Assembly: GCA_002205965.3 (NCBI GenBank)
Contig: NADL03000506.1
Span: 310,001 to 374,000, forward strand
Reading direction: 5' to 3'
DNA from: Kappaphycus alvarezii
Lineage: Eukaryota > Rhodophyta > Florideophyceae > Gigartinales > Solieriaceae
Length of the DNA: 64,000 nt
Position numbers and translations under genes: made by a program. Below are positions 1 through 64,000 of this stretch, piece after piece (position 1 is the first letter of the stretch; each line of letters begins with the position of its first letter). The notes under the pieces were generated by a model. The model did not search any database, was not told the origin of the DNA, and saw only the letters and a program-made list of their open reading frames with translations.

Positions 1-152
1 CAGGTAAAATACCTGTGGGTAGAAGATAATTGGCCTTCGGCAGCGTATTGACACGAAACTCAGACCCAAAGTGGACCAAGAGCAGTTATAATTCGTTTAC
101 GCAATCAAACATATACGAGGAAAATTCGAGAGACAAATGACGAAAAGAAACC

Positions 153-1271
153 TTAGGCGGAGTCGAACGGATTTTGAAGCGCAGGTTGATCGTTGGGTTC
201 CGGTTGTGAAGCTGAACGGGCAGTTGGAAGTCTGCTACTCAGCCGATGACCAGGCCTTTGCAACCCAACCACATCAAACAAAGATGATAACAATGGATTC
301 GTAGTACTCGGGGCCGGCCTCTCTCGGGGAGCTAGTGCTGCATTCCTCCACAGATCCCTTTCAGAGCGTAGCTTCTCAATTTTTCTCACGGCCTGCAACA
401 ACTGACTTTCTAACCGCTCGACATGTTTTTCTGTTTCATCATTCTTACTTCCAGCTGACTCTAACTTACCTTCCAATTCCTTAACCTTATCATCTGCCAA
501 AGTTGCGCGAGTCTCAATAGCCCTCAAGGTCGAAGCGTGCTGAAGGTTCCTGTGCTTGGCCAGCATTAACTCATTGCCCTCACTCTCCAAATCTCTAGTG
601 ACAGCGTCTCTGTCACGGCGAAGCTGAGTTACGTCAGATCTTTTTTCGTGTAGTTCAAGTCGCAATATTTCGAATTCACTAGAGCACTGCCTTGTTTCTT
701 CTCGATCAGCAGACAATTGGGTTTTCAATGCTTGAATCTCACGACAAGCGGAGCCATCTCGATCGCGTGCAATGCATAGCAGACGCTGCAGTTCCCGTAC
801 ACAATGGATACGATCATTTTCTCGACCTTCATTCTGGCTCTGATTTCTGTCAGCGTGACAACGATTTTGGGCAAGGCTACGCTCTATGCAAGAAAGGAGA
901 TCACCTAAAAAGCAGTTATGAACTCGACCTCCGCGCATAATTATGCGCCTAATTTCTTTAAGATAATTAAGCATTGTCTCTGGCACAGTCGTCGAGTGAT
1001 GGGCCACGGTAGCTCCAAACGAATTGCTATGGCGAAACGTAGTACCGTCACGAAATTCGTAGCCACAGTACCGGGAGACGCCATTGACTAGATCGAAAAG
1101 GGTCTTGCAAAAGAAAGATGCCGGAGAAGCATGGGCCTTCCCCATCACCTCGATAAGGGCTGGGATAGAGTCTACTCCACCACCAATGGATTCCCCCCGC
1201 TCCAAAAAGCTCGGAGCACCTTCCATTGTCTCAGCCACCAGATCAATAAGTTCTTCAGAGTACCAATGCAC
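153..1271 (-). CDS. Coiled-coil protein of unknown function
   Basis: An open frame of 372 codons that I do not recognise. Residues about 155-312 are rich in Glu, Arg, Lys and Leu with heptad-like spacing, which predicts a long coiled coil. The N-terminal 120 residues look globular, and the C-terminal 60 are rich in Pro, Ser and Gln and probably disordered. The frame can begin at a GTG, and in-frame sequence is open for a further 70 bases or so without an ATG. The first internal ATG is at residue 16, so the true start or an upstream exon is unresolved. It follows two other minus-strand frames after a 74-base gap, and the three may be parts of one gene. It could be a host structural protein or a transposon-borne protein. 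Confidence 0.5.
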   Translation of the reverse strand: MHWYSEELIDLVAETMEGAPSFLERGESIGGGVDSIPALIEVMGKAHASPASFFCKTLFDLVNGVSRYCGYEFRDGTTFRHSNSFGATVAHHSTTVPETMLNYLKEIRRIIMRGGRVHNCFLGDLLSCIERSLAQNRCHADRNQSQNEGRENDRIHCVRELQRLLCIARDRDGSACREIQALKTQLSADREETRQCSSEFEILRLELHEKRSDVTQLRRDRDAVTRDLESEGNELMLAKHRNLQHASTLRAIETRATLADDKVKELEGKLESAGSKNDETEKHVERLESQLLQAVRKIEKLRSERDLWRNAALAPRERPAPSTTNPLLSSLFDVVGLQRPGHRLSSRLPTARSASQPEPNDQPALQNPFDSA

Positions 1272-1345
1272 TCGTTTTGAGAATCGAATCTCATAGCTAC
1301 TCCTATCAAGATGAAAGCAGACATTTCAAACTGCAACTCTCGAAG

Positions 1346-2152
1346 TTAACGATCCCCTGCCTCTTCATTGAAGTTTTTAGCAGATATACCAAAGTATAGA
1401 GCAATTAAAGGTGTCATAATTGGAGGCCCTAGTGGAGCACGGAGGGAGCTGAGAGTATTAGGCCAAACTGGAAATAGAGAATTTGAGAAACCATCAGCGA
1501 AATGAACTCGATCTTGGTTGATGATCTCCGATGGCTCGGCAATCCGACTACTCCCACTTGCTGTCGCCGTGGCGTACCAACCATTGACGTCCATGAGTAT
1601 GTCTCTTGCATGATTAGCCGCCCTAGTACCAGTCATTAGTCGATTCAACGAACTCTGACTGTCTATGCGGGGGAATGGAAGACAGTAAAGATTGATTTCT
1701 GTCAATGGAGAACTCTCAAGGTCACCGGCTAAGAAAAGAGAGGCCAGTTCCGCAAATTGGGCATGGTCTGGGTGCAGCGGAAATGTTCTGTCGGACATCA
1801 GATTTGGAGGAATAACATGAAACGGTTCCATACAGCTTAGATATCTGCCAAAGCATGCTGATGTAGCTGCTATGTCTGGGTTGCTGTACATACGAACGTC
1901 GGATTTAGAGTAAGTCCAAGTGACCATGTCCGACCATGACACACTGACAGGAAACGGGAACCAACTAGCCCGGAGATGTGCAGTGGAAAGTGGAGGTGCA
2001 TTGTCAACCGTTGAGCTAGGGGGCTTAAAAGGAGGGTAGTCGGTCATAAGATCGAAAGGAATCAGGCCCTCACAGCTTTCCAATGGGGCAGACTGAAACG
2101 TCTTCCTCCACATTGGTGTCCCGACTGAACTCGGGGTTCGAGGGCTATCCAT
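1346..2152 (-). CDS. Hypothetical protein, second of three same-strand frames
   Basis: A 268-codon frame with an ATG start and no recognised domain. It is rich in Pro, Ser and aromatic residues, with a few hydrophobic stretches and no clear membrane helix. Its ATG lies two codons after the stop of the upstream frame and in the same reading frame, so the two frames would be continuous but for one TAA. The upstream frame ends in an acidic patch and this one begins MDSPRTP, which looks like a break in a disordered linker. The alternatives are two genes, stop-codon readthrough, or a decayed single gene. I cannot tell which from sequence alone. Confidence 0.45.
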   Translation of the reverse strand: MDSPRTPSSVGTPMWRKTFQSAPLESCEGLIPFDLMTDYPPFKPPSSTVDNAPPLSTAHLRASWFPFPVSVSWSDMVTWTYSKSDVRMYSNPDIAATSACFGRYLSCMEPFHVIPPNLMSDRTFPLHPDHAQFAELASLFLAGDLESSPLTEINLYCLPFPRIDSQSSLNRLMTGTRAANHARDILMDVNGWYATATASGSSRIAEPSEIINQDRVHFADGFSNSLFPVWPNTLSSLRAPLGPPIMTPLIALYFGISAKNFNEEAGDR

Positions 2153-2155
2153 TGA

Positions 2156-2710
2156 TTATTCGTCCTCGTCGACAAGCTCTATGTCAACTGCGAGCTCTAT
2201 GTCTACTGTTGCAGGGGTAGTATTCTCAAAAGAGTCAGCGGTCGTCGAGGGATGAAACAACCTCCGAGTTACTATGTCTCCAGAGTCCGAGCGACCCAAC
2301 GAAGGAAGTTGGCCCCCGATAGCAACAATTCCACCATGGGTACTCCGCAATCCCTCGACAACTGAATTATTCAGCCCGGTCTCCCTCATTGATCCACTGG
2401 GAAGAACTAGCGCGCTTCCTAGTATGGGCCCGTAATCTGGTAAGAGCTGGGATGATGCATGGCCAGGTGTGGGAGAGGATCCGGCTGTGGTCAAATTAAT
2501 GACCTGCTCCGAGTGGAGAGAACGCTGATCGTCGACCGGATTTGAAGAACCCCCTTCGCGACCGGAGACAATATTTCTCTGGAACTCGTCAAGGACGCTG
2601 GAGTCTGCGTCCTCCTCCTCAACATTTCTGCCGACCAAGCGACGGCGAACAGCTCTTTTTGGTACTGCGGGTGCGGACATCCGCCTCACACGCGGTCGAT
2701 TCATTGCCAT
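2156..2710 (-). CDS. Hypothetical basic, disordered N-terminal protein
   Basis: A 184-codon frame with an ATG start. The first 30 residues are strongly basic (motifs such as RPRVRR and KRAVRRR), which could act as a nuclear localisation signal or bind nucleic acid. The rest is low in hydrophobic core residues and rich in Ser, Gly and Asp, ending in an acidic DEDE tail before a TAA. No family is recognised. The next frame continues in the same phase two codons later. The layout of a basic N-terminus, a linker, a middle domain and then a separate coiled-coil frame downstream would fit a Gag-like or structural protein, but that is speculation. Confidence 0.45.
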   Translation of the reverse strand: MAMNRPRVRRMSAPAVPKRAVRRRLVGRNVEEEDADSSVLDEFQRNIVSGREGGSSNPVDDQRSLHSEQVINLTTAGSSPTPGHASSQLLPDYGPILGSALVLPSGSMRETGLNNSVVEGLRSTHGGIVAIGGQLPSLGRSDSGDIVTRRLFHPSTTADSFENTTPATVDIELAVDIELVDEDE

Positions 2711-4554
2711 TCACGACGAACTTCTACAGTTCTAGACCAAGAGTTCAAAGACAGCCCTATCCTGGCTCTCATTCAGGTATGGGTTAAAAGGTATGGGGGG
2801 AGGCTAGCGTGAAGTAATCACCAACGGCCGCAATTTTATTACCGCCGGATGCTAGGTTGAGATAAGGCATGGCGGAATTTGCGAAAGAAATACGTGGTGC
2901 CACTCAGGTACAAATCTGTACAGGAATGTACATTTTATTGGCCCAAGGATCCCCTCTGCTATCTCAGGATCAAAGCACGACAGTCACGTTATCATACAAA
3001 AATTATTGTGGTGGACGCGTACAAGGGATATTTGGAAGCACGTGTGGACCCCGCCAAGAATCCTTTATGATAATATTACACAGTGTGAAGAGAGGTCCTA
3101 TCGTTAGCAGTCGTGAGACCTAATGTCTATCATACTGTACTGTCTGTACTGCACGCGGGAATGGAATCTGGACTATGGATCTCCGCCGAGCAACCCCGGT
3201 CTCGAAAACTGTTTTTCGTCGAAAGATGCGACATCCCTCGTATCCCGCAAGCCGGCCGAAAAGATTCTGATGAGGAAGGGAGAGGCGGTGTATGGAGTTA
3301 TACGGGTTTCGATATCCCCTAAGGTGAGGGGAAGTGTCTGCTTTCAGATGCCCATCTGCGGCTCGCGTACCACCAGTGATTGGAAAACCGCACGCAAAAA
3401 ACTCGAGTATCATTCATCATTTTATTTGCAACAATCGGTCATCGACGCTTCCCAGGACGACTTCAGTACAAAACAACGTTTAAGTGGGCCCCGAGTAACC
3501 GCCTACTGAACGTTGGGTATATCCCCTTCGATAATATGCTAGGATATCTATTTTTGGGTCCTGCTTAAACATTGCAAAAAGAGGGACTGCGCGCGTGCAG
3601 TCGACAGGCACGCGATGAAAAAAAATAATATTTTTTTGGAAAGCATCGGCCAATGGGGTTATGCGCATGGAATTGAAGTTATCATACTCCGGTGTAACTC
3701 CTTGGTAGGGGCTCAATTTTTGAAGGCCGAAAGTTCCAACAACGGGACATGGCCCAATCTTTGGGTTGGAAGTTCCTGGGATTCCAACTTCTCACTCGAG
3801 AGTGACCTTGCCGCCAGGAGACTTCTTTGGACATGGTGCCGGTCATCGCAAGACGCTTTTTGATGGAAATCTATGGGAAATGTAACGCATATAGGAGTCA
3901 GTGGAACAACTGACACGAGCTGCGGCCACGGTCACTTCCCGACAGCTACATGGATAACATCTCACGTTAACAATTTACTACCTACTGTGCGGCCAACTAC
4001 TGTAAGACCTCCTACACGGCTAACTACTGAACAAACTAACTTGCGGCCGACTAATGGACAAACCACCGCACATCTACTGTACCTACTGCACAAAACTACA
4101 GCTCACTACCGTCCGAAATGCGATACAGTTAGCTACTGCAAACACTACTGTAATTTCAAGGACTGAGATTAACGCGGCAATAACTACTGTCTGCCGTCAC
4201 AGAGCATCTAAAGTTCTGTAGCTGAACGAGAATTTTTCAAGAGGAGAATCGTCTAGTGGCCCTTAGAAGTGACCTAAAATTTATTTTGGCCGCAACTGCC
4301 ACCTGAGAATGACACTGGTATCACCTCTAGTGCTAACCGCGCGCCTCAATTCGTGCCGTGGTGAATGGGACTGTTGCAGCCAAACGACAAGGCCATTCGC
4401 ATAATCTTTAAAAGACTAAATGGATGAGGGAAACTTGAACATTCTTGCGACTGAACAAACCTATCAGTATCACAGAAATTCTGGCCATCATTCGAATATC
4501 ATTTCGGCCAAGCCTTGTTATACATGAGAGGGCCATAACAAGAGGGATGATGAT
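2711..4554. other. No gene recognised
   Basis: Only short overlapping frames on both strands with no shared theme. The stretch has mixed composition and includes the CTACTG-rich patch annotated separately. I see no RNA gene or transposon ends. Confidence 0.5.
3966..4190. repeat. Irregular CTACTG-rich patch
   Basis: The word CTACTG occurs about eight times in 225 bases at irregular spacing, mixed with CGGCC(A/G)ACTA words. It is not a clean tandem array. It looks like a decayed minisatellite. Confidence 0.4.
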
Positions 4555-5283
4555 TCAGCAAGTGGTGACGATGGCACCCAACTTAAGGATAGGTCGCTCC
4601 TCACTGGGTCGAATTGTGATGCTCCCCGTGAAATTTGAAAAATGGCTTGATTCCCTGCGTCGAGACGTTGGCTCTGAACCTTGGCTCGAAGGATGTATTA
4701 TTGGCTCGGACCATTCGCCAAGCCGGAAATTCCCAATGCGGGAGCTTGCCCTGTCAGTAGAAGGAAATATAGGGGGAAGAGTTATCCCATCCTCCCTATA
4801 AGTTCGAAGGCTGGAGCCACCCCTCAAACGGCGCTCTCTTCGCATCATCACCAGCTTACCTCTGGCCAAAATTAACAGCGCCTTGATTGATTCCAGCTTC
4901 TTAAAAGCTAAAGAGTTTCGTGGATCAGACGAGTTTGGCGTTATCGCGTCTTGGGTGGTCGTGATTGAGTTAGGGGCGTCATGAAAGATTCTCTGTGTTA
5001 GGCGGCCTTCCTTCGTGTCTGGTTCTGAAGAATTCTGAAGAGTGCCCTCCCCCGTAACATTAGACGAACATTTCCGGATCCTGGTCCGTTTCGAAATCCG
5101 ATCCGCCACGGATGACTTGCGCTTCATTATTCTGAAATCGTGATTTCTCACCGCAGAAAGAGGATGATCAATAATTGTGTTATTCATGAAGCAGGGCGGA
5201 ACGTTGCTGACCTCCAGACAAGACTCCGGGGCTAAAACTGCTTCCCTATTAATAGGCTTCCCGAGCAAAAGAAATTTAAGCAC
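4555..5283 (-). CDS. Hypothetical basic protein, possibly a fragment
   Basis: An open frame of 242 codons whose upstream boundary is a stop directly before a GTG. The first ATG inside is at residue 33, so the N-terminus is uncertain. A second ATG at residue 53 begins a basic stretch (KRKSSVADRISKRTRIRK) that resembles a bipartite nuclear localisation signal. Residues about 150-180 hold a second basic patch. No domain is recognised. It is on the same strand as the three frames downstream (153-2710) but 1.8 kb away. It may be an upstream exon, an independent gene, or a chance frame. Confidence 0.3.
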   Translation of the reverse strand: MLKFLLLGKPINREAVLAPESCLEVSNVPPCFMNNTIIDHPLSAVRNHDFRIMKRKSSVADRISKRTRIRKCSSNVTGEGTLQNSSEPDTKEGRLTQRIFHDAPNSITTTQDAITPNSSDPRNSLAFKKLESIKALLILARGKLVMMRRERRLRGGSSLRTYREDGITLPPIFPSTDRASSRIGNFRLGEWSEPIIHPSSQGSEPTSRRRESSHFSNFTGSITIRPSEERPILKLGAIVTTC

Positions 5284-7228
5284 TCATGAATATTGTCTAA
5301 CCCACGAAGAAGAAAAAGATCTTTTTGGACCTTGCAATGCATGGACGAGACGACATATCAAGGTACCGCTTGTCCTCAGCCAATACAGGCTGAACACGTC
5401 GTTCAATTCTTACGCTAAAGATTGCCTTCTCGGCCGGGGCGCCTCGATCTCAAGGGGGTCTCTGTGTATAATGGGGTTGGACAGGCTTTTTACCTTCTAC
5501 CTCAGGAAGAGGCCATATAGTACCAAATTTTTGGCTTTTTTGTGACCATTTCCCTGGCTGACCGAAGTGGGTACCCGTGCCCCACTTTCGCAGGTCATCC
5601 ACCCCCATTACACCGGTTACACCTGTACTGTAGGTGTATCATGGTACAGTGGCCATCAAAGACTTTCATACTCTCCAAACCCACCACACTCAGGACACAA
5701 TTCACGTCATTACAGTGGGTCTTCTCTATCATCTGCTGTCAACTGATTATGGAGATAATTAACTATCTCGCTCGCCCGACCAATCGCTGGCCGACTAACA
5801 ACAACCGCCACCATCCCGAGCCGAAAGGAGGCCAAATTACTAATAAGTTCAAAAACCGCCACGCTGACATGGGCTACATACAAACAATCGTCAATACAGG
5901 CCGCCTTTTTCCGTTTTTCCGTTATTCGGCCAATTAGTTTCCTGTAGTCTAACTTCCTACTCATTCTTTCGTACCCGTCCCACACTCAATGTCCCGGGTA
6001 GGCGAGTTGTCCAATAAACATGGGCCGTTTTGGTAGTCGACCTTCGTTTCCTCAAGCACTACGCTTCTCTCGCCGACCTCACTACCTACCCATATCCATC
6101 TTGTTCTCTTCCTTTTTTCTCCCTTTATTCTCCCCCAAATTGACCGGGACAGTATTCAGAGCTCTTCCTGGGTATACTGCGAGGTACGTGTGCTTCGCAC
6201 ATCTACGTAGAAGTGGCCAACCCCACACTACTACACTGTATTTGGGTGTGTCCTCGAATGGTGCGTGGGGTACATGTGTAGTCCTTAGTGGATGCTTATA
6301 GAGTCCTTTCACGTGCATATTTCTCTTGCGTCTTAGTATCATTCCACTAGACTTAGGCCTATCCGAAGTCTATATAAGTCGAGTAAAGTGCGACCCTCGA
6401 GGGGAGGGAAGCCGAGTCTTCGCAGGGAAGGTTCACGGTTCCATCAACCTCAGCACGCTACGGTATCAACCCTCTTAGCACCTCGCTCACCAAACCCCTT
6501 CTGTTACCCATCAACCTTCTCCCCCTTTCTCGGTCCGGAGGCACCTTTGTCGACTACAGCGACTCATCTCTTTGCACTTTCCCTACCAACTCGCTTCTGT
6601 AGTGGGTTGCAACTCCCCTACCTGGTTGGTATTCGTGCGCCTTATACGAAGTTCAGCATTTACTCACTAGGCCTTTGTTCTGTTTTTTTTTGGTGACTTC
6701 TCACCTATCACACTTCTACTGCGCAGGGTCTGTCTCAATGCCAACTGCTGCGAAATTATCAGCAGTACTGTACAGTACCGTGCGGTCTCTGCAGTTCCCG
6801 GTCACCGGCAACCGACAGTCTGAACAGAAATGTTCAGGTCCCTGACTCGCCAGACTCAGGCAGGAGTAGTTTTGGAGAACGCCTGAAGTTCGGGTGATCA
6901 AAAATCATTTTTGCGTGCATCATACAGTACTGTAGTTTGTAATTACTCTTCTCCTGGAAACAATTGAAAGTTAGTTGGCTGACATCCTCCAGAGCATTCG
7001 AACTGTCTTGGAATACTGTCATTTCTACTGTACAGTGCTTTTCGAAATTGTTGACAGGTTAGTAGCTCCAAAGCCACGGTGGCTGTGGCCCGTAACGGGA
7101 GGGCTGCACCCATTTCTAACCGCTCCAGAACTGGCGCTCCGGTTTATCAAATAGTCTTTTTTAACCCCGGAATACCCCAAGCCTCTCCCCTGGGAATCAT
7201 GAGTTGGTGACTACTACGTAGTGGCCCA
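5284..7228. other. No gene recognised
   Basis: Short unsupported frames only. Pyrimidine-rich blocks occur around 6090-6140 and 6480-6600, and TACAGTAC-type words at 6761-6777 and 6921-6933. A TATA-like word lies at 6371. Confidence 0.5.
6371..6378 (+). promoter_or_regulatory. TATA-like word without an assigned gene
   Basis: TATATAAG is followed about 30 bases later by GC-richer sequence. No convincing gene lies downstream, so it could be a solo-LTR promoter relic or chance. Confidence 0.15.
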
Positions 7229-7265
7229 TTTCCTGACTCTCCAATACACAGACCTGTCCCCCCTA
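7229..7265 (+). repeat. Dispersed repeat R, copy 1, left part
   Basis: The left portion of a roughly 95-bp dispersed repeat, split here by the piggyBac-like element. Other copies lie at 11196-11289, 29803-29896 and, inverted, at 39617-39686. The word ACACAGACCTGTCC marks this part. Confidence 0.75.
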
Positions 7266-7324
7266 GTGTCCAAAGGACAAGCAAATGTACTCATATGAGT
7301 ACAGTAATGTACTCATATGAGTAC
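7266..7324 (+). repeat. piggyBac-like element, left terminal and subterminal repeats
   Basis: The terminal GTGTCC is followed by perfect 16-bp palindromes at 7287-7302 and 7309-7324. They are likely transposase-binding sites, because the right end (10042-10094) has the same paired arrangement. Confidence 0.7.
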
Positions 7325-7807
7325 AAATGATTGTTCGAAATTATCTAGATTTTTTTAATTAAAATTATGCACTGGCACGCTGAATCCCTACAAAAAATAA
7401 CTTCCCCTAACTATAAAAGAAGTAGTTTCATCCTCATTCACAACAACCGCTGTGGCCTAATGGGCTTCAAGTAAAGAATGAACAAAGAAATCGTGAGTCC
7501 GACTCGCTGCGCTCCACAGGAGGGCAAAAACTTCCTTCAGGAAGGTCGACATTTCTGCGACAGCTGCTACCTCAGTTTGCCTTAGCGCGCCCACTTGAAC
7601 ATGAGCAGAGGGGTTAATTCACTGATCACTCATAAAGGGGAATAACGCCACAGGTAAGTATGCTAATTCCGCAAGTCGAACGACGCGAATCAGAAATGTA
7701 GGCGGCTATAGTCAAGGACTCAATTTTTTTCATTTTTACTCATTCAACCTACATAAAATGTAAGCGTAGACAAGTAAACATCACTATAGAGTAGTATAAA
7801 GCATCTT

Positions 7808-9868
7808 CTAATTATGACAGAAGTGGACATCGCGTAAGTGATTTTGAAAGCAGTTACGTCCTGTCTCTGAATGGCATATCCAAACCTCTTTGTTCAGTTT
7901 CAGGCACTCAGAGCAGAGAAATTTGGACTTCTTGTCAGATTTGCAAATTTTGCATCTGCTTTGAAACGCCGCTTTCGTTGGGGCCCCATTGGATCCTTTG
8001 CGCCTTTTCACTGTGGGGACCAGGTGGATTCCAGTACCGCAGGCCAATGAGGGAACAGAATCCTCTGGAACGTCAATGTCAGATCTGCGGAGGCCAATAG
8101 CATCAAATGAATTGTCAATGAGTTGCTCTGCAAGTTTTGCATAAAAATCTTTTTGAGACATGCAATTTCTTGCACCCATCAAACCCTTGTATAGAAGCCA
8201 TGAGTCACGATGCAAATTGCAAGCAAGATGTATTAACCCTCAACGACCAATCATTGACTTCGAATTTCTTCTCCAATCCAAGATCATCTTGTCTGCATCT
8301 GTTATGCCTGTCAATCTGGGAGCACGTTTGATAATATGTGCTGACAACCGCTGGAACTGGAATTTCCTTTCCACAAGTAGCGTTTCATTACCAGCAGACC
8401 TCCAACGAGACCTTCTGATAGGCTCTGACGGAAGTGTTGTACCGGAGGTGCTGACAAAGTATCTTCTGTCTCTATCCATCCACAGAACGGCCATCATAGA
8501 AGGGTGGCTTTCCGCCCTCGGACTTACCATACAGATATGATCTCCGCGCCTGAAAAGTTCCAGCCCTGACAAAAATGACATAGGAAACTGCCTTGTCGCA
8601 TTCTTGACGACACCTGTAAACCTCAGTCCATATTCAAAAAGCGCATTTGCCGTGGCCACGGAAGCAAATGCAGAGTCTGCACAGACAAGTCGATTCGAAT
8701 GAAACCAAGGCTCTGTAAGGCGAAGAACAGCAGCAGTACCATGAGGGAAATTTGACTCGTAACGCCGATTACTGCAGTCAGATGCTGACAAAACAATCTC
8801 CAAACTCAATACAATGCCACTGACACCACAGCACGCAGTCTTGATCTCACATCCGTTTTCAGGCTTACGGTCCATGGCGACATAGTGCGGTAGTCCTTCT
8901 GACATCCAATCCCCCCCCATTCCGTACCAGCGTGACATGCTTTCATCCACGCAAATTCTCTTCGATGGCGAAAAACTTGACCTCCTATGCCGTTTTATGG
9001 CCTCCACGAATCCGCTGACCAAAGACCATCTTCTGTCAGTGCTTTCGGTCTCAGTGTAGCGGCTGAATGTAATACATGAAACCAGTGCTTCGAAACGGTT
9101 CCTCGAAATGATTTTTCCAAAAGACGCCAATGGAATGTATTTGGATGTAGACTGTGTACTCCAAAGTGACCTTCTGCTTGTAAACTCGAATCTGCATAGC
9201 AATATGAGAATTCCAAAAAACTTTAGAATTTCACCAGCTGTCGTACGCATGTGCCCACCATTAGCGAGTTTCCGGTTTGTAAGTTCGGTAATTGTGGAAA
9301 GGTGTTCGATAGGAAACATGCAAAGGAAAAAATCATACGGGGTCTTCTCATACTCGGTATGACCTTGTATGTACGTGTTCCCTGCTGGACCAATTACCTT
9401 CCATGGCCGATATGCCGTTGATCCATTCAACGGTAATACTACCTCCTGATTGGTCCAAACTTTTCCATGCACTTCTTTGCATACCCCTCCTACTCCGGCC
9501 ATCCCATTGGCTTCTTCTCGAGGTTCTTCAACAGAAGGTTGACGATTTGGTAGCTCGACCTCAGCAGCAGTTGTCTCTATTTCATTGGACGTTGCGAGGC
9601 CACCTTCAGATGCTTCTCCTGGCTTGATGTTGACGAGTTTCAAGCTGACGCGCTTTGTTCTGTCCTGAATGGACCAGTCTGCGGTGACCGAAGTCTGACG
9701 TCTTCCGGTAGATGTGTCAACTTCGATGCCGACCACGGTTCCGTTGACGCGCTTACTTCTCCAAAGGGAACCGAATAGTCGCTTACACTCAGCCGCTGAC
9801 GTGACAAGGGTTGCGCGAGTGTTGACAAGGTTTCCGGGCTGTTGACGGGGGTCATTTGGATTCGTCAT
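7808..9868 (-). pseudogene. piggyBac-family transposase with one internal TGA
   Basis: A DDE_Tnp_1_7-type transposase. It starts at an ATG and runs 542 codons to a TGA at 8240-8242, then continues in the same frame for about 144 more codons to 7808, so a single stop separates the catalytic core from the C-terminus. The core holds ICVDESMSRWYG (Asp308), VCADSAF (Asp398) and WMDRDRR (Asp465), matching the order of the piggyBac catalytic aspartates. The GMGGDW and LPHYV..DRKP words resemble protist piggyBac proteins. The part after the stop carries a Cys/His cluster (CKIC, CSEC, CFQNHLRDVHFC), the DNA-binding zinc domain usual at piggyBac C-termini. Without it the product would probably not bind the ends. 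The N-terminal 170 residues are poorly conserved. Confidence 0.85.
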
Positions 9869-10041
9869 TTTTGGTTAAATTTTTCGATGTTGACAAACTT
9901 GTTGTGTGGTCGAATGAACAGTTGAGGAGTAAACTCCGAAGTTTTGCACGGTTGACTACCTAAGGGTGCGACTAGATTTAGTGAAAAGCTAATGGTGTCA
10001 TTATGTTAATTTTTTGTATAAAATCTAGTCGTTAGAAATAT

Positions 10042-10094
10042 GGACTCATATGAGTACATTTGGACTCATATGAGTACAATTGTCCTCTGGACAC
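10042..10094 (-). repeat. piggyBac-like element, right terminal and subterminal repeats
   Basis: Two 16-bp near-palindromes at 10042-10057 and 10062-10077, then the terminal GGACAC. They are inverted relative to the left end. The outer G of each palindrome differs from the left-end version. Confidence 0.7.
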
Positions 10095-10152
10095 TAGTCT
10101 TTGGAAAATAGCCGTCCTCCATCCCTAATCAGTGAAGCACCCCAATTTCTCC
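10095..10152 (+). repeat. Dispersed repeat R, copy 1, right part
   Basis: The continuation of the repeat interrupted at 7265. It reads TAGTCTTTGGAAAATAG and ends in AAAGCACCCCAATTT-like sequence and a C-run, as in the other three copies. Confidence 0.75.
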
Positions 10153-10199
10153 CCCCCCCTGAATAATAATACAGTACAGTACTTTACTGCATTAGTATC

Positions 10200-10345
10200 G
10201 GGGGTCCAGAGCGGGAACCGACTAGGTAGCGAAGTGCCAACCGGGTGGTCCACGTCGGCCACGTGCACATGTCCCCTGTGAATACGACTGAATGCTGTCG
10301 AAGCCTCGGACTGGATACGGCATGCTGACAAACTTTTGAACGTCC
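10200..10345 (-). pseudogene. C-terminal scrap of a non-LTR retrotransposon protein
   Basis: The minus-strand reading contains HVADVDHPVGTS. This matches the extreme C-terminal words of the retrotransposon fragments at 28837 (HVTDVHHPVSS) and 34898 (HVTDVDHPIST). Nothing upstream in this copy is recognisable. It appears to be a 3'-end fragment stranded outside the main retrotransposon zone. Confidence 0.5.
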
Positions 10346-10350
10346 GCATA

Positions 10351-10405
10351 ACAGTACTGTACTGTAATGTACTGTACAATACTGCAATGTACTGTACAGT
10401 ATTGT
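10351..10405. repeat. TACAGTAC/GTACTGTA palindrome cluster
   Basis: A run of overlapping TACTGTACAGTA-type words separated by AATG or CAATG. It is one of the densest examples of a motif spread through the first 44 kb. Confidence 0.8.
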
Positions 10406-10602
10406 GTAGTAAATAATAATAATAAATAATAAATAGTGTTACTAAATAATAATATTAATAAAGGACATTCCATTGTTGCTAGAGTAGTATTCTGTTTTGC
10501 CAAGTGTTTGTCAAAACTCGGAAACACAAGTAGGCGAATGAAATTCAAATACTTGAGATTATTTTCAAATCTGAAGTCTTGTAAGTTTACGTTACGCAGT
10601 AT

Positions 10603-10637
10603 GTACAATACAGTACAGTACTGTACAGGGCTGTACA
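10603..10637. repeat. TACAGTAC/GTACTGTA palindrome cluster
   Basis: ATACAGTACAGTACTGTAC followed by a second TGTAC word. Self-complementary. Confidence 0.75.
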
Positions 10638-11195
10638 AACCCTACCAGCCCCAAGTATGCAAAGAGCATGTTTTTTCACAGAATGTCATGGGGCCCGATA
10701 GTGCATGTCTCTGAAACACCGATGAAAAGTGCACTGTATCGTTTAAGTACTACTGTATTGGTTCACTCTGGCGCATCAAATCAGTCCATACAGCCCGAAT
10801 ACAACCAATACCCCCTAAACCATTTGCCGTAATTCAAAACCACACAGACTTGTCAAGAAACTCAATGTACAGATGCCAACTCGTTCGATTTGTTCGCCTC
10901 ATTCCGTTTGCGTTGCTAACATCTGTGCTGTGAGATGGGGTAAATGAGGGGTGATCTAATATTTGAAAGATATGGTCGGTTGTGAGATAGAATGCACCAC
11001 GCTGTAGATATTGCAGGCGGTGAAGGGTAGCACGTCATGCAGGACGGGGGTGACAATTTTCGCCAAAAGTTATGGGGTCACTATCACGTTTCTACTGATA
11101 CATCCGGTCGATTGTGTTTCGGGACGCGGAGTTTGCAGTTTCTTACCTAGAATTTTTGACAGGGATGAAGGCATGCACTACTGGTAGGCCTAATT

Positions 11196-11289
11196 TCCAG
11201 ACTCCAATACACAGACCTGTCCTCCGTAGTCTTCGGAAAATAGTCGTCCTGCATCCCTATTCAGTAAAGCACCCCAATTTCTCCCCCTA
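11196..11289 (+). repeat. Dispersed repeat R, copy 2 (empty site for the piggyBac-like element)
   Basis: An uninterrupted copy reading ...CCTGTCCTCCGTAGTCTTCGG... It aligns across the piggyBac-like insertion point, so it shows the pre-insertion sequence and defines the element borders. Confidence 0.8.
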
Positions 11290-11466
11290 TTGGTAGGGAG
11301 GGCATGATGGGGCAGTACAGTTTCTATATTGTCATTATCCCAAATCTCAGTAATCCCGTCCGTAATTTGTTCCGTACAAATTATGCAGAAGAAAGGATTA
11401 ATATTTTCTCCGAAGGCACTGAGGTTGCCATGCAAAATATTGGTAAATACTGTATGCCCTATTGTT

Positions 11467-11498
11467 ACAGTACAGTACTGTACTGCACTGTACTGCAA
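11467..11498. repeat. TACAGTAC/GTACTGTA palindrome cluster
   Basis: ACAGTACAGTACTGTACTG followed by two further ACTGTACTGCA-type words. Confidence 0.75.
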
Positions 11499-12789
11499 CT
11501 GCATGAAAACTACACAGGTTTTCTTCCTATATATATAATTAATAATAATATAATAATAATCCTTGCCAATTTCGCGAGTAAACCCCAGCGCCCATAGAAT
11601 GTTTATTTATTCGTGGGCTTAACCGACCGTGACATACCCCTCGTGGTCGGTTAGGGGGTTGTCCAGCGTTACGCCCAAAAATATTTCTGGGCGCCCCGAA
11701 ATATTTTAAACCCGTTTCAAACTTTTAAAAGTTTGTAAAGTTGTAAACGGCCCTAATATGGCCCCCAAATAACTAACGGGTCGAGACGCTACTCCGGCAC
11801 AGGCTATTCAGTATGTCAACCTCCAGACACACAAAGGTGCACTACCGTATGTCGACACCCCGACACAAGGTACTGTAATGTATCTTTTACTGTAAACCAG
11901 AATCCGTTAAAATGTCATATATCCACTACTTTACTGTAAACGCGTTGGGGCACTTGCAACCGACCACACATTCCCAAACCGACCAACTCCCTCCACACCC
12001 GACTACGCCCCCGAAACGACCACAACCCTTCCCACAAGACCGAATGCCATGTGTCCAAACGACCACATACGCCTACAATTCTAATGTAACTTCCTCTGTA
12101 TCTACCCCTCAACACACCGCATTGCGTCACACCACCGACACAAGTTTTCATGCTTTTATGCCGTCCGGAACGATTGGCTCAAAAATACTCTCTGCAACGA
12201 CAAAGAATCGCCATAGAGTCATAAAATTGACGCGAAAGCCCTTAATCTGCTTGAGTTATCTGCACACAGTAGTCTTGTGACTGCTGCAAAGAATTTCGAG
12301 AGGGGGCTCTGGCTGGCGACAGTTCTTTCCTCCCAGTTATTTTTTTGCAATTGACGGGTGACAGCGAGCTTTTCGCGAAGAGTGTGAAAGATAAGTACAA
12401 CTTCGTCCTCTTATAACTCTTAAGCAACGTGAGAGGAGAGTCTGAAGCGGAGAAACTGGAAAATATTAAGAATTTTGTCGCTTACCACTATCACGATTAA
12501 TCGCAGAGTACCCCGTAATTCTTTCGAGTATATTAAAAGTCCGAGTACAAGAGATATGCTGTTTTTTGCTCTGAGAGATGTTCGAGAGGCCCCCCAGTAG
12601 CGCAGCAACGCGATCAGAAATGCTCAACAGAAGGAGGCCCCCCAGACGGGAGCAACAGAAGGCAATTAGACGAGTATCGGAGAATGAATGTGCTAAGCTT
12701 CTTATCATGTGGGTCACACTGCTAGGTCGGTGTTCCGTTTTGGTAGCCTCCCAAGTGGATTTGGCATTCCTATTTTTCATTTAATCTGC

Positions 12790-14202
12790 AGTATGGGGTG
12801 TTTGATGTTTATGAATGGCATTGAACCATTGGCGGAATCTGTTCCTCTGGGCTTTACTGGAAGGTTTAGGATGCACCTCGTGATTGATTGTCTCGAAACT
12901 TTGGAGGAAGTTTTACTGAAGTCTGAACCTGTGTTACTCTCTGACGGCGAAGTGACCGTAGGGTAAGGCACTGTCACGAAAACTCCGAGAACTGCTCTAG
13001 ACCACCCCACCACTTTTGCAGTTACGGAGGTGTTGTGGTTCTGTGAAGCATTGATAGAGATAATACTACAGACAGAATGGGTCTCAGCAATGGATAATGT
13101 GCAGAAACAAGCCACAGCTATCCATGAGTACGGATTTTCAAGTCAAAAAGGGAAGGCGTGGAAGGAGTTCAGGGAAGAGGTCAGTTTCGTAGAAGCTTCA
13201 ACAAGCAAAGGACTCCCCCACGCCCTGGTACTCATGTCGCGCCGTCTCCACCCGATTCTTTCAGAAGATTATGCATTTTATTCTTTGTCTCAACAAGCAA
13301 AGAGGCCCCTTTTGCAGAAGCAAGAAGCTGAGGACGTCGCTCTTTTGCATAAAAAGTTGAAGGGGGGGAGGAAGACGACGTTCAGGAACACCACCCATAC
13401 TGGATAAGTGGAGGATGGAAGGCTTTAATGTCAGTTATAATGTCATCCTGCATTTGGTTTAAAGTACTGGTGCAGGGTAGAAGCGTTTGTAAGCACGGTT
13501 GCCGAAGTTTACGACGGAAAAATTCCCATTTCGGACGCAAAGCTTGATGTGACGTAAGATAGGCCTGTTGACGAAGAAATGTTGGTGGAGAATGAGGAGT
13601 TTAGGTCCAAGACTTGTGCCACACTCGACAGGATAGCCGATGTATGTCACCGTGTCCTGTAGTACATGTTCACCCATTTGACATTGTACCCACTGCACGA
13701 AAATATTTATACAGACAAGCTGGAGGTTGTGAAGGAAGAATACTCAAGCGCAATGTCATCCGTTGGTCTCCTTGTCTCGAGTACGTACGCCAAAAGTAAC
13801 CGCAAGTTCAAGAGATGTAAGGCGCAGCCCACTGCAAGGAGTGCTGGGGCAACGGATACACATCCCGCTGTATCGAATCCCACAACCTCCCAAATCCCCT
13901 CGGGAAGGTTCACCCGTAGTCGTGCAAGCGCTTCTGGCAGTCAAGCGGCGTCAATGGCGCCGGGTGGGAGTAAGGCGGCGGGAGCTCAGATTGGAGCGGC
14001 GGGAGATGGGCGGAGCACCGGCTGGGAGTAACGGAGCAGCTGTGGGTGCGAGTGAAGGCGGTGGGGAGGCGAAGCAGATGCCATGGGTGTTGTTGACGAA
14101 GAAAAAGATGAGGGCGACGGCGGGGAGGAGGAGAAAGAGGGTGAAGACGAGGATGACAGCCAAGAAAACTATGAGGAGGAGGAGGAGGACAACGTGGAGT
14201 AG
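12790..14202 (+). pseudogene. Possible eroded plus-strand gene with an acidic tail
   Basis: Several consecutive plus-strand frames look coding rather than random. 12790-12966 and 13030-13407 share one phase across a stop. 13484-14031 continues in other phases with two stops. A 48-codon frame at 14056-14202 ends in a run of Glu and Asp (EKDEGDGGEEE..., then EEEEEDNVE), an acidic tail of the kind seen on chromatin or ribosome-biogenesis factors. No domain is recognised in the body, which is mixed helical and rich in Glu, Leu and Lys. A 59-base GT...AG interval at 12963-13021 resembles an intron, but splicing it out opens a stop, so I do not claim it. This is either a decayed gene or a multi-exon gene I cannot assemble. 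Confidence 0.3.
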
Positions 14203-14750
14203 GAGTAAGAAGTACTTTGTTGCAATCTGAGACGGTAGGTGGGGGAAGGGAGGAGCAAGAACATGGGCGAACAGGCTAACTTAGTGCTTCCCCCCTTCAG
14301 AGCCTGTACAGCGCTGCCGGTATGTATTGAGGGGTGGAATGCAGCAGCCAGTTTTAGGGAAGAGCGAAAGCCTAGGCGAGGGATCGGTGAAGTTATCTGT
14401 GGTGCACAGCAGCAGTGCGAGAGAGGTGAGTGGGGAAGGGAGAATATGTATTGAGCACGGTGAGCTTGCTTGAGTACCCTCATGACTTGAAGAAGTAAAG
14501 TCCAGTTCTGCAATTTTTATTGTTTAGGTATGTCGAAACAGGTGTATGCCGTAGTGAAGACACAGTCATAGACAACATGTGCGGTGCCTCTAGATAGTAG
14601 TAGGATACCTCCACATCTGAGGCTCAACTTTAGTTCTGACCAAGGCGCCCCGGACATTTGTCGAAGATGCAACACACTGCCTGTGTGTCGGGTAGGTAAC
14701 ATTCCTCAAACAGGTATTTTTCGCTGCACTGACACAGAACACTCATTATG

Positions 14751-14766
14751 TGTCGGTATACCGACA
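14751..14766. repeat. 16-bp perfect palindrome
   Basis: TGTCGGTATACCGACA, surrounded by three or four further ATGTGTCG(G/C) words within 100 bases. It lies just past the end of the Crypton remnant and could belong to that element's terminus. Confidence 0.5.
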
Positions 14767-14821
14767 AATGTTCATGTGTCGGGTTATCTAGATACATATA
14801 TGTGTCGCTAACCCGATACAC

Positions 14822-15961
14822 TTATGCGTTGTCATGGTGGCGATTACCCCTGTTGAATAGGTAGTGTGTGTAGCTTTCTTTGTACTTCCAGTTCTCCTCC
14901 AGAAGGGAACGGATGATGATTTTCACATCATCGCCACTGCCCCACCAACCCCACCATTTCTCAACATGCAGTGGCGACCGTCACGTCCCCGTTAGGAACC
15001 TATGTTGTGCACCCTCTTCCTAAAGCAGTGCATTTTGAAATTCCCAAGAGCTTCTCCCGCAGCGTTTCTGGGCATTATGTTACAACGCCCCACCCAGTAA
15101 TCCACAGTTTGCATGAAATTCTTCTGGTTCATCTTCGTACCGTAACTGATTTGGGTGACTAATTCGTTTGCATGGGGGAAGAGCAGTTCCTCAGGCTGCA
15201 GTGGACGGGACAAAATGGACTGTTAAAACTCCACCAAACCCCGTAAATGAGTGAATGCACAAATACATGACTCAACGTGTTGCTGATATATCGCATAAAG
15301 CTGTCTGTCAGAGCATCTCTCATATTTGCGCCCTTTAGGACAAATCTTAATGTACGGTACCCTCTGATCGTTCAGAGAATCCAAGTAAATGTCGTCCCAT
15401 GAAAAATTGACCAGTTCATCGATACGCAACCATAACTTGAAGCAAACAGATGACGCAGCCATTACGTAACGTGCCTCGAGGGACTATGACCCAATACAAG
15501 CTGCATATCGTTCAATTTTTTCCATGAAACGGTATCTGAATGGAAGCACCCTCTTATAGTCAACCTGTTTATTTATCCTCTTGTCGTGACTCATGGAGCC
15601 TCCAGCGCATTAACAGTGCTCCCTTCTTTTTTCCTGCCTGGAAACGCCCGCCACTTCCCGTCTCTCCGAAACCTCTTCTTATACACACTAGCCAGTGCAG
15701 TTCTTATATTTAAAACCTCAGCTGGGTCGCCTCCATTCTCTACTACATTGTTATGGACTAATTCCAGTATCAGACCCACGATTTTTGAGATCGGTTCCCC
15801 AGGACCCTCTGGGTCGGTACATATCCCTCCATCCTACAGTTCCTTTTCAAGACGAAATGTACGAACTTGCTTTCAATTCCTCTCATACACTGCATCGCCA
15901 CTGTCCTCACAAAAGCACGGCTCACAGTCTCTTCTTCCTCCCGGCGAGACTCTGCAGTCAC
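14822..15961 (-). mobile_element. Crypton-type tyrosine recombinase remnant
   Basis: Minus-strand frames in order resemble a Crypton tyrosine recombinase. The N-terminal part (15961-15591) contains EVLNIRTALASVYKKRF, like the recombinase core-binding domain. 15462-15223 contains LWLRIDELVNFSWDDI, the catalytic Arg motif, followed by VPYIKI. 15213-14992 contains LLFPHANE and MHCFRKRV, the H-x-x-R motif. About 14985-14822 contains VEKWWGWWGSGDD and a Tyr-containing stretch (NWKYKESYTHY) before a stop. The reading phase changes between blocks, so the gene is broken. Cryptons cut and rejoin DNA through a tyrosine and lack long inverted repeats, so no ends can be drawn. The order and spacing of the Arg, HxxR and WWGGW-like words make the family call fairly secure. 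Confidence 0.65.
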
Positions 15962-17485
15962 GATCTTACGCTACTTCGACGTCATCTGGTTCCTTCTTTA
16001 CCATAAAATCATCACGGCTGTAATCACATTGATGCCGATCAATGGTAGAAGAGCTAGAGGAGGAGCTGAAAAATAAGATGGACCGTGAGCTAGCGGGTGA
16101 AATGGTGAGGTAGCTTCTGGGGGAGCGAATGGGGGAGCGAGGGAGGGGCGCTTGGTAGTTTATGGCATCTTTTGCGTCTGTTGAAGCAGATAGAAGCAGG
16201 TCGAAGCGGATGGTGGAGCGATTGGGCAGCAGATACCAAGGGTTGAGGATGACGGTGGATGGCTGGATTCGAAGTGGATGATGGCGGACTGCGAGTGCTG
16301 AAAGATGCGGCAGGAACAACTGGGTGATGGCTCATGTCCGCAGGAGCGGAGTGCTGATGGTCGTGGATGCCGCAATGAGGAGCTAATGATGTGGGATTTC
16401 CGTGGAGAGGCAGAAGATGGCTGGTGTCCGGATGAGAAGCAGATGATTGTAGATGACGGCGAGGAGCAGATAACAACAGTGAGATTGGTGAGCAGATGAT
16501 GGCGGATGCCAAAGGGTTGGTGGGGGCAAAACAGATGATTTTTTCATAGCCAGATAGCCGCCGGTGATGGGAGACGAGAGAGCTGTAAGTGATGCGCAGG
16601 AGGATGGGCGACGAAGGAGGAACGGATAATGACGCTAAGGGGCGTAGAAACATATTCGTTAAACTGTGAACGACTTTAATGATGTGTCGCCTCATCAAAA
16701 CTTTTGTCGTAAGAGCAACATAAGCTTTATACTTCGCTCTTCAGATTATCTCTCCCATTCCCTTGTTACAGCAATAGATACTGCTTATCTAGTCATATGT
16801 CACATTATCGACACATGTCGGCCGCTGTGACGTTCATCAACCTTTCTGACTCCTACATATGGTTTTATGTTGCTCACCCATGCAGAATCTCGCTAATAGC
16901 TACTATATTCGGAGCTCGATCAATTTCTATTGGCATCGCCATTTAACACGACATACAGTATACTATTCACAACTTTTCTATGAAACCAAACCGCAGTGGA
17001 GTTTATTAGCAGTGTTTCGAAGATTTTCTTGGCTCTATTATACTATCTTCACGGACTTCTAAACGTTTTTATACAGCATTGAATTCACCCCTACTACTTT
17101 CTGACTTTAATCAAAAAGAGTTCTTATTCCTTTTGTGAATCCTAAGGAAAGCTCTACCATTTGCTTTTGTTGCTGTTATTCATCATCCCTTCCCATTAGT
17201 TATTGCTTTATACCTCTCATGTACTCTCACAAGCATTCCAAGTTATAAAGTTCTAAGTCGCACTCATGACCCTCGCTACTCGTCAAAACACGTTTGTATT
17301 ACTAGTTCATTTAACTTTTTTACAAGTTGTAAACAGTGCTGGTCCGCAGTCCTGTTCCTTTATGCTGTTTCAACCAGTTCAGCGTTATATTAAGTCTCAA
17401 TAAGTACTAACAAATAGCATTGGTGTCATAAAAGCCATCCCAAATCCATAGCTTAATCGGGGCTACAGATGAGCTTTGCGATATC
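15962..17485. other. No gene recognised
   Basis: 16080-16660 is purine-rich on plus, giving long but low-complexity Pro/Ser/His frames on minus. These could be the disordered N-terminus of the neighbouring Crypton protein (a VKKEPDD word near 15985 resembles a sumoylation site) but are more likely compositional. 16700-17480 is AT-rich with nothing recognised. Confidence 0.4.
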
Positions 17486-17545
17486 TATCGGTATGTGCGG
17501 ATAGCTATCGGTATGTGCGGATAGCTATCGGTATGTGCGGATAGC
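17486..17545 (+). repeat. Three perfect 20-bp tandem repeats
   Basis: The unit TATCGGTATGTGCGGATAGC is repeated three times without a mismatch, which suggests a recent expansion. Confidence 0.9.
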
Positions 17546-17956
17546 AAAGGGGATGAGGGTGGGGACGATTAATAAATGGTTTATTTTATTAGCTCCTGAC
17601 AGTTTTTTCAATTTTTTGCGGAATCGCGGCAAACATGGTCCGTTCCAAATGCGAGTATTCCGGCGAGACCCCCTTGATGGCACCGAACATGCCGCTTCTT
17701 ATATTCGCGGATATGAAGCGACCTAGAATCGGCCTCAGCCGACCGTGACGTCGGACTTTTCTTGAAGGCTTCAACAAAAAAGTGCCCGCCGGCAGCCGCG
17801 CTGGGTGCAAGAGTGACACGTGGCTCACAATTCTTTACTTTCTGTACAACCGGCCATACAGTAATAGGCCATGTCACGGTAACAGTTGTGAAATGGCTTC
17901 GTATGGTCGTTTGTCCATGACATGTCCCTAATTTCTTCAAGCTGTTCTACAATGTT

Positions 17957-18004
17957 GTACTGTACAGTACTATACTGTAGTGCTATGCTACCGTACAGTA
18001 CAGT
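17957..18004. repeat. TACAGTAC/GTACTGTA palindrome cluster
   Basis: GTACTGTACAGTAC followed by an imperfect second copy (CCGTACAGTACAG). It lies about 180 bases upstream of the F-box-like frame. Confidence 0.75.
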
Positions 18005-18187
18005 GAGGTACAATATGACGAAGAAGAACACAGGACCGACTCGCGACTCGTCTGCCGTGCGCTGCCGTCCTGCGCAACAAGGCCTGTTCCCTTGCACATC
18101 TTAATCCACTCGTCCCTATCGCCCCACCGCAACCTCCCCCTACACCGGTCCGCACCCCCTTTCCAAACCTCGATTCCACATCAGTGA

Positions 18188-18646
18188 CAACCTCTCCAAC
18201 CATGGTTTCCCAAACCACACCCCCTCTCCCTCGTCACCCTATTACACCATCTCCCCGAGGCTCTCCGCGAACAAATACTCCTTCAAGCGGGCCCACAAGC
18301 CACCGCAAACCTCTCTCTAACTTGCATCGATCTCTTCTCCCTCATTCAACCAGATGACACCTTATGGAAGCTCTTCGCACTTAGCACGTTTGGTCACACC
18401 CGCGACTTGCGCCACCTCGATGCCTCGCCTCTCTGGCATCGCGCCAAGTCACATTGCAAATTGCTTCATCCCGAGCGTGAATGCGGATGTTGGTACTTTC
18501 GATATTGGGCGGCCAGGAAGTACGCATGCTCGTACTGTGGTGGATGGGAATGGGATCAGCGTGGCGGTATCGAGGATGGTAAGGGTGTTGTTTGTGCGGC
18601 ATGTTGCGCAAAGATTGCGAGTTGGAATCGTCTGTATGAAGTGTAA
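18188..18646 (+). CDS. F-box-like protein with a C-terminal CxxC zinc motif
   Basis: A plus-strand frame of 152 codons that is open from a TGA at 18185 and contains no ATG, so the 5' end or start codon is missing or lies in another exon. The N-terminal part reads LHHLPEALREQILLQAGP, then LSLTC..LFSLI....TLWKLFAL. This is the LP..(L/I)...IL....P..L..LSLTC..L..L....LWK pattern of an F-box, which recruits targets to SCF ubiquitin ligases by binding Skp1. The C-terminal part is rich in Cys and Trp (CGCWYF, YACSYCGGW, VCAACCAKI), suggesting a small zinc-binding module. It ends at a TGA after RLYEV. Composition matches the cyclin gene rather than the transposons. Similar F-box plus zinc families may be lineage-specific. 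I infer a host gene or recent pseudogene. Confidence 0.5.
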   Translation, partial: QPLQPWFPKPHPLSLVTLLHHLPEALREQILLQAGPQATANLSLTCIDLFSLIQPDDTLWKLFALSTFGHTRDLRHLDASPLWHRAKSHCKLLHPERECGCWYFRYWAARKYACSYCGGWEWDQRGGIEDGKGVVCAACCAKIASWNRLYEV

Positions 18647-18768
18647 AGGCCCTCTTTTTTTTCAAATTTGTAGATGCAAAGCGCCGCCAGTCTATCTACG
18701 TAGGGACTCTCGTCATCTTACCTTGTGCTACTCTAGGGGGGGTTGATCAAGGGGGGCTAGAGAGGAAA

Positions 18769-18809
18769 TACTATCATTTGGCAGCAGCGCCTCCTGCCAA
18801 ATGATAGTA
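18769..18809. repeat. Perfect hairpin, 16-bp arms and 9-base loop
   Basis: The arms are TACTATCATTTGGCAG at 18769-18784 and its exact complement at 18794-18809, about 120 bases past the F-box-like frame. It could be a foldback relic or a transcript hairpin. Confidence 0.8.
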
Positions 18810-19291
18810 ATCCCTTTCACGATGCTATGTCACGGCGGGCTGTATGGTGGCAACGCATGCGATCGGTTACATAGAGAGAACACTGTTTTACGATGTGTAA
18901 TTACCTATGAGATGCCTCCATCACCTACGGCCGTATTGCTCCTAAAGCGTGGGAAACAAGTGTTGAAAGTCTTCGGTTTCCCAGCTTTTAGCTGTCTACG
19001 TGGTGAGTGTGGATATGTTGGTGCATCAAAGGGAGAACCATCTTTGTTGACGAGACTCCCCGTGTCCCCTTGTATGTGAACGTGTTTAGATGGTCGTCAT
19101 TCCATCTGCCTACCATCTCACCCAAGTTCTGCTGTGCTCAAGGTTTAAAACTGAAAACTGATACTGTCGGTCGCAAGATAATTAGAAGTGAGCCTTCTAG
19201 CTGTACAAGCAAAATAGAACCACAAGATGCTAAAAAATAACCCCAACCCCCTTCCTCGCGTGGCGCCTCGGCGACGCATCACCTTTTTTCC

Positions 19292-20680
19292 TTACATCTC
19301 CATGCCAGTGTTTTCAACGAGATGCATCGCGTCGCACACCATCCTGGAAACACAGCTGTAGGTTGCCACGCCAAACTTGCGCTTGACTGCAGTCAACTTG
19401 TTGCTAGCTCCACCATCCCTTTCCAAACCCAAGATGCGCACAAATTCCTGCTCACACGCCGCAAGATCGTCCTCCTCCCAACCACCGCTGTAGAAGACCA
19501 TGCTGGAAGTCCACTCTAAATCTAACTGAATCAACTTTGCGGCCAACCAGCAAGCTGACGCCGCCCTAAGACTCGGTCGAAACCTCAGCATCCCAATGTT
19601 CTGCAATCCCAACTCAATCAAGTAGTGCGCCATGTGTCCCAAGTGCACCACCTCGTTCTCAAAATAATCCACACCCACCTCTGCCTTGACTGCCTTGACA
19701 CACCTCTGCAAAAATGTCAAGCCCGACGGCACGGTCACTTCAAACTTTAGCTCATTCAAAATTGCCGCTTCCATTCCCAAAATTTCCTCCTTGGGGTAGG
19801 CCTTGTCTGAAATGTACACGAAATCTGCCACCTCTGGCGCGTAGATTTCCTGGTACTTGCTCGCGATCAACATGGCTGTGATACCCACGAGTTGCAGCTT
19901 GCGTCGCTGCACCATGCGCCTCGCCAGGAATCTGTCGATGATGTTTACGGTCAAATGCAAGGTCTCGGCCTGCAGCTTGAACTTGAGATGAACGTCGATC
20001 AACCAATCGACCAAAATAGCGCGCATTTTGACACTGATGTCACTCTGACGTGCCATGTATTCGGCATCTGCCATGAAACGTGTTTCCGAAATTGTCCAGT
20101 TGGCATGCACTTCCTTTGCGTAAATGGCGGCTGCCAGTTCGTCATCTAAATCTGCGTCATCAATGTCAACAACGTCCAACGGACAACCCATGCCGACCCA
20201 CGGCTCCGCGGTCTCATCCGAGCTATCACTCTCATCCATGGCAACCGAGACAAAATCCAACTTGCAAGGCACAGCAGTCATACGATGGACAGCCTTTGCA
20301 TGCAACATGGCAGAATGAGCAGCACGCTTTGCCAAGCGACCCGAGGCACGACGCGTCGCCAAGGTGGACGTAGACATTGGGGAGGCGGATTTGGTAGCGG
20401 CCGCAGCCAAAGCGGCGGCCTTTGCACGACGTGCGGCAGCGGAGGTGGAAGTGTTCTTGGTGACAGGGCGGCGGAGTTTGGTCGGGTGAACGGGCTTGAA
20501 GGGACCGTTTGCATTTTGAGTGGGATCGGCAGTCGGAGCTAAGTTGGTGATATCGCCGAGGGCACGCTTTGGAAGCGGGTGCGGGTTGGAGGGCTGGAGC
20601 TTGGAGGACGGATGCGGGGCGTTCTCATTGGTCGGGGGTTTGGAAGCGCGAGAGCGGAAATCACGTACTGTAGTAGACAT
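19292..20680 (-). CDS. CYCB: B-type mitotic cyclin
   Basis: A regulatory subunit of the mitotic cyclin-dependent kinase, acting in the nucleus and cytoplasm at entry to M phase. The protein is 462 residues, within the usual range, and encoded without introns. Residues 39-46 (RALGDITN) are a destruction box of the RxxLxxxxN kind recognised by the anaphase-promoting complex. No KEN box is seen. Residues 60-140 are an Ala/Lys/Arg-rich linker. The cyclin N-box spans about 185-312 with the signature MRAILVDWLIDV at 219-230, including the Arg and Asp residues expected. The second cyclin fold spans about 313-450. VH.KF and TVNIIDRFL favour B type over A type. The ATG at 20680 is the first in frame and is preceded by a long pyrimidine-rich leader. 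It appears intact and is the most secure host gene here. Confidence 0.95.
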   Translation of the reverse strand: MSTTVRDFRSRASKPPTNENAPHPSSKLQPSNPHPLPKRALGDITNLAPTADPTQNANGPFKPVHPTKLRRPVTKNTSTSAAARRAKAAALAAAATKSASPMSTSTLATRRASGRLAKRAAHSAMLHAKAVHRMTAVPCKLDFVSVAMDESDSSDETAEPWVGMGCPLDVVDIDDADLDDELAAAIYAKEVHANWTISETRFMADAEYMARQSDISVKMRAILVDWLIDVHLKFKLQAETLHLTVNIIDRFLARRMVQRRKLQLVGITAMLIASKYQEIYAPEVADFVYISDKAYPKEEILGMEAAILNELKFEVTVPSGLTFLQRCVKAVKAEVGVDYFENEVVHLGHMAHYLIELGLQNIGMLRFRPSLRAASACWLAAKLIQLDLEWTSSMVFYSGGWEEDDLAACEQEFVRILGLERDGGASNKLTAVKRKFGVATYSCVSRMVCDAMHLVENTGMEM

Positions 20681-21290
20681 AGTGTGAGTGGGGGAGGTGT
20701 GGTTGAGAGATGGGGTGGGGAGTATGCAGGAGTGAGCCTCGAGAGGTGATTATGGGGGGGTGGGAGGGGGGAAGTGGGTGTGAAGGAGGAGGAGGAAGGT
20801 GTGGGTGACGAGGAGTGGGGTTGAGAAAGGTTTGGTGGGTTGAGTTGTGTTGTTGAGTGACTTGAAGAGGCGGTAGTAGGAGGGGGAGGAGAGGAGATGG
20901 GGCAGTTAAAGTAGAGTGGGTGGGGGGATGTGGGGATGATGTGAGAGGAGAACCTGGAGAGGAAAAGACCCAAAATGGGATGGAGTGGGGCGGAAAGGAC
21001 GGTTACAAAGAAGTGTGAAAGTAAAGTGTAAACGGATGTGTGTGGGGTGAATGTGAGGACGTGTAGCACGAAAAAAGTAGGGGGGGAGGGGAGAATGGAC
21101 TGCCGGGTTAGGAGACGATGAATTGGGAACGGGTGGGAAACACAGCCGGTGGCTGCCGTGGAAAAAGAGTTGTTGGAGAGATGGCTGGTGGAGAAGTGAG
21201 TCAAACTGCCGGTTTCAGAAGTCGATCGAGAAGTGAACGGTAGGGACAAGGGTCGTGGGAGACAAAATGGACAAAAAATGAACAGATTCA
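20681..21290 (-). promoter_or_regulatory. Pyrimidine-rich leader/promoter region of the cyclin gene
   Basis: Read in the cyclin direction this stretch is strongly C and T rich with TCTCC and CCTCC runs, and G-rich on the opposite strand. It opens a long Ser/Pro-rich frame by composition alone. It probably serves as promoter and 5' leader. I see no clear TATA box. Confidence 0.4.
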
Positions 21291-22230
21291 AATGCCGTGG
21301 GGATTTATTTGTAATTTATTAATGTGGGTAAAGGAAAATTTAGCCGTTCTCAACAGGCCTTCTCAAAAGGGAAAGAAGCAAAGTGACGGTTATTACAGTG
21401 GTACTGTACTCCAGAGATGGATGGATGCATGTACACTGGGCTCAAAAGCACATTTTGAGATAATCTGAGCCATGGCCGGGCGTCTGTCCACATGCAACTC
21501 CACTCAAAATTAAATTAACAAATAGTGAGCAAAACGGCCAGTTTTGTTTTTCACCATTTTCCCTATTTTTTGATAAGCATCCAATTGAACTTAAACTTTA
21601 TTGCTTTGCACTCTACTGTTCTTTACTCTGCGGTAACACCTAAAATTTCTGCCGCTGTGTACTGTTTCACCTTCCATTCACATTTCCAATAATTTTTATT
21701 TGACATCGAGTCGATCAAAGAAACATAAATAAAGTGCAAATACTTGACCTTTGGAGAAATGTGCTAAATATGCGACGTGGGATGGGGTGCGGGAATTAAA
21801 TTTGGGAGATGAGGAGGCTGAACGGCTTCAATCCTACCACCACTTTCAAAAAATAATTGTGTTTTCATCACCTCTATGGGCCCCAAACCGCTATCAAACC
21901 GCTACCAAGAGGCCGTGACGTGACGTATATTTCACAGTGACATTCAGTACAGTACTTCATGCAATTTCCTGATTTGGAACGGATCTCAAGATTGGTTGCA
22001 GCTTTCCGAAGCTCCAAAAATGGCTCCGAATTCCTATTTTTCTTCTTTTAATTTAAATATTCGAAAAATCAATTCATCCAATACAATTGATTTACGCCTA
22101 CTTCCCTGCCTCTAATATCGGAAAATCAAAAAAATCGCAACGGCTCTATTTTACGTATCCTTTTCAAATCTTTCAAAGAATCGATCGTCAAATTCATTTT
22201 TAAAAATTAGTGAAACACTTTATACAGTGT
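21291..22230. other. No gene recognised, AT-rich
   Basis: AT-rich intergenic sequence with isolated TACAGTAC words near 21402 and 21948. Confidence 0.5.
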
Positions 22231-22317
22231 TCAGTACAGTAATATCATCAAACCTGTCATCCATGCAATACATTACTGCACTGTACAGTACAGTACGTAC
22301 TGTGCACAACTGTACAG
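22231..22317. repeat. TACAGTAC/GTACTGTA palindrome cluster
   Basis: TCAGTACAGTAA, then about 45 bases later GCACTGTACAGTACAGTACG and a third ACTGTACAG word. Confidence 0.75.
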
Positions 22318-22477
22318 AAGTATTGTACCCTTCGCCCAGTGCTACTGTACCCAACCGTCCACATGCCATCCATTCCGTACTGTTCCCTGTCAGCTCAAGA
22401 GGAACAACTGTCTCGATATTTTCTGGGCACCGTCCCTGGCTAACCATCTTCCCCCAACTCTCCCGCAGCCTCCTCGC

Positions 22478-23230
22478 CTAGTAAAATCCTCTCAACTCAG
22501 GGTTCAGCAGGATCCGCCGTTCCGAGCTCACTGGAACGATGACCACTGAAACCCCAGTCCCACCTTTCCTTAACACAGAAATGACAACATTCTGTACAGT
22601 ACGTCTTCGCTGACAACATACAGTACTGCTTCGCATCCGACGACTTGCATTCCGCCGCACCCATGCCTCAGCCTTCTTCACTACCCACCCACCAACGCAC
22701 ACCACCTGATCCTTGTCACCCACTGCACCGTCATGCTGCAGCCGCACCTTGACCCCACGGTCTTCCTACAGGGCATACCATTTACCCGCCATCACTATCA
22801 CAGATGGATGGACAAGTTCGGAGACCACGCTACCGATCTCTGACAGCTGAATTGCGGCAAAACTCAATCGCCACAGCTCCACCCGAAACGCACTTACTCT
22901 CCACTTTTTTCCGCACTGCCCGACTAAAATGCACCAACCGATCACATCTTCCATATATTTAAATTACACAAAATTTTCTCCCCTCCGATCCCCCTCGACG
23001 TCCCCGGTACCGGGTTACGGCCAGTAGACACCCTCTGCCGCGGACCCCCGCCAAATCTGCAACCCGCACCAAGCACACTCGGCTAGTCGGGGCGCATCGC
23101 CCCCGGTGATCAAGTCTGCGACCTCTAGTGCAAAGAAGCTCAACGAATCCTCTTTCCACCGCCTCACTGTCCTCAAAATCTTCACTTTTCGGCCCATTCC
23201 CTTTGATTCCCTCAATCCCCAATGGAACAT
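22478..23230 (-). pseudogene. Possible degraded minus-strand gene
   Basis: One minus-strand frame runs from 23230 to 22478 with about three stops. Between them the translation keeps protein-like composition: a CAWCGLQIW cysteine pair, then VELWRLSFAAIQLSEIGSV, and a C-terminal third rich in Val, Arg and Gly. No family is recognised. The single-frame continuity suggests a gene lost by point mutation rather than indels. It could also be chance openness in GC-rich sequence. Confidence 0.25.
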
Positions 23231-23299
23231 GTGGCCTCACTTCAAGAAATGACATTACAGTACTTTCCAAATAATAAATTACTCAAAATTTTTCCTTTG

Positions 23300-24570
23300 A
23301 TTCCCTCGGCTGTGGCGGCCACATCCAATTCCAAAACTCGCCTAGATTGATGATCCCATCCCGACTGTCCGCCTTTGCATCTATCAAAGCCTTCGTTCAA
23401 TCATCTGCTCGTCTGTAACAATGTCTGTCCAGCCCCTCCTCCCATCCGCACTGCGCTGAAATGGCATCATCGATTAAGTCCAAAATGTAAGGTCAGTGTG
23501 GTTTCTGTACGCATGGAACCAGTTGAATACAGAAAATTAGAACTTTGGTTGATATTGCATTAGAGAACCCATGCTGTGGACTATCAATCGTCAGCACTTT
23601 ACATTCGTAAAGTAAAGATATCAGTACGAATATCAGCTATCTGAAGGAGTATACCGGGACACAGCCGCCCACATCTTTCAAATATTAAACAACTCAACCT
23701 TTTTTCCTTCTTTACATTCGCGGCTAAATGTTTTATTCTCACCACTCTCGGCTTCGCAAGGTTGTTCCTTTTTTAATTAGAGGTTGAAAATTTTAACTTC
23801 ACCGGTAATATTTCTAACAGTACACTACTGCACTCGTGACGGCGCCATGCTCTAGTAATACCTGTTGAATTGGATAGTTGACAGTAACCCCTAGGTTCCT
23901 GTCAGCAATCTAACTGAACAGGAAATAGTAGGGCACGGCGTCGCAATAGTAAAGCGTATCCTAACTCATGTATTAATACACATGTATTCATACATGAGCT
24001 AGGTCGCGCGTTACTAGCGCTGCTACATCAACCTGCGACATTGATCCTTCAGACGCGATGTCACTTGAGGAAACGCCCCCACAAATCCACCCGATTTCCC
24101 CGATTGTACTCTCCATCTGGTTGACATGTCACACCTTATGCAACCGGTACCTTGGAATTTGAGTGTTGACAGAAATTTCTGTTCGTTAGCATTCCCATCC
24201 TATGCCCCATCCTCCGCTCTACCATTTAAATGCTTGAACTGCTAGCTTCGCTGGTCAGCATTGATTCTCTGACACACAAATTCGTTCGAATACTGTACCC
24301 CCATCGAAAATTTGAGCAGCAATGTGAAGATAGAGAAAGAAACTTTACTTCATTGAGTATATGATGAACGAATAGATCAATATATGAAACAGTTGTCTGA
24401 AATCCGCTGAAATCCGGGAAATATGACTTGTTCCAATTAATCATGGTTTTGACTTGAAAACAAAGTGTGCAACCTTTTGAAATCAATGTTCCTACGTCAC
24501 GCAAAGCCCTTGACTATAAATCAAAGATAAAATTTTAAATAGTTCAAAATATTAATTCATGCAAGACTTC
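23300..24570. other. No gene recognised, AT-rich
   Basis: Nothing recognised. A weak inverted repeat built on CTCATGTAT and ATACATGAG lies near 23965-23998. Confidence 0.5.
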
Positions 24571-24578
24571 CAAACCGC

Positions 24579-24836
24579 ATGGCGCACGAGATTGCTATCC
24601 AAAAAATTTCCACCCACCTTCTGACGACCGCCTGCCCGTTCCAACATCTCTCAGCCACTCAAACATCACATTTTCTCGATCAAACGCTGGTGTTACTCAT
24701 CTCTCCCCGTTTCCACCGGATGGACTGCGACCCCATTCCCTCCCCGCCGCTGCAGTCAAACACCGACCCAACGCACATTGAAATCGAAAGAAGGATTCCA
24801 CCATTCAAGCATTGCCATTTCAACCAATTCCATTGA
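24579..24836 (+). CDS. Small hypothetical frame
   Basis: An 85-codon ATG frame rich in Pro, His, Thr and Ile, with no motif recognised. Immediately downstream lie a perfect hairpin (24880-24935) and another plus-strand frame (24867-25127) that ends in a plausible globular sequence (LGLQRLKKCGDAWVDIL). The two could be exons of one gene, but there is no splice evidence. Chance is a real alternative. Confidence 0.2.
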   Translation: MAHEIAIQKISTHLLTTACPFQHLSATQTSHFLDQTLVLLISPRFHRMDCDPIPSPPLQSNTDPTHIEIERRIPPFKHCHFNQFH

Positions 24837-24879
24837 GATACGTATTACCCCGCCGCAAGCAATCTGATGTTATCTGCTG

Positions 24880-24935
24880 TGACATGCGAAAGTACAAACC
24901 ATTTGACCCTACATGGTTTGTACTTTCGCATGTCA
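24880..24935. repeat. Perfect hairpin with 23-bp arms and 10-base loop
   Basis: The left arm 24880-24902 begins TGACATGCGAAAG. The right arm 24913-24935 is its exact complement. The loop is TTGACCCTAC. Such length without mismatch suggests a recent origin or selection on the structure. It is flanked by unrelated sequence. Confidence 0.9.
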
Positions 24936-26680
24936 TTCACCCCTGCGCACATTTTGTCGGTCCACAGGAATGGATTATACCAAGATGATTCCACAACGCC
25001 TTTCTTCTCGGAGTTGGGTTTGCAACGTTTGAAAAAATGTGGGGACGCATGGGTGGACATCCTTAGCAACAGACCCGATGCACGGTGGATTGGAGTTAAT
25101 GCCTGGAGCGTGATGGTGCAATCATGATCAAAGTTGAAGTTTTGATATCCAGGGACTGAGGGGTTGCAGTGCTCTATCGTAGCTGAGATTCTACTTTCAC
25201 ACCATCTCAATGCCTTTAATAAGCATGATACGGTAGATACAGTAGATACATAGGTTTTCGTGGTAAGCCAGCGCCAACTGAAGCGCTGGAATGGTATCGA
25301 GAGAAACGATTGGAACTAACGGCTGCGGTTTTTACAAGGCCATGATATGTATATATTCAGCACATCAGATGGCTGAGGAGGCGTATCTTACCCCATGTCA
25401 GATCACAAGCGTTGCAGTCATTTGGAGCTACTCGTGGAAAGTGTAAAAAGCCTAGTGTGTGGTTTGATGCCTTGAGATTATGTTTTGGTTTTGGCGGGAT
25501 TTCTCATTTGAATTGAATATTTGGAATATTTTCCCGCCGATTGCAAGGGTCACGATTTTAATCATTATTGTTCTGATAAAAATGGCAATTTCATTTGTTT
25601 TTGATAATGGTCACGTCATTGTTCAGTTGGCTTTATCAAAAAACCGCTTGGGAGTTGGGAAAGGGTGGACATGCCGATAATATCCATTTCTATGTCACAT
25701 AAGGTGGTGGAACGCCCGTATGCGCCATTGGCAGGCTTTTTATTAATACAGTTTACAATCTATTATTATATCTTTTATAAAACATCAAGTAATAGTAATT
25801 ACATTATTACAGCGAAAACAAATGAATTGTACCTACGTCCGTACATAAGTATAATGTTGCAATGTACGGATGTAGGTTTTTTAAAATTTTCTCAAGCTTG
25901 TAGATTGCACTCAGGACATGTGGAGCTGGTGGTGTTCTGTCATAAATTGAATAATCTATTTGTATGATACTGTACATAAATTGTACTTTTCCCACATCAA
26001 CAAAGCTCTTTCCTTTTGATGACAGATTCTTGTTGATTCAAAACTGTCCAATCCGATCTCATTGCATCGACTGCGGAACATGGCCTGCAAGACAAAAAAA
26101 AAATTTGTACGCAAAGCAGTTGACATCTTGACCCCGGAAGACTCTGTTGTGGAAATTGCTGTAATGTACCGTACAGAACTGAATTGTACTCTACCGCACA
26201 ATTTATTACAATAGTGCACTCGCAGCAAGCTTTATTGTTGTTGCCATGAACTGATCTTTTCCACTCTTCACGTGCTTAACTTAATTTGCTAAACGAATAA
26301 TTCAAAATCCTCATAGGCAGTGCAAGTGGGCAGTAAATTATGACTATGACACTGAATACCTGGCCCAATACAAGGCTATTGCAATAATACACTACGGATC
26401 AAGCATTTCGCGAAATGTCATGCGAAGAAGAGAGACCTTTCAGGTTATTTTTGGTTTATAAAGCACAGGCAAAGACCGCAACAGGGTGGGAGGTGAAGTA
26501 GAGTACCCCTCGCAATAGGGGAAAGGTTTGGCCTGTCTTAATATTTGAAAGACATGATCAGCGTTTTCCAGTGCTACATGAACCAGTCAGGGATTGGCAG
26601 ACGGGAAGTACTGTAGTGCAGTACGCACAATATTCCTTCGAGCGCTGGTTCGAACCCAGCCAGGAGGGAGGCAAGCTGCG
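24936..26680. other. No gene recognised, AT-rich
   Basis: AT-rich. It contains the hairpin at 25831-25877 and a TACTGTAGTGCAGTAC word at about 26612. 26690-26650 is the end of the retrotransposon fragment that follows. Confidence 0.5.
25831..25877. repeat. Hairpin with 16-bp arms followed by a T-run
   Basis: The arms are ACCTACGTCCGTACAT (25831-25846) and ATGTACGGATGTAGGT (25862-25877), with one G/T-type mismatch and a 15-base loop. Six T residues overlap and follow the right arm. It looks terminator-like but sits in a eukaryotic context with no gene upstream. Confidence 0.6.
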
Positions 26681-27791
26681 TTAGGCGTCACAGCAGCCGC
26701 AGCATGCCTTTGCATCAATACCCCCCGCACCTTTCCATAACTTTCCATAACCTTCCATACCCTTCACGGCTACGCCCCCTGCGATCTCAGTTATCACCGC
26801 ATAAGCATCGGGGTGCCAGCCTCCCAAGGTGCAAATTGTCACAAGGACGAGCCTACTTCGGCCAGAATTCGCCATGAATGCTTGCTGCCTTCTGTGCGTC
26901 GCGGCCCGAGCTGCGTTCAAAGCGGCCAGCGGGTTAAACGCTCTCACCCTACCATGTAACGATGCAGGAGCGTTGGCAAAGGTGACATCAAAACAGTCAC
27001 TTCCGTCGCGGCTTCCCATCGCTCGTATGTCCGGCTTTGAACAGAGAAGTCCCTCGCGAGGCTCAACAATGGAGTGGCGAGGGGCTTTGGCCTAGTCCCC
27101 AATGAGGACGTTCACATGGCGATCGTGGCACTGGGTCCTTCGAGCGCCGTGCAAGCAATGCAGGGAGTGGTCGCGGTACACACCCAATGTTTCTGGGCAA
27201 TGAAGTCGCGGCCATGGCGTGGTGGGAGCGAATAGCGGGACTTGGCAGTAATACTTGAGGCACTGCCAGAGTTCGCGTGCTTCCATATGTGTTTGGAGTC
27301 CGGGGCATGGAGTGCAGTACACCCATTCCTTAGAAATCGGAAGCCCCGTCGACGCTCGAAACGCTTGTCGTCTGGTGTCTCTGGGGGAATTGCATATTGT
27401 ACTGCCACGTGGTTAAAATCGGTCAGGCTTTTTCGCGATGATATGTAGGGGAGCAAACAATTCTGAACGGGATTACTGTAGACGGTAAGCAGGCCGAAGA
27501 CCGTTTTTGGAGAGCGTCCACAGCGGCAGCGTACTATTCTAGACCCTTGATTGGCGACGGCAGGAAGTTTTTGCACAGTTTGCCCGTCGCCGAGCTGGAT
27601 GCAAGGAAGGCTGCGGGGGCGATAGTTTTCGCGGAGGTAATGCCTATTCCCAGGGGTGTCGTTTTGGCACCCTTGACTTTTACCGCCACCTGCAGCTCTT
27701 TGAAGACCTTTGAGTCTGATGGTGCACCCTGATATCTTGTGGCACAGCAGCAGCCGTGGCACAATTTGTGAAACGATCGAATCGATTCCAT
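26681..27791 (-). pseudogene. Non-LTR retrotransposon, RT thumb to endonuclease C-terminus (broken)
   Basis: Read on minus. 27791-27534 contains GIGITSAKTIAPAAFLAS, the (G)G.G(I/L)...A..AFLAS region that follows the RT domain in this superfamily. 27322-27092 contains HCPETLGVYRDHSLHCLHG and a CHDRH word, a degraded zinc motif of the C....D..GDHA..C..G...RHN kind. 27019-26681 contains CFDVTFANAP (the D-V-T endonuclease-like motif) and TLGGWHPDAYAVITEIAGGVA, the conserved C-terminal tail. The segments lie in different phases with stops. The enzyme would reverse-transcribe and insert its own RNA using a restriction-like endonuclease. This copy lacks the RT core. Confidence 0.65.
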
Positions 27792-28208
27792 CTACTGCCG
27801 ACCAACCCTCGGTCGACCGTGGAACATTGCGTCTCGGGGCGCGGGGTGAAAAAATCCCCTCGCTATGTGAAGCAACAAATTCTTCCGCTACCGAAAAATT
27901 ACGGCGTCACCCATCGAAATCACGACTTTACTGATTTGTTCCGCACGCTCTACGCACTTTTGCAAGCGATTCCAACGAAGCGCGGCAGCCAAAGCAAGGG
28001 AAACTGCATCCACGGCATGGACACAATTCTGTATTGGAGCAGAGCGTTACCAACGGCAGGAAGGGTCAAGAAAATTTTAACTCAGTGCACTAAATTTTGA
28101 TTTCCCCGGCTTGTACACGATCATCAGGAAATGCCTCTTTAGGGAACAACCTGCCGTCCTAAAGAACTAGCCCAGCGGAACTGTTACCAGTTAGATTTTC
28201 ACGTACTG
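27792..28208. other. Uncertain; probably the upstream part of the same retrotransposon fragment
   Basis: No independent gene is supported. The minus-strand reading has ALAAALRWNRLQKCVERAEQ, which could extend the neighbouring element, but no diagnostic motif is present. Confidence 0.3.
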
Positions 28209-28238
28209 TAAATACTGTCAGAATTCTGACAGTATTTA
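28209..28238. repeat. Perfect 30-bp palindrome centred on GAATTC
   Basis: Self-complementary without a spacer. The left half is TAAATACTGTCAGAA. There is a related ACGTACTGTAAATACTG word just upstream. Confidence 0.9.
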
Positions 28239-28311
28239 TACTGCTGGCCAGGAATAAAAAAAATTATTTCATGACATGCACTTAATAAATGAAAAAATTC
28301 TATTACACAAT

Positions 28312-28422
28312 TTAATTCCCCCCCCCCAGGCCCAAACCGGAATTATTACCGCATAAATAATTCCAGTTTAGGCATTATCACCTCATAAATAATTCCGGTC
28401 CGGTTTGGGCCTGGGGGGAATG
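28312..28422. repeat. Foldback (MITE-like) repeat, copy 1
   Basis: The arms start with a C-run followed by AGGCCCAAACCGGAATTATT and return as its complement with a G-run. The middle contains two further AATAATTCC words. The same arms recur at 28707-28741 and 29941-30105. Confidence 0.75.
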
Positions 28423-28617
28423 AAGCCATAATCATAATTATGACTGCCATGTCCTCAATTCGAGAAAAAAAATAAATCCTCCAGACATGATTATCATTAC
28501 TGGTGGCCAGGAATAAAAATTTATTCCGTGATATTCACTTATTAAGAACCGACCATATCTTCCAAATATTAAATCACCCCACATTTTCCCCCTTGCTAAG
28601 TGAAAAAATTCTATTAT

Positions 28618-28850
28618 TTAGTTCTTAACTTAATAGTCGGTCAGTGAGTGTACACTCCAGAAACATCATGAGTAAAGTTTATTATTATTATTATTATTAC
28701 CAGGCAATTTAATTCCCCCCAAGACCCAAACCGGAATTATGACCTCATAAATAAATTATGGAGTCATAGTCATAATTTAGACAAATCGTTTACTCATGAT
28801 GTTTCTTGAGTGTACTCTCACTGACCGACTATTGAGTTAAGAACTAACTG
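28618..28850. repeat. Inverted pair of a second repeat, with (ATT)n
   Basis: GTTCTTAACTTAATAGTCGG...GAGTGTACACTCCAGAAACATC at 28618-28670 returns inverted at 28795-28850. An (ATT)n run and half of the C-run foldback lie between. Further copies are at 29651-29732 and 34624-34675. The pair flanks and touches the retrotransposon fragment at 28837. Confidence 0.6.
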
Positions 28851-29559
28851 GATGGTGAACATCGGTCACGTGCAGTGGAGCACGGGAAATGATGGATATA
28901 GCCGCCGAGGACCGCAGAACACAGCTGAGGCGCTGATAGATTCGCGAGCGAATAGTGGCATCAGAGGTGTGATATCTGGTCGCAATCCGCGGAATGAACG
29001 TTTCCAGAAACAGAGCGGTGGCTGCGGACGCCGCTCCAAGGGAGTCAAGAGCGAGCGGATGGAATGTGCAATTCGGCTGGCGTGACGGGTTGTCAGATGG
29101 TGATACAAGGCGCCTGGAGAGCTTACGCTCAAGGTCCTGGACTAAGTTGCGGTAAGCTTGCGTGGCGGCGCCTGCGGCGGCTTGCGTTGCTTTCGTGACA
29201 GAGGCCTGTTTGAACGGCGAGACAATAGTAACGTCACAGGCAATTGGCCTGTCCTTGGGGCCGATGGCAGGGGCTGGGGGTTGCGAGAGGAGGTCAGCAG
29301 GCCTAAAATTAGTTCCAAGAATTAACAGAGGGACTTCGAACATGTAGTCCAAACCCGCAGCGCGGAAGACATGATATGCGAGGGCGTTACGGATGGAGTT
29401 ATGCCGGTGTAGGCGGCCAAACCCCGAGGGGCAGAGGTCAGCCGCATGGTCTCCATACTGACCTAACGTCTGCTGGCAATGATGACACTTCGCCGGGATC
29501 GAGTCCGTGTATACTGGAAGTATCCCGCCGACTGCCATGTGATTAATTCCAGCGAACAA
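28837..29559 (-). pseudogene. Non-LTR retrotransposon endonuclease domain, longest continuous copy
   Basis: 240 uninterrupted codons, truncated at the N-terminus (no ATG; it begins after a repeat). Cys25 and Cys28, GDHAADLC (36-43) and RHN (52-54) form the zinc motif. FRPADLL (85-91), CDVTIVSP (108-115) and FHPLALDSLGA (167-177) match the RPAD, D-V-T and PL..(D/E)SLG words of the restriction-like endonuclease region found at the C-terminus of some non-LTR elements. The C-terminus has RIATRY...TIRSRIYQRLSC.L..SAA, then PLHVTDVHHPVSS. There is no internal stop or frameshift, which is unusual in this zone. It is flanked by foldback repeats. I infer a 5'-truncated insertion captured within a foldback. 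Confidence 0.7.
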
Positions 29560-29802
29560 ATAATTCCACAGACATGATTATCATTAGTGGTGGCCAGGAA
29601 TAAAAAAAATCTATATCATGATATGCACTTAATAAATGAAAAAATTCTATTGGTTCTTAACAAACAAACATACGCTTTTATTAACTGGTCACTAAACTTA
29701 ATAGTCGGTCAGTGAGTGTACACTCCAGAAACAGGCTGGCCTCCAGAAGCTGGCCTCACACAACAGCCCTGGTAGGTATTACCCCATGACTCGGCCTCAT
29801 TT

Positions 29803-29896
29803 CCAGACTCTCCATTACACAGACCTGTCCCACTTAGCCTTCGGAAAATAGCCATCCTGAATCCGTAATCAGTAAAGCACCCCAATTTCCCCCCCT
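29803..29896 (+). repeat. Dispersed repeat R, copy 3
   Basis: An uninterrupted copy with CTTAGCCTTCGG at the position corresponding to the piggyBac-like insertion site. Confidence 0.75.
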
Positions 29897-29940
29897 CCAG
29901 CATCATCATGAGTAAAGTTTATTATTATTATTATTACCAA

Positions 29941-30105
29941 GCAATTTAATTCCCCCCCCAGACCCAAAACCGGAATTATTGAATATGACTTCATAATTTA
30001 TTTCGCAGGTAATAATTCCGGTTTGGGAATTATTATGATTATGACTTCATAATTTACTTATGAGGTAATAATTCCGGTTTGGGTCTGGGGGGGAATTAAA
30101 TTGCC
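29941..30105. repeat. Foldback (MITE-like) repeat, copy 2
   Basis: The left arm is GCAATTTAATTC, a C-run and AGACCCAAAACCGG. The right arm returns as CCGGTTTGGGTCTGG, a G-run and AATTAAATTGCC. A nested AATAATTCCGGTTTGGGA word sits in the middle. (ATT)n and (AAT)n runs flank both sides. Confidence 0.75.
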
Positions 30106-30850
30106 AGGATATAATAGTAATAATAATAAACTTTACTCTTGCCTACCAGCTACTTTCTAGCTGGTACACACGCTCAAGCACTTGCAATAGTCCCGCCAAT
30201 GGTTTGATTACAAATACAGAGGACTCCCAACCTTTCCATTACTCGCAGTAAACCAAAACCAATTGAGTAAACCAATTTTCCTACCCCCTTCCCCTCGCCG
30301 CCCACGCACGGGTGTGCCACGCTTCTCCCCGCGTCGCCGTCCCGGGCGGCCCTTCTCCTGGATCGGCGCCGCCCCCTTTCCGTTTCACGCCGTTCCCCAA
30401 CTCTGACCACACTTGTCCGACCTTTACATTTTCTCACTTCTTCTCCCTCAATTTCAGCGAATTTTTTGGATATCCACATCTCCTCCTGGACAAGCTCTAC
30501 TCAGCATCTCCGTAACCCTCCGCTACTGCACAACTTCCGCGATCAGTGACGCGCCCTGGTCTTCCTCGTCACCGAACCGCACTTCTCAAGGTCTGAACTC
30601 CGTTGGCAAGTTCAATATTTCAAACGGTCACTTTTTCCTAGTCCTGCATTGCTGGTCATTCATTAGCGCCACGTGGCCACCTGGTATCAAGAGGCCTTGG
30701 TGACATTTACAGTATCGGAAAGGGAGGTCTGAAGTGCATACCGACCGTACAGGACAGGAAGTCCCGAGGATTGGCATACAGTACAGTATTGTAGTAACTC
30801 CAATCGCTTAGTAGGGTGCACTGCTTTTAGGGCCTCAGGGAAGGGAAAAT
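30106..30850. other. No gene recognised
   Basis: Includes an (AAT)n run, a GC-rich block at 30285-30400 and a TACAGTACAGTATTG word at 30780. It is probably the untranslated 5' region of the retrotransposon that follows. Confidence 0.4.
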
Positions 30851-32004
30851 TTGTTACCAAGAATGCCCTCTGCCAGTACAAGTGCAGACGCAGTGGCCCG
30901 TCACAAACCAGGTGATCCCGAACATGGCTATGCCCCAAACCACTTCGTCCGGCGTCGAGCGCCCCCTACAGCGCCCTCACCACTGTCCCTTGGGTTGTGC
31001 ATCCATCACGGCGACTACCGTGCATGGGTTGGTTTCACATCTCCGCCAAATGCACAAACCCGGCAAGAGCTCCACCAGTAACCACCCCAAGCGCACGCAG
31101 GTTCCAAGCCTGCAGGCCTGCTTATCTTCTTATGGATACTGGTACTGTTATGCCACAAACGTACATGAGCTCAACGGTTGGGCGTAAGCTTCAAAATGGC
31201 CTTCATTCCTACACATATCGGCCATGCCCGGAGTGCGGCGACAGGTTCTCAACCCCTCCTCGGTACACTCCGCTCTTACCCACGCAGCTTCGCTCCACTC
31301 CTCGAGCACCATCTGCATCTCGTGTACCGAACGAGGTTACACCCCCTGAGGCAGCTTCAGCCTCAACCAATCCACCCGAACCACAGCCCATCCGGATGCC
31401 ACTCCTCCTCCGCCTTTGCCACCACCGCTCCCTCCTTGAACGGCCCGAGGAGACAGCCGCTTCCCCCCTTGCACACAATCTGCACTACTCACGTCCCGCT
31501 AGCGCAACACATACCGCGACGTGAACGTCAGCGGATTTCAAGGGAGCTAGCTCTTGTCCTTGAAGAATGCGCGGACGCACCACATGGTTCTCCTCAAGCT
31601 GTGGAGGCATTCACCAAGTTGTTCCTATTCCCGTCCGCGATCCTTGCCAATCCCAAGCCCTCCACCCTCTCAACCCTCGTTCCGGGCACAGCATCAAATT
31701 CCCGTATTTTTGCTGAACGCATTCAACTTTGGCGTGATGGACAGTACGAAACTTTGATGCGAAGGGCAAACGCCTTGGCAACCGCCCGTTGCATAAGGCA
31801 ACGAAGAGGAACAAGCGGGATCAACAAACGGCGCGCCCTGAGGCTTGCAAAGGAGGGCGCTTACGGCAAGGCAGCGCGAGCGCTGGGATCTTCGGGGATC
31901 GCATGCCCCTCCGCAGAGGTGGTTTCCATTCTTCGGGAGAAACACCCACAGCGCTCTCCGACTACGGAGTCGTACCAACCCGCTTCCCCTGACTCGTTGC
32001 CGGC

Positions 32005-32770
32005 TTGCCCCCACTTCACTCCAGAACTTGTTCTCCGTTGCGTTCGGGCTTTCCAAGGGGTAGCGCCGCAGGGGGATCCGGACTCCGCCCAAACCACCTC
32101 GTTGAGCTTTTACAGGTCCCACCAGTTGTCAATGGTGGACGAAGCTTGCTAGCTGCTCTAACTAGTGTGGTCAACTTGCTAGCCAACGGGAAGGCCCCTG
32201 CGGCTATATCGGCATGGATCGCAGGTGCGCCGCTACGGCACTCCTAAAACCAGACGGGGAATCAGCCGATCGCCGTGGGCGAGACCTCCGTCGCTTGGTG
32301 GGAAGATGTTTGCTGACTCGCATTTCCGAGAAGGCTTCCGAATACTTCAGCCACTACAGTTGGGAGTAGCAACGTCAGGAGGATCTGAGGCAGTTGTCCA
32401 CGCTGTACGGCGACTTTATGAGGAGCATGGCGAATCGGCAGAGTATGCACTGTTAACCGTTGACCTTCAAAACGCATTCAACCTGGTCAGCCGAAGTGCG
32501 TTTTTGAAGGAGGTCGAGCAGAGGTTCCCAGAGCTCTTACCTTGGGTCAATTACACGTACGCGGTAAACCCGGGTCATCTGTGGTGTGGGGATGATATGC
32601 TCCGGAGCGTGGTAGGCGTGCAGCAAGGGGATCCTCTGGGTCCACTTTTATTCTCCCTTGTGCTGCAAAAAGTGACGCGGGAACTGAAAACCCGCCTGGA
32701 AAATGTGGCGACACCACAGGCAGGCCTTCTCTACTCCTTCAGCTATGGTACTTGGACGATGGGTATATAG
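32005..32770 (+). pseudogene. Reverse transcriptase core, frameshifted before the catalytic YLDD
   Basis: Two overlapping frames. 32005-32247 carries GSAAGGSGLRPNHL and LANGKAPAAI, the RT entry region. 32225-32770 carries GVATSGGSEAVVHAVRR, LLTVDLQNAFN (first catalytic Asp) and GVQQGDPLGPLLFSLV. A one-base deletion in GTGGCGACACC, relative to the inverted copy downstream (GTGGCTGACACC), shifts the frame, so the YLDD box is lost here. The next frame begins at 32858 and resumes the thumb region. Confidence in the RT assignment is high. Confidence 0.85.
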
Positions 32771-33103
32771 TGGGCACCCATGAAGCCATTCGAGGGCACT
32801 ACAATTCCTCTCTTCCGCGGAGGTGCGTGCTTTGGGTTTGCACCTCCGCATGGATAAGTGTGCCGTCTGGTGGCCAACCGCTCCCCCCCGTCTGTTCAGC
32901 AGTCCTTCCCAGCCGACCTTCGCCAGGACTATAGTGAAGGGACAAAAGTGCTTCGCGCCCCAATCGGATCGGACCTATTCGTGGAGCGCGAGTTCTCAAA
33001 GCATGTCGCTTCACTGAAGCCTCTCCTCAGCGCTTTGTTAACCCTGGAGGACACTCAAGTAGCTCTCCATCTACTACGGACCTGCTTCGGCGTATGTCGC
33101 ATT
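32374..33103 (+). repeat. Left arm of a 0.73-kb inverted duplication
   Basis: Nearly identical, in reverse orientation, to 33875-34608. It differs by a few single-base indels, notably near 32713, 32793 and a C-run near 32885. The spacer between arms is about 770 bases. Confidence 0.9.
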
Positions 33104-33188
33104 AACTACCTCCTACGTGTAGTTCCCCCTCATTCCACTGCTAAAGGGGCGCGGAATTCGATTCCGCTGTTGAAGCTACACTGCGGGG

Positions 33189-33874
33189 TTGATGGGCGGG
33201 GTTCTGGACAGCAACACTTTTCGGAATTACAACTCCCTGTGGCGCCCTTCGGCCCCCTCAAGCCAACTTTTGGCATTGGGCTTCGCTCTGCGAAGCTCAT
33301 GCGGCGGCTGCGTTCCTTTCCTCCGTGTCCCTCACGCGTGCCCTTTGCTCTACCCTTCTGCTGTGCTACCGAACACTGCTCTTCATTCATACAAATCCGC
33401 AGTTCGGGCGCACGACGACTGGAAGACACAAGTGGCACCCGAGAAGGTGGTCCATTTCACATTGCGGCTATCGACTCAGTGCAGAGGTTTGGGCAGGGCC
33501 AACTCGTCCGCCCAGTTGAGGAAAAGGCCTTTGATGCCATGCCGAAGGGGGATGAGAGGACTGTTGCATTCCGAGCCTCGTTGTCAGAGGAGGGTTGCAA
33601 GGACTGGCTGTCATGCCAACCGGCTCCGGGGTTGGGTACCTACATCCCGGACCGCAATTACAAGACGTGGTTGCAGTTCTATTGCAGAGTGCCACTGTTT
33701 CCTCCAGCCCTCGAAATGCCACAAAGGGGGATGCACGACCCTCATGGATCAGTATGGTGACCACGCGCTGTGCTGTGCCTATGGATCCACGCGCGGGTGG
33801 CGGCATAACTCGCAGACACGTTTGTTTGCTGCAGATCTTTCCAAAGCTGCCCGACACCCTGTCCTCGAGCCGCC
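33189..33874 (+). pseudogene. Retrotransposon region after the RT, ending in a GDHALCC/RHN zinc motif
   Basis: The plus-strand frame near 33740-33830 reads MDQYGDHALCC..GSTRGWRHNSQ, the zinc motif of this element family, which sits between the RT thumb and the endonuclease. The true coding phase changes at least twice in this stretch, as other frames hold thumb-like words. The sequence departs into the inverted RT copy at 33875, so the endonuclease is absent. Confidence 0.65.
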
Positions 33875-34608
33875 AATGCGACATACGCCGAAGCAGGTCC
33901 GTAGTAGATGGAGAGCTACTTGAGTGTCCTCCAGGGTTAACAAAGCGCTGAGGAGAGGCTTCAGTGAAGCGACATGCTTTGAGAACTCGCGCTCCACGAA
34001 TAGGTCCGATCCGATTGGGGCGCGAAGCACTTTTGTCCCTTCACTGTAGTCCTGGCGAAGGTCGGCTGGGAAGGACTGCTGAACAGACGGGGGGGGGAGC
34101 GGTTGGCCACCAGACGGCACACTTATCCATGCGGAGGTGCAAACCCAAAGCACGCACCTCCGCGGAAGAGAGGAATTGTAGTGCCCTCCGAATGGCTTCA
34201 TGGGTGCCCACTATATACCCATCGTCCAAGTACCATAGCTGAAGGAGTAGAGAAGGCCTGCCTGTGGTGTCAGCCACATTTTCCAGGCGGGTTTTCAGTT
34301 CCCGCGTTACTTTTTGCAGCACAAGGGAGAATAAAAGTGGACCCAGAGGATCCCCTTGCTGCACGCCTACCACGCTCCGGAGCATATCATCCCCACACCA
34401 CAGATGACCCGGGTTTACCGCGTACGTGTAATTGACCCAAGGTAAGAGCTCCGGGAACCTCTCCTCGACCTCCTTCAAAAACGCACTTCGGCTGACCAGG
34501 TTGAATGCGTTTTGAAGGTCAACGGTTAACAGTGCATACTCTGCCGATTCGCCATGCTCCTCATAAAGTCGCCGTACAGCGTGGACAACTGCCTCAGATC
34601 CTCCTGAC
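33875..34608 (-). repeat. Right arm of the inverted duplication
   Basis: A reverse copy of 32374-33103. The inner junction falls at AATGCGACATACG. The outer junction is at CTCCTGAC, followed by the TGTTTCTTGAGTGTAC repeat. Confidence 0.9.
34041..34608 (-). pseudogene. Reverse transcriptase fragment with intact YLDD box
   Basis: This inverted copy of the RT reads continuously through LLTVDLQNAFN, QQGDPLGPLLF and WYLDDGYIVG, so both catalytic motifs are in one frame. The plus-strand partner has lost the frame between them. The phase remains open to PPVCSAVLPSRPSPGLQ. It lacks the N-terminal domains and the endonuclease, so it is a fragment. Because this arm keeps the frame, the duplication predates the deletion seen in the left arm, or the deletion is a sequencing error. 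Confidence 0.8.
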
Positions 34609-34748
34609 AATTTTCCCCCTCTTGTTTCTTGAGTGTACTGTATACTCACTGACCGACAATGAAGTTAAGAACTAACAGAATTTTTTCATTTATCAAGTGC
34701 ATGTCATGAAATAATTTTTTTTATTTCTGCCCACCACTAATTATAATC
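34609..34748. repeat. Copy of the GAGTGTAC...GACCGAC repeat
   Basis: TGTTTCTTGAGTGTACTG, then ACTCACTGACCGAC and GTTAAGAAC, as at 28795-28850. An AT-rich tail follows. Confidence 0.6.
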
Positions 34749-34886
34749 ATGTCTGAGGGAATTATTTTTTTGCAGGAATTGAGGACATGGCAATCACAAT
34801 TACCTCATAAATAAATTATGAAGTCATAGTCATAATAGTGCCATGTCCTCAATTCCCGCAAAAAAATAATTCCCCCAGACATGATA
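34749..34886. repeat. Foldback repeat with about 45-bp arms
   Basis: The left arm ATGTCTGAGGGAATTA...GAGGACATGGCA returns as TGCCATGTCCTC...TAATTCCCCCAGACAT. The middle is a TCATAAATAAATTATGA-type core shared with the 28.7-kb repeats. Confidence 0.7.
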
Positions 34887-34897
34887 ACCGAAATTAA

Positions 34898-35116
34898 TTA
34901 CGCACTGCACTGTACAGTCCACTGCAGAATCCGACTATAGGGATAGGTACTAATCGGATGGTCCACGTCGGTCACGTGCAGAGGCGTTAGTGAGCAGATC
35001 GCCATAGCGATAGACGACCAGAGGATGCAACTAAGGCGGTGATAGACACGCCGGCGTATCACGCCTGCAGTCATACTATACTTCCGCGCTATTCGCGGGA
35101 TTAACTCATCAACCAT
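34898..35116 (-). pseudogene. C-terminal tail of a non-LTR retrotransposon protein
   Basis: The minus-strand reading RIARKYSM, then VIRRRVYHRLSCILWSSIAM and PLHVTDVDHPIST, aligns with the end of the 28837-29559 frame (RIATRYHTSD, RIYQRLSCVLRSSAA, PLHVTDVHHPVSS). Only the last 60 or so residues are present, as expected for a severely 5'-truncated copy. Confidence 0.65.
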
Positions 35117-35260
35117 TACGATAGTTTGTACATACTGTACAGTATAGACATATACCTAAAGAGAAAGAGGGACTTTTTGTTCTTAAGATTCAGGCAGGGG
35201 GCCACGCATGAGCCCCGTCTGGAGGTCAGGTGGTGGGGTATGTGCGCAGATTTCGGTGAT

Positions 35261-35890
35261 TCAGCATAACCGCGGTATATCGTAGGACAAACATAGAGAC
35301 ATGTCTCTTGAGATTCTGGAATTCAGAAAGGGGGTGCTTCCCTCGACGCTAAGCTGTAAAGTTGCTAAGATCATGAAGAGCCTGAAATCCGGTTGCTCCG
35401 ATTTGTCCTTAGATATCGATGGAGATAGGTAGGACTTCAATTCCTTCAGAACGACACGGTATCGTGTAGTGTTCCTTTTTCGCCTTTCGGCCCAGGTCAA
35501 CGCTGCGAGACCTCCATCTGCCTGATTCGGTATGGCACGGAGTGAAGGCTGACAATGGTCACATTTAGTCCCGTGCGATGGGCGCGAATTGAGGGTCGCC
35601 GATGAGGAGGTCCAGTTCCCGCTGCTCGGTTGGGCTTTTGTAGAGGTCAGCGACAAAGACCCCTTCCCGAAATATGGTGAGGGAGATGACAAGGCCTGTA
35701 AGTTCGCAGTATAGCATATCTAGACGGTTGTGGCGGCGCACTACACCCACACCACCTTTGCAGGTCGTTGCGTGATGTTCCGTGGTGTCGAGGAGAGGGG
35801 ACAGTATAGTTACCTTCCAGGAAGGTAGGGCAGCGCTGGAGGCCGCAAAATATTGGGTTGCCTAAGCGAAGGTCGACCACCATGCGCCGT
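35261..35890 (-). pseudogene. Non-LTR retrotransposon, zinc and endonuclease region, variant subfamily
   Basis: The minus strand holds VDLRLGNPIF and a Cys pair (35880-35800), RRHNRLDMLYCEL (about 35735-35700), FREGVFVADLYKSPTEQRELDLLIGD (about 35670-35595) and VTIVSLHSVPYRIRQ (about 35565-35520). The FxADLxxxPxxxRxLxLxIxD block, also seen at 39345-39525 and 46769-47389, replaces the RPADLL word of the other subfamily. At least two phase changes or stops break the copy. Upstream (36104-35890) is a Pro/Leu-rich low-complexity frame. Confidence 0.6.
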
Positions 35891-36286
35891 ATCTCCCCAG
35901 AGGTGTATGGGTCGGTGGAAGACAGCGGGATTGCTGAGAAGGGGGCGGAAGCAGTGGAGGAGGCAGCAGAGGCCAGATAAGCAAAAAAGTGGGAAGAAGA
36001 GGCGGTAGGGATCGATGAGTGCAGCAGGGAGACGCGGGAGCGGTGGAAGTGATGGATGATCTCTTCCTGGAGAGAGCGGGTGGCGTTGTGGTGGAGGATG
36101 ACATTTACTATAGAGAGCGCTCAGAATTTTATGGTGGCATTGTGGACTTCGGGGAAATTTCTAGGTTATTTTAAGGCATGGAAGATGTGGTCGGTTACAT
36201 CCACTCCGCTAATGCGTTATGCGCGATAAGTCGTCACTGATGGGTAACACTACATGACCTTCCTAACAGGGCCGGCTCAATGCCAG

Positions 36287-36475
36287 CTAGCAGGCATGCC
36301 GCGTTAGACATGACGGCCGCGGCAGCGTGCCTTTGGGTAAGTATTGCTCTAACCATCCAATAGGTCTCCATGCCACGTTCCGCGCGACATCGGTTACCAC
36401 CGCGTACGCGTCAGCGTGCCAGCCTCGAAGGGTGGATATTGGGATAGGCACAAGCCTTCCTGTGGACTTTTGCCT
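36287..36475 (-). pseudogene. GGWH.DA-type C-terminal tail of a non-LTR retrotransposon
   Basis: The minus strand reads STGRLVPIPISTLRGWHADA, then YAVVTDVARNVAW, and ends in a TAG. It aligns with the tail at 26681-27019 (RSRLVLVTICTLGGWHPDAY). There is no adjoining zinc or endonuclease motif. Downstream at 36508 lies a TACAGTACTGTA word. Confidence 0.65.
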
Positions 36476-36489
36476 AACGCAGTACCATT

Positions 36490-37298
36490 TTAGGCAATAA
36501 TATTGAGTACAGTACTGTAAAATAATAATATATGAAAGGCATCAGGGATGGCTGAATCAGAGGTAATTAATTATTATCGTATCATGAAAGTCTATGAAAA
36601 TGACAATGCTGTCATTATTCCCCAACATCATGACATTATTACATTATTGACTTCTACTGAGGCAAGTACTGTAATTAATTAGTAATAGTCATTTTTATTC
36701 TGCCGTCCAGAAACATTATGAGTAAAATTATTATTATTATTATTATTGTGTCCTAATACTGCATTCAATTTTGTTAAGAGTAATTATTTGTGCATCATGT
36801 CATTAATTCTATTATGACTTCTGGAAGTCATTAATTCCTTCACGACTTCCAACGCACAGGTAGGGAATAAAATAACAAATTCTGGGAAAATTCTATTACG
36901 GGGAATTAAAAAAAAAATAAATTTTTATGTGCTGAAAATTCTATGACCAATAATTACCGGCCATCAGTAAGTCATGGCCGGGGTATTTACAGAATGTAAC
37001 AGCCAGACGTCTCAAAATTACAGTTATCTTTACAGTGTAAGGGCAACTGTAATGGCTCTTGGCCTCACATCTATTGGCCACCACGGGTTCATCAGGTTCT
37101 CCAACCCATCTCTGGCCACTGACATATCATTACTAACATCAGCTACCAGCCAGAACATCCTGGGTAACAGTCGCTCACATCTTTCTACAAAATGTTAATG
37201 ACCCTAACCTTTTCCACCCACTGCAGGATCCGAAGCACCTACCCTCTCACTAGCCCCAACGGTGCAATGTCAGACAAACACAGAAGGTACCAAGGTCT
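36490..37298. other. No gene recognised, AT-rich, with (ATT)n
   Basis: Contains an (ATT)n run at about 36728-36750 preceded by CCAGAAACATTATGAGTAAA, the same junction seen next to the repeats at 28665 and 29905. No supported gene. Confidence 0.5.
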
Positions 37299-37523
37299 CA
37301 GTTCTGCATCGCCCGAGGGCTACACCCCATTCCAGTCTCCGCTGTAGGAGAATGGCATCCGGGAGCTTTTTCCGTTGTCACGGGGCTGGCAAGACCTGTC
37401 TCGAATAGAGCTATGGAGCGTTTCTCGAGTATGAGATTATTTTTTTGCAACGGCACACTAGTGGTCTCCTCTAATGCAGCCTGTTTGTTTTCCGGTCTCC
37501 CCGGATCTTTCTACATAGAATGA
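37299..37523 (+). pseudogene. GGWH-type C-terminal tail, plus-strand copy
   Basis: The plus strand reads FCIARGLHPIPVSAVGEWHP, then GAFSVVTGLARPVSNRAMERF, and stops at a TGA. It matches the tail at 36287-36475 in opposite orientation. It lies immediately before the thumb region of another copy, so two different copies meet head to tail here. Confidence 0.6.
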
Positions 37524-37639
37524 AGACGTCTGCTATCTTCTTTGTTACACAACGCCTTCCTCGCAAGTTCCCCTGGTTCTCAGCCTTCCGAGCTTCCACA
37601 GTGAACGCACCCCTTATTTCCCCCGTGTCCAATCCGCCT

Positions 37640-39043
37640 CTGTCTCCTAGCTGATGCTGTCCTCGTCTCCCTAGTTTCTGAGGAAGGCATTTCGCTTCTC
37701 GGCGCAACCTCCTCAGCTCCTATGAGTTCATGCGTCAAAAACTCCAGGCCTCCACAGACAGCTGCAAATCTGCATCGGCCCAGCTCGACATATTTCCAGA
37801 TGCCCGCATCCGCTTCCAACTCCACAGAGTCACCTCGTCGGTCTGCCTCGTTTAACATATCTTCTGCCTGGTGCTCCCGGATATTTCACTTTTGCTTGCG
37901 ATCCGGTTTGATGACCTCCAGATAGTGGAGACATATACCCGGCTACGTCACGTCACCCTTTCACCGTCTGCTTGCTCGCAGGTGACAATCTCCATCAGGT
38001 TTGGCGGACATGGATTCCAACCACTAGCTGATAATATCCATGTTTACTATGCCGCAAGCCTGGTTGCACTTGCAAGGATCGAGTCACTTGACCTGACCAT
38101 CTTTACCTATCCTTCTATTGCCGTATTCCTCGCATCCCCTTCGGTGGCTACGTCGCACTCCTCGACCGCATTCGGGCCCGGGTTTTGAGGTTGGCGCCCT
38201 CAACCTCGGCCCCTTCGAGCCTGGAACACTCGCCGAATGCACCTACCATCCCTTCACCCTCCTGGTTCAGATGCTCCATGAAACCGAGGCCTGTACATAC
38301 TGTGATGATAACCTTTGGAACGCTCACCCAAACCCTCGGGGCCACAGCGCCGCATATATCCACACGCGCTCGCTGCAGCTTCCTTCTCTCCCCAGGCGCC
38401 GCCATCTTCCTCACTGCCCATCCCTCCACCACCTCCATGGCCCACAAGGATGTCTGGTCAGTTATGCTGTGCCGACATTTTGACCTCTGCATTTACGAGG
38501 CCTCGGTAGCCGCGATCCGTTTCCACCATTGCCATGCCGCAATGGACCACGCCTCGATCTGCAAGTCTGGCTATTGCGTTGTGCACCGGCACAACGCCAT
38601 TTGGCACCTCTTCACCAGTCATGTGTTCAAGGCCGCCGGTCTCGCACGTCAGCAAGAGGGTTCCTTCTTGCCGACTGGCACTGTCCGTCGCCCCTCCGAT
38701 ATCCTCGTTGAACCCAGCGCCCTGCCCATGGTTCCCCGACTGACAATATCACCGCACACGACATTACGGTACGCTCTACGTCTGCCTCTGCTGCAATTCG
38801 ACACGCCGTCGAGAAGGCTACTGGCGCTGCTGAGCTCGCGGATACAACTAAACTTAGGACGCTCCAGCGGAGGGTGCGCGCTGGCATTTCGTCCCGCTCG
38901 CGTTTGACACCCTTGACGCGCGACGTGCCCTCGATAACCATGCTGAACGGATCCCGTTTCGTTCAGCCCGTCGTTACTCTGTCGTCCGGGCACATCTGTT
39001 GCAACGGAAAAGTTTCGCCATCCTCGCTCGTATGAATCTGTAA
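37640..39043 (+). pseudogene. Non-LTR retrotransposon, thumb to C-terminus (broken)
   Basis: Plus-strand words in order: EEGISLLGA, then YEFMRQKLQAS and FPDARIRFQLHRV (RT thumb/linker, 37670-37840); IRFGGHGFQPLADNIHVYYAASLVAL (38000-38075, the GG.G(L/F)...A..A(S/A) block); AAMDHASICK..YCVVHRHNAIW (38530-38605, zinc motif); RRPSDILVEPSAL (38690-38725, RPAD-like); HDITV (about 38750, D-I-T motif); and HFVPLAFDTLDA (38880-38920), ending NL at a TAA (39041-39043). Phase changes occur at least four times. The order equals that of the 28837 and 26681 copies, which supports one element family. Confidence 0.65.
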
Positions 39044-39059
39044 TGCGACCACCCCGTAC

Positions 39060-39336
39060 TCAATGACATGCGTGATGGGCCATGGTGTGGAGGAGAGGGG
39101 GAATAGTGTAGTTACCTTAAGGCAGGAAGGCAGCGCTGGCGGCCGCAGAATATTGGGTTGGCTAAGCGAAGGTGGACCATCGTGCGCAATATGTCGCCGG
39201 AGGTGTATGGGTTGGTGGAGGGCAGCGGGAGTGTTGAGAAGGGGGCGAAAGCAGTGGAAGGGGCACTAGAGGCCAGACGAGTAAAAAGAGGCGAAGAAGA
39301 GGCGGAAAGGATAGTGGGGGTGCAGTGCGCCGCCAC
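39060..39336 (-). pseudogene. Fragment of the variant retrotransposon subfamily
   Basis: The minus strand holds a low-complexity Leu/Pro/Ser block, then RTMVHLRLANPIFCGRQRC. This matches 35890-36104 (VVDLRLGNPIFCGLQRC) with its similar low-complexity leader. Only this junction region is present. Confidence 0.5.
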
Positions 39337-39344
39337 AGCCGTCT

Positions 39345-39525
39345 TCGGGACACTCTATACCGCGAACTCATGAGCTCGGCCGTTTCCCTCACGGTATTTT
39401 GGGAGCGAGCGGGTCTTTGCCGCTGACCTCCACATGAGCCCAGCGAAGCAACGCGCATTGAATCTCTTTATCGACGACCTTCTATTCGAGCCCCCTGCAC
39501 AGGGTCATGTCGTCATCTGGATTCG
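39345..39525 (+). pseudogene. Variant-subfamily endonuclease-region fragment
   Basis: The plus strand holds DTLYRELMSSAVSLTVF, then in a neighbouring phase VFAADLHMSPAKQRALNLFI and DDLLFEPPAQGHVV. This aligns with 35660-35560 and 47095-46950. It is orientated opposite to the fragment directly upstream (39060-39336), so the two have been joined by an inversion or separate insertions. Confidence 0.6.
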
Positions 39526-39616
39526 ACTCAGAATAGGCATCCATTTACAGTTTTTCCGTGCTGTAAATCTGGATAAGGTTCGCACAGCTTGGAATTCATT
39601 CCCGCTTTTATGAAAT

Positions 39617-39686
39617 AGGGGGAGAAATTGGGGTGTTTACTGATTAGGGATGGAGGACGGCTATTTTCCGAAGACTGCTACGGAAG
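39617..39686 (-). repeat. Dispersed repeat R, copy 4, inverted
   Basis: The reverse complement of the right two thirds of the repeat. It begins after a G-run, contains CTATTTTCCGAAGACTGCTACGG and ends at AAGAATG. Confidence 0.7.
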
Positions 39687-41039
39687 AATGAGTCATATTT
39701 CATAAATGAAATGTTCATTCTCTTGAATGTGACTCATTCTCTTGCCATGGACGTGGTGGTAAATCTTTATGCACAGCCATGGACAGCAATACCGTGCCAA
39801 ATGGGCAATGCCAATACAGAATTGAATACAGAGTACAGAATGTAGTTATGTGTTGAGACAATCTCCGCGTGAACCTCCCGATCTCTCGGGGAGCAGACGT
39901 AACCCACGGCAGAATACTTTCTGAATCCTCTCCGCACGTTTCTGTGCCACACTGTACAACTGGCAAAGATTTACCACCAAATACAGTCCCGAGCACCGGC
40001 AACCAGCTTTACGTACTAAAATCTAACATTCATCGAAATTGTGAATATATTTTAACATATTTAAAGATCTGGTGCTATCAAACCATGAAGGAGTGAAGTC
40101 AACGTCGACGACTTTGATACATTACATGATACAACCTACGGTATGAAGGCTTGGCGTGTGACATTACATCTACAAAAACTGACTGTTATACCTTGTGTTT
40201 TATTATTTAGTTGTTTAGTTGTGTAGTTGTTGCAGTTGTCAAGCTTTATGTATGTATGTTGAGGACCACCCCCCGAAGAAATAAATGCGTACTATGCATC
40301 TTAAATTTATTATGGAGATATCTTCAAACCTAAGGAACCTGATTACAATACTTTATGCTGTATCTGAATTAAATTCACAGCAACGAGACACTAACACAAC
40401 CTGTCCTGGGGTTCTCATTGCAGTGAACACTGTCACACAAGTGCTCCATGCTTTGTCCAACAACAATGTTGGAGAAAGCATTGAGTTGGACCAACATTAC
40501 GGTCATTTGCGGCGACAAGTAGCCGCTTTGTAACGCAATTCCAGCGAATTAGATACAACACCGACCACATCTTCTATACATAAAAATAACCCCAAAATTT
40601 TCCCCTTCAGCAGTGTAATATATTCATTTCTTACGTGTGCATGCCAACCACAGTACAGTACAGTACAGTATGCTTTGAATTTTGTACGATTTAGAGCAGT
40701 TTTGTACTGTACTGTGCAAATTAGTATTTATGACTGCCAAACAGTGCAGCTGATTGCCTGAGACCACAATGTCGAGGTAACTCAAGTGTCCCTTGAGGTT
40801 TTATTGCACAATACAGTACGTAGGTCACATCAAGTGGCCCAATCCACCTGCTATTCCCTGCACTTTTCCCGCCGTTGTCTGCTTACCCTTAGGCTTCAAC
40901 CTATCCACCTCAGCATTATCTCCACTGTACCATTCCTCCACACGAATCCCGGGATGCAGTTCCACCAAATTGTCAAAAACACAGACGAAAACATCTCCTA
41001 TCACAAACTCCCATTCCTACACCATCTGTCCCAATCTTG
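39687..41039. other. No gene recognised
   Basis: AT-rich, with short unsupported frames. It holds the CAGTACAGTACAGTACAGTA cluster at 40653-40672 and a related word at 40706. Confidence 0.5.
40653..40672. repeat. TACAGTAC tandem cluster
   Basis: CAGTACAGTACAGTACAGTA, a run of the 5-base unit CAGTA. About 35 bases later TTTGTACTGTACTGTGC gives the complementary run. Confidence 0.75.
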
Positions 41040-42017
41040 ATGCACAATAGCAATGTCGTCACCGTCTGCCAATCATTCCTCATCATCTTCTTGCGCCACC
41101 CTTCCTCCCGCTCGATACCAAATCAACGTCCCTGCAAACCATCTCAACAAACAAGAGGTGAAACCATCACAGACGTCATTGATGACAAAGAGATGGCTAT
41201 GGCGATTTGGAACGGTCTTCCGGAGAGGTTTCACAGTCTTATTATATTTGCGCCATTCAGCGTCTTCCATTTCCCCGCCTATCCCCTCGTGTCGCCCTCC
41301 CCCCACCTAGGCACAGCACAGGTCACCCCACCAGTATCGCCAAGGTGTTCCATCGCTGGAATATCCACCTCTGCATCACCCGTCCAACGGCGCTCAAGGC
41401 CATGTTGCACACACGTTCCAAACACGACAACTTGTGCACCGTTTCCCTCTGTCCGTTCCATGTGCAAATTTTTCGATATTTCTTCACAACGTGAACAGCG
41501 AGAAAACCGTTCCTTCGCGACAAGTAAACATTTCTCCTCGCCCCCCCCCCCTTTGCTCCCGGGGATCTGTCTTTCCGACCCCTATTACTCCCCGCTTTAC
41601 CGGCTCGCAATTCCCGGCCCTCATGTATGAACGAATACAGCATGCTGTCGTTAACAGCCACATGTACCTCTGCACAGTCCAGCCGTTTCTTTGTCTTGCT
41701 GCTGTCTGCCTGTTCTCGTGAACAATCTCTGGGTACCTCTCCAGCATGCCAATGGCTCCCAGATCCTACTCAGCGACATGCTCCCACCTAACCAACCAGT
41801 ACACATGAGGACCACGCCCCTATTCAAATCACCAGGTGGTATGATCGTGGGCAGCTGCATTACGACTGACATAGCCAGCACAACATAAGTTACATCGCTC
41901 CATTAGTCCAAAGCCATGTTCACTGTGACAACCCGTCGCATCCGCAAATTCCACCCGGCACACCCAACATCGCGTCCTCTCGTCTACCGAAATCAAAAAG
42001 TCCCCAGTGCCTACCAC
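41040..42017 (-). other. Possible degraded minus-strand gene
   Basis: Several minus-strand frames look partly protein-like. 42017-41829 contains TRCWVCRVEFADATGCHS, and 41747-41484 is in the same phase, but stops separate them and no domain is recognised. It lies just downstream of the methyltransferase stop. It could be a decayed gene or compositional openness. Confidence 0.2.
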
Positions 42018-42109
42018 ATGTCGCTACACGCATGAAGGGCATACACAGCATGTCACAGTTTATCTCCATCGCCTGCCTTTCACCCCATCAACATCGCCAC
42101 CACCACACC

Positions 42110-43549
42110 TCAAGGTACACCAACCAAACACGCAAAACTGCTACTTGCACTGCCCCTTGCTGTATCCCCCTCCAACCCCCTCGCGTCCTCACCAACCACG
42201 CCTGGCTTTCTCATCACAAGACACCTGTCAAACCCCTGGAAATCCTTCACAACCTTCACAAACTGCAAACCCACCGCCTCAAACACCTCCACCACCTCCA
42301 CCACCCTCCTCAAAGCTCCAACCTCCACGACAACCCACCCACCACCCACCACAACATCCCCAGCGCACGCCGCGACGCCCCGATACCCTTCCATACCATC
42401 CTCCCCCCCCACCAACGCGCCAATCGGATCGCCCTGAAACAGATCCCCGCCTCTCTCCACCTCCACCGCCGTCAAATACGGCGGATTACTCACAACCACA
42501 TCCACCACACCGCCTCCCAACCTCCGCGCCACCTCCTCAAATCGCATCTGTTCCACATGCACCACCGCACCCCCACCCACCCCTTCCGCCACATTCCTCC
42601 GCGCCACCTCCACAGCCTCACCGCATACATCAACTCCCAATCCCCATCCGCCCACCCCACCACCCTCCATCACCGCAATGATCAAATTCCCACAACCTGT
42701 CCCCAAATCCAACACACGCGCCTCAACACCGTCCTCGCCCGCCTTTACTCGCGCGTAGAATGCCTCACGCAGACATTGCGCCCCAATGGTGGCGATGAGC
42801 TCGGTGCTTTCTCGGGGTTGCATGGCATTGCGAGTAAAGTACCACCGGTCACAAAATAGGGATTGTGCTTGTTCATGGTGGAGACGTTTGCGCGGATGTT
42901 TTAAGCGACGGAGAGAGCGGGAGGCGGCGAGGGAATCGATACGATGGAAGAGGGTGAGAAATTTGGGGGGGATGCCGGGGGTGAGGTGAATGTTGTGAGG
43001 GGAGGGCAGGTGGAGACGGGGGATGCAGATGTAAAGGCCGTGGAGACGGAAGCCGGGAAGTGGCTTGGAGCGTGCGACGGTGCCGACGGCGGGGCAGTTC
43101 AGGGTGTGAAGGCGGTTGCGAAGGGTGGTGGCGGGGTGGGGAGAGAGAATGTGCAGGAGGGAGAGAGTGGTGGTAGAGGTGTGAAAGGTGCGTAGGAGAG
43201 TGGTGGAGAGGGTGTCGGGGAGAGAGTTTGGCGGGGGTGTGTGGTGGGTGAGCGCGAGGATGTGGTGCACGGGCTGTTGGGGGGTGAGGGAGAGGATGAC
43301 GGGGGAGGAGATCGGACGCGGGGGATGGGTTTGCACGGGGAGGTGAGCGGTTGCTGGGATCGCGGTCACCGGCTTGAGCCCAGTAAAGGGGATGCCAGGC
43401 GGTTTGTGGATGACTTCCAGCGTCGGGGAAGTGTGCAGGGTGTGGAGCGTGTTGGCGGCAGGGGATGGGACCAGGGGCGGAGGAGGGAAGCAGGACTCGG
43501 GATTTGGGATGGTGGAGATAATGGCAGAGGTCAGTCTAGTACAGGTCAT
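42110..43549 (-). CDS. PrmC/HemK-like methyltransferase with a pseudouridine-synthase-like N-terminal half
   Basis: 479 codons from an ATG, without introns. Residues 230-450 form an S-adenosylmethionine methyltransferase of the glutamine-modifying PrmC/HemK type. Evidence is PRESTEL (245-251, compare PR.(D/E)TE.L), DLGTGCG (281-287, the cofactor loop), SNPPY (354-358, the NPPY box that binds the target amide), LVGGEDGMEGYR (379-390) and FDRCLVMRK (440-448). PrmC-type enzymes methylate Gln in translation release factors. Residues 44-185 resemble an RluA-type pseudouridine synthase: LEVIHKPPGIPFTG at the start, then RNRLHTLNCPAVGT and LYICIPRLHLPSP, the usual end of that fold. The catalytic HRLD segment between them is not seen, so synthase activity is doubtful. 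The two halves also differ sharply in base skew. Confidence 0.75.
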   Translation of the reverse strand: MTCTRLTSAIISTIPNPESCFPPPPLVPSPAANTLHTLHTSPTLEVIHKPPGIPFTGLKPVTAIPATAHLPVQTHPPRPISSPVILSLTPQQPVHHILALTHHTPPPNSLPDTLSTTLLRTFHTSTTTLSLLHILSPHPATTLRNRLHTLNCPAVGTVARSKPLPGFRLHGLYICIPRLHLPSPHNIHLTPGIPPKFLTLFHRIDSLAASRSLRRLKHPRKRLHHEQAQSLFCDRWYFTRNAMQPRESTELIATIGAQCLREAFYARVKAGEDGVEARVLDLGTGCGNLIIAVMEGGGVGGWGLGVDVCGEAVEVARRNVAEGVGGGAVVHVEQMRFEEVARRLGGGVVDVVVSNPPYLTAVEVERGGDLFQGDPIGALVGGEDGMEGYRGVAACAGDVVVGGGWVVVEVGALRRVVEVVEVFEAVGLQFVKVVKDFQGFDRCLVMRKPGVVGEDARGLEGDTARGSASSSFACLVGVP

Positions 43550-43629
43550 CTTCGGTTGAGGAAGGTGTCTACAAAAAGACGTAGTGGTAGTGGCGGCGGA
43601 TTAATGTTCTTGATAATTTCTACCAAAGT

Positions 43630-44102
43630 TTAAAAGAGAGACCTGCGATCCGTACTGTACAGTATTGTACCCTCTAATAAATTAAATAAAAATAAAATTA
43701 TGCGCTGTACTATCTTGGCTCCGGATAATCGCCCTTCAAAATGTCTCTCTCTCATCGCTGGCGTTCTTGCTGTGCGTTTGTAACGCAAGTGTGATTGCTG
43801 TTGTAGCAAATTTCGGACGCACCGCGGCTTTACAGACATCTGAAGTGCTTTTACCAATCGAGCAGATCCAAGTTCTCCTTGTGATGCAGCTCTAATGATC
43901 CGTCGCTTCATAGCCTCTTTTAATTTTGATGGCCGTCCAGAGCTTTTTTTTTTCCATACCAGTTAGGGTCCTTAGTAAAGCGAGATATAACGTCTCTAGA
44001 CCTTCCAAGTTCCCTTGCGATAGCAGAGACCCTCCAGCACTCCGCATGATAGGCCAACATCTGCCCTTTTTCAAATGAGTTAAGGAACAGCTTATGCGGC
44101 AT
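43630..44102 (-). pseudogene. Tc1/mariner transposase N-terminus, frameshifted at a homopolymer
   Basis: An ATG at 44102 opens MPHKLFLNSFEKGQ, then a helix-turn-helix (SAIARELGRSRDVISRFTKD). A run of ten A on the coding strand (43944-43953) shifts the phase. The second frame (43911-43630) continues with MKRRIIRAAS...SARLVKAL and VRNLLQQQSHLRYKR, the second DNA-binding domain and linker. The catalytic DDE domain is absent. It binds inverted repeats in living relatives. Confidence 0.75.
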
Positions 44103-44177
44103 CTTTAAGGCTAGATCGATAGGTTGATTCTGTTCCTTGGTTATTGCAGATACTGTACTGCGGATGTTGTATTGCTA

Positions 44178-45713
44178 CAGTGCACGAAATGGTGATAAAT
44201 ACACCATCGGTGGGGGGGCCAAAAACGGTCCTTCAGTGAAGCTGCATTACTAGCCAGCTGCATTTTTAAAGTAGAATAAGGCGCTGAATCCGAATATGGA
44301 CTCCCAAGTAAAGAAAGATCAAACAGAAACAGGTTTTTCTTTAAAAAAACCGAAAGAAATTCGTTTCAGTACACGAAATTCTATATGACACACAGCAATG
44401 AAACGTTTACAAAAGAAAAACTAATACTTCGTAGCATCCCCCTTCTTTCTCAACTACTTCAATGAGACGCCTCGGAATCGAGTCGTACAGTTGGTGGAGG
44501 TAACCTTCACCAAGATTATCCCACACATCCAAAACCTTATTAGCGAGGTCCTCCACACACTTAAACTGCCTCCCATTTTCATAAACCTTCCGAGCCATCA
44601 AAACCCACACATTCTCAATAATGTTTATATCAGGGGACTTAGCCGGCTACTCCAAAGATTCAACGTTATGATCACGCAACCAATTCTTCGTGTAATTTGA
44701 GCGGTGTGGAGCAGCCCCATCTTGTTGAAATACCCAGTTTTCGCCCAATTTTTCTACCGCAAATGGCAGTAGCTCCTGTTGAAGTATTTCACAGTACGAC
44801 ACGGAGTCAACTTTGCCTTTGCAGTTAAACAAAAACGAAACTCCATGATACGATATTGCACCCCATAACATCACTGATTCCCCCCTTGCTGACGTGTAGA
44901 CAACATACGCTCATCTATCCTGAGGTCATGCCACTAACTTGCTAAACTATCTGGCCCGTCCAAGTTGATTACTGCCCTTTCTGCAGCATCTCCTTTGCCC
45001 AGCCAAGCCTTGTGTCTTTATGCCTTTGTAACATTGATGGATGCTTCCACATTTTTTTGTACTTCAAATGCGGCGCTTCATTCAATATCTGCTGTACTCT
45101 TCGCACTCCGACGGGTAATTCAAGAGCGCTTTGGAGCTCCCTCGCTGACTTTTCACCCTTGGCGGCCACTCACAGTCGTCGACGAATCTGGCGTTTCGCA
45201 ATTTTTCTGCGTTCCGTGAGACTTGCGGGAGTCAACTACTTTCGGGCGCTTGAGAAATTCTTGGACTGCTCCGGGGGACCGATTCAAACGACGAGAAATT
45301 TCTCTGACGGTCACGCACTCAGGGCACAAAGCCAAGATCTGACTTTTTTCAAATTGAGTGAGTAACTTTCCCCGGGGCACATTGCTGCCATGAACTGAGG
45401 TTTTGGCATTGGGGGGGAAAGGTCTGGATTTATACTATTTATTTGTGCAAACAGTTTCGAGTGTATCCCCTTTTCCCGCCATCTGTATACTTTTGAATAG
45501 CTTGTGCCTTATAGAATTTCGTGTACTTAAACGAACTTCATTCGATTTTTTAAAGAAAAAACCGTTTCTGTTTGATCTACCTTTACTTGGAGTCCATATT
45601 CGGATTCAGCCCCTTACTTTACTTCATAAGTGCAGCTGACTAGTAATGCAGCCTCACTGAAGGACCGTTTTTGGCCCCCTCCGATGGTGTATTTATAACA
45701 ATTTCGTGAACTG
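44178..45713 (-). mobile_element. Tc1/mariner element 2, complete with about 205-bp inverted repeats
   Basis: The terminal inverted repeats are 44178-44384 and 45511-45713, roughly 90 percent alike by eye, starting CAG(T)(G/T)CACGAAAT. The TA target duplication is at 44176-44177 and 45714-45715. The element is 1536 bp and contains one decayed transposase on minus. Both repeats carry a GGGGCCAAAAACGG-type block near the outer end. Long inverted repeats of this size are known in some Tc1-like families. Confidence 0.85.
44407..45380 (-). pseudogene. Tc1/mariner transposase, full length but broken
   Basis: Minus-strand frames in order: PRGKLLTQFEKSQI (start codon eroded to GTG at 45380), VREISRRLNRSPGAVQEFL (helix-turn-helix), SARELQSALELPVGVRRVQQIL (second DNA-binding fold), LGWAKEMLQ, MMLWGAISYHG, WVFQQDGAAPHRS (second catalytic Asp) and SPDINIIENVW (third acidic residue). 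There are two frameshifts and an in-frame TAG near 44645, so no active enzyme is made. C-terminal words YDSIPRRLIEVVE finish close to the inverted repeat. The family assignment is secure. Confidence 0.85.
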
Positions 45714-45984
45714 TACTTATTCAACAGTTTGAGCAAGAATAAAACGCTCATCTGGCGAAAAACGGGTGTATTGGTCCGACTTTAGCTATATTTATTGCCA
45801 GGTCCTTTCGGTTTAATTTGCGCACGATGTCTCCCAAAATATTAAATTTTTTAGAACTCCGTTTTCTTAGTTAGACTAATCTTTAAAAGTATTACTCCTG
45901 TACAGGAAATCATGTGTGAAACTTAAAATACGTCTAACGGTGTTTCAAATCAGGCCACCCGTCGTATATTTATTGCCACCACTG

Positions 45985-46768
45985 TAACGGCTATTCTATG
46001 CAGTGAACTTTGGGCTCCTTACATCTCAAGTAGAAGCCTGTCAGTACGGTATTTTTACAGAACCGCAGTTTAACTGAATCGAGGGTTTGGGTAAAGTGGG
46101 TCAAAATATTTCTTTTTTTGAAAAATTAATTCTGCTCGCAATGGGTTCCTGATACTTGTAACAAGAATATGCCTACTACCATTTAGAATTTGTACCAAGG
46201 TTCAGAACCAATAACAAATGAGAACTGCACCAATGAATGATTTTGTGATGACCCCAGTGTTCTTCTACTAGCCGCATATCAGGCCACTTCTGGGTCATAG
46301 TAAGGAAAAAATCACAAAAAGATTATTATTGTGTCTGTAGTACTGAGGGGCGAGGGCAACTAGATAGCTTTTGCAAAATTCCATCATATTTATTAAAAAT
46401 CCTAAAACAGCGCAATTACAGTGAATCAAAAATTTATAATTGCTGTATTACGCCACGTATTGTGTCCCTGAATTTAAGTCACAGGTGTTGAAGCTCTAAA
46501 GAACCTGAACCTGAACGGAACCTAAACACTGCCTTCACTCCCTGATTTTAAACTGAGATACACGTGTACCCTAACGATGATAAGAGAGAAATGGGGACCT
46601 TAAATGGATAAATGAAGTGAGGGGACCTTTCGGGCCCGCCGACCTACGTGCTATTGGTGGGTTGGGAAAAGCGACGTTAGTTAATCATCATCGCTGTGTA
46701 CTTCCGGACGTAAGGGGAGACCGTCGCCATCAGATTCTCGTATTCGCGTGTAGGGCTGGCGCCGCGCC
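45985..46768. other. No gene recognised, AT-rich
   Basis: Nothing recognised. It follows the right end of Tc1/mariner element 1. Confidence 0.5.
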
Positions 46769-47389
46769 TTAGGGCGATGTAGTGATAAACGTGCTGAGGA
46801 CGGCTTGCGCTTCGTGTCCCAGTTGACGGTAGACATCGATGGCGGCGGCGCGCATATCGATACCCTCAGCGGCGCATAGGTCGTCGTACGTTCGGTGCTT
46901 CCGCTTCTCGGCGGCGTCGAGCACGGTCTGGGCCCGGTTGCGGTACGTGGAGGAGTGAGGGCTTACAATTGTGACTTCGATTCCTTGAGGCTTAGGGGCG
47001 AGGGCAGCGTCGTCGATGACCAGGTCGAGAAGGCGGCGCTCGGAGGGTTCCTTGTGGAGATCGGCTGCGAACGCCTTTTCTCGGTAGACGTTCACCGAGA
47101 GCTTAGAATCTCTGAGCAGATTTTAAAGGAGGTCTCTGAGGCCATTGTGGCGCCTGACGGCACCCACTCCGCCGGTAAATACGGAGGCGTAGTGTCCTTG
47201 TGCGTCGAGATTCGGTATGGGCCTGTAGGCACCTCTTGCACATACCGGGCAGCGTTCGGAGGCGGAGAAAAGCGTGTTTCCCAAGCGTATATCGACCATG
47301 GTGCACCATATGGCTGGGGCGGCATAGTCTTCCCTAAAGGTACTTGGGAGAGCAGCGAAGGGGGCGGTGGCGATGGTGTACTGACACAA
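46769..47389 (-). pseudogene. Non-LTR retrotransposon, variant subfamily, best copy
   Basis: The minus strand holds TMVDIRLGNTLFSASERCPV, LDAQGHYAS and GAVRRHNGLRDLL (47389-47123), the zinc motif of this family with CPVC, D..GH and RRHN. In another phase VYREKAFAADLHKEPSERRL, LDLVIDDAALAP and IEVTIVSPHSSTYRNRAQ follow (47095-46940), then a helical tail YRQLGHEAQAVLSTFI and a stop. One phase change separates the two halves. The ADLH..P...R.LDL.IDD and VTIVS.HS..YR.R blocks define a subfamily shared with 35261-35890 and 39345-39525. Confidence 0.65.
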
Positions 47390-47499
47390 GAAAGACGGCT
47401 AGGGGAGGTGGATGAAGATTGTCAGACAGACTGAGCGTGCGTCGGGTTTCTTTGTGCATATGTGCTAGAATATCTTTTTGCAGGTGGGCAGAAGGTCAA

Positions 47500-48183
47500 A
47501 AAACCGCAGAAGCAAGCCCAAGTAAGCAGCTTTTACAACAGGAAAGGTTTTTATGCGCTACCCGATCAGGCCGTGTGGATTCCAAATACCGCTTTCTCTG
47601 CTACTCTGCGCGTTGCCTAGGTTCCACCCATGATGCCCGAGCACATAGCGTTTCAAGCCTTGCACATTATCTCGGACAGGGCAGACTCTCCGACGAGCTT
47701 TGGATTGCGGGAGACGAAGCGTATGTATGCAGTAATTTTCTAATCACACCTGTGCCGGCCAGCGAGGCTGCCGAGCATGAAGATGGCTTTTAACTTTTTT
47801 TTTCGTCATTGCGCATGCATGTAGAGCAGGCATTCGGAATAATGGTCGCAAGATGGAGTATCCTCTCCAAGCCTTTGCCTTTTGATTTGGCCAAGTCAAC
47901 ACGAGTGATCGCATTAATTATGAAGCTTCACAACTTTTGCATCGATAATGCGTCGAAAAAGGTCTATGAGCGAGATGAAGACGATATGCGGGCACTGTAC
48001 CGCGAGAGCGTAGTGTGGTATAAAGCCGCCCATTGCGTGTTTGTTGATATCGTATCTTCAAATGGCATGATATCTGCGGTTGAGAGGCTCACACAGGACG
48101 ACTCAAAGAGGGCTCGGTTGATTGATATTGTCAGAAGAAGTGGAGCGCAAAGAACTCCTGTGGTGAGAGCTCATCTGCGCTGA
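47500..48183 (+). pseudogene. PIF/Harbinger transposase catalytic domain with one in-frame stop
   Basis: A DDE_Tnp_4-type transposase. Plus strand: DSKYRFLCYSARCLGSTHDA (first Asp), LSDELWIAGDEAYVCS (second Asp), HEDGF, then a TAA at 47791-47793, then in the same phase SSLRMHVEQAFGIMVARWSIL (catalytic Glu) and VIALIMKLHNFCID. The C-terminal part has DDSKRARLIDIVRR and stops at 48183. So a single TAA separates the second Asp from the Glu. Upstream of about 47560 other phases hold matching N-terminal words, indicating further frameshifts. Harbinger elements also need a Myb/SANT-like partner protein, and candidates lie on minus at 49741-51141. Confidence 0.75.
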
Positions 48184-48319
48184 TTTTTCTTCAGCTAGTA
48201 AACACTCCGGACCATCTTTTGCTGTCACCACCACTCGCATACCTATTTCTGCCAATTCCCTTAGCACTTCTGCAATAAGAGCTAGCTCACCGCCGCAATC
48301 TACTCGGGAAATTAACCTC

Positions 48320-49330
48320 TGCCCCCCGTCCCTCGTGATTCAACCGCCTCCACTAATGCCTGCCCCTCTCCCACCGGCCGAGACCCGTTCGAACGTACCG
48401 CCGAGGCTTAAGCATCTTTGCCCAGCGGCCTAGACCCGGCGCCAATTCCCATACAGAATCAAGCACCATCTTCTGCCTTTCCATGACCCGTTCCCCGCTC
48501 CGCTTCAAATCAAAACGCACTACTGCCACGCCGAAGCAACAACGCCAAACTTACACCGCCGAACGCGCCGTCCCCTTGCTCGCCCGCCAAGGCTCAAACT
48601 TGGTGCGCAATCTTTTTGCTGTATGGCAATAGGTGGCACCTAGTGGTCAGAGGCCAGGGGCACGGCACAGTCGCTGTGCCAGTCGTTGTGCCGTGTTTCT
48701 GGCAGATGTGGGAAACAATGATCCCTCAACTCTCAAAAAGTCCCCCGCGACGCTAAGCTCTCAGCGAAGAGAAGACTACAGCGACGCACAGCCTTCGGCG
48801 TCATTCTCATTGCATCTCGTAAGGCCCTGGCCGAGATTTCTAACGACCGTCGCCACGCTCCTCGCAACTCCATCAAAGTCACAGATTCTGCCCCTACCAT
48901 TCAATTCATTCAAAGCGGGTTGCTCCCATGCCAACCGCCCCTCACCTTCAGCCGACACACGGTACCGATCACGCTCCTCAAACTCACCTTCATGCTCAGC
49001 CAGTCCGCTGCAATGAACCTTTGCTTCCCCGTCCCTCGTGACTCATCCGTCTCCACTGATGCCTCCTCCGCTCTCACTGTCGATGACCTATCCGGCCATA
49101 ACCCCAAGGCCTAAGCAACCTTGCCCCGCGCCCAACACCAGCCGCCGCTTCCAGCGCAGATTCAAGCACCCTCTCCTGCCTTACTTCGACCCATTCCCGA
49201 CTCCTATTCAACACATCGAATCGAATCACTACCATGCCTAAACCACACCACCAAACTTACACCGACGAAAGCGCAGACACCTTGCTCAGCTGCGAATGAA
49301 CAACCTTGGTGCACAATTACTGTCCGGTAC
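48320..49330 (+). repeat. Diverged tandem duplication, period about 690 bp
   Basis: 48320-48640 and 49020-49330 share CCGTCCCTCGTGA, CTAAGCA(T/A)CTTGCCC, AGA(A/T)TCAAGCACC and CCAAACTTACACCG in the same order, with roughly two-thirds identity by eye. Both begin after CTTTGC or CTCTGC and end at (T/G)GGTGC(G/A)CAAT. It is not coding in any consistent frame. Confidence 0.65.
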
Positions 49331-49740
49331 CTCTGTCTGCTAGGTGCACAATCTCCCGCAGCCGCTTCCCGCTCAGGCTCAAATACCCCCGGCTGCTTCA
49401 TTTGAGCCCCGTCCTGAATCCGCTTTAAAATAATAAAAAAATCCGCCTCCACGCCGAAGTTACACTGGCGAAGCTACATTACTGACAGCGTCATTTCGAC
49501 ACACGAAATTAATTTCGGTCAGGAAATCGGCATTTATCATGCTTGCAAGAGAATGAGTAGGAGGAGGGTTCTTCACGAGTGCTGAGACCTACGCCTATAC
49601 CAAGCAACAGTATTGCACTTGCACATCCGACTACTTTTGACGAATAGAGTTTTCTGCCGAGCATTTTAAGCTCGGCAGAAAACTTTTAAGCTCGGCAAAA
49701 AAATCTTTTCATCAGAATTAGTCTGATATTGAAGTAGGGA
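49331..49740. other. No gene recognised
   Basis: A short gap. A direct repeat CTTTTAAGCTCGGCA-like appears near 49660-49700. Confidence 0.4.
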
Positions 49741-50355
49741 CTATCCTTTCTCTGGTGCTTGTCCGCATTTTTTCAATTCATCGCTGGAGACCCCGCAAAT
49801 TTGCCAGTATATTTCTATAATCTCCTTTTCCTCGGTGCTCGCGATTTCATTTCGTTCCAAATGTTGGAATCCTCGGACAGTTTCGTTGATATCCCGAACT
49901 ATCTGGGTCCTCTCCCTTTGCCGCTTAAATTCTTTCTCGCTTTCCACATCATTATTTTGTTTGGTTAGAATGTTGGCCAAACCTGAAAGAGTAGCTACAA
50001 AGCCTTCGAACTGCGTTTTCGTCAATAAGCGGTCACCGGTTGTTTTCCGCTTTGCAGATGAGCTACCACCACATGAGAAGTTAGTCGATATATCATCCAT
50101 TGCCTCACCTAAACCGGGGAATCCTTCCTCGTAGCCAAGAAGGTCAACATTTCCAACCATCTTCGTTGTCAGTTCTACAAATTCTGTATCGACAAATGCA
50201 ATTCCACAGCCTGCAACTGTAAAAAGCAGTAAAAAAAGCTTCGATAAAGAAGTCAGCTGCCCACCAGAGATGCAAGGAAGAAAATCAGCGAACCGCTCAG
50301 GATCATTCTGCCCAGAACGATTCCACTTATCCAAAACCTCGGTTTTTTGCTTCAC
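49741..50355 (-). CDS. Hypothetical protein, C-terminal part
   Basis: 204 codons beginning at a GTG that directly follows a stop in frame, so it is not a complete gene by itself. It overlaps the upstream frame (50327-50629) by 29 bases near a run of six A, and a one-base shift would join them into one protein reading ...GPFLRLERGEAK, then TEVLDKWNRSGQND. The WNRSGQND..RFADF word resembles a motif in transposon-associated Myb/SANT-type proteins, which is only an impression. There is one hydrophobic stretch (LSKLFLLLFTVAGCGIAFV) and a Lys/Arg/Glu-rich, probably coiled, C-terminal half. Confidence 0.35.
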   Translation of the reverse strand: MKQKTEVLDKWNRSGQNDPERFADFLPCISGGQLTSLSKLFLLLFTVAGCGIAFVDTEFVELTTKMVGNVDLLGYEEGFPGLGEAMDDISTNFSCGGSSSAKRKTTGDRLLTKTQFEGFVATLSGLANILTKQNNDVESEKEFKRQRERTQIVRDINETVRGFQHLERNEIASTEEKEIIEIYWQICGVSSDELKKCGQAPEKG

Positions 50356-50629
50356 CTCTCTCTAATCTGAGAAAAGGACCACTTATATCAACCGATGGAT
50401 GGCTGTTGATATTAATGCAGTCCAAAATTCCACTAAAGTCTCTGTTGGGCTTATAATCAAGGCTGTTAAATTCTGGTGCAATTATTGATGTCCAGAACGA
50501 ATCCCTGGAAGCCCTTATGTCAAGTTCTGTTCTTGTGAGCTCCATTTCAGATCCACGCAATGCATTGCAGCATTTCTCATTTTCCTTAAGCATAGCAAAT
50601 AATCTACCGTGCTCAGAAAGAGAAAACAA
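50327..50629 (-). CDS. Hypothetical protein, middle part
   Basis: A 100-codon frame without a convincing start (first ATG at residue 13). It contains RDSFWTSIIAPEFNS, then YKPNRDFSGILDCINI. No family is recognised with confidence. It lies between the frames at 50671-51141 and 49741-50355, each in a different phase, and the three probably derive from one gene that is spliced or broken. Confidence 0.35.
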   Translation of the reverse strand: MFSLSEHGRLFAMLKENEKCCNALRGSEMELTRTELDIRASRDSFWTSIIAPEFNSLDYKPNRDFSGILDCININSHPSVDISGPFLRLERGEAKNRGFG

Positions 50630-50670
50630 ATTGAATCACTACTAGTTAAATCAATTGAAAGCGGTATCGC

Positions 50671-51111
50671 TTAGGATTGATCTGGTCTCAGCTTGTCCGA
50701 TTGATTTCTTTGTTTGTTAGGCGTTTTGCGAGTTGTCCGAGTCGATCTTCCATGAAATGTTGAGTCAAGTTGTTCGAATGTAATTTTTGGAAGAACAGGA
50801 GCTCTCCCTAATGTTGCCTTAAAGTTTTGAAACTTCCAACATGCAGGGTTAGCTGCCAATATTTCATCATGTGTCTTTCCCTCCTTGACCTGGTTGTAGA
50901 CGTGAATGCTACATGCCGCAACAAGCATAACATTTGAGAGCCTTTTTGATGCCCGGCCCCACTGCTCGCATATTGCTCGCAGCTCTGGTACGTTTTGTTT
51001 TTTGAAAAACATGTAGGTAAGTGGCAGTTGCTCTTCTGCTTCTTCCTGCTGGCCTTTTCTCTCAACTTCCAGTTTGCCTCGTTGACACTGACTGTTGTTC
51101 CTGTCTGCCAT
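50671..51111 (-). CDS. Hypothetical DNA-binding-like protein, N-terminal part
   Basis: I choose the ATG at 51111 (MADRNNSQ), giving 146 codons; two upstream in-frame ATGs also exist, at 51120 and a few codons earlier. It is helical and charged, with ANPACWKFQNFKATLGRAPVLP, then a basic tail (RSTRTTRKTPNKQRNQ) suited to DNA binding. The ACWKF..F...L pattern recalls the trihelix/NAM-like region of Harbinger partner proteins, but weakly. It lies convergent with the Harbinger transposase 3 kb away. Confidence 0.35.
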   Translation of the reverse strand: MADRNNSQCQRGKLEVERKGQQEEAEEQLPLTYMFFKKQNVPELRAICEQWGRASKRLSNVMLVAACSIHVYNQVKEGKTHDEILAANPACWKFQNFKATLGRAPVLPKITFEQLDSTFHGRSTRTTRKTPNKQRNQSDKLRPDQS

Positions 51112-51141
51112 GGTTAGCATGAGATCGAACAGAGGCGACAA

Positions 51142-53300
51142 AAGTTTGGGTTTTCTGATTTCTGGATTGTGCCGTGTGTACTGTTATAAGTGTGAATTAT
51201 ATTTCCTGTCGTACGTAGACGAGCCTTCAAAAATGGTGGGAAAGAGGAAGGAAAAGTTGAGGAAATACTGCATAAAGTTCGAAGTTAGCCGCTTGTGCGC
51301 CATAACTCGAGAATGTTTTCAATAAATTGTAACAAATTAATGCAAATTACAAATATCCACTACTGTACTATACTTTACAGCCTTGGGTTGTCTGCCGGCT
51401 CTATCGGCGCCAGCAGTTGCAGATGCGAGGGTGCGTACACCAGTCTGGAGCAGATTGCGCTGCTGTAAAACACCAAATATGAGAGAAAAAAACACTTGAG
51501 AACAGAGTCAGGCGCAGGGCGACGTCTTGTAAAAAAATTAGATTTTAAGAGACCTTAAATCTCTTCTTTATGTGGAAAAGACATGAAATTTCCCCTCTAG
51601 TTATACGTCAGGGTTTTTTCTGAATATCAATGCCTGAACTAGTGAATATCGTTGCAATACAGTCAAGTGGACTTTTAATTACATATCTTTACAGCACTGT
51701 GATATTAATTTAAACATAGCATTACCCAATAGACGAACAGCAAACCAATTAAATTTTCTTGTTGACATCGCCCTCGAGATTGTATGGGGTTCGTCGGTAT
51801 AACAACAAATAAAGTTACTCCGTTGCGCTTTCCTAAAGGATAAACAGATTGTCCAAAAGGAGGTTAGCCATAAGTAGCACCAGAAAGGGAGTCGGTCCAA
51901 TGGGTGGGTTTGGATCCGATAGGATTAAAAGGGGGATTCTTATTCGGGGACACCTACTTGAAGACCGTAGAATAGTAGACTAAGGGGTGCTTTTCCCCTT
52001 TACTTTTTCGCCCACCCACAAAACGCTTTCCTCATAAGGCTAGTTACCCTACTGAGGACTACTGTAGAAACTCGCTTACATGGACACGCGGCCCATCTAC
52101 CGCCCCTCATCGCGCCCGCCAATAAGAGTGTCGCTTATTTCTTACGTCCCGCTTCCCTGCCCTCTTCTAGGTGTTACTGTAATCGACTGTACAGTGGGGC
52201 GCCAGTACCGCGTTGCGTCGCTCATGTGCATGATACTGTACACACTCTCTCCCACAGGTGAGTGTTTCCCTGCTACGTGTTAGACCTCGCGGGCTTAGTC
52301 GTGGGGCGCCCCAAAAAGGAAAGGAAAGAAGGAGAGGAGGTGGGTAGATTCTAGAGCTAGAAAGAGTAAAGGAAAAGTGAGCACAAAGAATTGGCAAAGC
52401 TGGGCGTGCGTCTCCCCCTCTCGTTCCCGGGTTCCAGCGACAAAGCGAGCTCCCTTTATTAGGTCTAGCCTGATCAGGTTGTACCGCACCATTACCCTCC
52501 GGCGGCGCCGTCTCTGTTCGACGACGACGGAGGACTGTATGCCCAGATCATCCATATCGCGCGATGATTGGCCAAAGACACACCTCATGGTGTCAAAGGA
52601 GTACCCGCCAGCACCTGTTACGAAACTCACGTAACGCGCACGTGCGCACGGGCGCCTTCAACGCCCGTACTGCTCAGTCGAGTATGTGACCTCCGGTCTC
52701 CATCCTGCGCAGATTTCCATAACTCGGGATCAAATCTGCAGCGCTGCTAGATGATATACTGATACAGGCGTCTCCGTCCAGTTGTTCATTCTAGGCGAGC
52801 GCCAGGCGTTATATACGCTGCGCCCCACCCCAACAATTCGCTACTGTATTACAGCGTCTGAAGTAGCCTCCCAGCCCTGGCTTGGGCAAGAGCCCTCCGT
52901 AAGACCCTAATGTCCCTCCAGGAACTGAATCATCTGCGATGTCCATTCCGCAGAATTGAATACTCCGTTTCCTCACAAAGCTTCTCTTGCATTTCTGCAT
53001 CCCTCCTAGCCTGACTGTCATTTGCCTATCGCTCCCTCGCAATACTTCTCTCCTCCTGTTCCCCGGCCCTTAGCGCCCTTTGCCGCGCTTCAGCTGCACG
53101 GCGCTGTTGGCGCTCTCGCAATGCAGTTAAAAAGTCATCAACAGTTGACAAGGCCCCAGGCCCCATATGCCCTATATACCTGGTGTGCACCTTGCTTGCG
53201 TAGGAATGTTGTGCTGAGCAATGAAAAGTACACTGGAACGTAGTTTACAATTCGACCCTGCATAAGGACCATAACAGGGGCGTTATTTTGCCTCCAAAGC
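51142..53300. other. No gene recognised
   Basis: Short unsupported frames on both strands. 51700-52000 is AT-rich. 52080-52750 is more GC-rich but has no coherent frame. Confidence 0.5.
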
Positions 53301-56300
53301 TTTCAGACACCAAGTATATCACAATAGTTATGTTAATTATCGTATCCTTAGGGTGGCTACACTGAACCGCACCGCATGTCTACTGTGCCGTGCAAGAATA
53401 CTGCCAAAAAATCGGTAGGTTCCCCTTGGTCAAAGAAATAAAAGAGAAAAACAAAAAAGAACAAGGAAATCAGATTTTTACTGTGCTACAATTTGATTGA
53501 TTTCAAAACTTTTCTCGATCCTATAAAGATCTTGAACTTTCAACAGGAAAAATCGTAAATATCACAGCTGCGCTAGTTCTTGCAATGTAAAAGTATTAAT
53601 CTCACGAGTACCGTAGATATCACAGCTCATTATAACGTTATTTATTTTGCATACTAGCATACCAGAAAACGAAAAGAGCCCAACATGTGATGCTGAGATA
53701 CAACACAGATCCAAAGGGGTTTGCAAGTACCATGTGGTATCTACATCGCAAAATAATCAAATTCACAAAGAATAGCCATAGACCTAGATGTGAAGGGGTC
53801 CTAGACGTGGCCCGGGAAAGCAGTAACCGAAACTAAGGACCAACTTGTTAAAAAAAGAAGAATAATAAGATTTGGTAGAGGACACCTCCCATATCCAGGT
53901 CTTATGAAAGGGAAGACTCAAAGCACGGTGAGCAGCGATTATGTGGTTTTTGAAGGAAGAAGGGTGATTTTTATAGGTACAGTGACTAAATATAAATGTG
54001 AATTGAGGGCTAGGGGTATCAATCCAGACTATCGCGGCTTTGCGTTACTATTCATGTCATAGAATTCTAAAGCAGCCACTAGAGTGGTTGAATGAAGTGA
54101 TTAGACTCTAAAATACAGATTAGGGTATTCTAAAAATATTAGAAATGTACATAGTAGTCAGCGAATTTGTTATTATAATTAATTCAGGGTTCATTTTACA
54201 CGGGAAAATTTCAATTCTTTTGATTGTGTGGAGCCTTCACGAATTTTCTAGTCATAATTAGATGCGAAGATATAAAATTGTCTATTTTAACCTACTACTC
54301 AGGGATTTAAAAGGATTAATGCTGTAACTAATTACTTTTAGCGCACATAAATTGTCAATTTTTGAGCTGTTGGCTTTCAAAGAGAGTCAAAAAAGTTTTT
54401 GCACAGACATTGCAACTTCTTTCTACCCTATATTTTGAACTATGTTGGACTCGTACGTCGTATTATCAAAGATACATACTTGGTGGCTGCAGTGAAGTAG
54501 AGAAGGACACGATTTAGATGCTCTACAGGATGCTTGGTTTGGGTTTTTAGGCCTTTTTATTCAGAGGAGGAGGTTGCGGTGTAAATCACTGCGAAACACT
54601 AAAACTATTCTACACGACGTATCTTGGGAAGATGAAATGGGCAGCTGTATTTTTATTGTAGGTCGAGGATACGAGACGCCGGCTTTTACCGATATAATGA
54701 AGAGATTTGGGGGGGGATATGTTTTTATAATACGTAATAATCTGTTGTGCTTGCACTTCTTCGTCGTGACTTCCCTCTTTGAACCAGGAGGAAACGTTTA
54801 GGAGGAGAAAAGAAGTCTCACTAAAAGTACAGAAGCATATGATGGTATAGAGAAAAATGCATATTCTAACGGGGAGATTGCTTCAAGTAATGCTAAAACT
54901 GAAGATGCTGGATCCTAGATGGAGCATTAATTAGTTCCCGCTAAAGCAAAACGAGGTATAGATAGAACAAAATGTAAAATTTTCGATATGAGTAGAAAGT
55001 TTGTGGTCAGTGAAGACCCTCTTTTTGGCAATGTCGTGTTAATTTACCCAAAAAACATTCCAGCTCATCTATCTAGAATATATGGCCACCAAATGGGTGA
55101 TATCGCAGTCCGAGAGCATGTAGCAGAGAAATACACAGATTTTCTGGTTTATATATACTATTCTAAGCACGTATTATTCCGAGCTTAGCGCCCAGTTTTC
55201 TGCTCCGAAGCCGGATTAATTCTTACTGAAGATAATCTTCAATGGGTACGAAGGAGAGGAAGACTTATTTCGCAGTATAGGAAACACTGTTGTGCAAAGG
55301 ATTAGTAGCATACATAGAGCGTAAAGATTGGCCAACTTTGCACTGATTGGTTTCTTTTGTGACAGTTTAGAGTTAAAAACACTGGCTTAGTTATTTTTGT
55401 CTTGAACAGGAGCCAATTTACTCGTGAATTCTGAACAAGAGCTCTGTCCGCTGGAGAGGATAGTCTTTCGAAATAATGGCTCGATATAGTTTTTCGTGTT
55501 TAGATAAGAATGAAGGGAAGGATGAAAAGTTGAAGCTGAAATTGGTTTGCTTTGATTGCGGCTCTATACTGCGTTCATTACTTAAACGGTTGTGTGCCGT
55601 ATTAAGAACATTTTTGGTACGTAATTTGCTTCAAATTTTTTGATACTGAACGAATTTTCGTTTCGGTTTCTTTCGAAACTTTATGTCGATTCATTTGAGT
55701 GAGAATGTATACTTCAATTCAGAGGAAGAAGCCTGAAACCTTTACGTATCATTATTTTCTCCCTGTTTAACATGTAAATGTGTGATCCTAGACTAACAGA
55801 CAATGTGTGCACAACTCTAAATCTTGGTATACAATTTTTATGTTAAATAATTTCATCTTAATATTGAGAGCTCATTACCTAACACAGTGAATATTGCGTG
55901 CAAACGTCATCAGATGCTCCCCGAATGTGGTACAGTTAGGCTGCCAACTATAGAGGCAGTTAACGCGGATAAGATATTATTGACTGACACGTGCGAAACA
56001 AGAGGCATTAATACGCTACCGTTGGACGCTGATGATCATTACGGTAAGTATGTTACGAGGTATATTTCTAAACATTCCACTAAAATACTGAATTATTTTA
56101 ATGTAAATGAAGAAATTTTGAAGTCGGTAGTTTTTTAGCATTTCAAAATTGAAACCTGTAGTGAGAACCATTGAAGAGAGGTAAAATCTTATTTTGGAAA
56201 CCCTTAGTTGGAGGCTGTGGCACATGGTAAAGTAGTCTCAGGTATGACTCATTGAGGTAACAAGGGTTACCCTTGCATGTTCAGTAGTATAACATTAAAG

Positions 56301-58600
56301 TACTCTACCTCGAGAAAGGATGATTTGTTGCAGGGACATAGTGTGGGGACTCACTGTAGAAGGATTTTAGAGTTTGTTGAAGTAATTAAGATCGCAACGA
56401 CATCACAAAATATAACTTAACACATTTATCATGGCAAAGGGGCCAGGCGCAAGTCTAATCAATCTGTACAGAGTGCGTCACCATGTATTTCTGGGAAAGG
56501 AAGACAAAATTCAATGAGTCTACCAATAATTACATCGTGACAGAGACCTGAATACCAAACCACGGAGCTATCTTCAGCCCGCTTCCATCTTAGTGCTAGA
56601 CGGGTATACAGTCCCTGGTGAACAGCAAATTCAGTGAAGCCGGAAAACGATAGATGTAGTTGTTTGATTCTAAACTACAGCATCATGATCCAACTGTCGT
56701 GCCGTATTTCATACTTCTCCTCCAGGGCGAGCAAGCATTTCTTCCACATCAACAGTCACCAATACTGATTTCATTCTTAGATATATCAACGCATGTCACG
56801 TTAGATATTATCTGTTCAAAATAGGCACTCCCACCAACGCACACAGAAGAAGAATCATTATAAATTTTCCTTGAAGAATGTTCCCAACATTCTAATGATA
56901 TTAACTTCAGTACCTCGACCATATTCTCGAAACATTTCAACCTATGTTCTCCTGACTGTACGTTTTTACAATCAAACAATGTTGTAAAATCCGAAAAGGA
57001 GACGAAAGAGTAACAGCTCGATTCGGTTGGGCTCTGAGTCTCAGAAAAACCCGGGGAAAACGAACATCATCATGGGATGGTAAAATACTTCGAAGCATGC
57101 GAGCTACGACAGAGAATTTTTCCAAAGAGGAGTAAATTATTGCCGTGAGATTCCCTAACATATGTCTGTTGCATAAAACGTTTGTTCCGTCCGGTTCCCT
57201 TTTTGAACAAGAGTAAACTTCCTGATTGGTTCTCAACTTCTCAAGAGAAGTACCCTGTATGGGTCCTGATAACAATATTTTACTCATGAATTTGTTTTAT
57301 TCCGACTAAAGGACCAGTTTTAAAGCATAACTACGAATAATCTACCATACTGCAGCGCTTTTACTCGAAGGATAAGTGACGAATAGTATTCTGTTATCTT
57401 CCTCATTACTTTTTCTGTATTTCTATCATTCACCACAGGAGTCAGGTTTGTACTTCTCTTTTTCCCGTTCTGTTGGCAGTTCTGATACTGTTATTGTTGC
57501 AGCAGGTACCTGTAAGTGTCGAAGACGTTAAATATTACTAAAATGCCATTATGGTGACATATTTACATCATCTCCCATAGCATCAGCTCTATGGCTGATG
57601 AATTTGCAAAAAATCAACTTCATGAACCATCATTTTCTAGATAAAGTATCACTTCTAGCCAACATGGGCAGCAGGATTATACCCTTCGACGTAAAGAACT
57701 TCTGACGAGCACTAAACACCCGTTTTCAATTCCATGTGATACATTCTCCATAATATATGGGCGAAGTATCCGCAATCTGGGATATAATATTTCCTAATCC
57801 TATGTTTTTAATATTTCATACGGTTTCGTAGTCCCAGAACTATCCTTGCTCGGTGCACATCACCAGCCACTTCTTCCTCATACTCTGGAGCAGGCTGCCG
57901 CCATCGCAAACGTATTATGGATCTAGAGAAAATCAGTGAGGAGTAATATTTCTTGTACACGGAAAAGAGACATTACTACCGAAATAAAGACGATCGGTTG
58001 TGGAAAAAAGACTCCAATTGAGAGCGAAACTGCTGCATATCCATCAGAGAAGACCTTACGTTTTACAGCTTCTGTGTGGCTAACACGGGCCAAGAGTGCT
58101 AGATGAATGGGGTCATCTAAAAGAGGATTACCGGAGTATCCAAAAAGTTAGCGAAAATAATTAATCAACTGCGAGACAATTACAAAGTGCTATCATTGAA
58201 TTCAGTGCTGCTTTTAATCTGCTCTAATAGTACTAAATTTGGAATAATGAACTTAATTTTATGAAAAATTTACGGGAAAAGGAAATTATTGGTTCTTAAG
58301 AATCGATTTAAGTGTGTACTCAACTAAATTACTACATTTTCTTGGTACCAGGTATTAGATAATGTACTTGGGAGCTGCATTAAACCAAAGTGTCACAAAA
58401 AAATTCCATAAAAGTTTTCAGGAGACATATTCTAAGCATAAGCTTAACTCTGTCACGTTCGTCACGCAAGATAACTTCTGTACAGAATATGGCCCCACAT
58501 AGACAGTTGATTGAGAAGAAAAATCGCGTTTTTCTTCCCCTTATGGAAACGAACATCCCCCAAAAACAGAAAATGTGGCAAATTTGCTACGAATAAGAAA
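53301..58600. other. Long AT-rich stretch without a recognisable gene
   Basis: Visibly richer in A and T than the first 50 kb and nearly free of the TACAGTAC word. Short plus-strand frames such as 54574-54801 and 54988-55188 show no motif. The stretch resembles old, heavily mutated repeat DNA. Confidence 0.45.
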
Positions 58601-58679
58601 AATTATACCTTCTCCTTGATTTTATTGCCTTAGCTTCCCAAACTCAACAATGTAGTAACAATTTTTTGGATGGAAAAGG

Positions 58680-59159
58680 GTGTCGCCCGTTGAAAATTTG
58701 AAACCAGAGGTTAGTATAAAACCTCAACTGAAGAAGAATAAATCAATAACAGAAGACGTCATACGGTATCAAAATGGAAAAGAAAACAATGGAAATATTA
58801 TTTCTGATGGTAACGTCCCAGAAGAGCCGTCTTCCGAAGCTCAAAATGGTCGACTCAGACCCGGAATATCTCAAACTATGGAACTCTTTTCTAGGGGTAC
58901 AATTTTTGACACAATAATTCTTAATTTTGATCATGGGAACATCGGCCGCGATGATAGACAACTATATAGCTTCATTACTGGTATGGGCAAGTCACATCTT
59001 TCACCAAGAGGTATTAGTGATAAGAAGACGTCTACTTTTCATTATGAAGTACATCGTAGTGGGTCTGGGCAAACTCAGGAACGCGAGAATATTGACATCA
59101 AAAGTCCTCTCGTTCTCCTTCTTAAAATGGTGAAGTTCGCCAGTTTTCAAATGGATTGA
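58680..59159 (+). CDS. Unassigned frame, probably retroelement-derived
   Basis: A plus-strand frame of 159 codons, rich in Lys, Asn, Glu and Ser, with no motif recognised. It lies 1.1 kb upstream of the copia integrase relic on the same strand and may be a remnant of the same or a related polyprotein. No ATG opens it. It could be chance. Confidence 0.2.
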   Translation: MSPVENLKPEVSIKPQLKKNKSITEDVIRYQNGKENNGNIISDGNVPEEPSSEAQNGRLRPGISQTMELFSRGTIFDTIILNFDHGNIGRDDRQLYSFITGMGKSHLSPRGISDKKTSTFHYEVHRSGSGQTQERENIDIKSPLVLLLKMVKFASFQMD

Positions 59160-60179
59160 ATCACTTGAAAGAGATATTTTACCTAGAGAAATGATCCAAC
59201 GTGAAATAAGCACTGGTTTATCCTCTCTTCTTTTCTGATCAGATCGCACGAAATCAGAAGAATCAACTCATTACCAGTACAAGCATCAAATAAGGATGCG
59301 TTTTCCTAGCATTCATACCGTTTTTTAGATGTGAGAGCAATGAGGGAGTTGATGAATTAATTTTGAGAGGATATCGCTAGAAATATTCGATAAAACTTTA
59401 TTACCGTAAGAGATGCTGTCACAAATTAAATGGAAAAGTTGCTGAAATAATTTAGGATTTAGATGATAAGGCCAATGCTTTTCTTTAATTTTTTGCTGCT
59501 GGTACTATAAAAGTTCAAGACTCCAAATAAGAGACCAAAAGGGGAACTTCGCAGGACAAGAACATCCTAAATGCATCGGTAGTGTTTAATACTTTTAAAT
59601 TTTCGATTTTTACATGTCAGAAGATCCAATGTGTCCTAAAATATATTATGGCGCGCAGAGGTAGGTATGGAATGGGGAAGACCCTGGGTTAAGCTTTTCG
59701 AATATTGACATTGAGCACCCCAACGAACGAAACGAAAGAAATGTACCATCATGGACTGTGTTTAAGTCATTTGGAATTCCGCTTTAAAGTGATTTTTGGA
59801 ACTACTATAAAAAGCCAACACAATCAGCTAAACAAAATTCAAGAGGACTACAGAGGAATAAAGAAGCCTGTAGAGTTGAGTAGTGAATTTGAAGGCCAAT
59901 ATAGTGTTATATCCCGCATTAAACTTCGAAAAACCAAGGTTCGAAATCCACTAGATGCGAAAAAAACTAATGCAACAGACGGTGAAACCAGAATCAGAAG
60001 ACGATTATGAGTTGAGAAAGGACACTTTGATACCAACTTTACAAAAGCAGAGAGAAAGACAGTTGAGACCAGAAGAGGCGAAAAGAGGCAAGAGAAGATG
60101 AGAGATTGACCGTAACAACACAGAATTGAAGCTCATGTGTCAAGAGTGATTTACAAACTCTTCATCACAAACCTACAAT

Positions 60180-60720
60180 TGTCGCAACAAAGTGTTTGAA
60201 CGATATTTTTTACTGTATTTGATTGCCTTGGGTGGATTGGGGTCATTTAAACATTACAAAAGGTTCTGGTAATGTTCTTATTATTTTCATCGATAAGTAC
60301 TCACTTCAGGTGATTGAGGAGGGGAAAGAGAAGGTCTAATATCACGAAATTCCGGAAGAACATGGGAAAAATGCTCACGAAAACACTATTTTAATACTCT
60401 TGCGGCATATGATGTCAATGTGGTACCAAGTGACGTGAATGCAAACAATCAGGAGCAAGGAGTGACTCCTCGCTTGAAAAGATACATAAACTTATTGGAT
60501 GGGGCCACCAACTGCATCAAGTAAGGTTTTCCAATTACCTTACGTGAAGTTTATGCTTCGTCTGTAGGACTCATTCAGGTCGATCTATTCTCATCTTGTA
60601 CTAATTCGTTGCCTAGTGTAACGCTTTCTGATGGAAGCAAATTTTTTGCTGTTTTTTTTGACAAACGGAATGTGCCAGTACTAGCTAGTTTACCGTTGCA
60701 ACATTTTGCCGGCGCATAGG
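60180..60720 (+). pseudogene. Ty1/copia integrase relic
   Basis: Plus-strand phases hold VDWGHLNITKGSGNVLIIFI, then DKYSLQVIEEGKE (the integrase core start, compare D.WGPL....G...FL.FIDDYSR), then NNQEQGVTPRLKRYINLLDG (compare PQQNGVAER.NR), then a CTNSLPSVTLSDG...VFFD stretch like the region after the integrase. Several stops and phase changes break it. Integrase inserts the cDNA of the element. No LTRs are recognised. Confidence 0.5.
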
Positions 60721-61340
60721 ACAGCCGCGACATATATGACAATCAAATGTATTCAACTAAAATACAAAGAATTCGAAGCATTGGACAATTGGCAAATAGC
60801 AGATGACATTAAAGTGTAACATTTCAGTAATAACACAGTAGTATTAGTACAGCAATCTTCTGAAGAGATAAGAAGGACCTTCTGTAGTACGACAAGTCAA
60901 GTCAAGTAAAGAGTTTAAAACGGGGTTTGGGAGTGTGTTACTTGGTCTGGAATTGTATTTAAAAAATTCCGAAGGTTGAAACTGTACTTTCTCGAGAAAG
61001 AGTCGTACATCTCAGATGTATTAGTGACGTGAATGAGTTATATCTATATCTGCAATTTGCACAGATATTAGCAATATGCAGAAGCGATAGTAGTATCAGC
61101 TTGGATGTGAGATCTGTTAAACGTCTTATTAGCACCCGTCTAGAGGCCGTCGTGGGCTACAATATCAGGAATCCCTGGAGCCAGTGACGAAGAACTACAT
61201 AACCAAATACATGAAGGGGAGGGCACAGGATGAAGTCAAGATGAAGGATAGGACTGAGGGTATGTGGTGGACCGATGCCTCTTTGGAAGCCATACTGAAA
61301 TGGGTGGTTTTGATATGAAGACGGTGCGCAGAACATCCCC
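60721..61340 (+). other. Possible copia RT/RNase H relic
   Basis: Near 60930-61020 the readings LLGLELYL and FLEKESYISDVLV resemble the end of copia reverse transcriptase (GLE(I/L)........(Q/K)..YI.D.L). The RT core would need about 700 more bases than are present, so it has been deleted if this is right. Confidence 0.25.
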
Positions 61341-64000
61341 AACTGGGGATCAAAAAGAAATATTTTAAAAATAGGGTGGAATTTGTGGTGAAAGCGGGGA
61401 TGGGCCCTGTATTGGTGAATATCGGCGGGTTTCTGGGAATGGAAGGGCGGGAGTTTCTGTAAATTGAGGGGAGGGGAGGCCTCTTTGATAAAAGAGAGGG
61501 GGGCTCTGTAATGGGAGAGGTGAAAGGGTTTCTGGGAAAGGAAAGGAGGAGGATATCTTGTAAGCGAAAAATGTATGCGAATTCGTTGAAATAATAAGTA
61601 TGTTCAAATATTTAGAGAGCGTTTAACGGTTTTTAATTATACCTATATTGACGGATTTGTAGGGGTTTTGCCACTATTTACCCCATGATTTGGCTCAGAA
61701 AAGGACGAATTGATTTATTGAAGACTACCGTGAAGACCTTGGAGATGCGAATAATGCAATATATTTTCCCTCATCTGTGCACTTAGGAAATTTGTAATTA
61801 TAAAATCCTCATCAATGTAATCTCCGGGCCCCTTTGCAAGCTCAGTGGGAAAGTCTCGCTATGATGCATACCTACAGTTTCCTGTTCGTTTTTAAAGTTA
61901 ATAGTTCTCGCAAACAGACCAAGGATACTTCCAGGACAGATAGAAAAGGATAACCAAGTTCCCCGCTTGGTAAATGCCTCCCAAGGTGATATGGGAGAGA
62001 CCTATCCTTTGTATTTCGTGCCTTAGAGTAGGCAGACTGGCGCAGAGTGGGTTTTCGGATGGTTGAGTACGGATCTCACGTAACTTATAGTCTTACCATA
62101 TTACAAAGTGGCAGCATGCACGTAGACTGCAGTCGCCGAAAAAATTCTTTATCTGCAATCGTCTGCACCAGGTACTCTTGATACGTCCGTTGAAAGAATA
62201 AATACCTAAAATAAGCTAATAAGGGAGATCTTGGAACCTGCAGGGAACGCGTTAATTCGATACCGGACCTGCAATTAGGACGGCGAAAGTAGAGCAGCGG
62301 CCTCATATGAGGATCCAGTCGGATGTATTCCACTTTTTGGTAGGCGCGGAGACCTTAGATGTGACGGTAGCGAGTGCACGTACCCATATCAGATAACTAC
62401 CTCTAAGAGAGGCAAAAAACTTGCAGGCACAACTCGTTAAAGCAATCTAGAAGGGTCCCCACTTTGAACTGAGAGTAATCTTAGGAAGTCGCCACCAAAA
62501 AGTTGGCAACAAAGATGAAAAAGTTTATTTCTTATGGGACGCGTGCAATTTTCAAGGCTAAAGTGGTCTCTCGAAGAATTTGATGACCACGAGGGCTGTG
62601 CATATTGCAAATACCTCACATTAATTCCTCAAGGAAATACTAAAACCAGTTATATCATACTTTCTGGATAGTAAACTCCTGTAGGATGAAACCAAATCGT
62701 CCAAGAAGGACAAGAACGGCACAATGGAGGTTATGCAACCCGTAATGGGAACGAGGAGGGCGTGGTAAGCTGTAAAGGCCAATTCTACACGGATAGACCA
62801 AACTAGTTGGAAGTGCGCCCTCCTTATCATAATGGGGATCCATTCAATGCTACATAAGTGGAGAGGGATCGTGAAATTGTATGAAAAAGATGAAAAAACT
62901 CGACCCAAGGTGTGGGATGTTAAGCACACATGAGCAGAACAAGGTAGAACTGTGGTTGAAACTTTGGTTGAGTCTGGCTGCGTTAAACCGGCTGCTCTAA
63001 ACCAGGATTTATATAGAACTGAAGAAAGCTACAAACTAAAGGAAAATGCAGTCTAACAGTAGCGAATTCAAAGGTGTTCCCGTAAAACAGCCCTGACGAT
63101 ATCGTAAGTAGCCCTTCCAGAATTGTAGTCGGCACGAGTGACATACTCTTACAAGATGTAACAAGTACATTGGTCCAGGTGGCATGGGATAGCAAGGCGA
63201 TTTTTGATTGGTAAAGCAATGATATAATATCCCCATGTGTAACTCGCCTGTAACTATTCCAAGTGTATTGATGGGGTCAAACACTGTGTTCAGAACTGTA
63301 AGGAAAGTGTAATGACAGCAAAGTGCCTAGTAGCCTTGTTTGTAAGGTTACCAGTGGTTTGAATCTACAGTACAGTAGATGCAGTGAAATCGTGTAAAGC
63401 TGTAAGGTCTGTGAAGTGAAATGCAACACAAGGGGACACGGTAGGGAAATTTTCACCTATTCTACAATAAAAATTGCACGAAACTTTTCCTTGATGTTTC
63501 TTACACCTGCAGGCGCCCGACCAGCAGAGATACTGTCATAGGAAAGCACGAGACTCTACTATGAACGCCAACCACCAGAAGCAAGGGGAGCCATTTGGAA
63601 AGGTGATGCCGACCGGAAGTTGCTCGCAATGATGGCCGAAACCTGAGGCCGAGTCGCGAGTAGAGGAGGTGGCTATGCGTTACAGTGGCTACATATCCCT
63701 GTAAGTTACCTCGCGAAGTAAAGTGGCCGAAGCGATGGCGTTGTGAGCTAATAGAAATTTCGATAATAGCAGATAGATGCGCCAGATTTGAACCTTACTG
63801 AAGTACAATACCGTGTGGCTATCGCGCTGGACAGAGCTGTAAATATCGATTACACGGGTACCGTAGTACGTATTGTAGGAGTGTTGCTTACTTCACTGTA
63901 CTTCAGTACCGCTCATACCCTGTTATTGCTAATAAACATTTTTAGTAGTCTCACAGTACCAAAACGTGTAGAGCAATGCGTAAGGCGCAGTTGTTCCCGT
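61341..64000. other. No gene recognised
   Basis: AT-rich to mixed. 61380-61560 is G/A-rich on plus with GGGAATGGAAGG-like repeats. A TACAGTACAGTAG word occurs at about 63368. No supported gene. Confidence 0.5.

Follow-up and report, generated by a model that had tools for sequence, protein, structure and literature searches.

Head-to-tail strings of non-LTR elements are known from the telomeric HeT-A/TART elements and from Zepp. R2 elements (R2Bm, R2Tg, and others; PDB 8gh6, 9dou, 9nl3, 9nl2) carry a reverse transcriptase (RT), a CCHC knuckle, the word RHN, and a PD..D.. endonuclease in this order, followed by a C-terminal word GxWH..D, and the R2 clade inserts in 28S rRNA genes. For HeT-A/TART, telomeric arrays are described in PMC5537684. 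According to PMC4640811, NeSL and Utopia encode a single protein in which the RT is followed by one zinc finger and a C-terminal restriction-like endonuclease (RLE), and most known RLE LINEs target fixed host repeats, e.g., rRNA or snRNA genes.

The 64-kb stretch of Kappaphycus alvarezii DNA analysed here (the window) revealed about 12 decayed pieces of three related R2-kind lineages, designated groups I, II, and III. A red-algal-like host is hinted at by 14 homeodomain and three phycobilisome-family matches, whereas Zn_clus gave no match, as was also the case in the control genomes of that search. Most probably, the elements are RLE-type LINEs built on the R2 plan and present as decayed copies. 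They have the domain order of R2 and, as far as described in PMC4640811, the single-protein order of NeSL/Utopia, and group II also ends in the GxWH..D word. In contrast to R2, however, RT identity to which is only 21–27%, the catalytic site reads WYADDG, WYHDDG, or WYLDDG, and many flanks are other elements; an Rfam scan of the window found no family. Head-to-tail strings were also seen, as in HeT-A/TART and Zepp, but here they are interspersed inside contigs, encode RLE-type proteins, and mix several lineages. In six scanned frames, Pfam gave no match for an Ulp1-like protease (NeSL, nematode families; the N-terminal ends of our proteins are not fixed), an RNase H domain, or the APE endonuclease which Dualen/RandI has besides the RLE. 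Literature searches on red algae and RLE LINEs resulted in no hits, and those on GDHA with retrotransposon and on the RT words WYADDG, WYLDDG, WYHDDG, and QQGDP in unrelated papers only.

The window was compared via tblastn with nine proteins of the elements, namely the window's own 28837 frame and eight translated from long frames at other places in this genome, which resulted in 84 matches forming 26 slightly overlapping pieces (summed 8,163 bp), with no matches in the reversed window. Most copies are 5'-truncated and decayed. Group I is represented by a scrap of C-terminal tail and 3'UTR (10181–10267, minus strand; blastn 79.6% to Y copy L045, E 2.8e-15), whose frame reads ..HVADVDHPVG, a strongly decayed knuckle-endonuclease piece (22481–23038, plus; tblastn 28%, E 6.4e-9), and three 3'UTR pieces, namely 28624–28677 (plus; 98% to the L020 3'UTR), lying tail to tail with the next element, 29692–29733 (plus; 95% to the same 3'UTR), and 34623–34669 (minus; 83%, E 1.3e-6). 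The C-terminal piece at 28784–29577 (minus), the longest of group I in the first-pass annotation, comprises the CX2CX9HX4C knuckle, RHN, RPAD, CDVT, and the tail LHVTDVHHPVSS; its 3'UTR ends with GAGTAAA, and at least 152 matches to it were found in its own genome. A further C-terminal piece is located at 34917–35122 (minus; tblastn 61%, E 3.1e-19; blastn 72%), and a frame-shifted stretch of linker, knuckle, and endonuclease at 37712–38876 (plus; four tblastn pieces, 36–46%, E down to 6e-24), where the fragment listed at 37640 and 38092–38876 probably belong to a single copy.

Group IIa harbors a linker, knuckle, and endonuclease (KPDI..FDVTF) with a GGWHPDA tail (26659–27746, minus; tblastn 56–75% to L062, E 3.7e-92) and two C-terminal tails at 36267–36460 (minus; tblastn 70–78%) and 37177–37511 (plus; tblastn 37–45%, E 1.9e-13). 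A long broken IIb copy (30815–33851, plus; tblastn 56–89% to L065) retains an N-terminal part, the RT (QQGDPLGP; RVT_1 at 32183–32770, E 5.2e-8), and the knuckle (MDQYGDHALCC..RHN), its last piece (33708–33851) having a tblastn E of only 4e-4. It is followed by an inverted duplicate of its RT (33872–34619, minus; QQGDPLGP, WYLDDG; RVT_1 E 8.3e-12), of which 33875–34608 is 98.9% identical over 734 bp to 32374–33103. Group III comprises two knuckle-endonuclease pieces at 35397–35931 (minus; E 1.1e-13 and 2.9e-9 to the 46769–47398 copy) and 46772–47398 (minus; RRHN..AADL..IEVTIVSP, one frame break, at least 150 genome matches), a knuckle piece at 39130–39258 (minus; E 1.5e-5), and an endonuclease piece at 39407–39505 (plus; E 2.4e-7). 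The four revealed mutual identities of 36–57% (E 1.5e-5 to 1.2e-15), again with no matches in the reversed window.

The fragments reported by the first-pass annotation at 26681, 28837, 34898, 35261, 36287, 37299, 37640, 39060, 39345, and 46769 and the scrap at 10200 were all recovered, but the supposed endonuclease piece at 30851 falls in the N-terminal half of the IIb copy; the plus-strand piece at 22481–23038, the IIb RT, and its inverted duplicate were absent from that list. Assignment to one superfamily holds loosely, in that all are related RLE LINEs, but three lineages are present, with groups I and II only 30–35% identical in RT. Nor are the words regarded as common found throughout, as some pieces do not have all of them and several are C-terminal tails alone. 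The order GDHA...RHN, thought to be distinctive, is the usual knuckle and endonuclease start, and the word pair H..RH[N/D] occurs near chance level (eight matches versus six in the reversed window), five of the eight matches lying inside real pieces.

By sequence, one long protein carries the RT, the CCHC knuckle, and a C-terminal PD-(D/E)xK-like nuclease, and some genome copies keep long open frames. RVT_1 was detected in two of ten window frames and in four of six genome frames scanned (e.g., L039, E 2.9e-14; L061, E 1.1e-9), i.e., in every one of the four with an RT. A profile (A1) built from 11 genome frames, with the N-terminal stretches of L047, L048, and L049 partly out of frame, matched 13 PDB sequences including R2 and LINE-1, the best matches being R2 proteins (E 1.9e-17). 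A second collinear stretch of this alignment, weak when taken alone (5.6 bits), covers C..C..H..C-RHN-RLE. The endonuclease part alone matched the R2 RLE with an hhalign probability of 81% (E 1.2e-5, 136 columns), taken singly 42% for group I and 57% for group II, compared to at most 0.63% for five decoys. In this alignment, the DVT aspartate is aligned, and the RPAD/KPD and lysine-helix stretches lie near each other. Together with the PDB matches, this supports the proposed R2/NeSL/Utopia kind of RLE-type LINE. The CX2CX9HX4C knuckle aligns on that of R2 and is one residue longer than the RLE LINE pattern given in PMC5678591 (CX2-3CX7-8HX4C). AlphaFold modelling of the window rows was uninformative (pLDDT 45.1, pTM 0.27), so that the nuclease fold rests on sequence; a PD-(D/E)xK-like endonuclease as C-terminal domain is thus a supported prediction. 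Pfam and NCBIfam gave no match for the endonuclease frame, and phmmer of the window piece against PDB resulted in a single chance match (E 0.37). In an RT tree, which is unrooted, contains no other RLE clades, and does not include group III (known from its knuckle-endonuclease part alone), the three R2 rows formed their own branch with a support of 100. No relatives were found in viral contigs (queries: window piece, A1, and L061) or, by tblastn, in phages.

Among the copies, the 3' end is fixed and 5' truncation is variable. Termini were read in group I only; there, a pattern search located a terminal word at 61 of 63 3' ends, with two of the 61 hits judged spurious. At 57 group I 3' junctions, a member within 180 bp lay on the same strand in 22 cases and on the opposite strand in three, with none in 32, compared to 102 of 1,500 (6.8%) and 94 of 1,500 (6.3%) for same and opposite strand in the control (P 7e-12 versus control, 1.6e-4 for strand, both assuming independence). 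Flanks coincided at the join in one pair only (L029/L038, 30 bp). The copies were picked non-randomly by their likeness to the window piece. Left out of the count were L075, which meets a contig end, L092 and L103, for want of a credible terminus, L050, which shares its locus with L010, L025, whose terminus is odd, and L078, a near copy of L077; L048 and L089 were scored as having no neighbour though an element tail is visible by eye behind each. The count varies with the reference set: a smaller set gave 19 same, five opposite, and 33 none (n = 57), and the final numbers were obtained after adding element sequence. Between the two counts, L101 was rescored as same instead of opposite, and L084 (previously same) and L029 (previously opposite) became none. 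Of the V copies, which were assigned by eye, L101 alone scored (21-bp match at 160 bp). Stretches of 195 bp located 400–1,400 bp further downstream still revealed 19 same-strand and four opposite members (n = 81), so the bias extends beyond the join, partly because the partners are long.

Copies elsewhere in the genome thus often lie directly behind another copy's tail, which suggests a preference for landing at each other's ends, and, given the 32 junctions with no neighbour, a preference at most. Chance insertion might also produce neighbours where a genome is crowded with such elements, and loose first-look candidates numbered 15,647 for group I, 10,661 for group II, and 2,728 for group III. 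Such random nesting is very unlikely, however, since it predicts equal strands instead of 22 versus three, and ten loci from an RVT_1 search (36,836 bp; those read were Ty3-type) contained no group I or II piece.

At the 5' side, where a 5' end was found for eight Y copies, the terminal word AAAGTTAC occurs with no more than one mismatch in the 80 bp upstream of six of them (control 3.5%, P 5e-8), L046 and L106 being the exceptions; L108 and L109 resemble each other in their upstream sequence and might not be independent cases. Seven further 5' flanks were examined, four of which did not have the Y 5' end where it was expected and were left out. The strand-biased group I junctions and this word upstream of Y 5' ends are the new observations here. 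Both could in principle also arise by template jumping, in which the RT runs off an element RNA and switches to the 3' end of a second one, bringing in several elements during a single insertion. We regard this as the main, though less likely, rival. In its favour, R2 RT jumps between templates in vitro (PMC8857657), many joins start on or close to a 3' terminus and have downstream partners truncated at varying positions, and in L046 an internal RT chunk, which tail targeting does not explain, lies between a Y tail and a Y 5' end. By contrast, L040 is flanked by a 29-bp duplication over an older tail which includes TCATCAC, a word outside the element found behind the older tail as well as behind the new copy, fitting later insertion into an existing tail. 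Moreover, L045, with a 12-bp flanking duplication, has the tail word where no upstream element is visible by eye, and PMC8857657 itself suggests that jumping may be physiologically dispensable.

Insertion at relatives' tails is therefore favoured. Judged from family and anatomy, the nuclease would nick the target DNA and the RT would start at the nick to copy the RNA, beginning with the fixed 3' end of the latter, i.e., by target-primed reverse transcription. We lean towards a preferred nick site resembling the element's own 3' terminus, (G/A)TAAAGTT(A/T)C, so that earlier tails, including those of sister families, would serve as landing sites and mixed head-to-tail strings and local clusters would result. 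More tentatively, the three lineages may share a landing code, a short (G/A)TAAA-type 3' terminus making the tails of all members a favoured target, whereby the community would grow as mixed head-to-tail strings and spare genes; its extension to groups II and III is conjecture. If true, self-tail targeting would solve the problem of landing without killing the host in a different way, testable with the copies that keep long open frames, and the nick site, if as short as it appears, bears on how this class of endonucleases chooses DNA.

Two causes had been proposed for the local density of fragments. The first, a preferred target, gains support from the junction counts and the 5' tail word, the target being the tails of other copies. 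The second, a recombination-poor refuge preserving old copies, would agree with their old and broken state and with group I and II tblastn coverage lying entirely between 16 and 40 kb. It is not needed for the cluster and appears very unlikely, as loose candidate counts predict a density of about 5.5 endonuclease pieces in 64 kb, compared to about 12–13 seen, a modest excess.

A search with nine element proteins matched 26 pieces in the window (summed length 8,163 bp, with slight overlaps) and no piece in the reversed window. Together with the group III and 3'UTR pieces, it recovered nearly all fragment places of the first-pass annotation, apart from the one at 30851, which turned out to belong to a long IIb copy as its N-terminal half; 37640 and 38092 probably form one single copy. 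The fragments had been taken for one superfamily, which we divided into three lineages, the RTs of groups I and II being 30-35% identical, and either group 21-27% identical to R2. In group I (window 28784-29577 and others), the RT words were GTQQGDPASMLLF and QWYADDG, and the tail resembled LHVTDVHHPVSS. Group II carried the RT word WYHDDG in IIa and WYLDDG in IIb, with RPDI..FFDVTF..GGWHPDA in IIa, and group III was seen only in the knuckle-endonuclease part, with the words RRHN..AADL..IEVTI. Among the copies elsewhere in this genome (336 Mb, 884 contigs), stop-to-stop frames comprised 1,066 aa (L039) and 1,230 aa (L061), while the frame of L065 ended inside the knuckle after 1,002 aa. Other loci of the genome (L001-L006, L008, L063, and L064) hold LTR elements of the Ty3 type whose pol frames are open.

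Proteins with a similar GDHA..RHN arrangement occur in other protists and animals. The knuckle of the window piece reads CX2CX9HX4C, its histidine being the H of GDHA. For RLE LINEs, PMC5678591 describes CX2-3CX7-8HX4C as the knuckle directly before the endonuclease. A profile built from 11 frames retrieved R2 proteins as first PDB matches, and a second, collinear stretch aligned C..C..H..C-RHN on the R2 knuckle (weak alone, 5.6 bits); with the group II profile alone, this second stretch was limited to the C-terminal word (2.2 bits). Using hhalign (28 group I and 5 group II sequences before removal of exact duplicates), the endonuclease region of both groups together matched the R2 endonuclease at 81%, and groups I and II separately at 42% and 57%, respectively, versus at most 0.63% for decoys. 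Among the PDB sequences, 8gh6 shows KPDI, whereas the R2Bm chain of 8ibw has KPAI at that place and is presumably a catalytic-residue mutant. An AlphaFold model from six window rows gave a pLDDT of only 45.1 and a pTM of 0.27, too low for interpretation. The element kind is already known, namely an RLE LINE.

Group I 3'UTRs were short (about 45-60 bp), and their termini were of two types, GTAAA or ATAAAGTTAC; the terminal pattern matched at 61 of 63 3' ends, two of these matches being judged spurious. Six copies of family Y were compared: five were about 4.46 kb long, with 96.6-99.3% identity to or including L039; the match of L044 extended over 3.0 kb at 99.1%. At L094, a 62-bp Y 3'UTR unit was repeated head to tail.

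Within 180 bp behind 57 group I 3' ends, a same-strand member followed in 22 cases, an opposite-strand member in 3, and none in 32 (19, 5, and 33 in an earlier count with fewer reference sequences), whereas 180-bp stretches drawn at random from the 64-kb window gave 102 and 94 of 1,500 for same and opposite strand. L039 has a U tail upstream and a truncated Z copy downstream. The positions within their proteins at which downstream partners start are many and varied, and flanks coincide at the join in a single pair (30 bp), so that the joins appear to be independent. The strand bias was also found 400-1,400 bp further downstream (19 same versus 4 opposite of 81); long partners can explain this, but it is no feature of the join as such.

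Upstream of Y copies, AAAGTTAC (at most one mismatch) lay within 80 bp in six of the eight copies whose 5' end was found, and was absent from this stretch in L046 and L106; the upstream stretches of L108 and L109 resemble each other. A tRNA-Val gene lies at L106 71-146, about 80 bp upstream of the Y 5' end. Flanking duplications were detected at two copies, one of 29 bp that extends out of an older Y tail and into its flank (L040) and one of 12 bp, where inspection by eye showed no element tail (L045). Based on junction strand counts, the upstream tail word, and the flanking duplications taken together, insertion at tail-like sites is favoured. The joins can also be accounted for by template jumping, which explains the chunk at L046 better than tail insertion does. 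No published report of a tail preference of RLE LINEs was found in the literature searched on self-targeting, nested or head-to-tail elements, and novel RLE clades.

Loose first-look counts lead one to expect about 5.5 endonuclease pieces per 64 kb, versus about 12-13 present; pieces of groups I and II were absent from ten loci fetched via an RVT_1 search (36,836 bp). The clustering is modest and agrees with tail landing combined with local duplication, as of the IIb RT, whose inverted duplicate (33875-34608 versus 32374-33103, 98.9% identity) is a recent rearrangement cutting off an otherwise broken element. Two palindromic stretches were noted (28618-28847 and 29907-30141), the first consisting of two group I tails face to face and resembled by a tail-to-tail hairpin at L029. 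The repeated pairs 44165-45726 (85%, inverted) and 48310-49317 (73%, direct) matched none of the element proteins used. Tandem 20-22-bp units built around the near-palindromic ACTCATATGAGTAC lie at 7284-7325 and 10041-10082, and 3.3 repeats of a 20-bp unit (97% matches) occupy 17480-17545.
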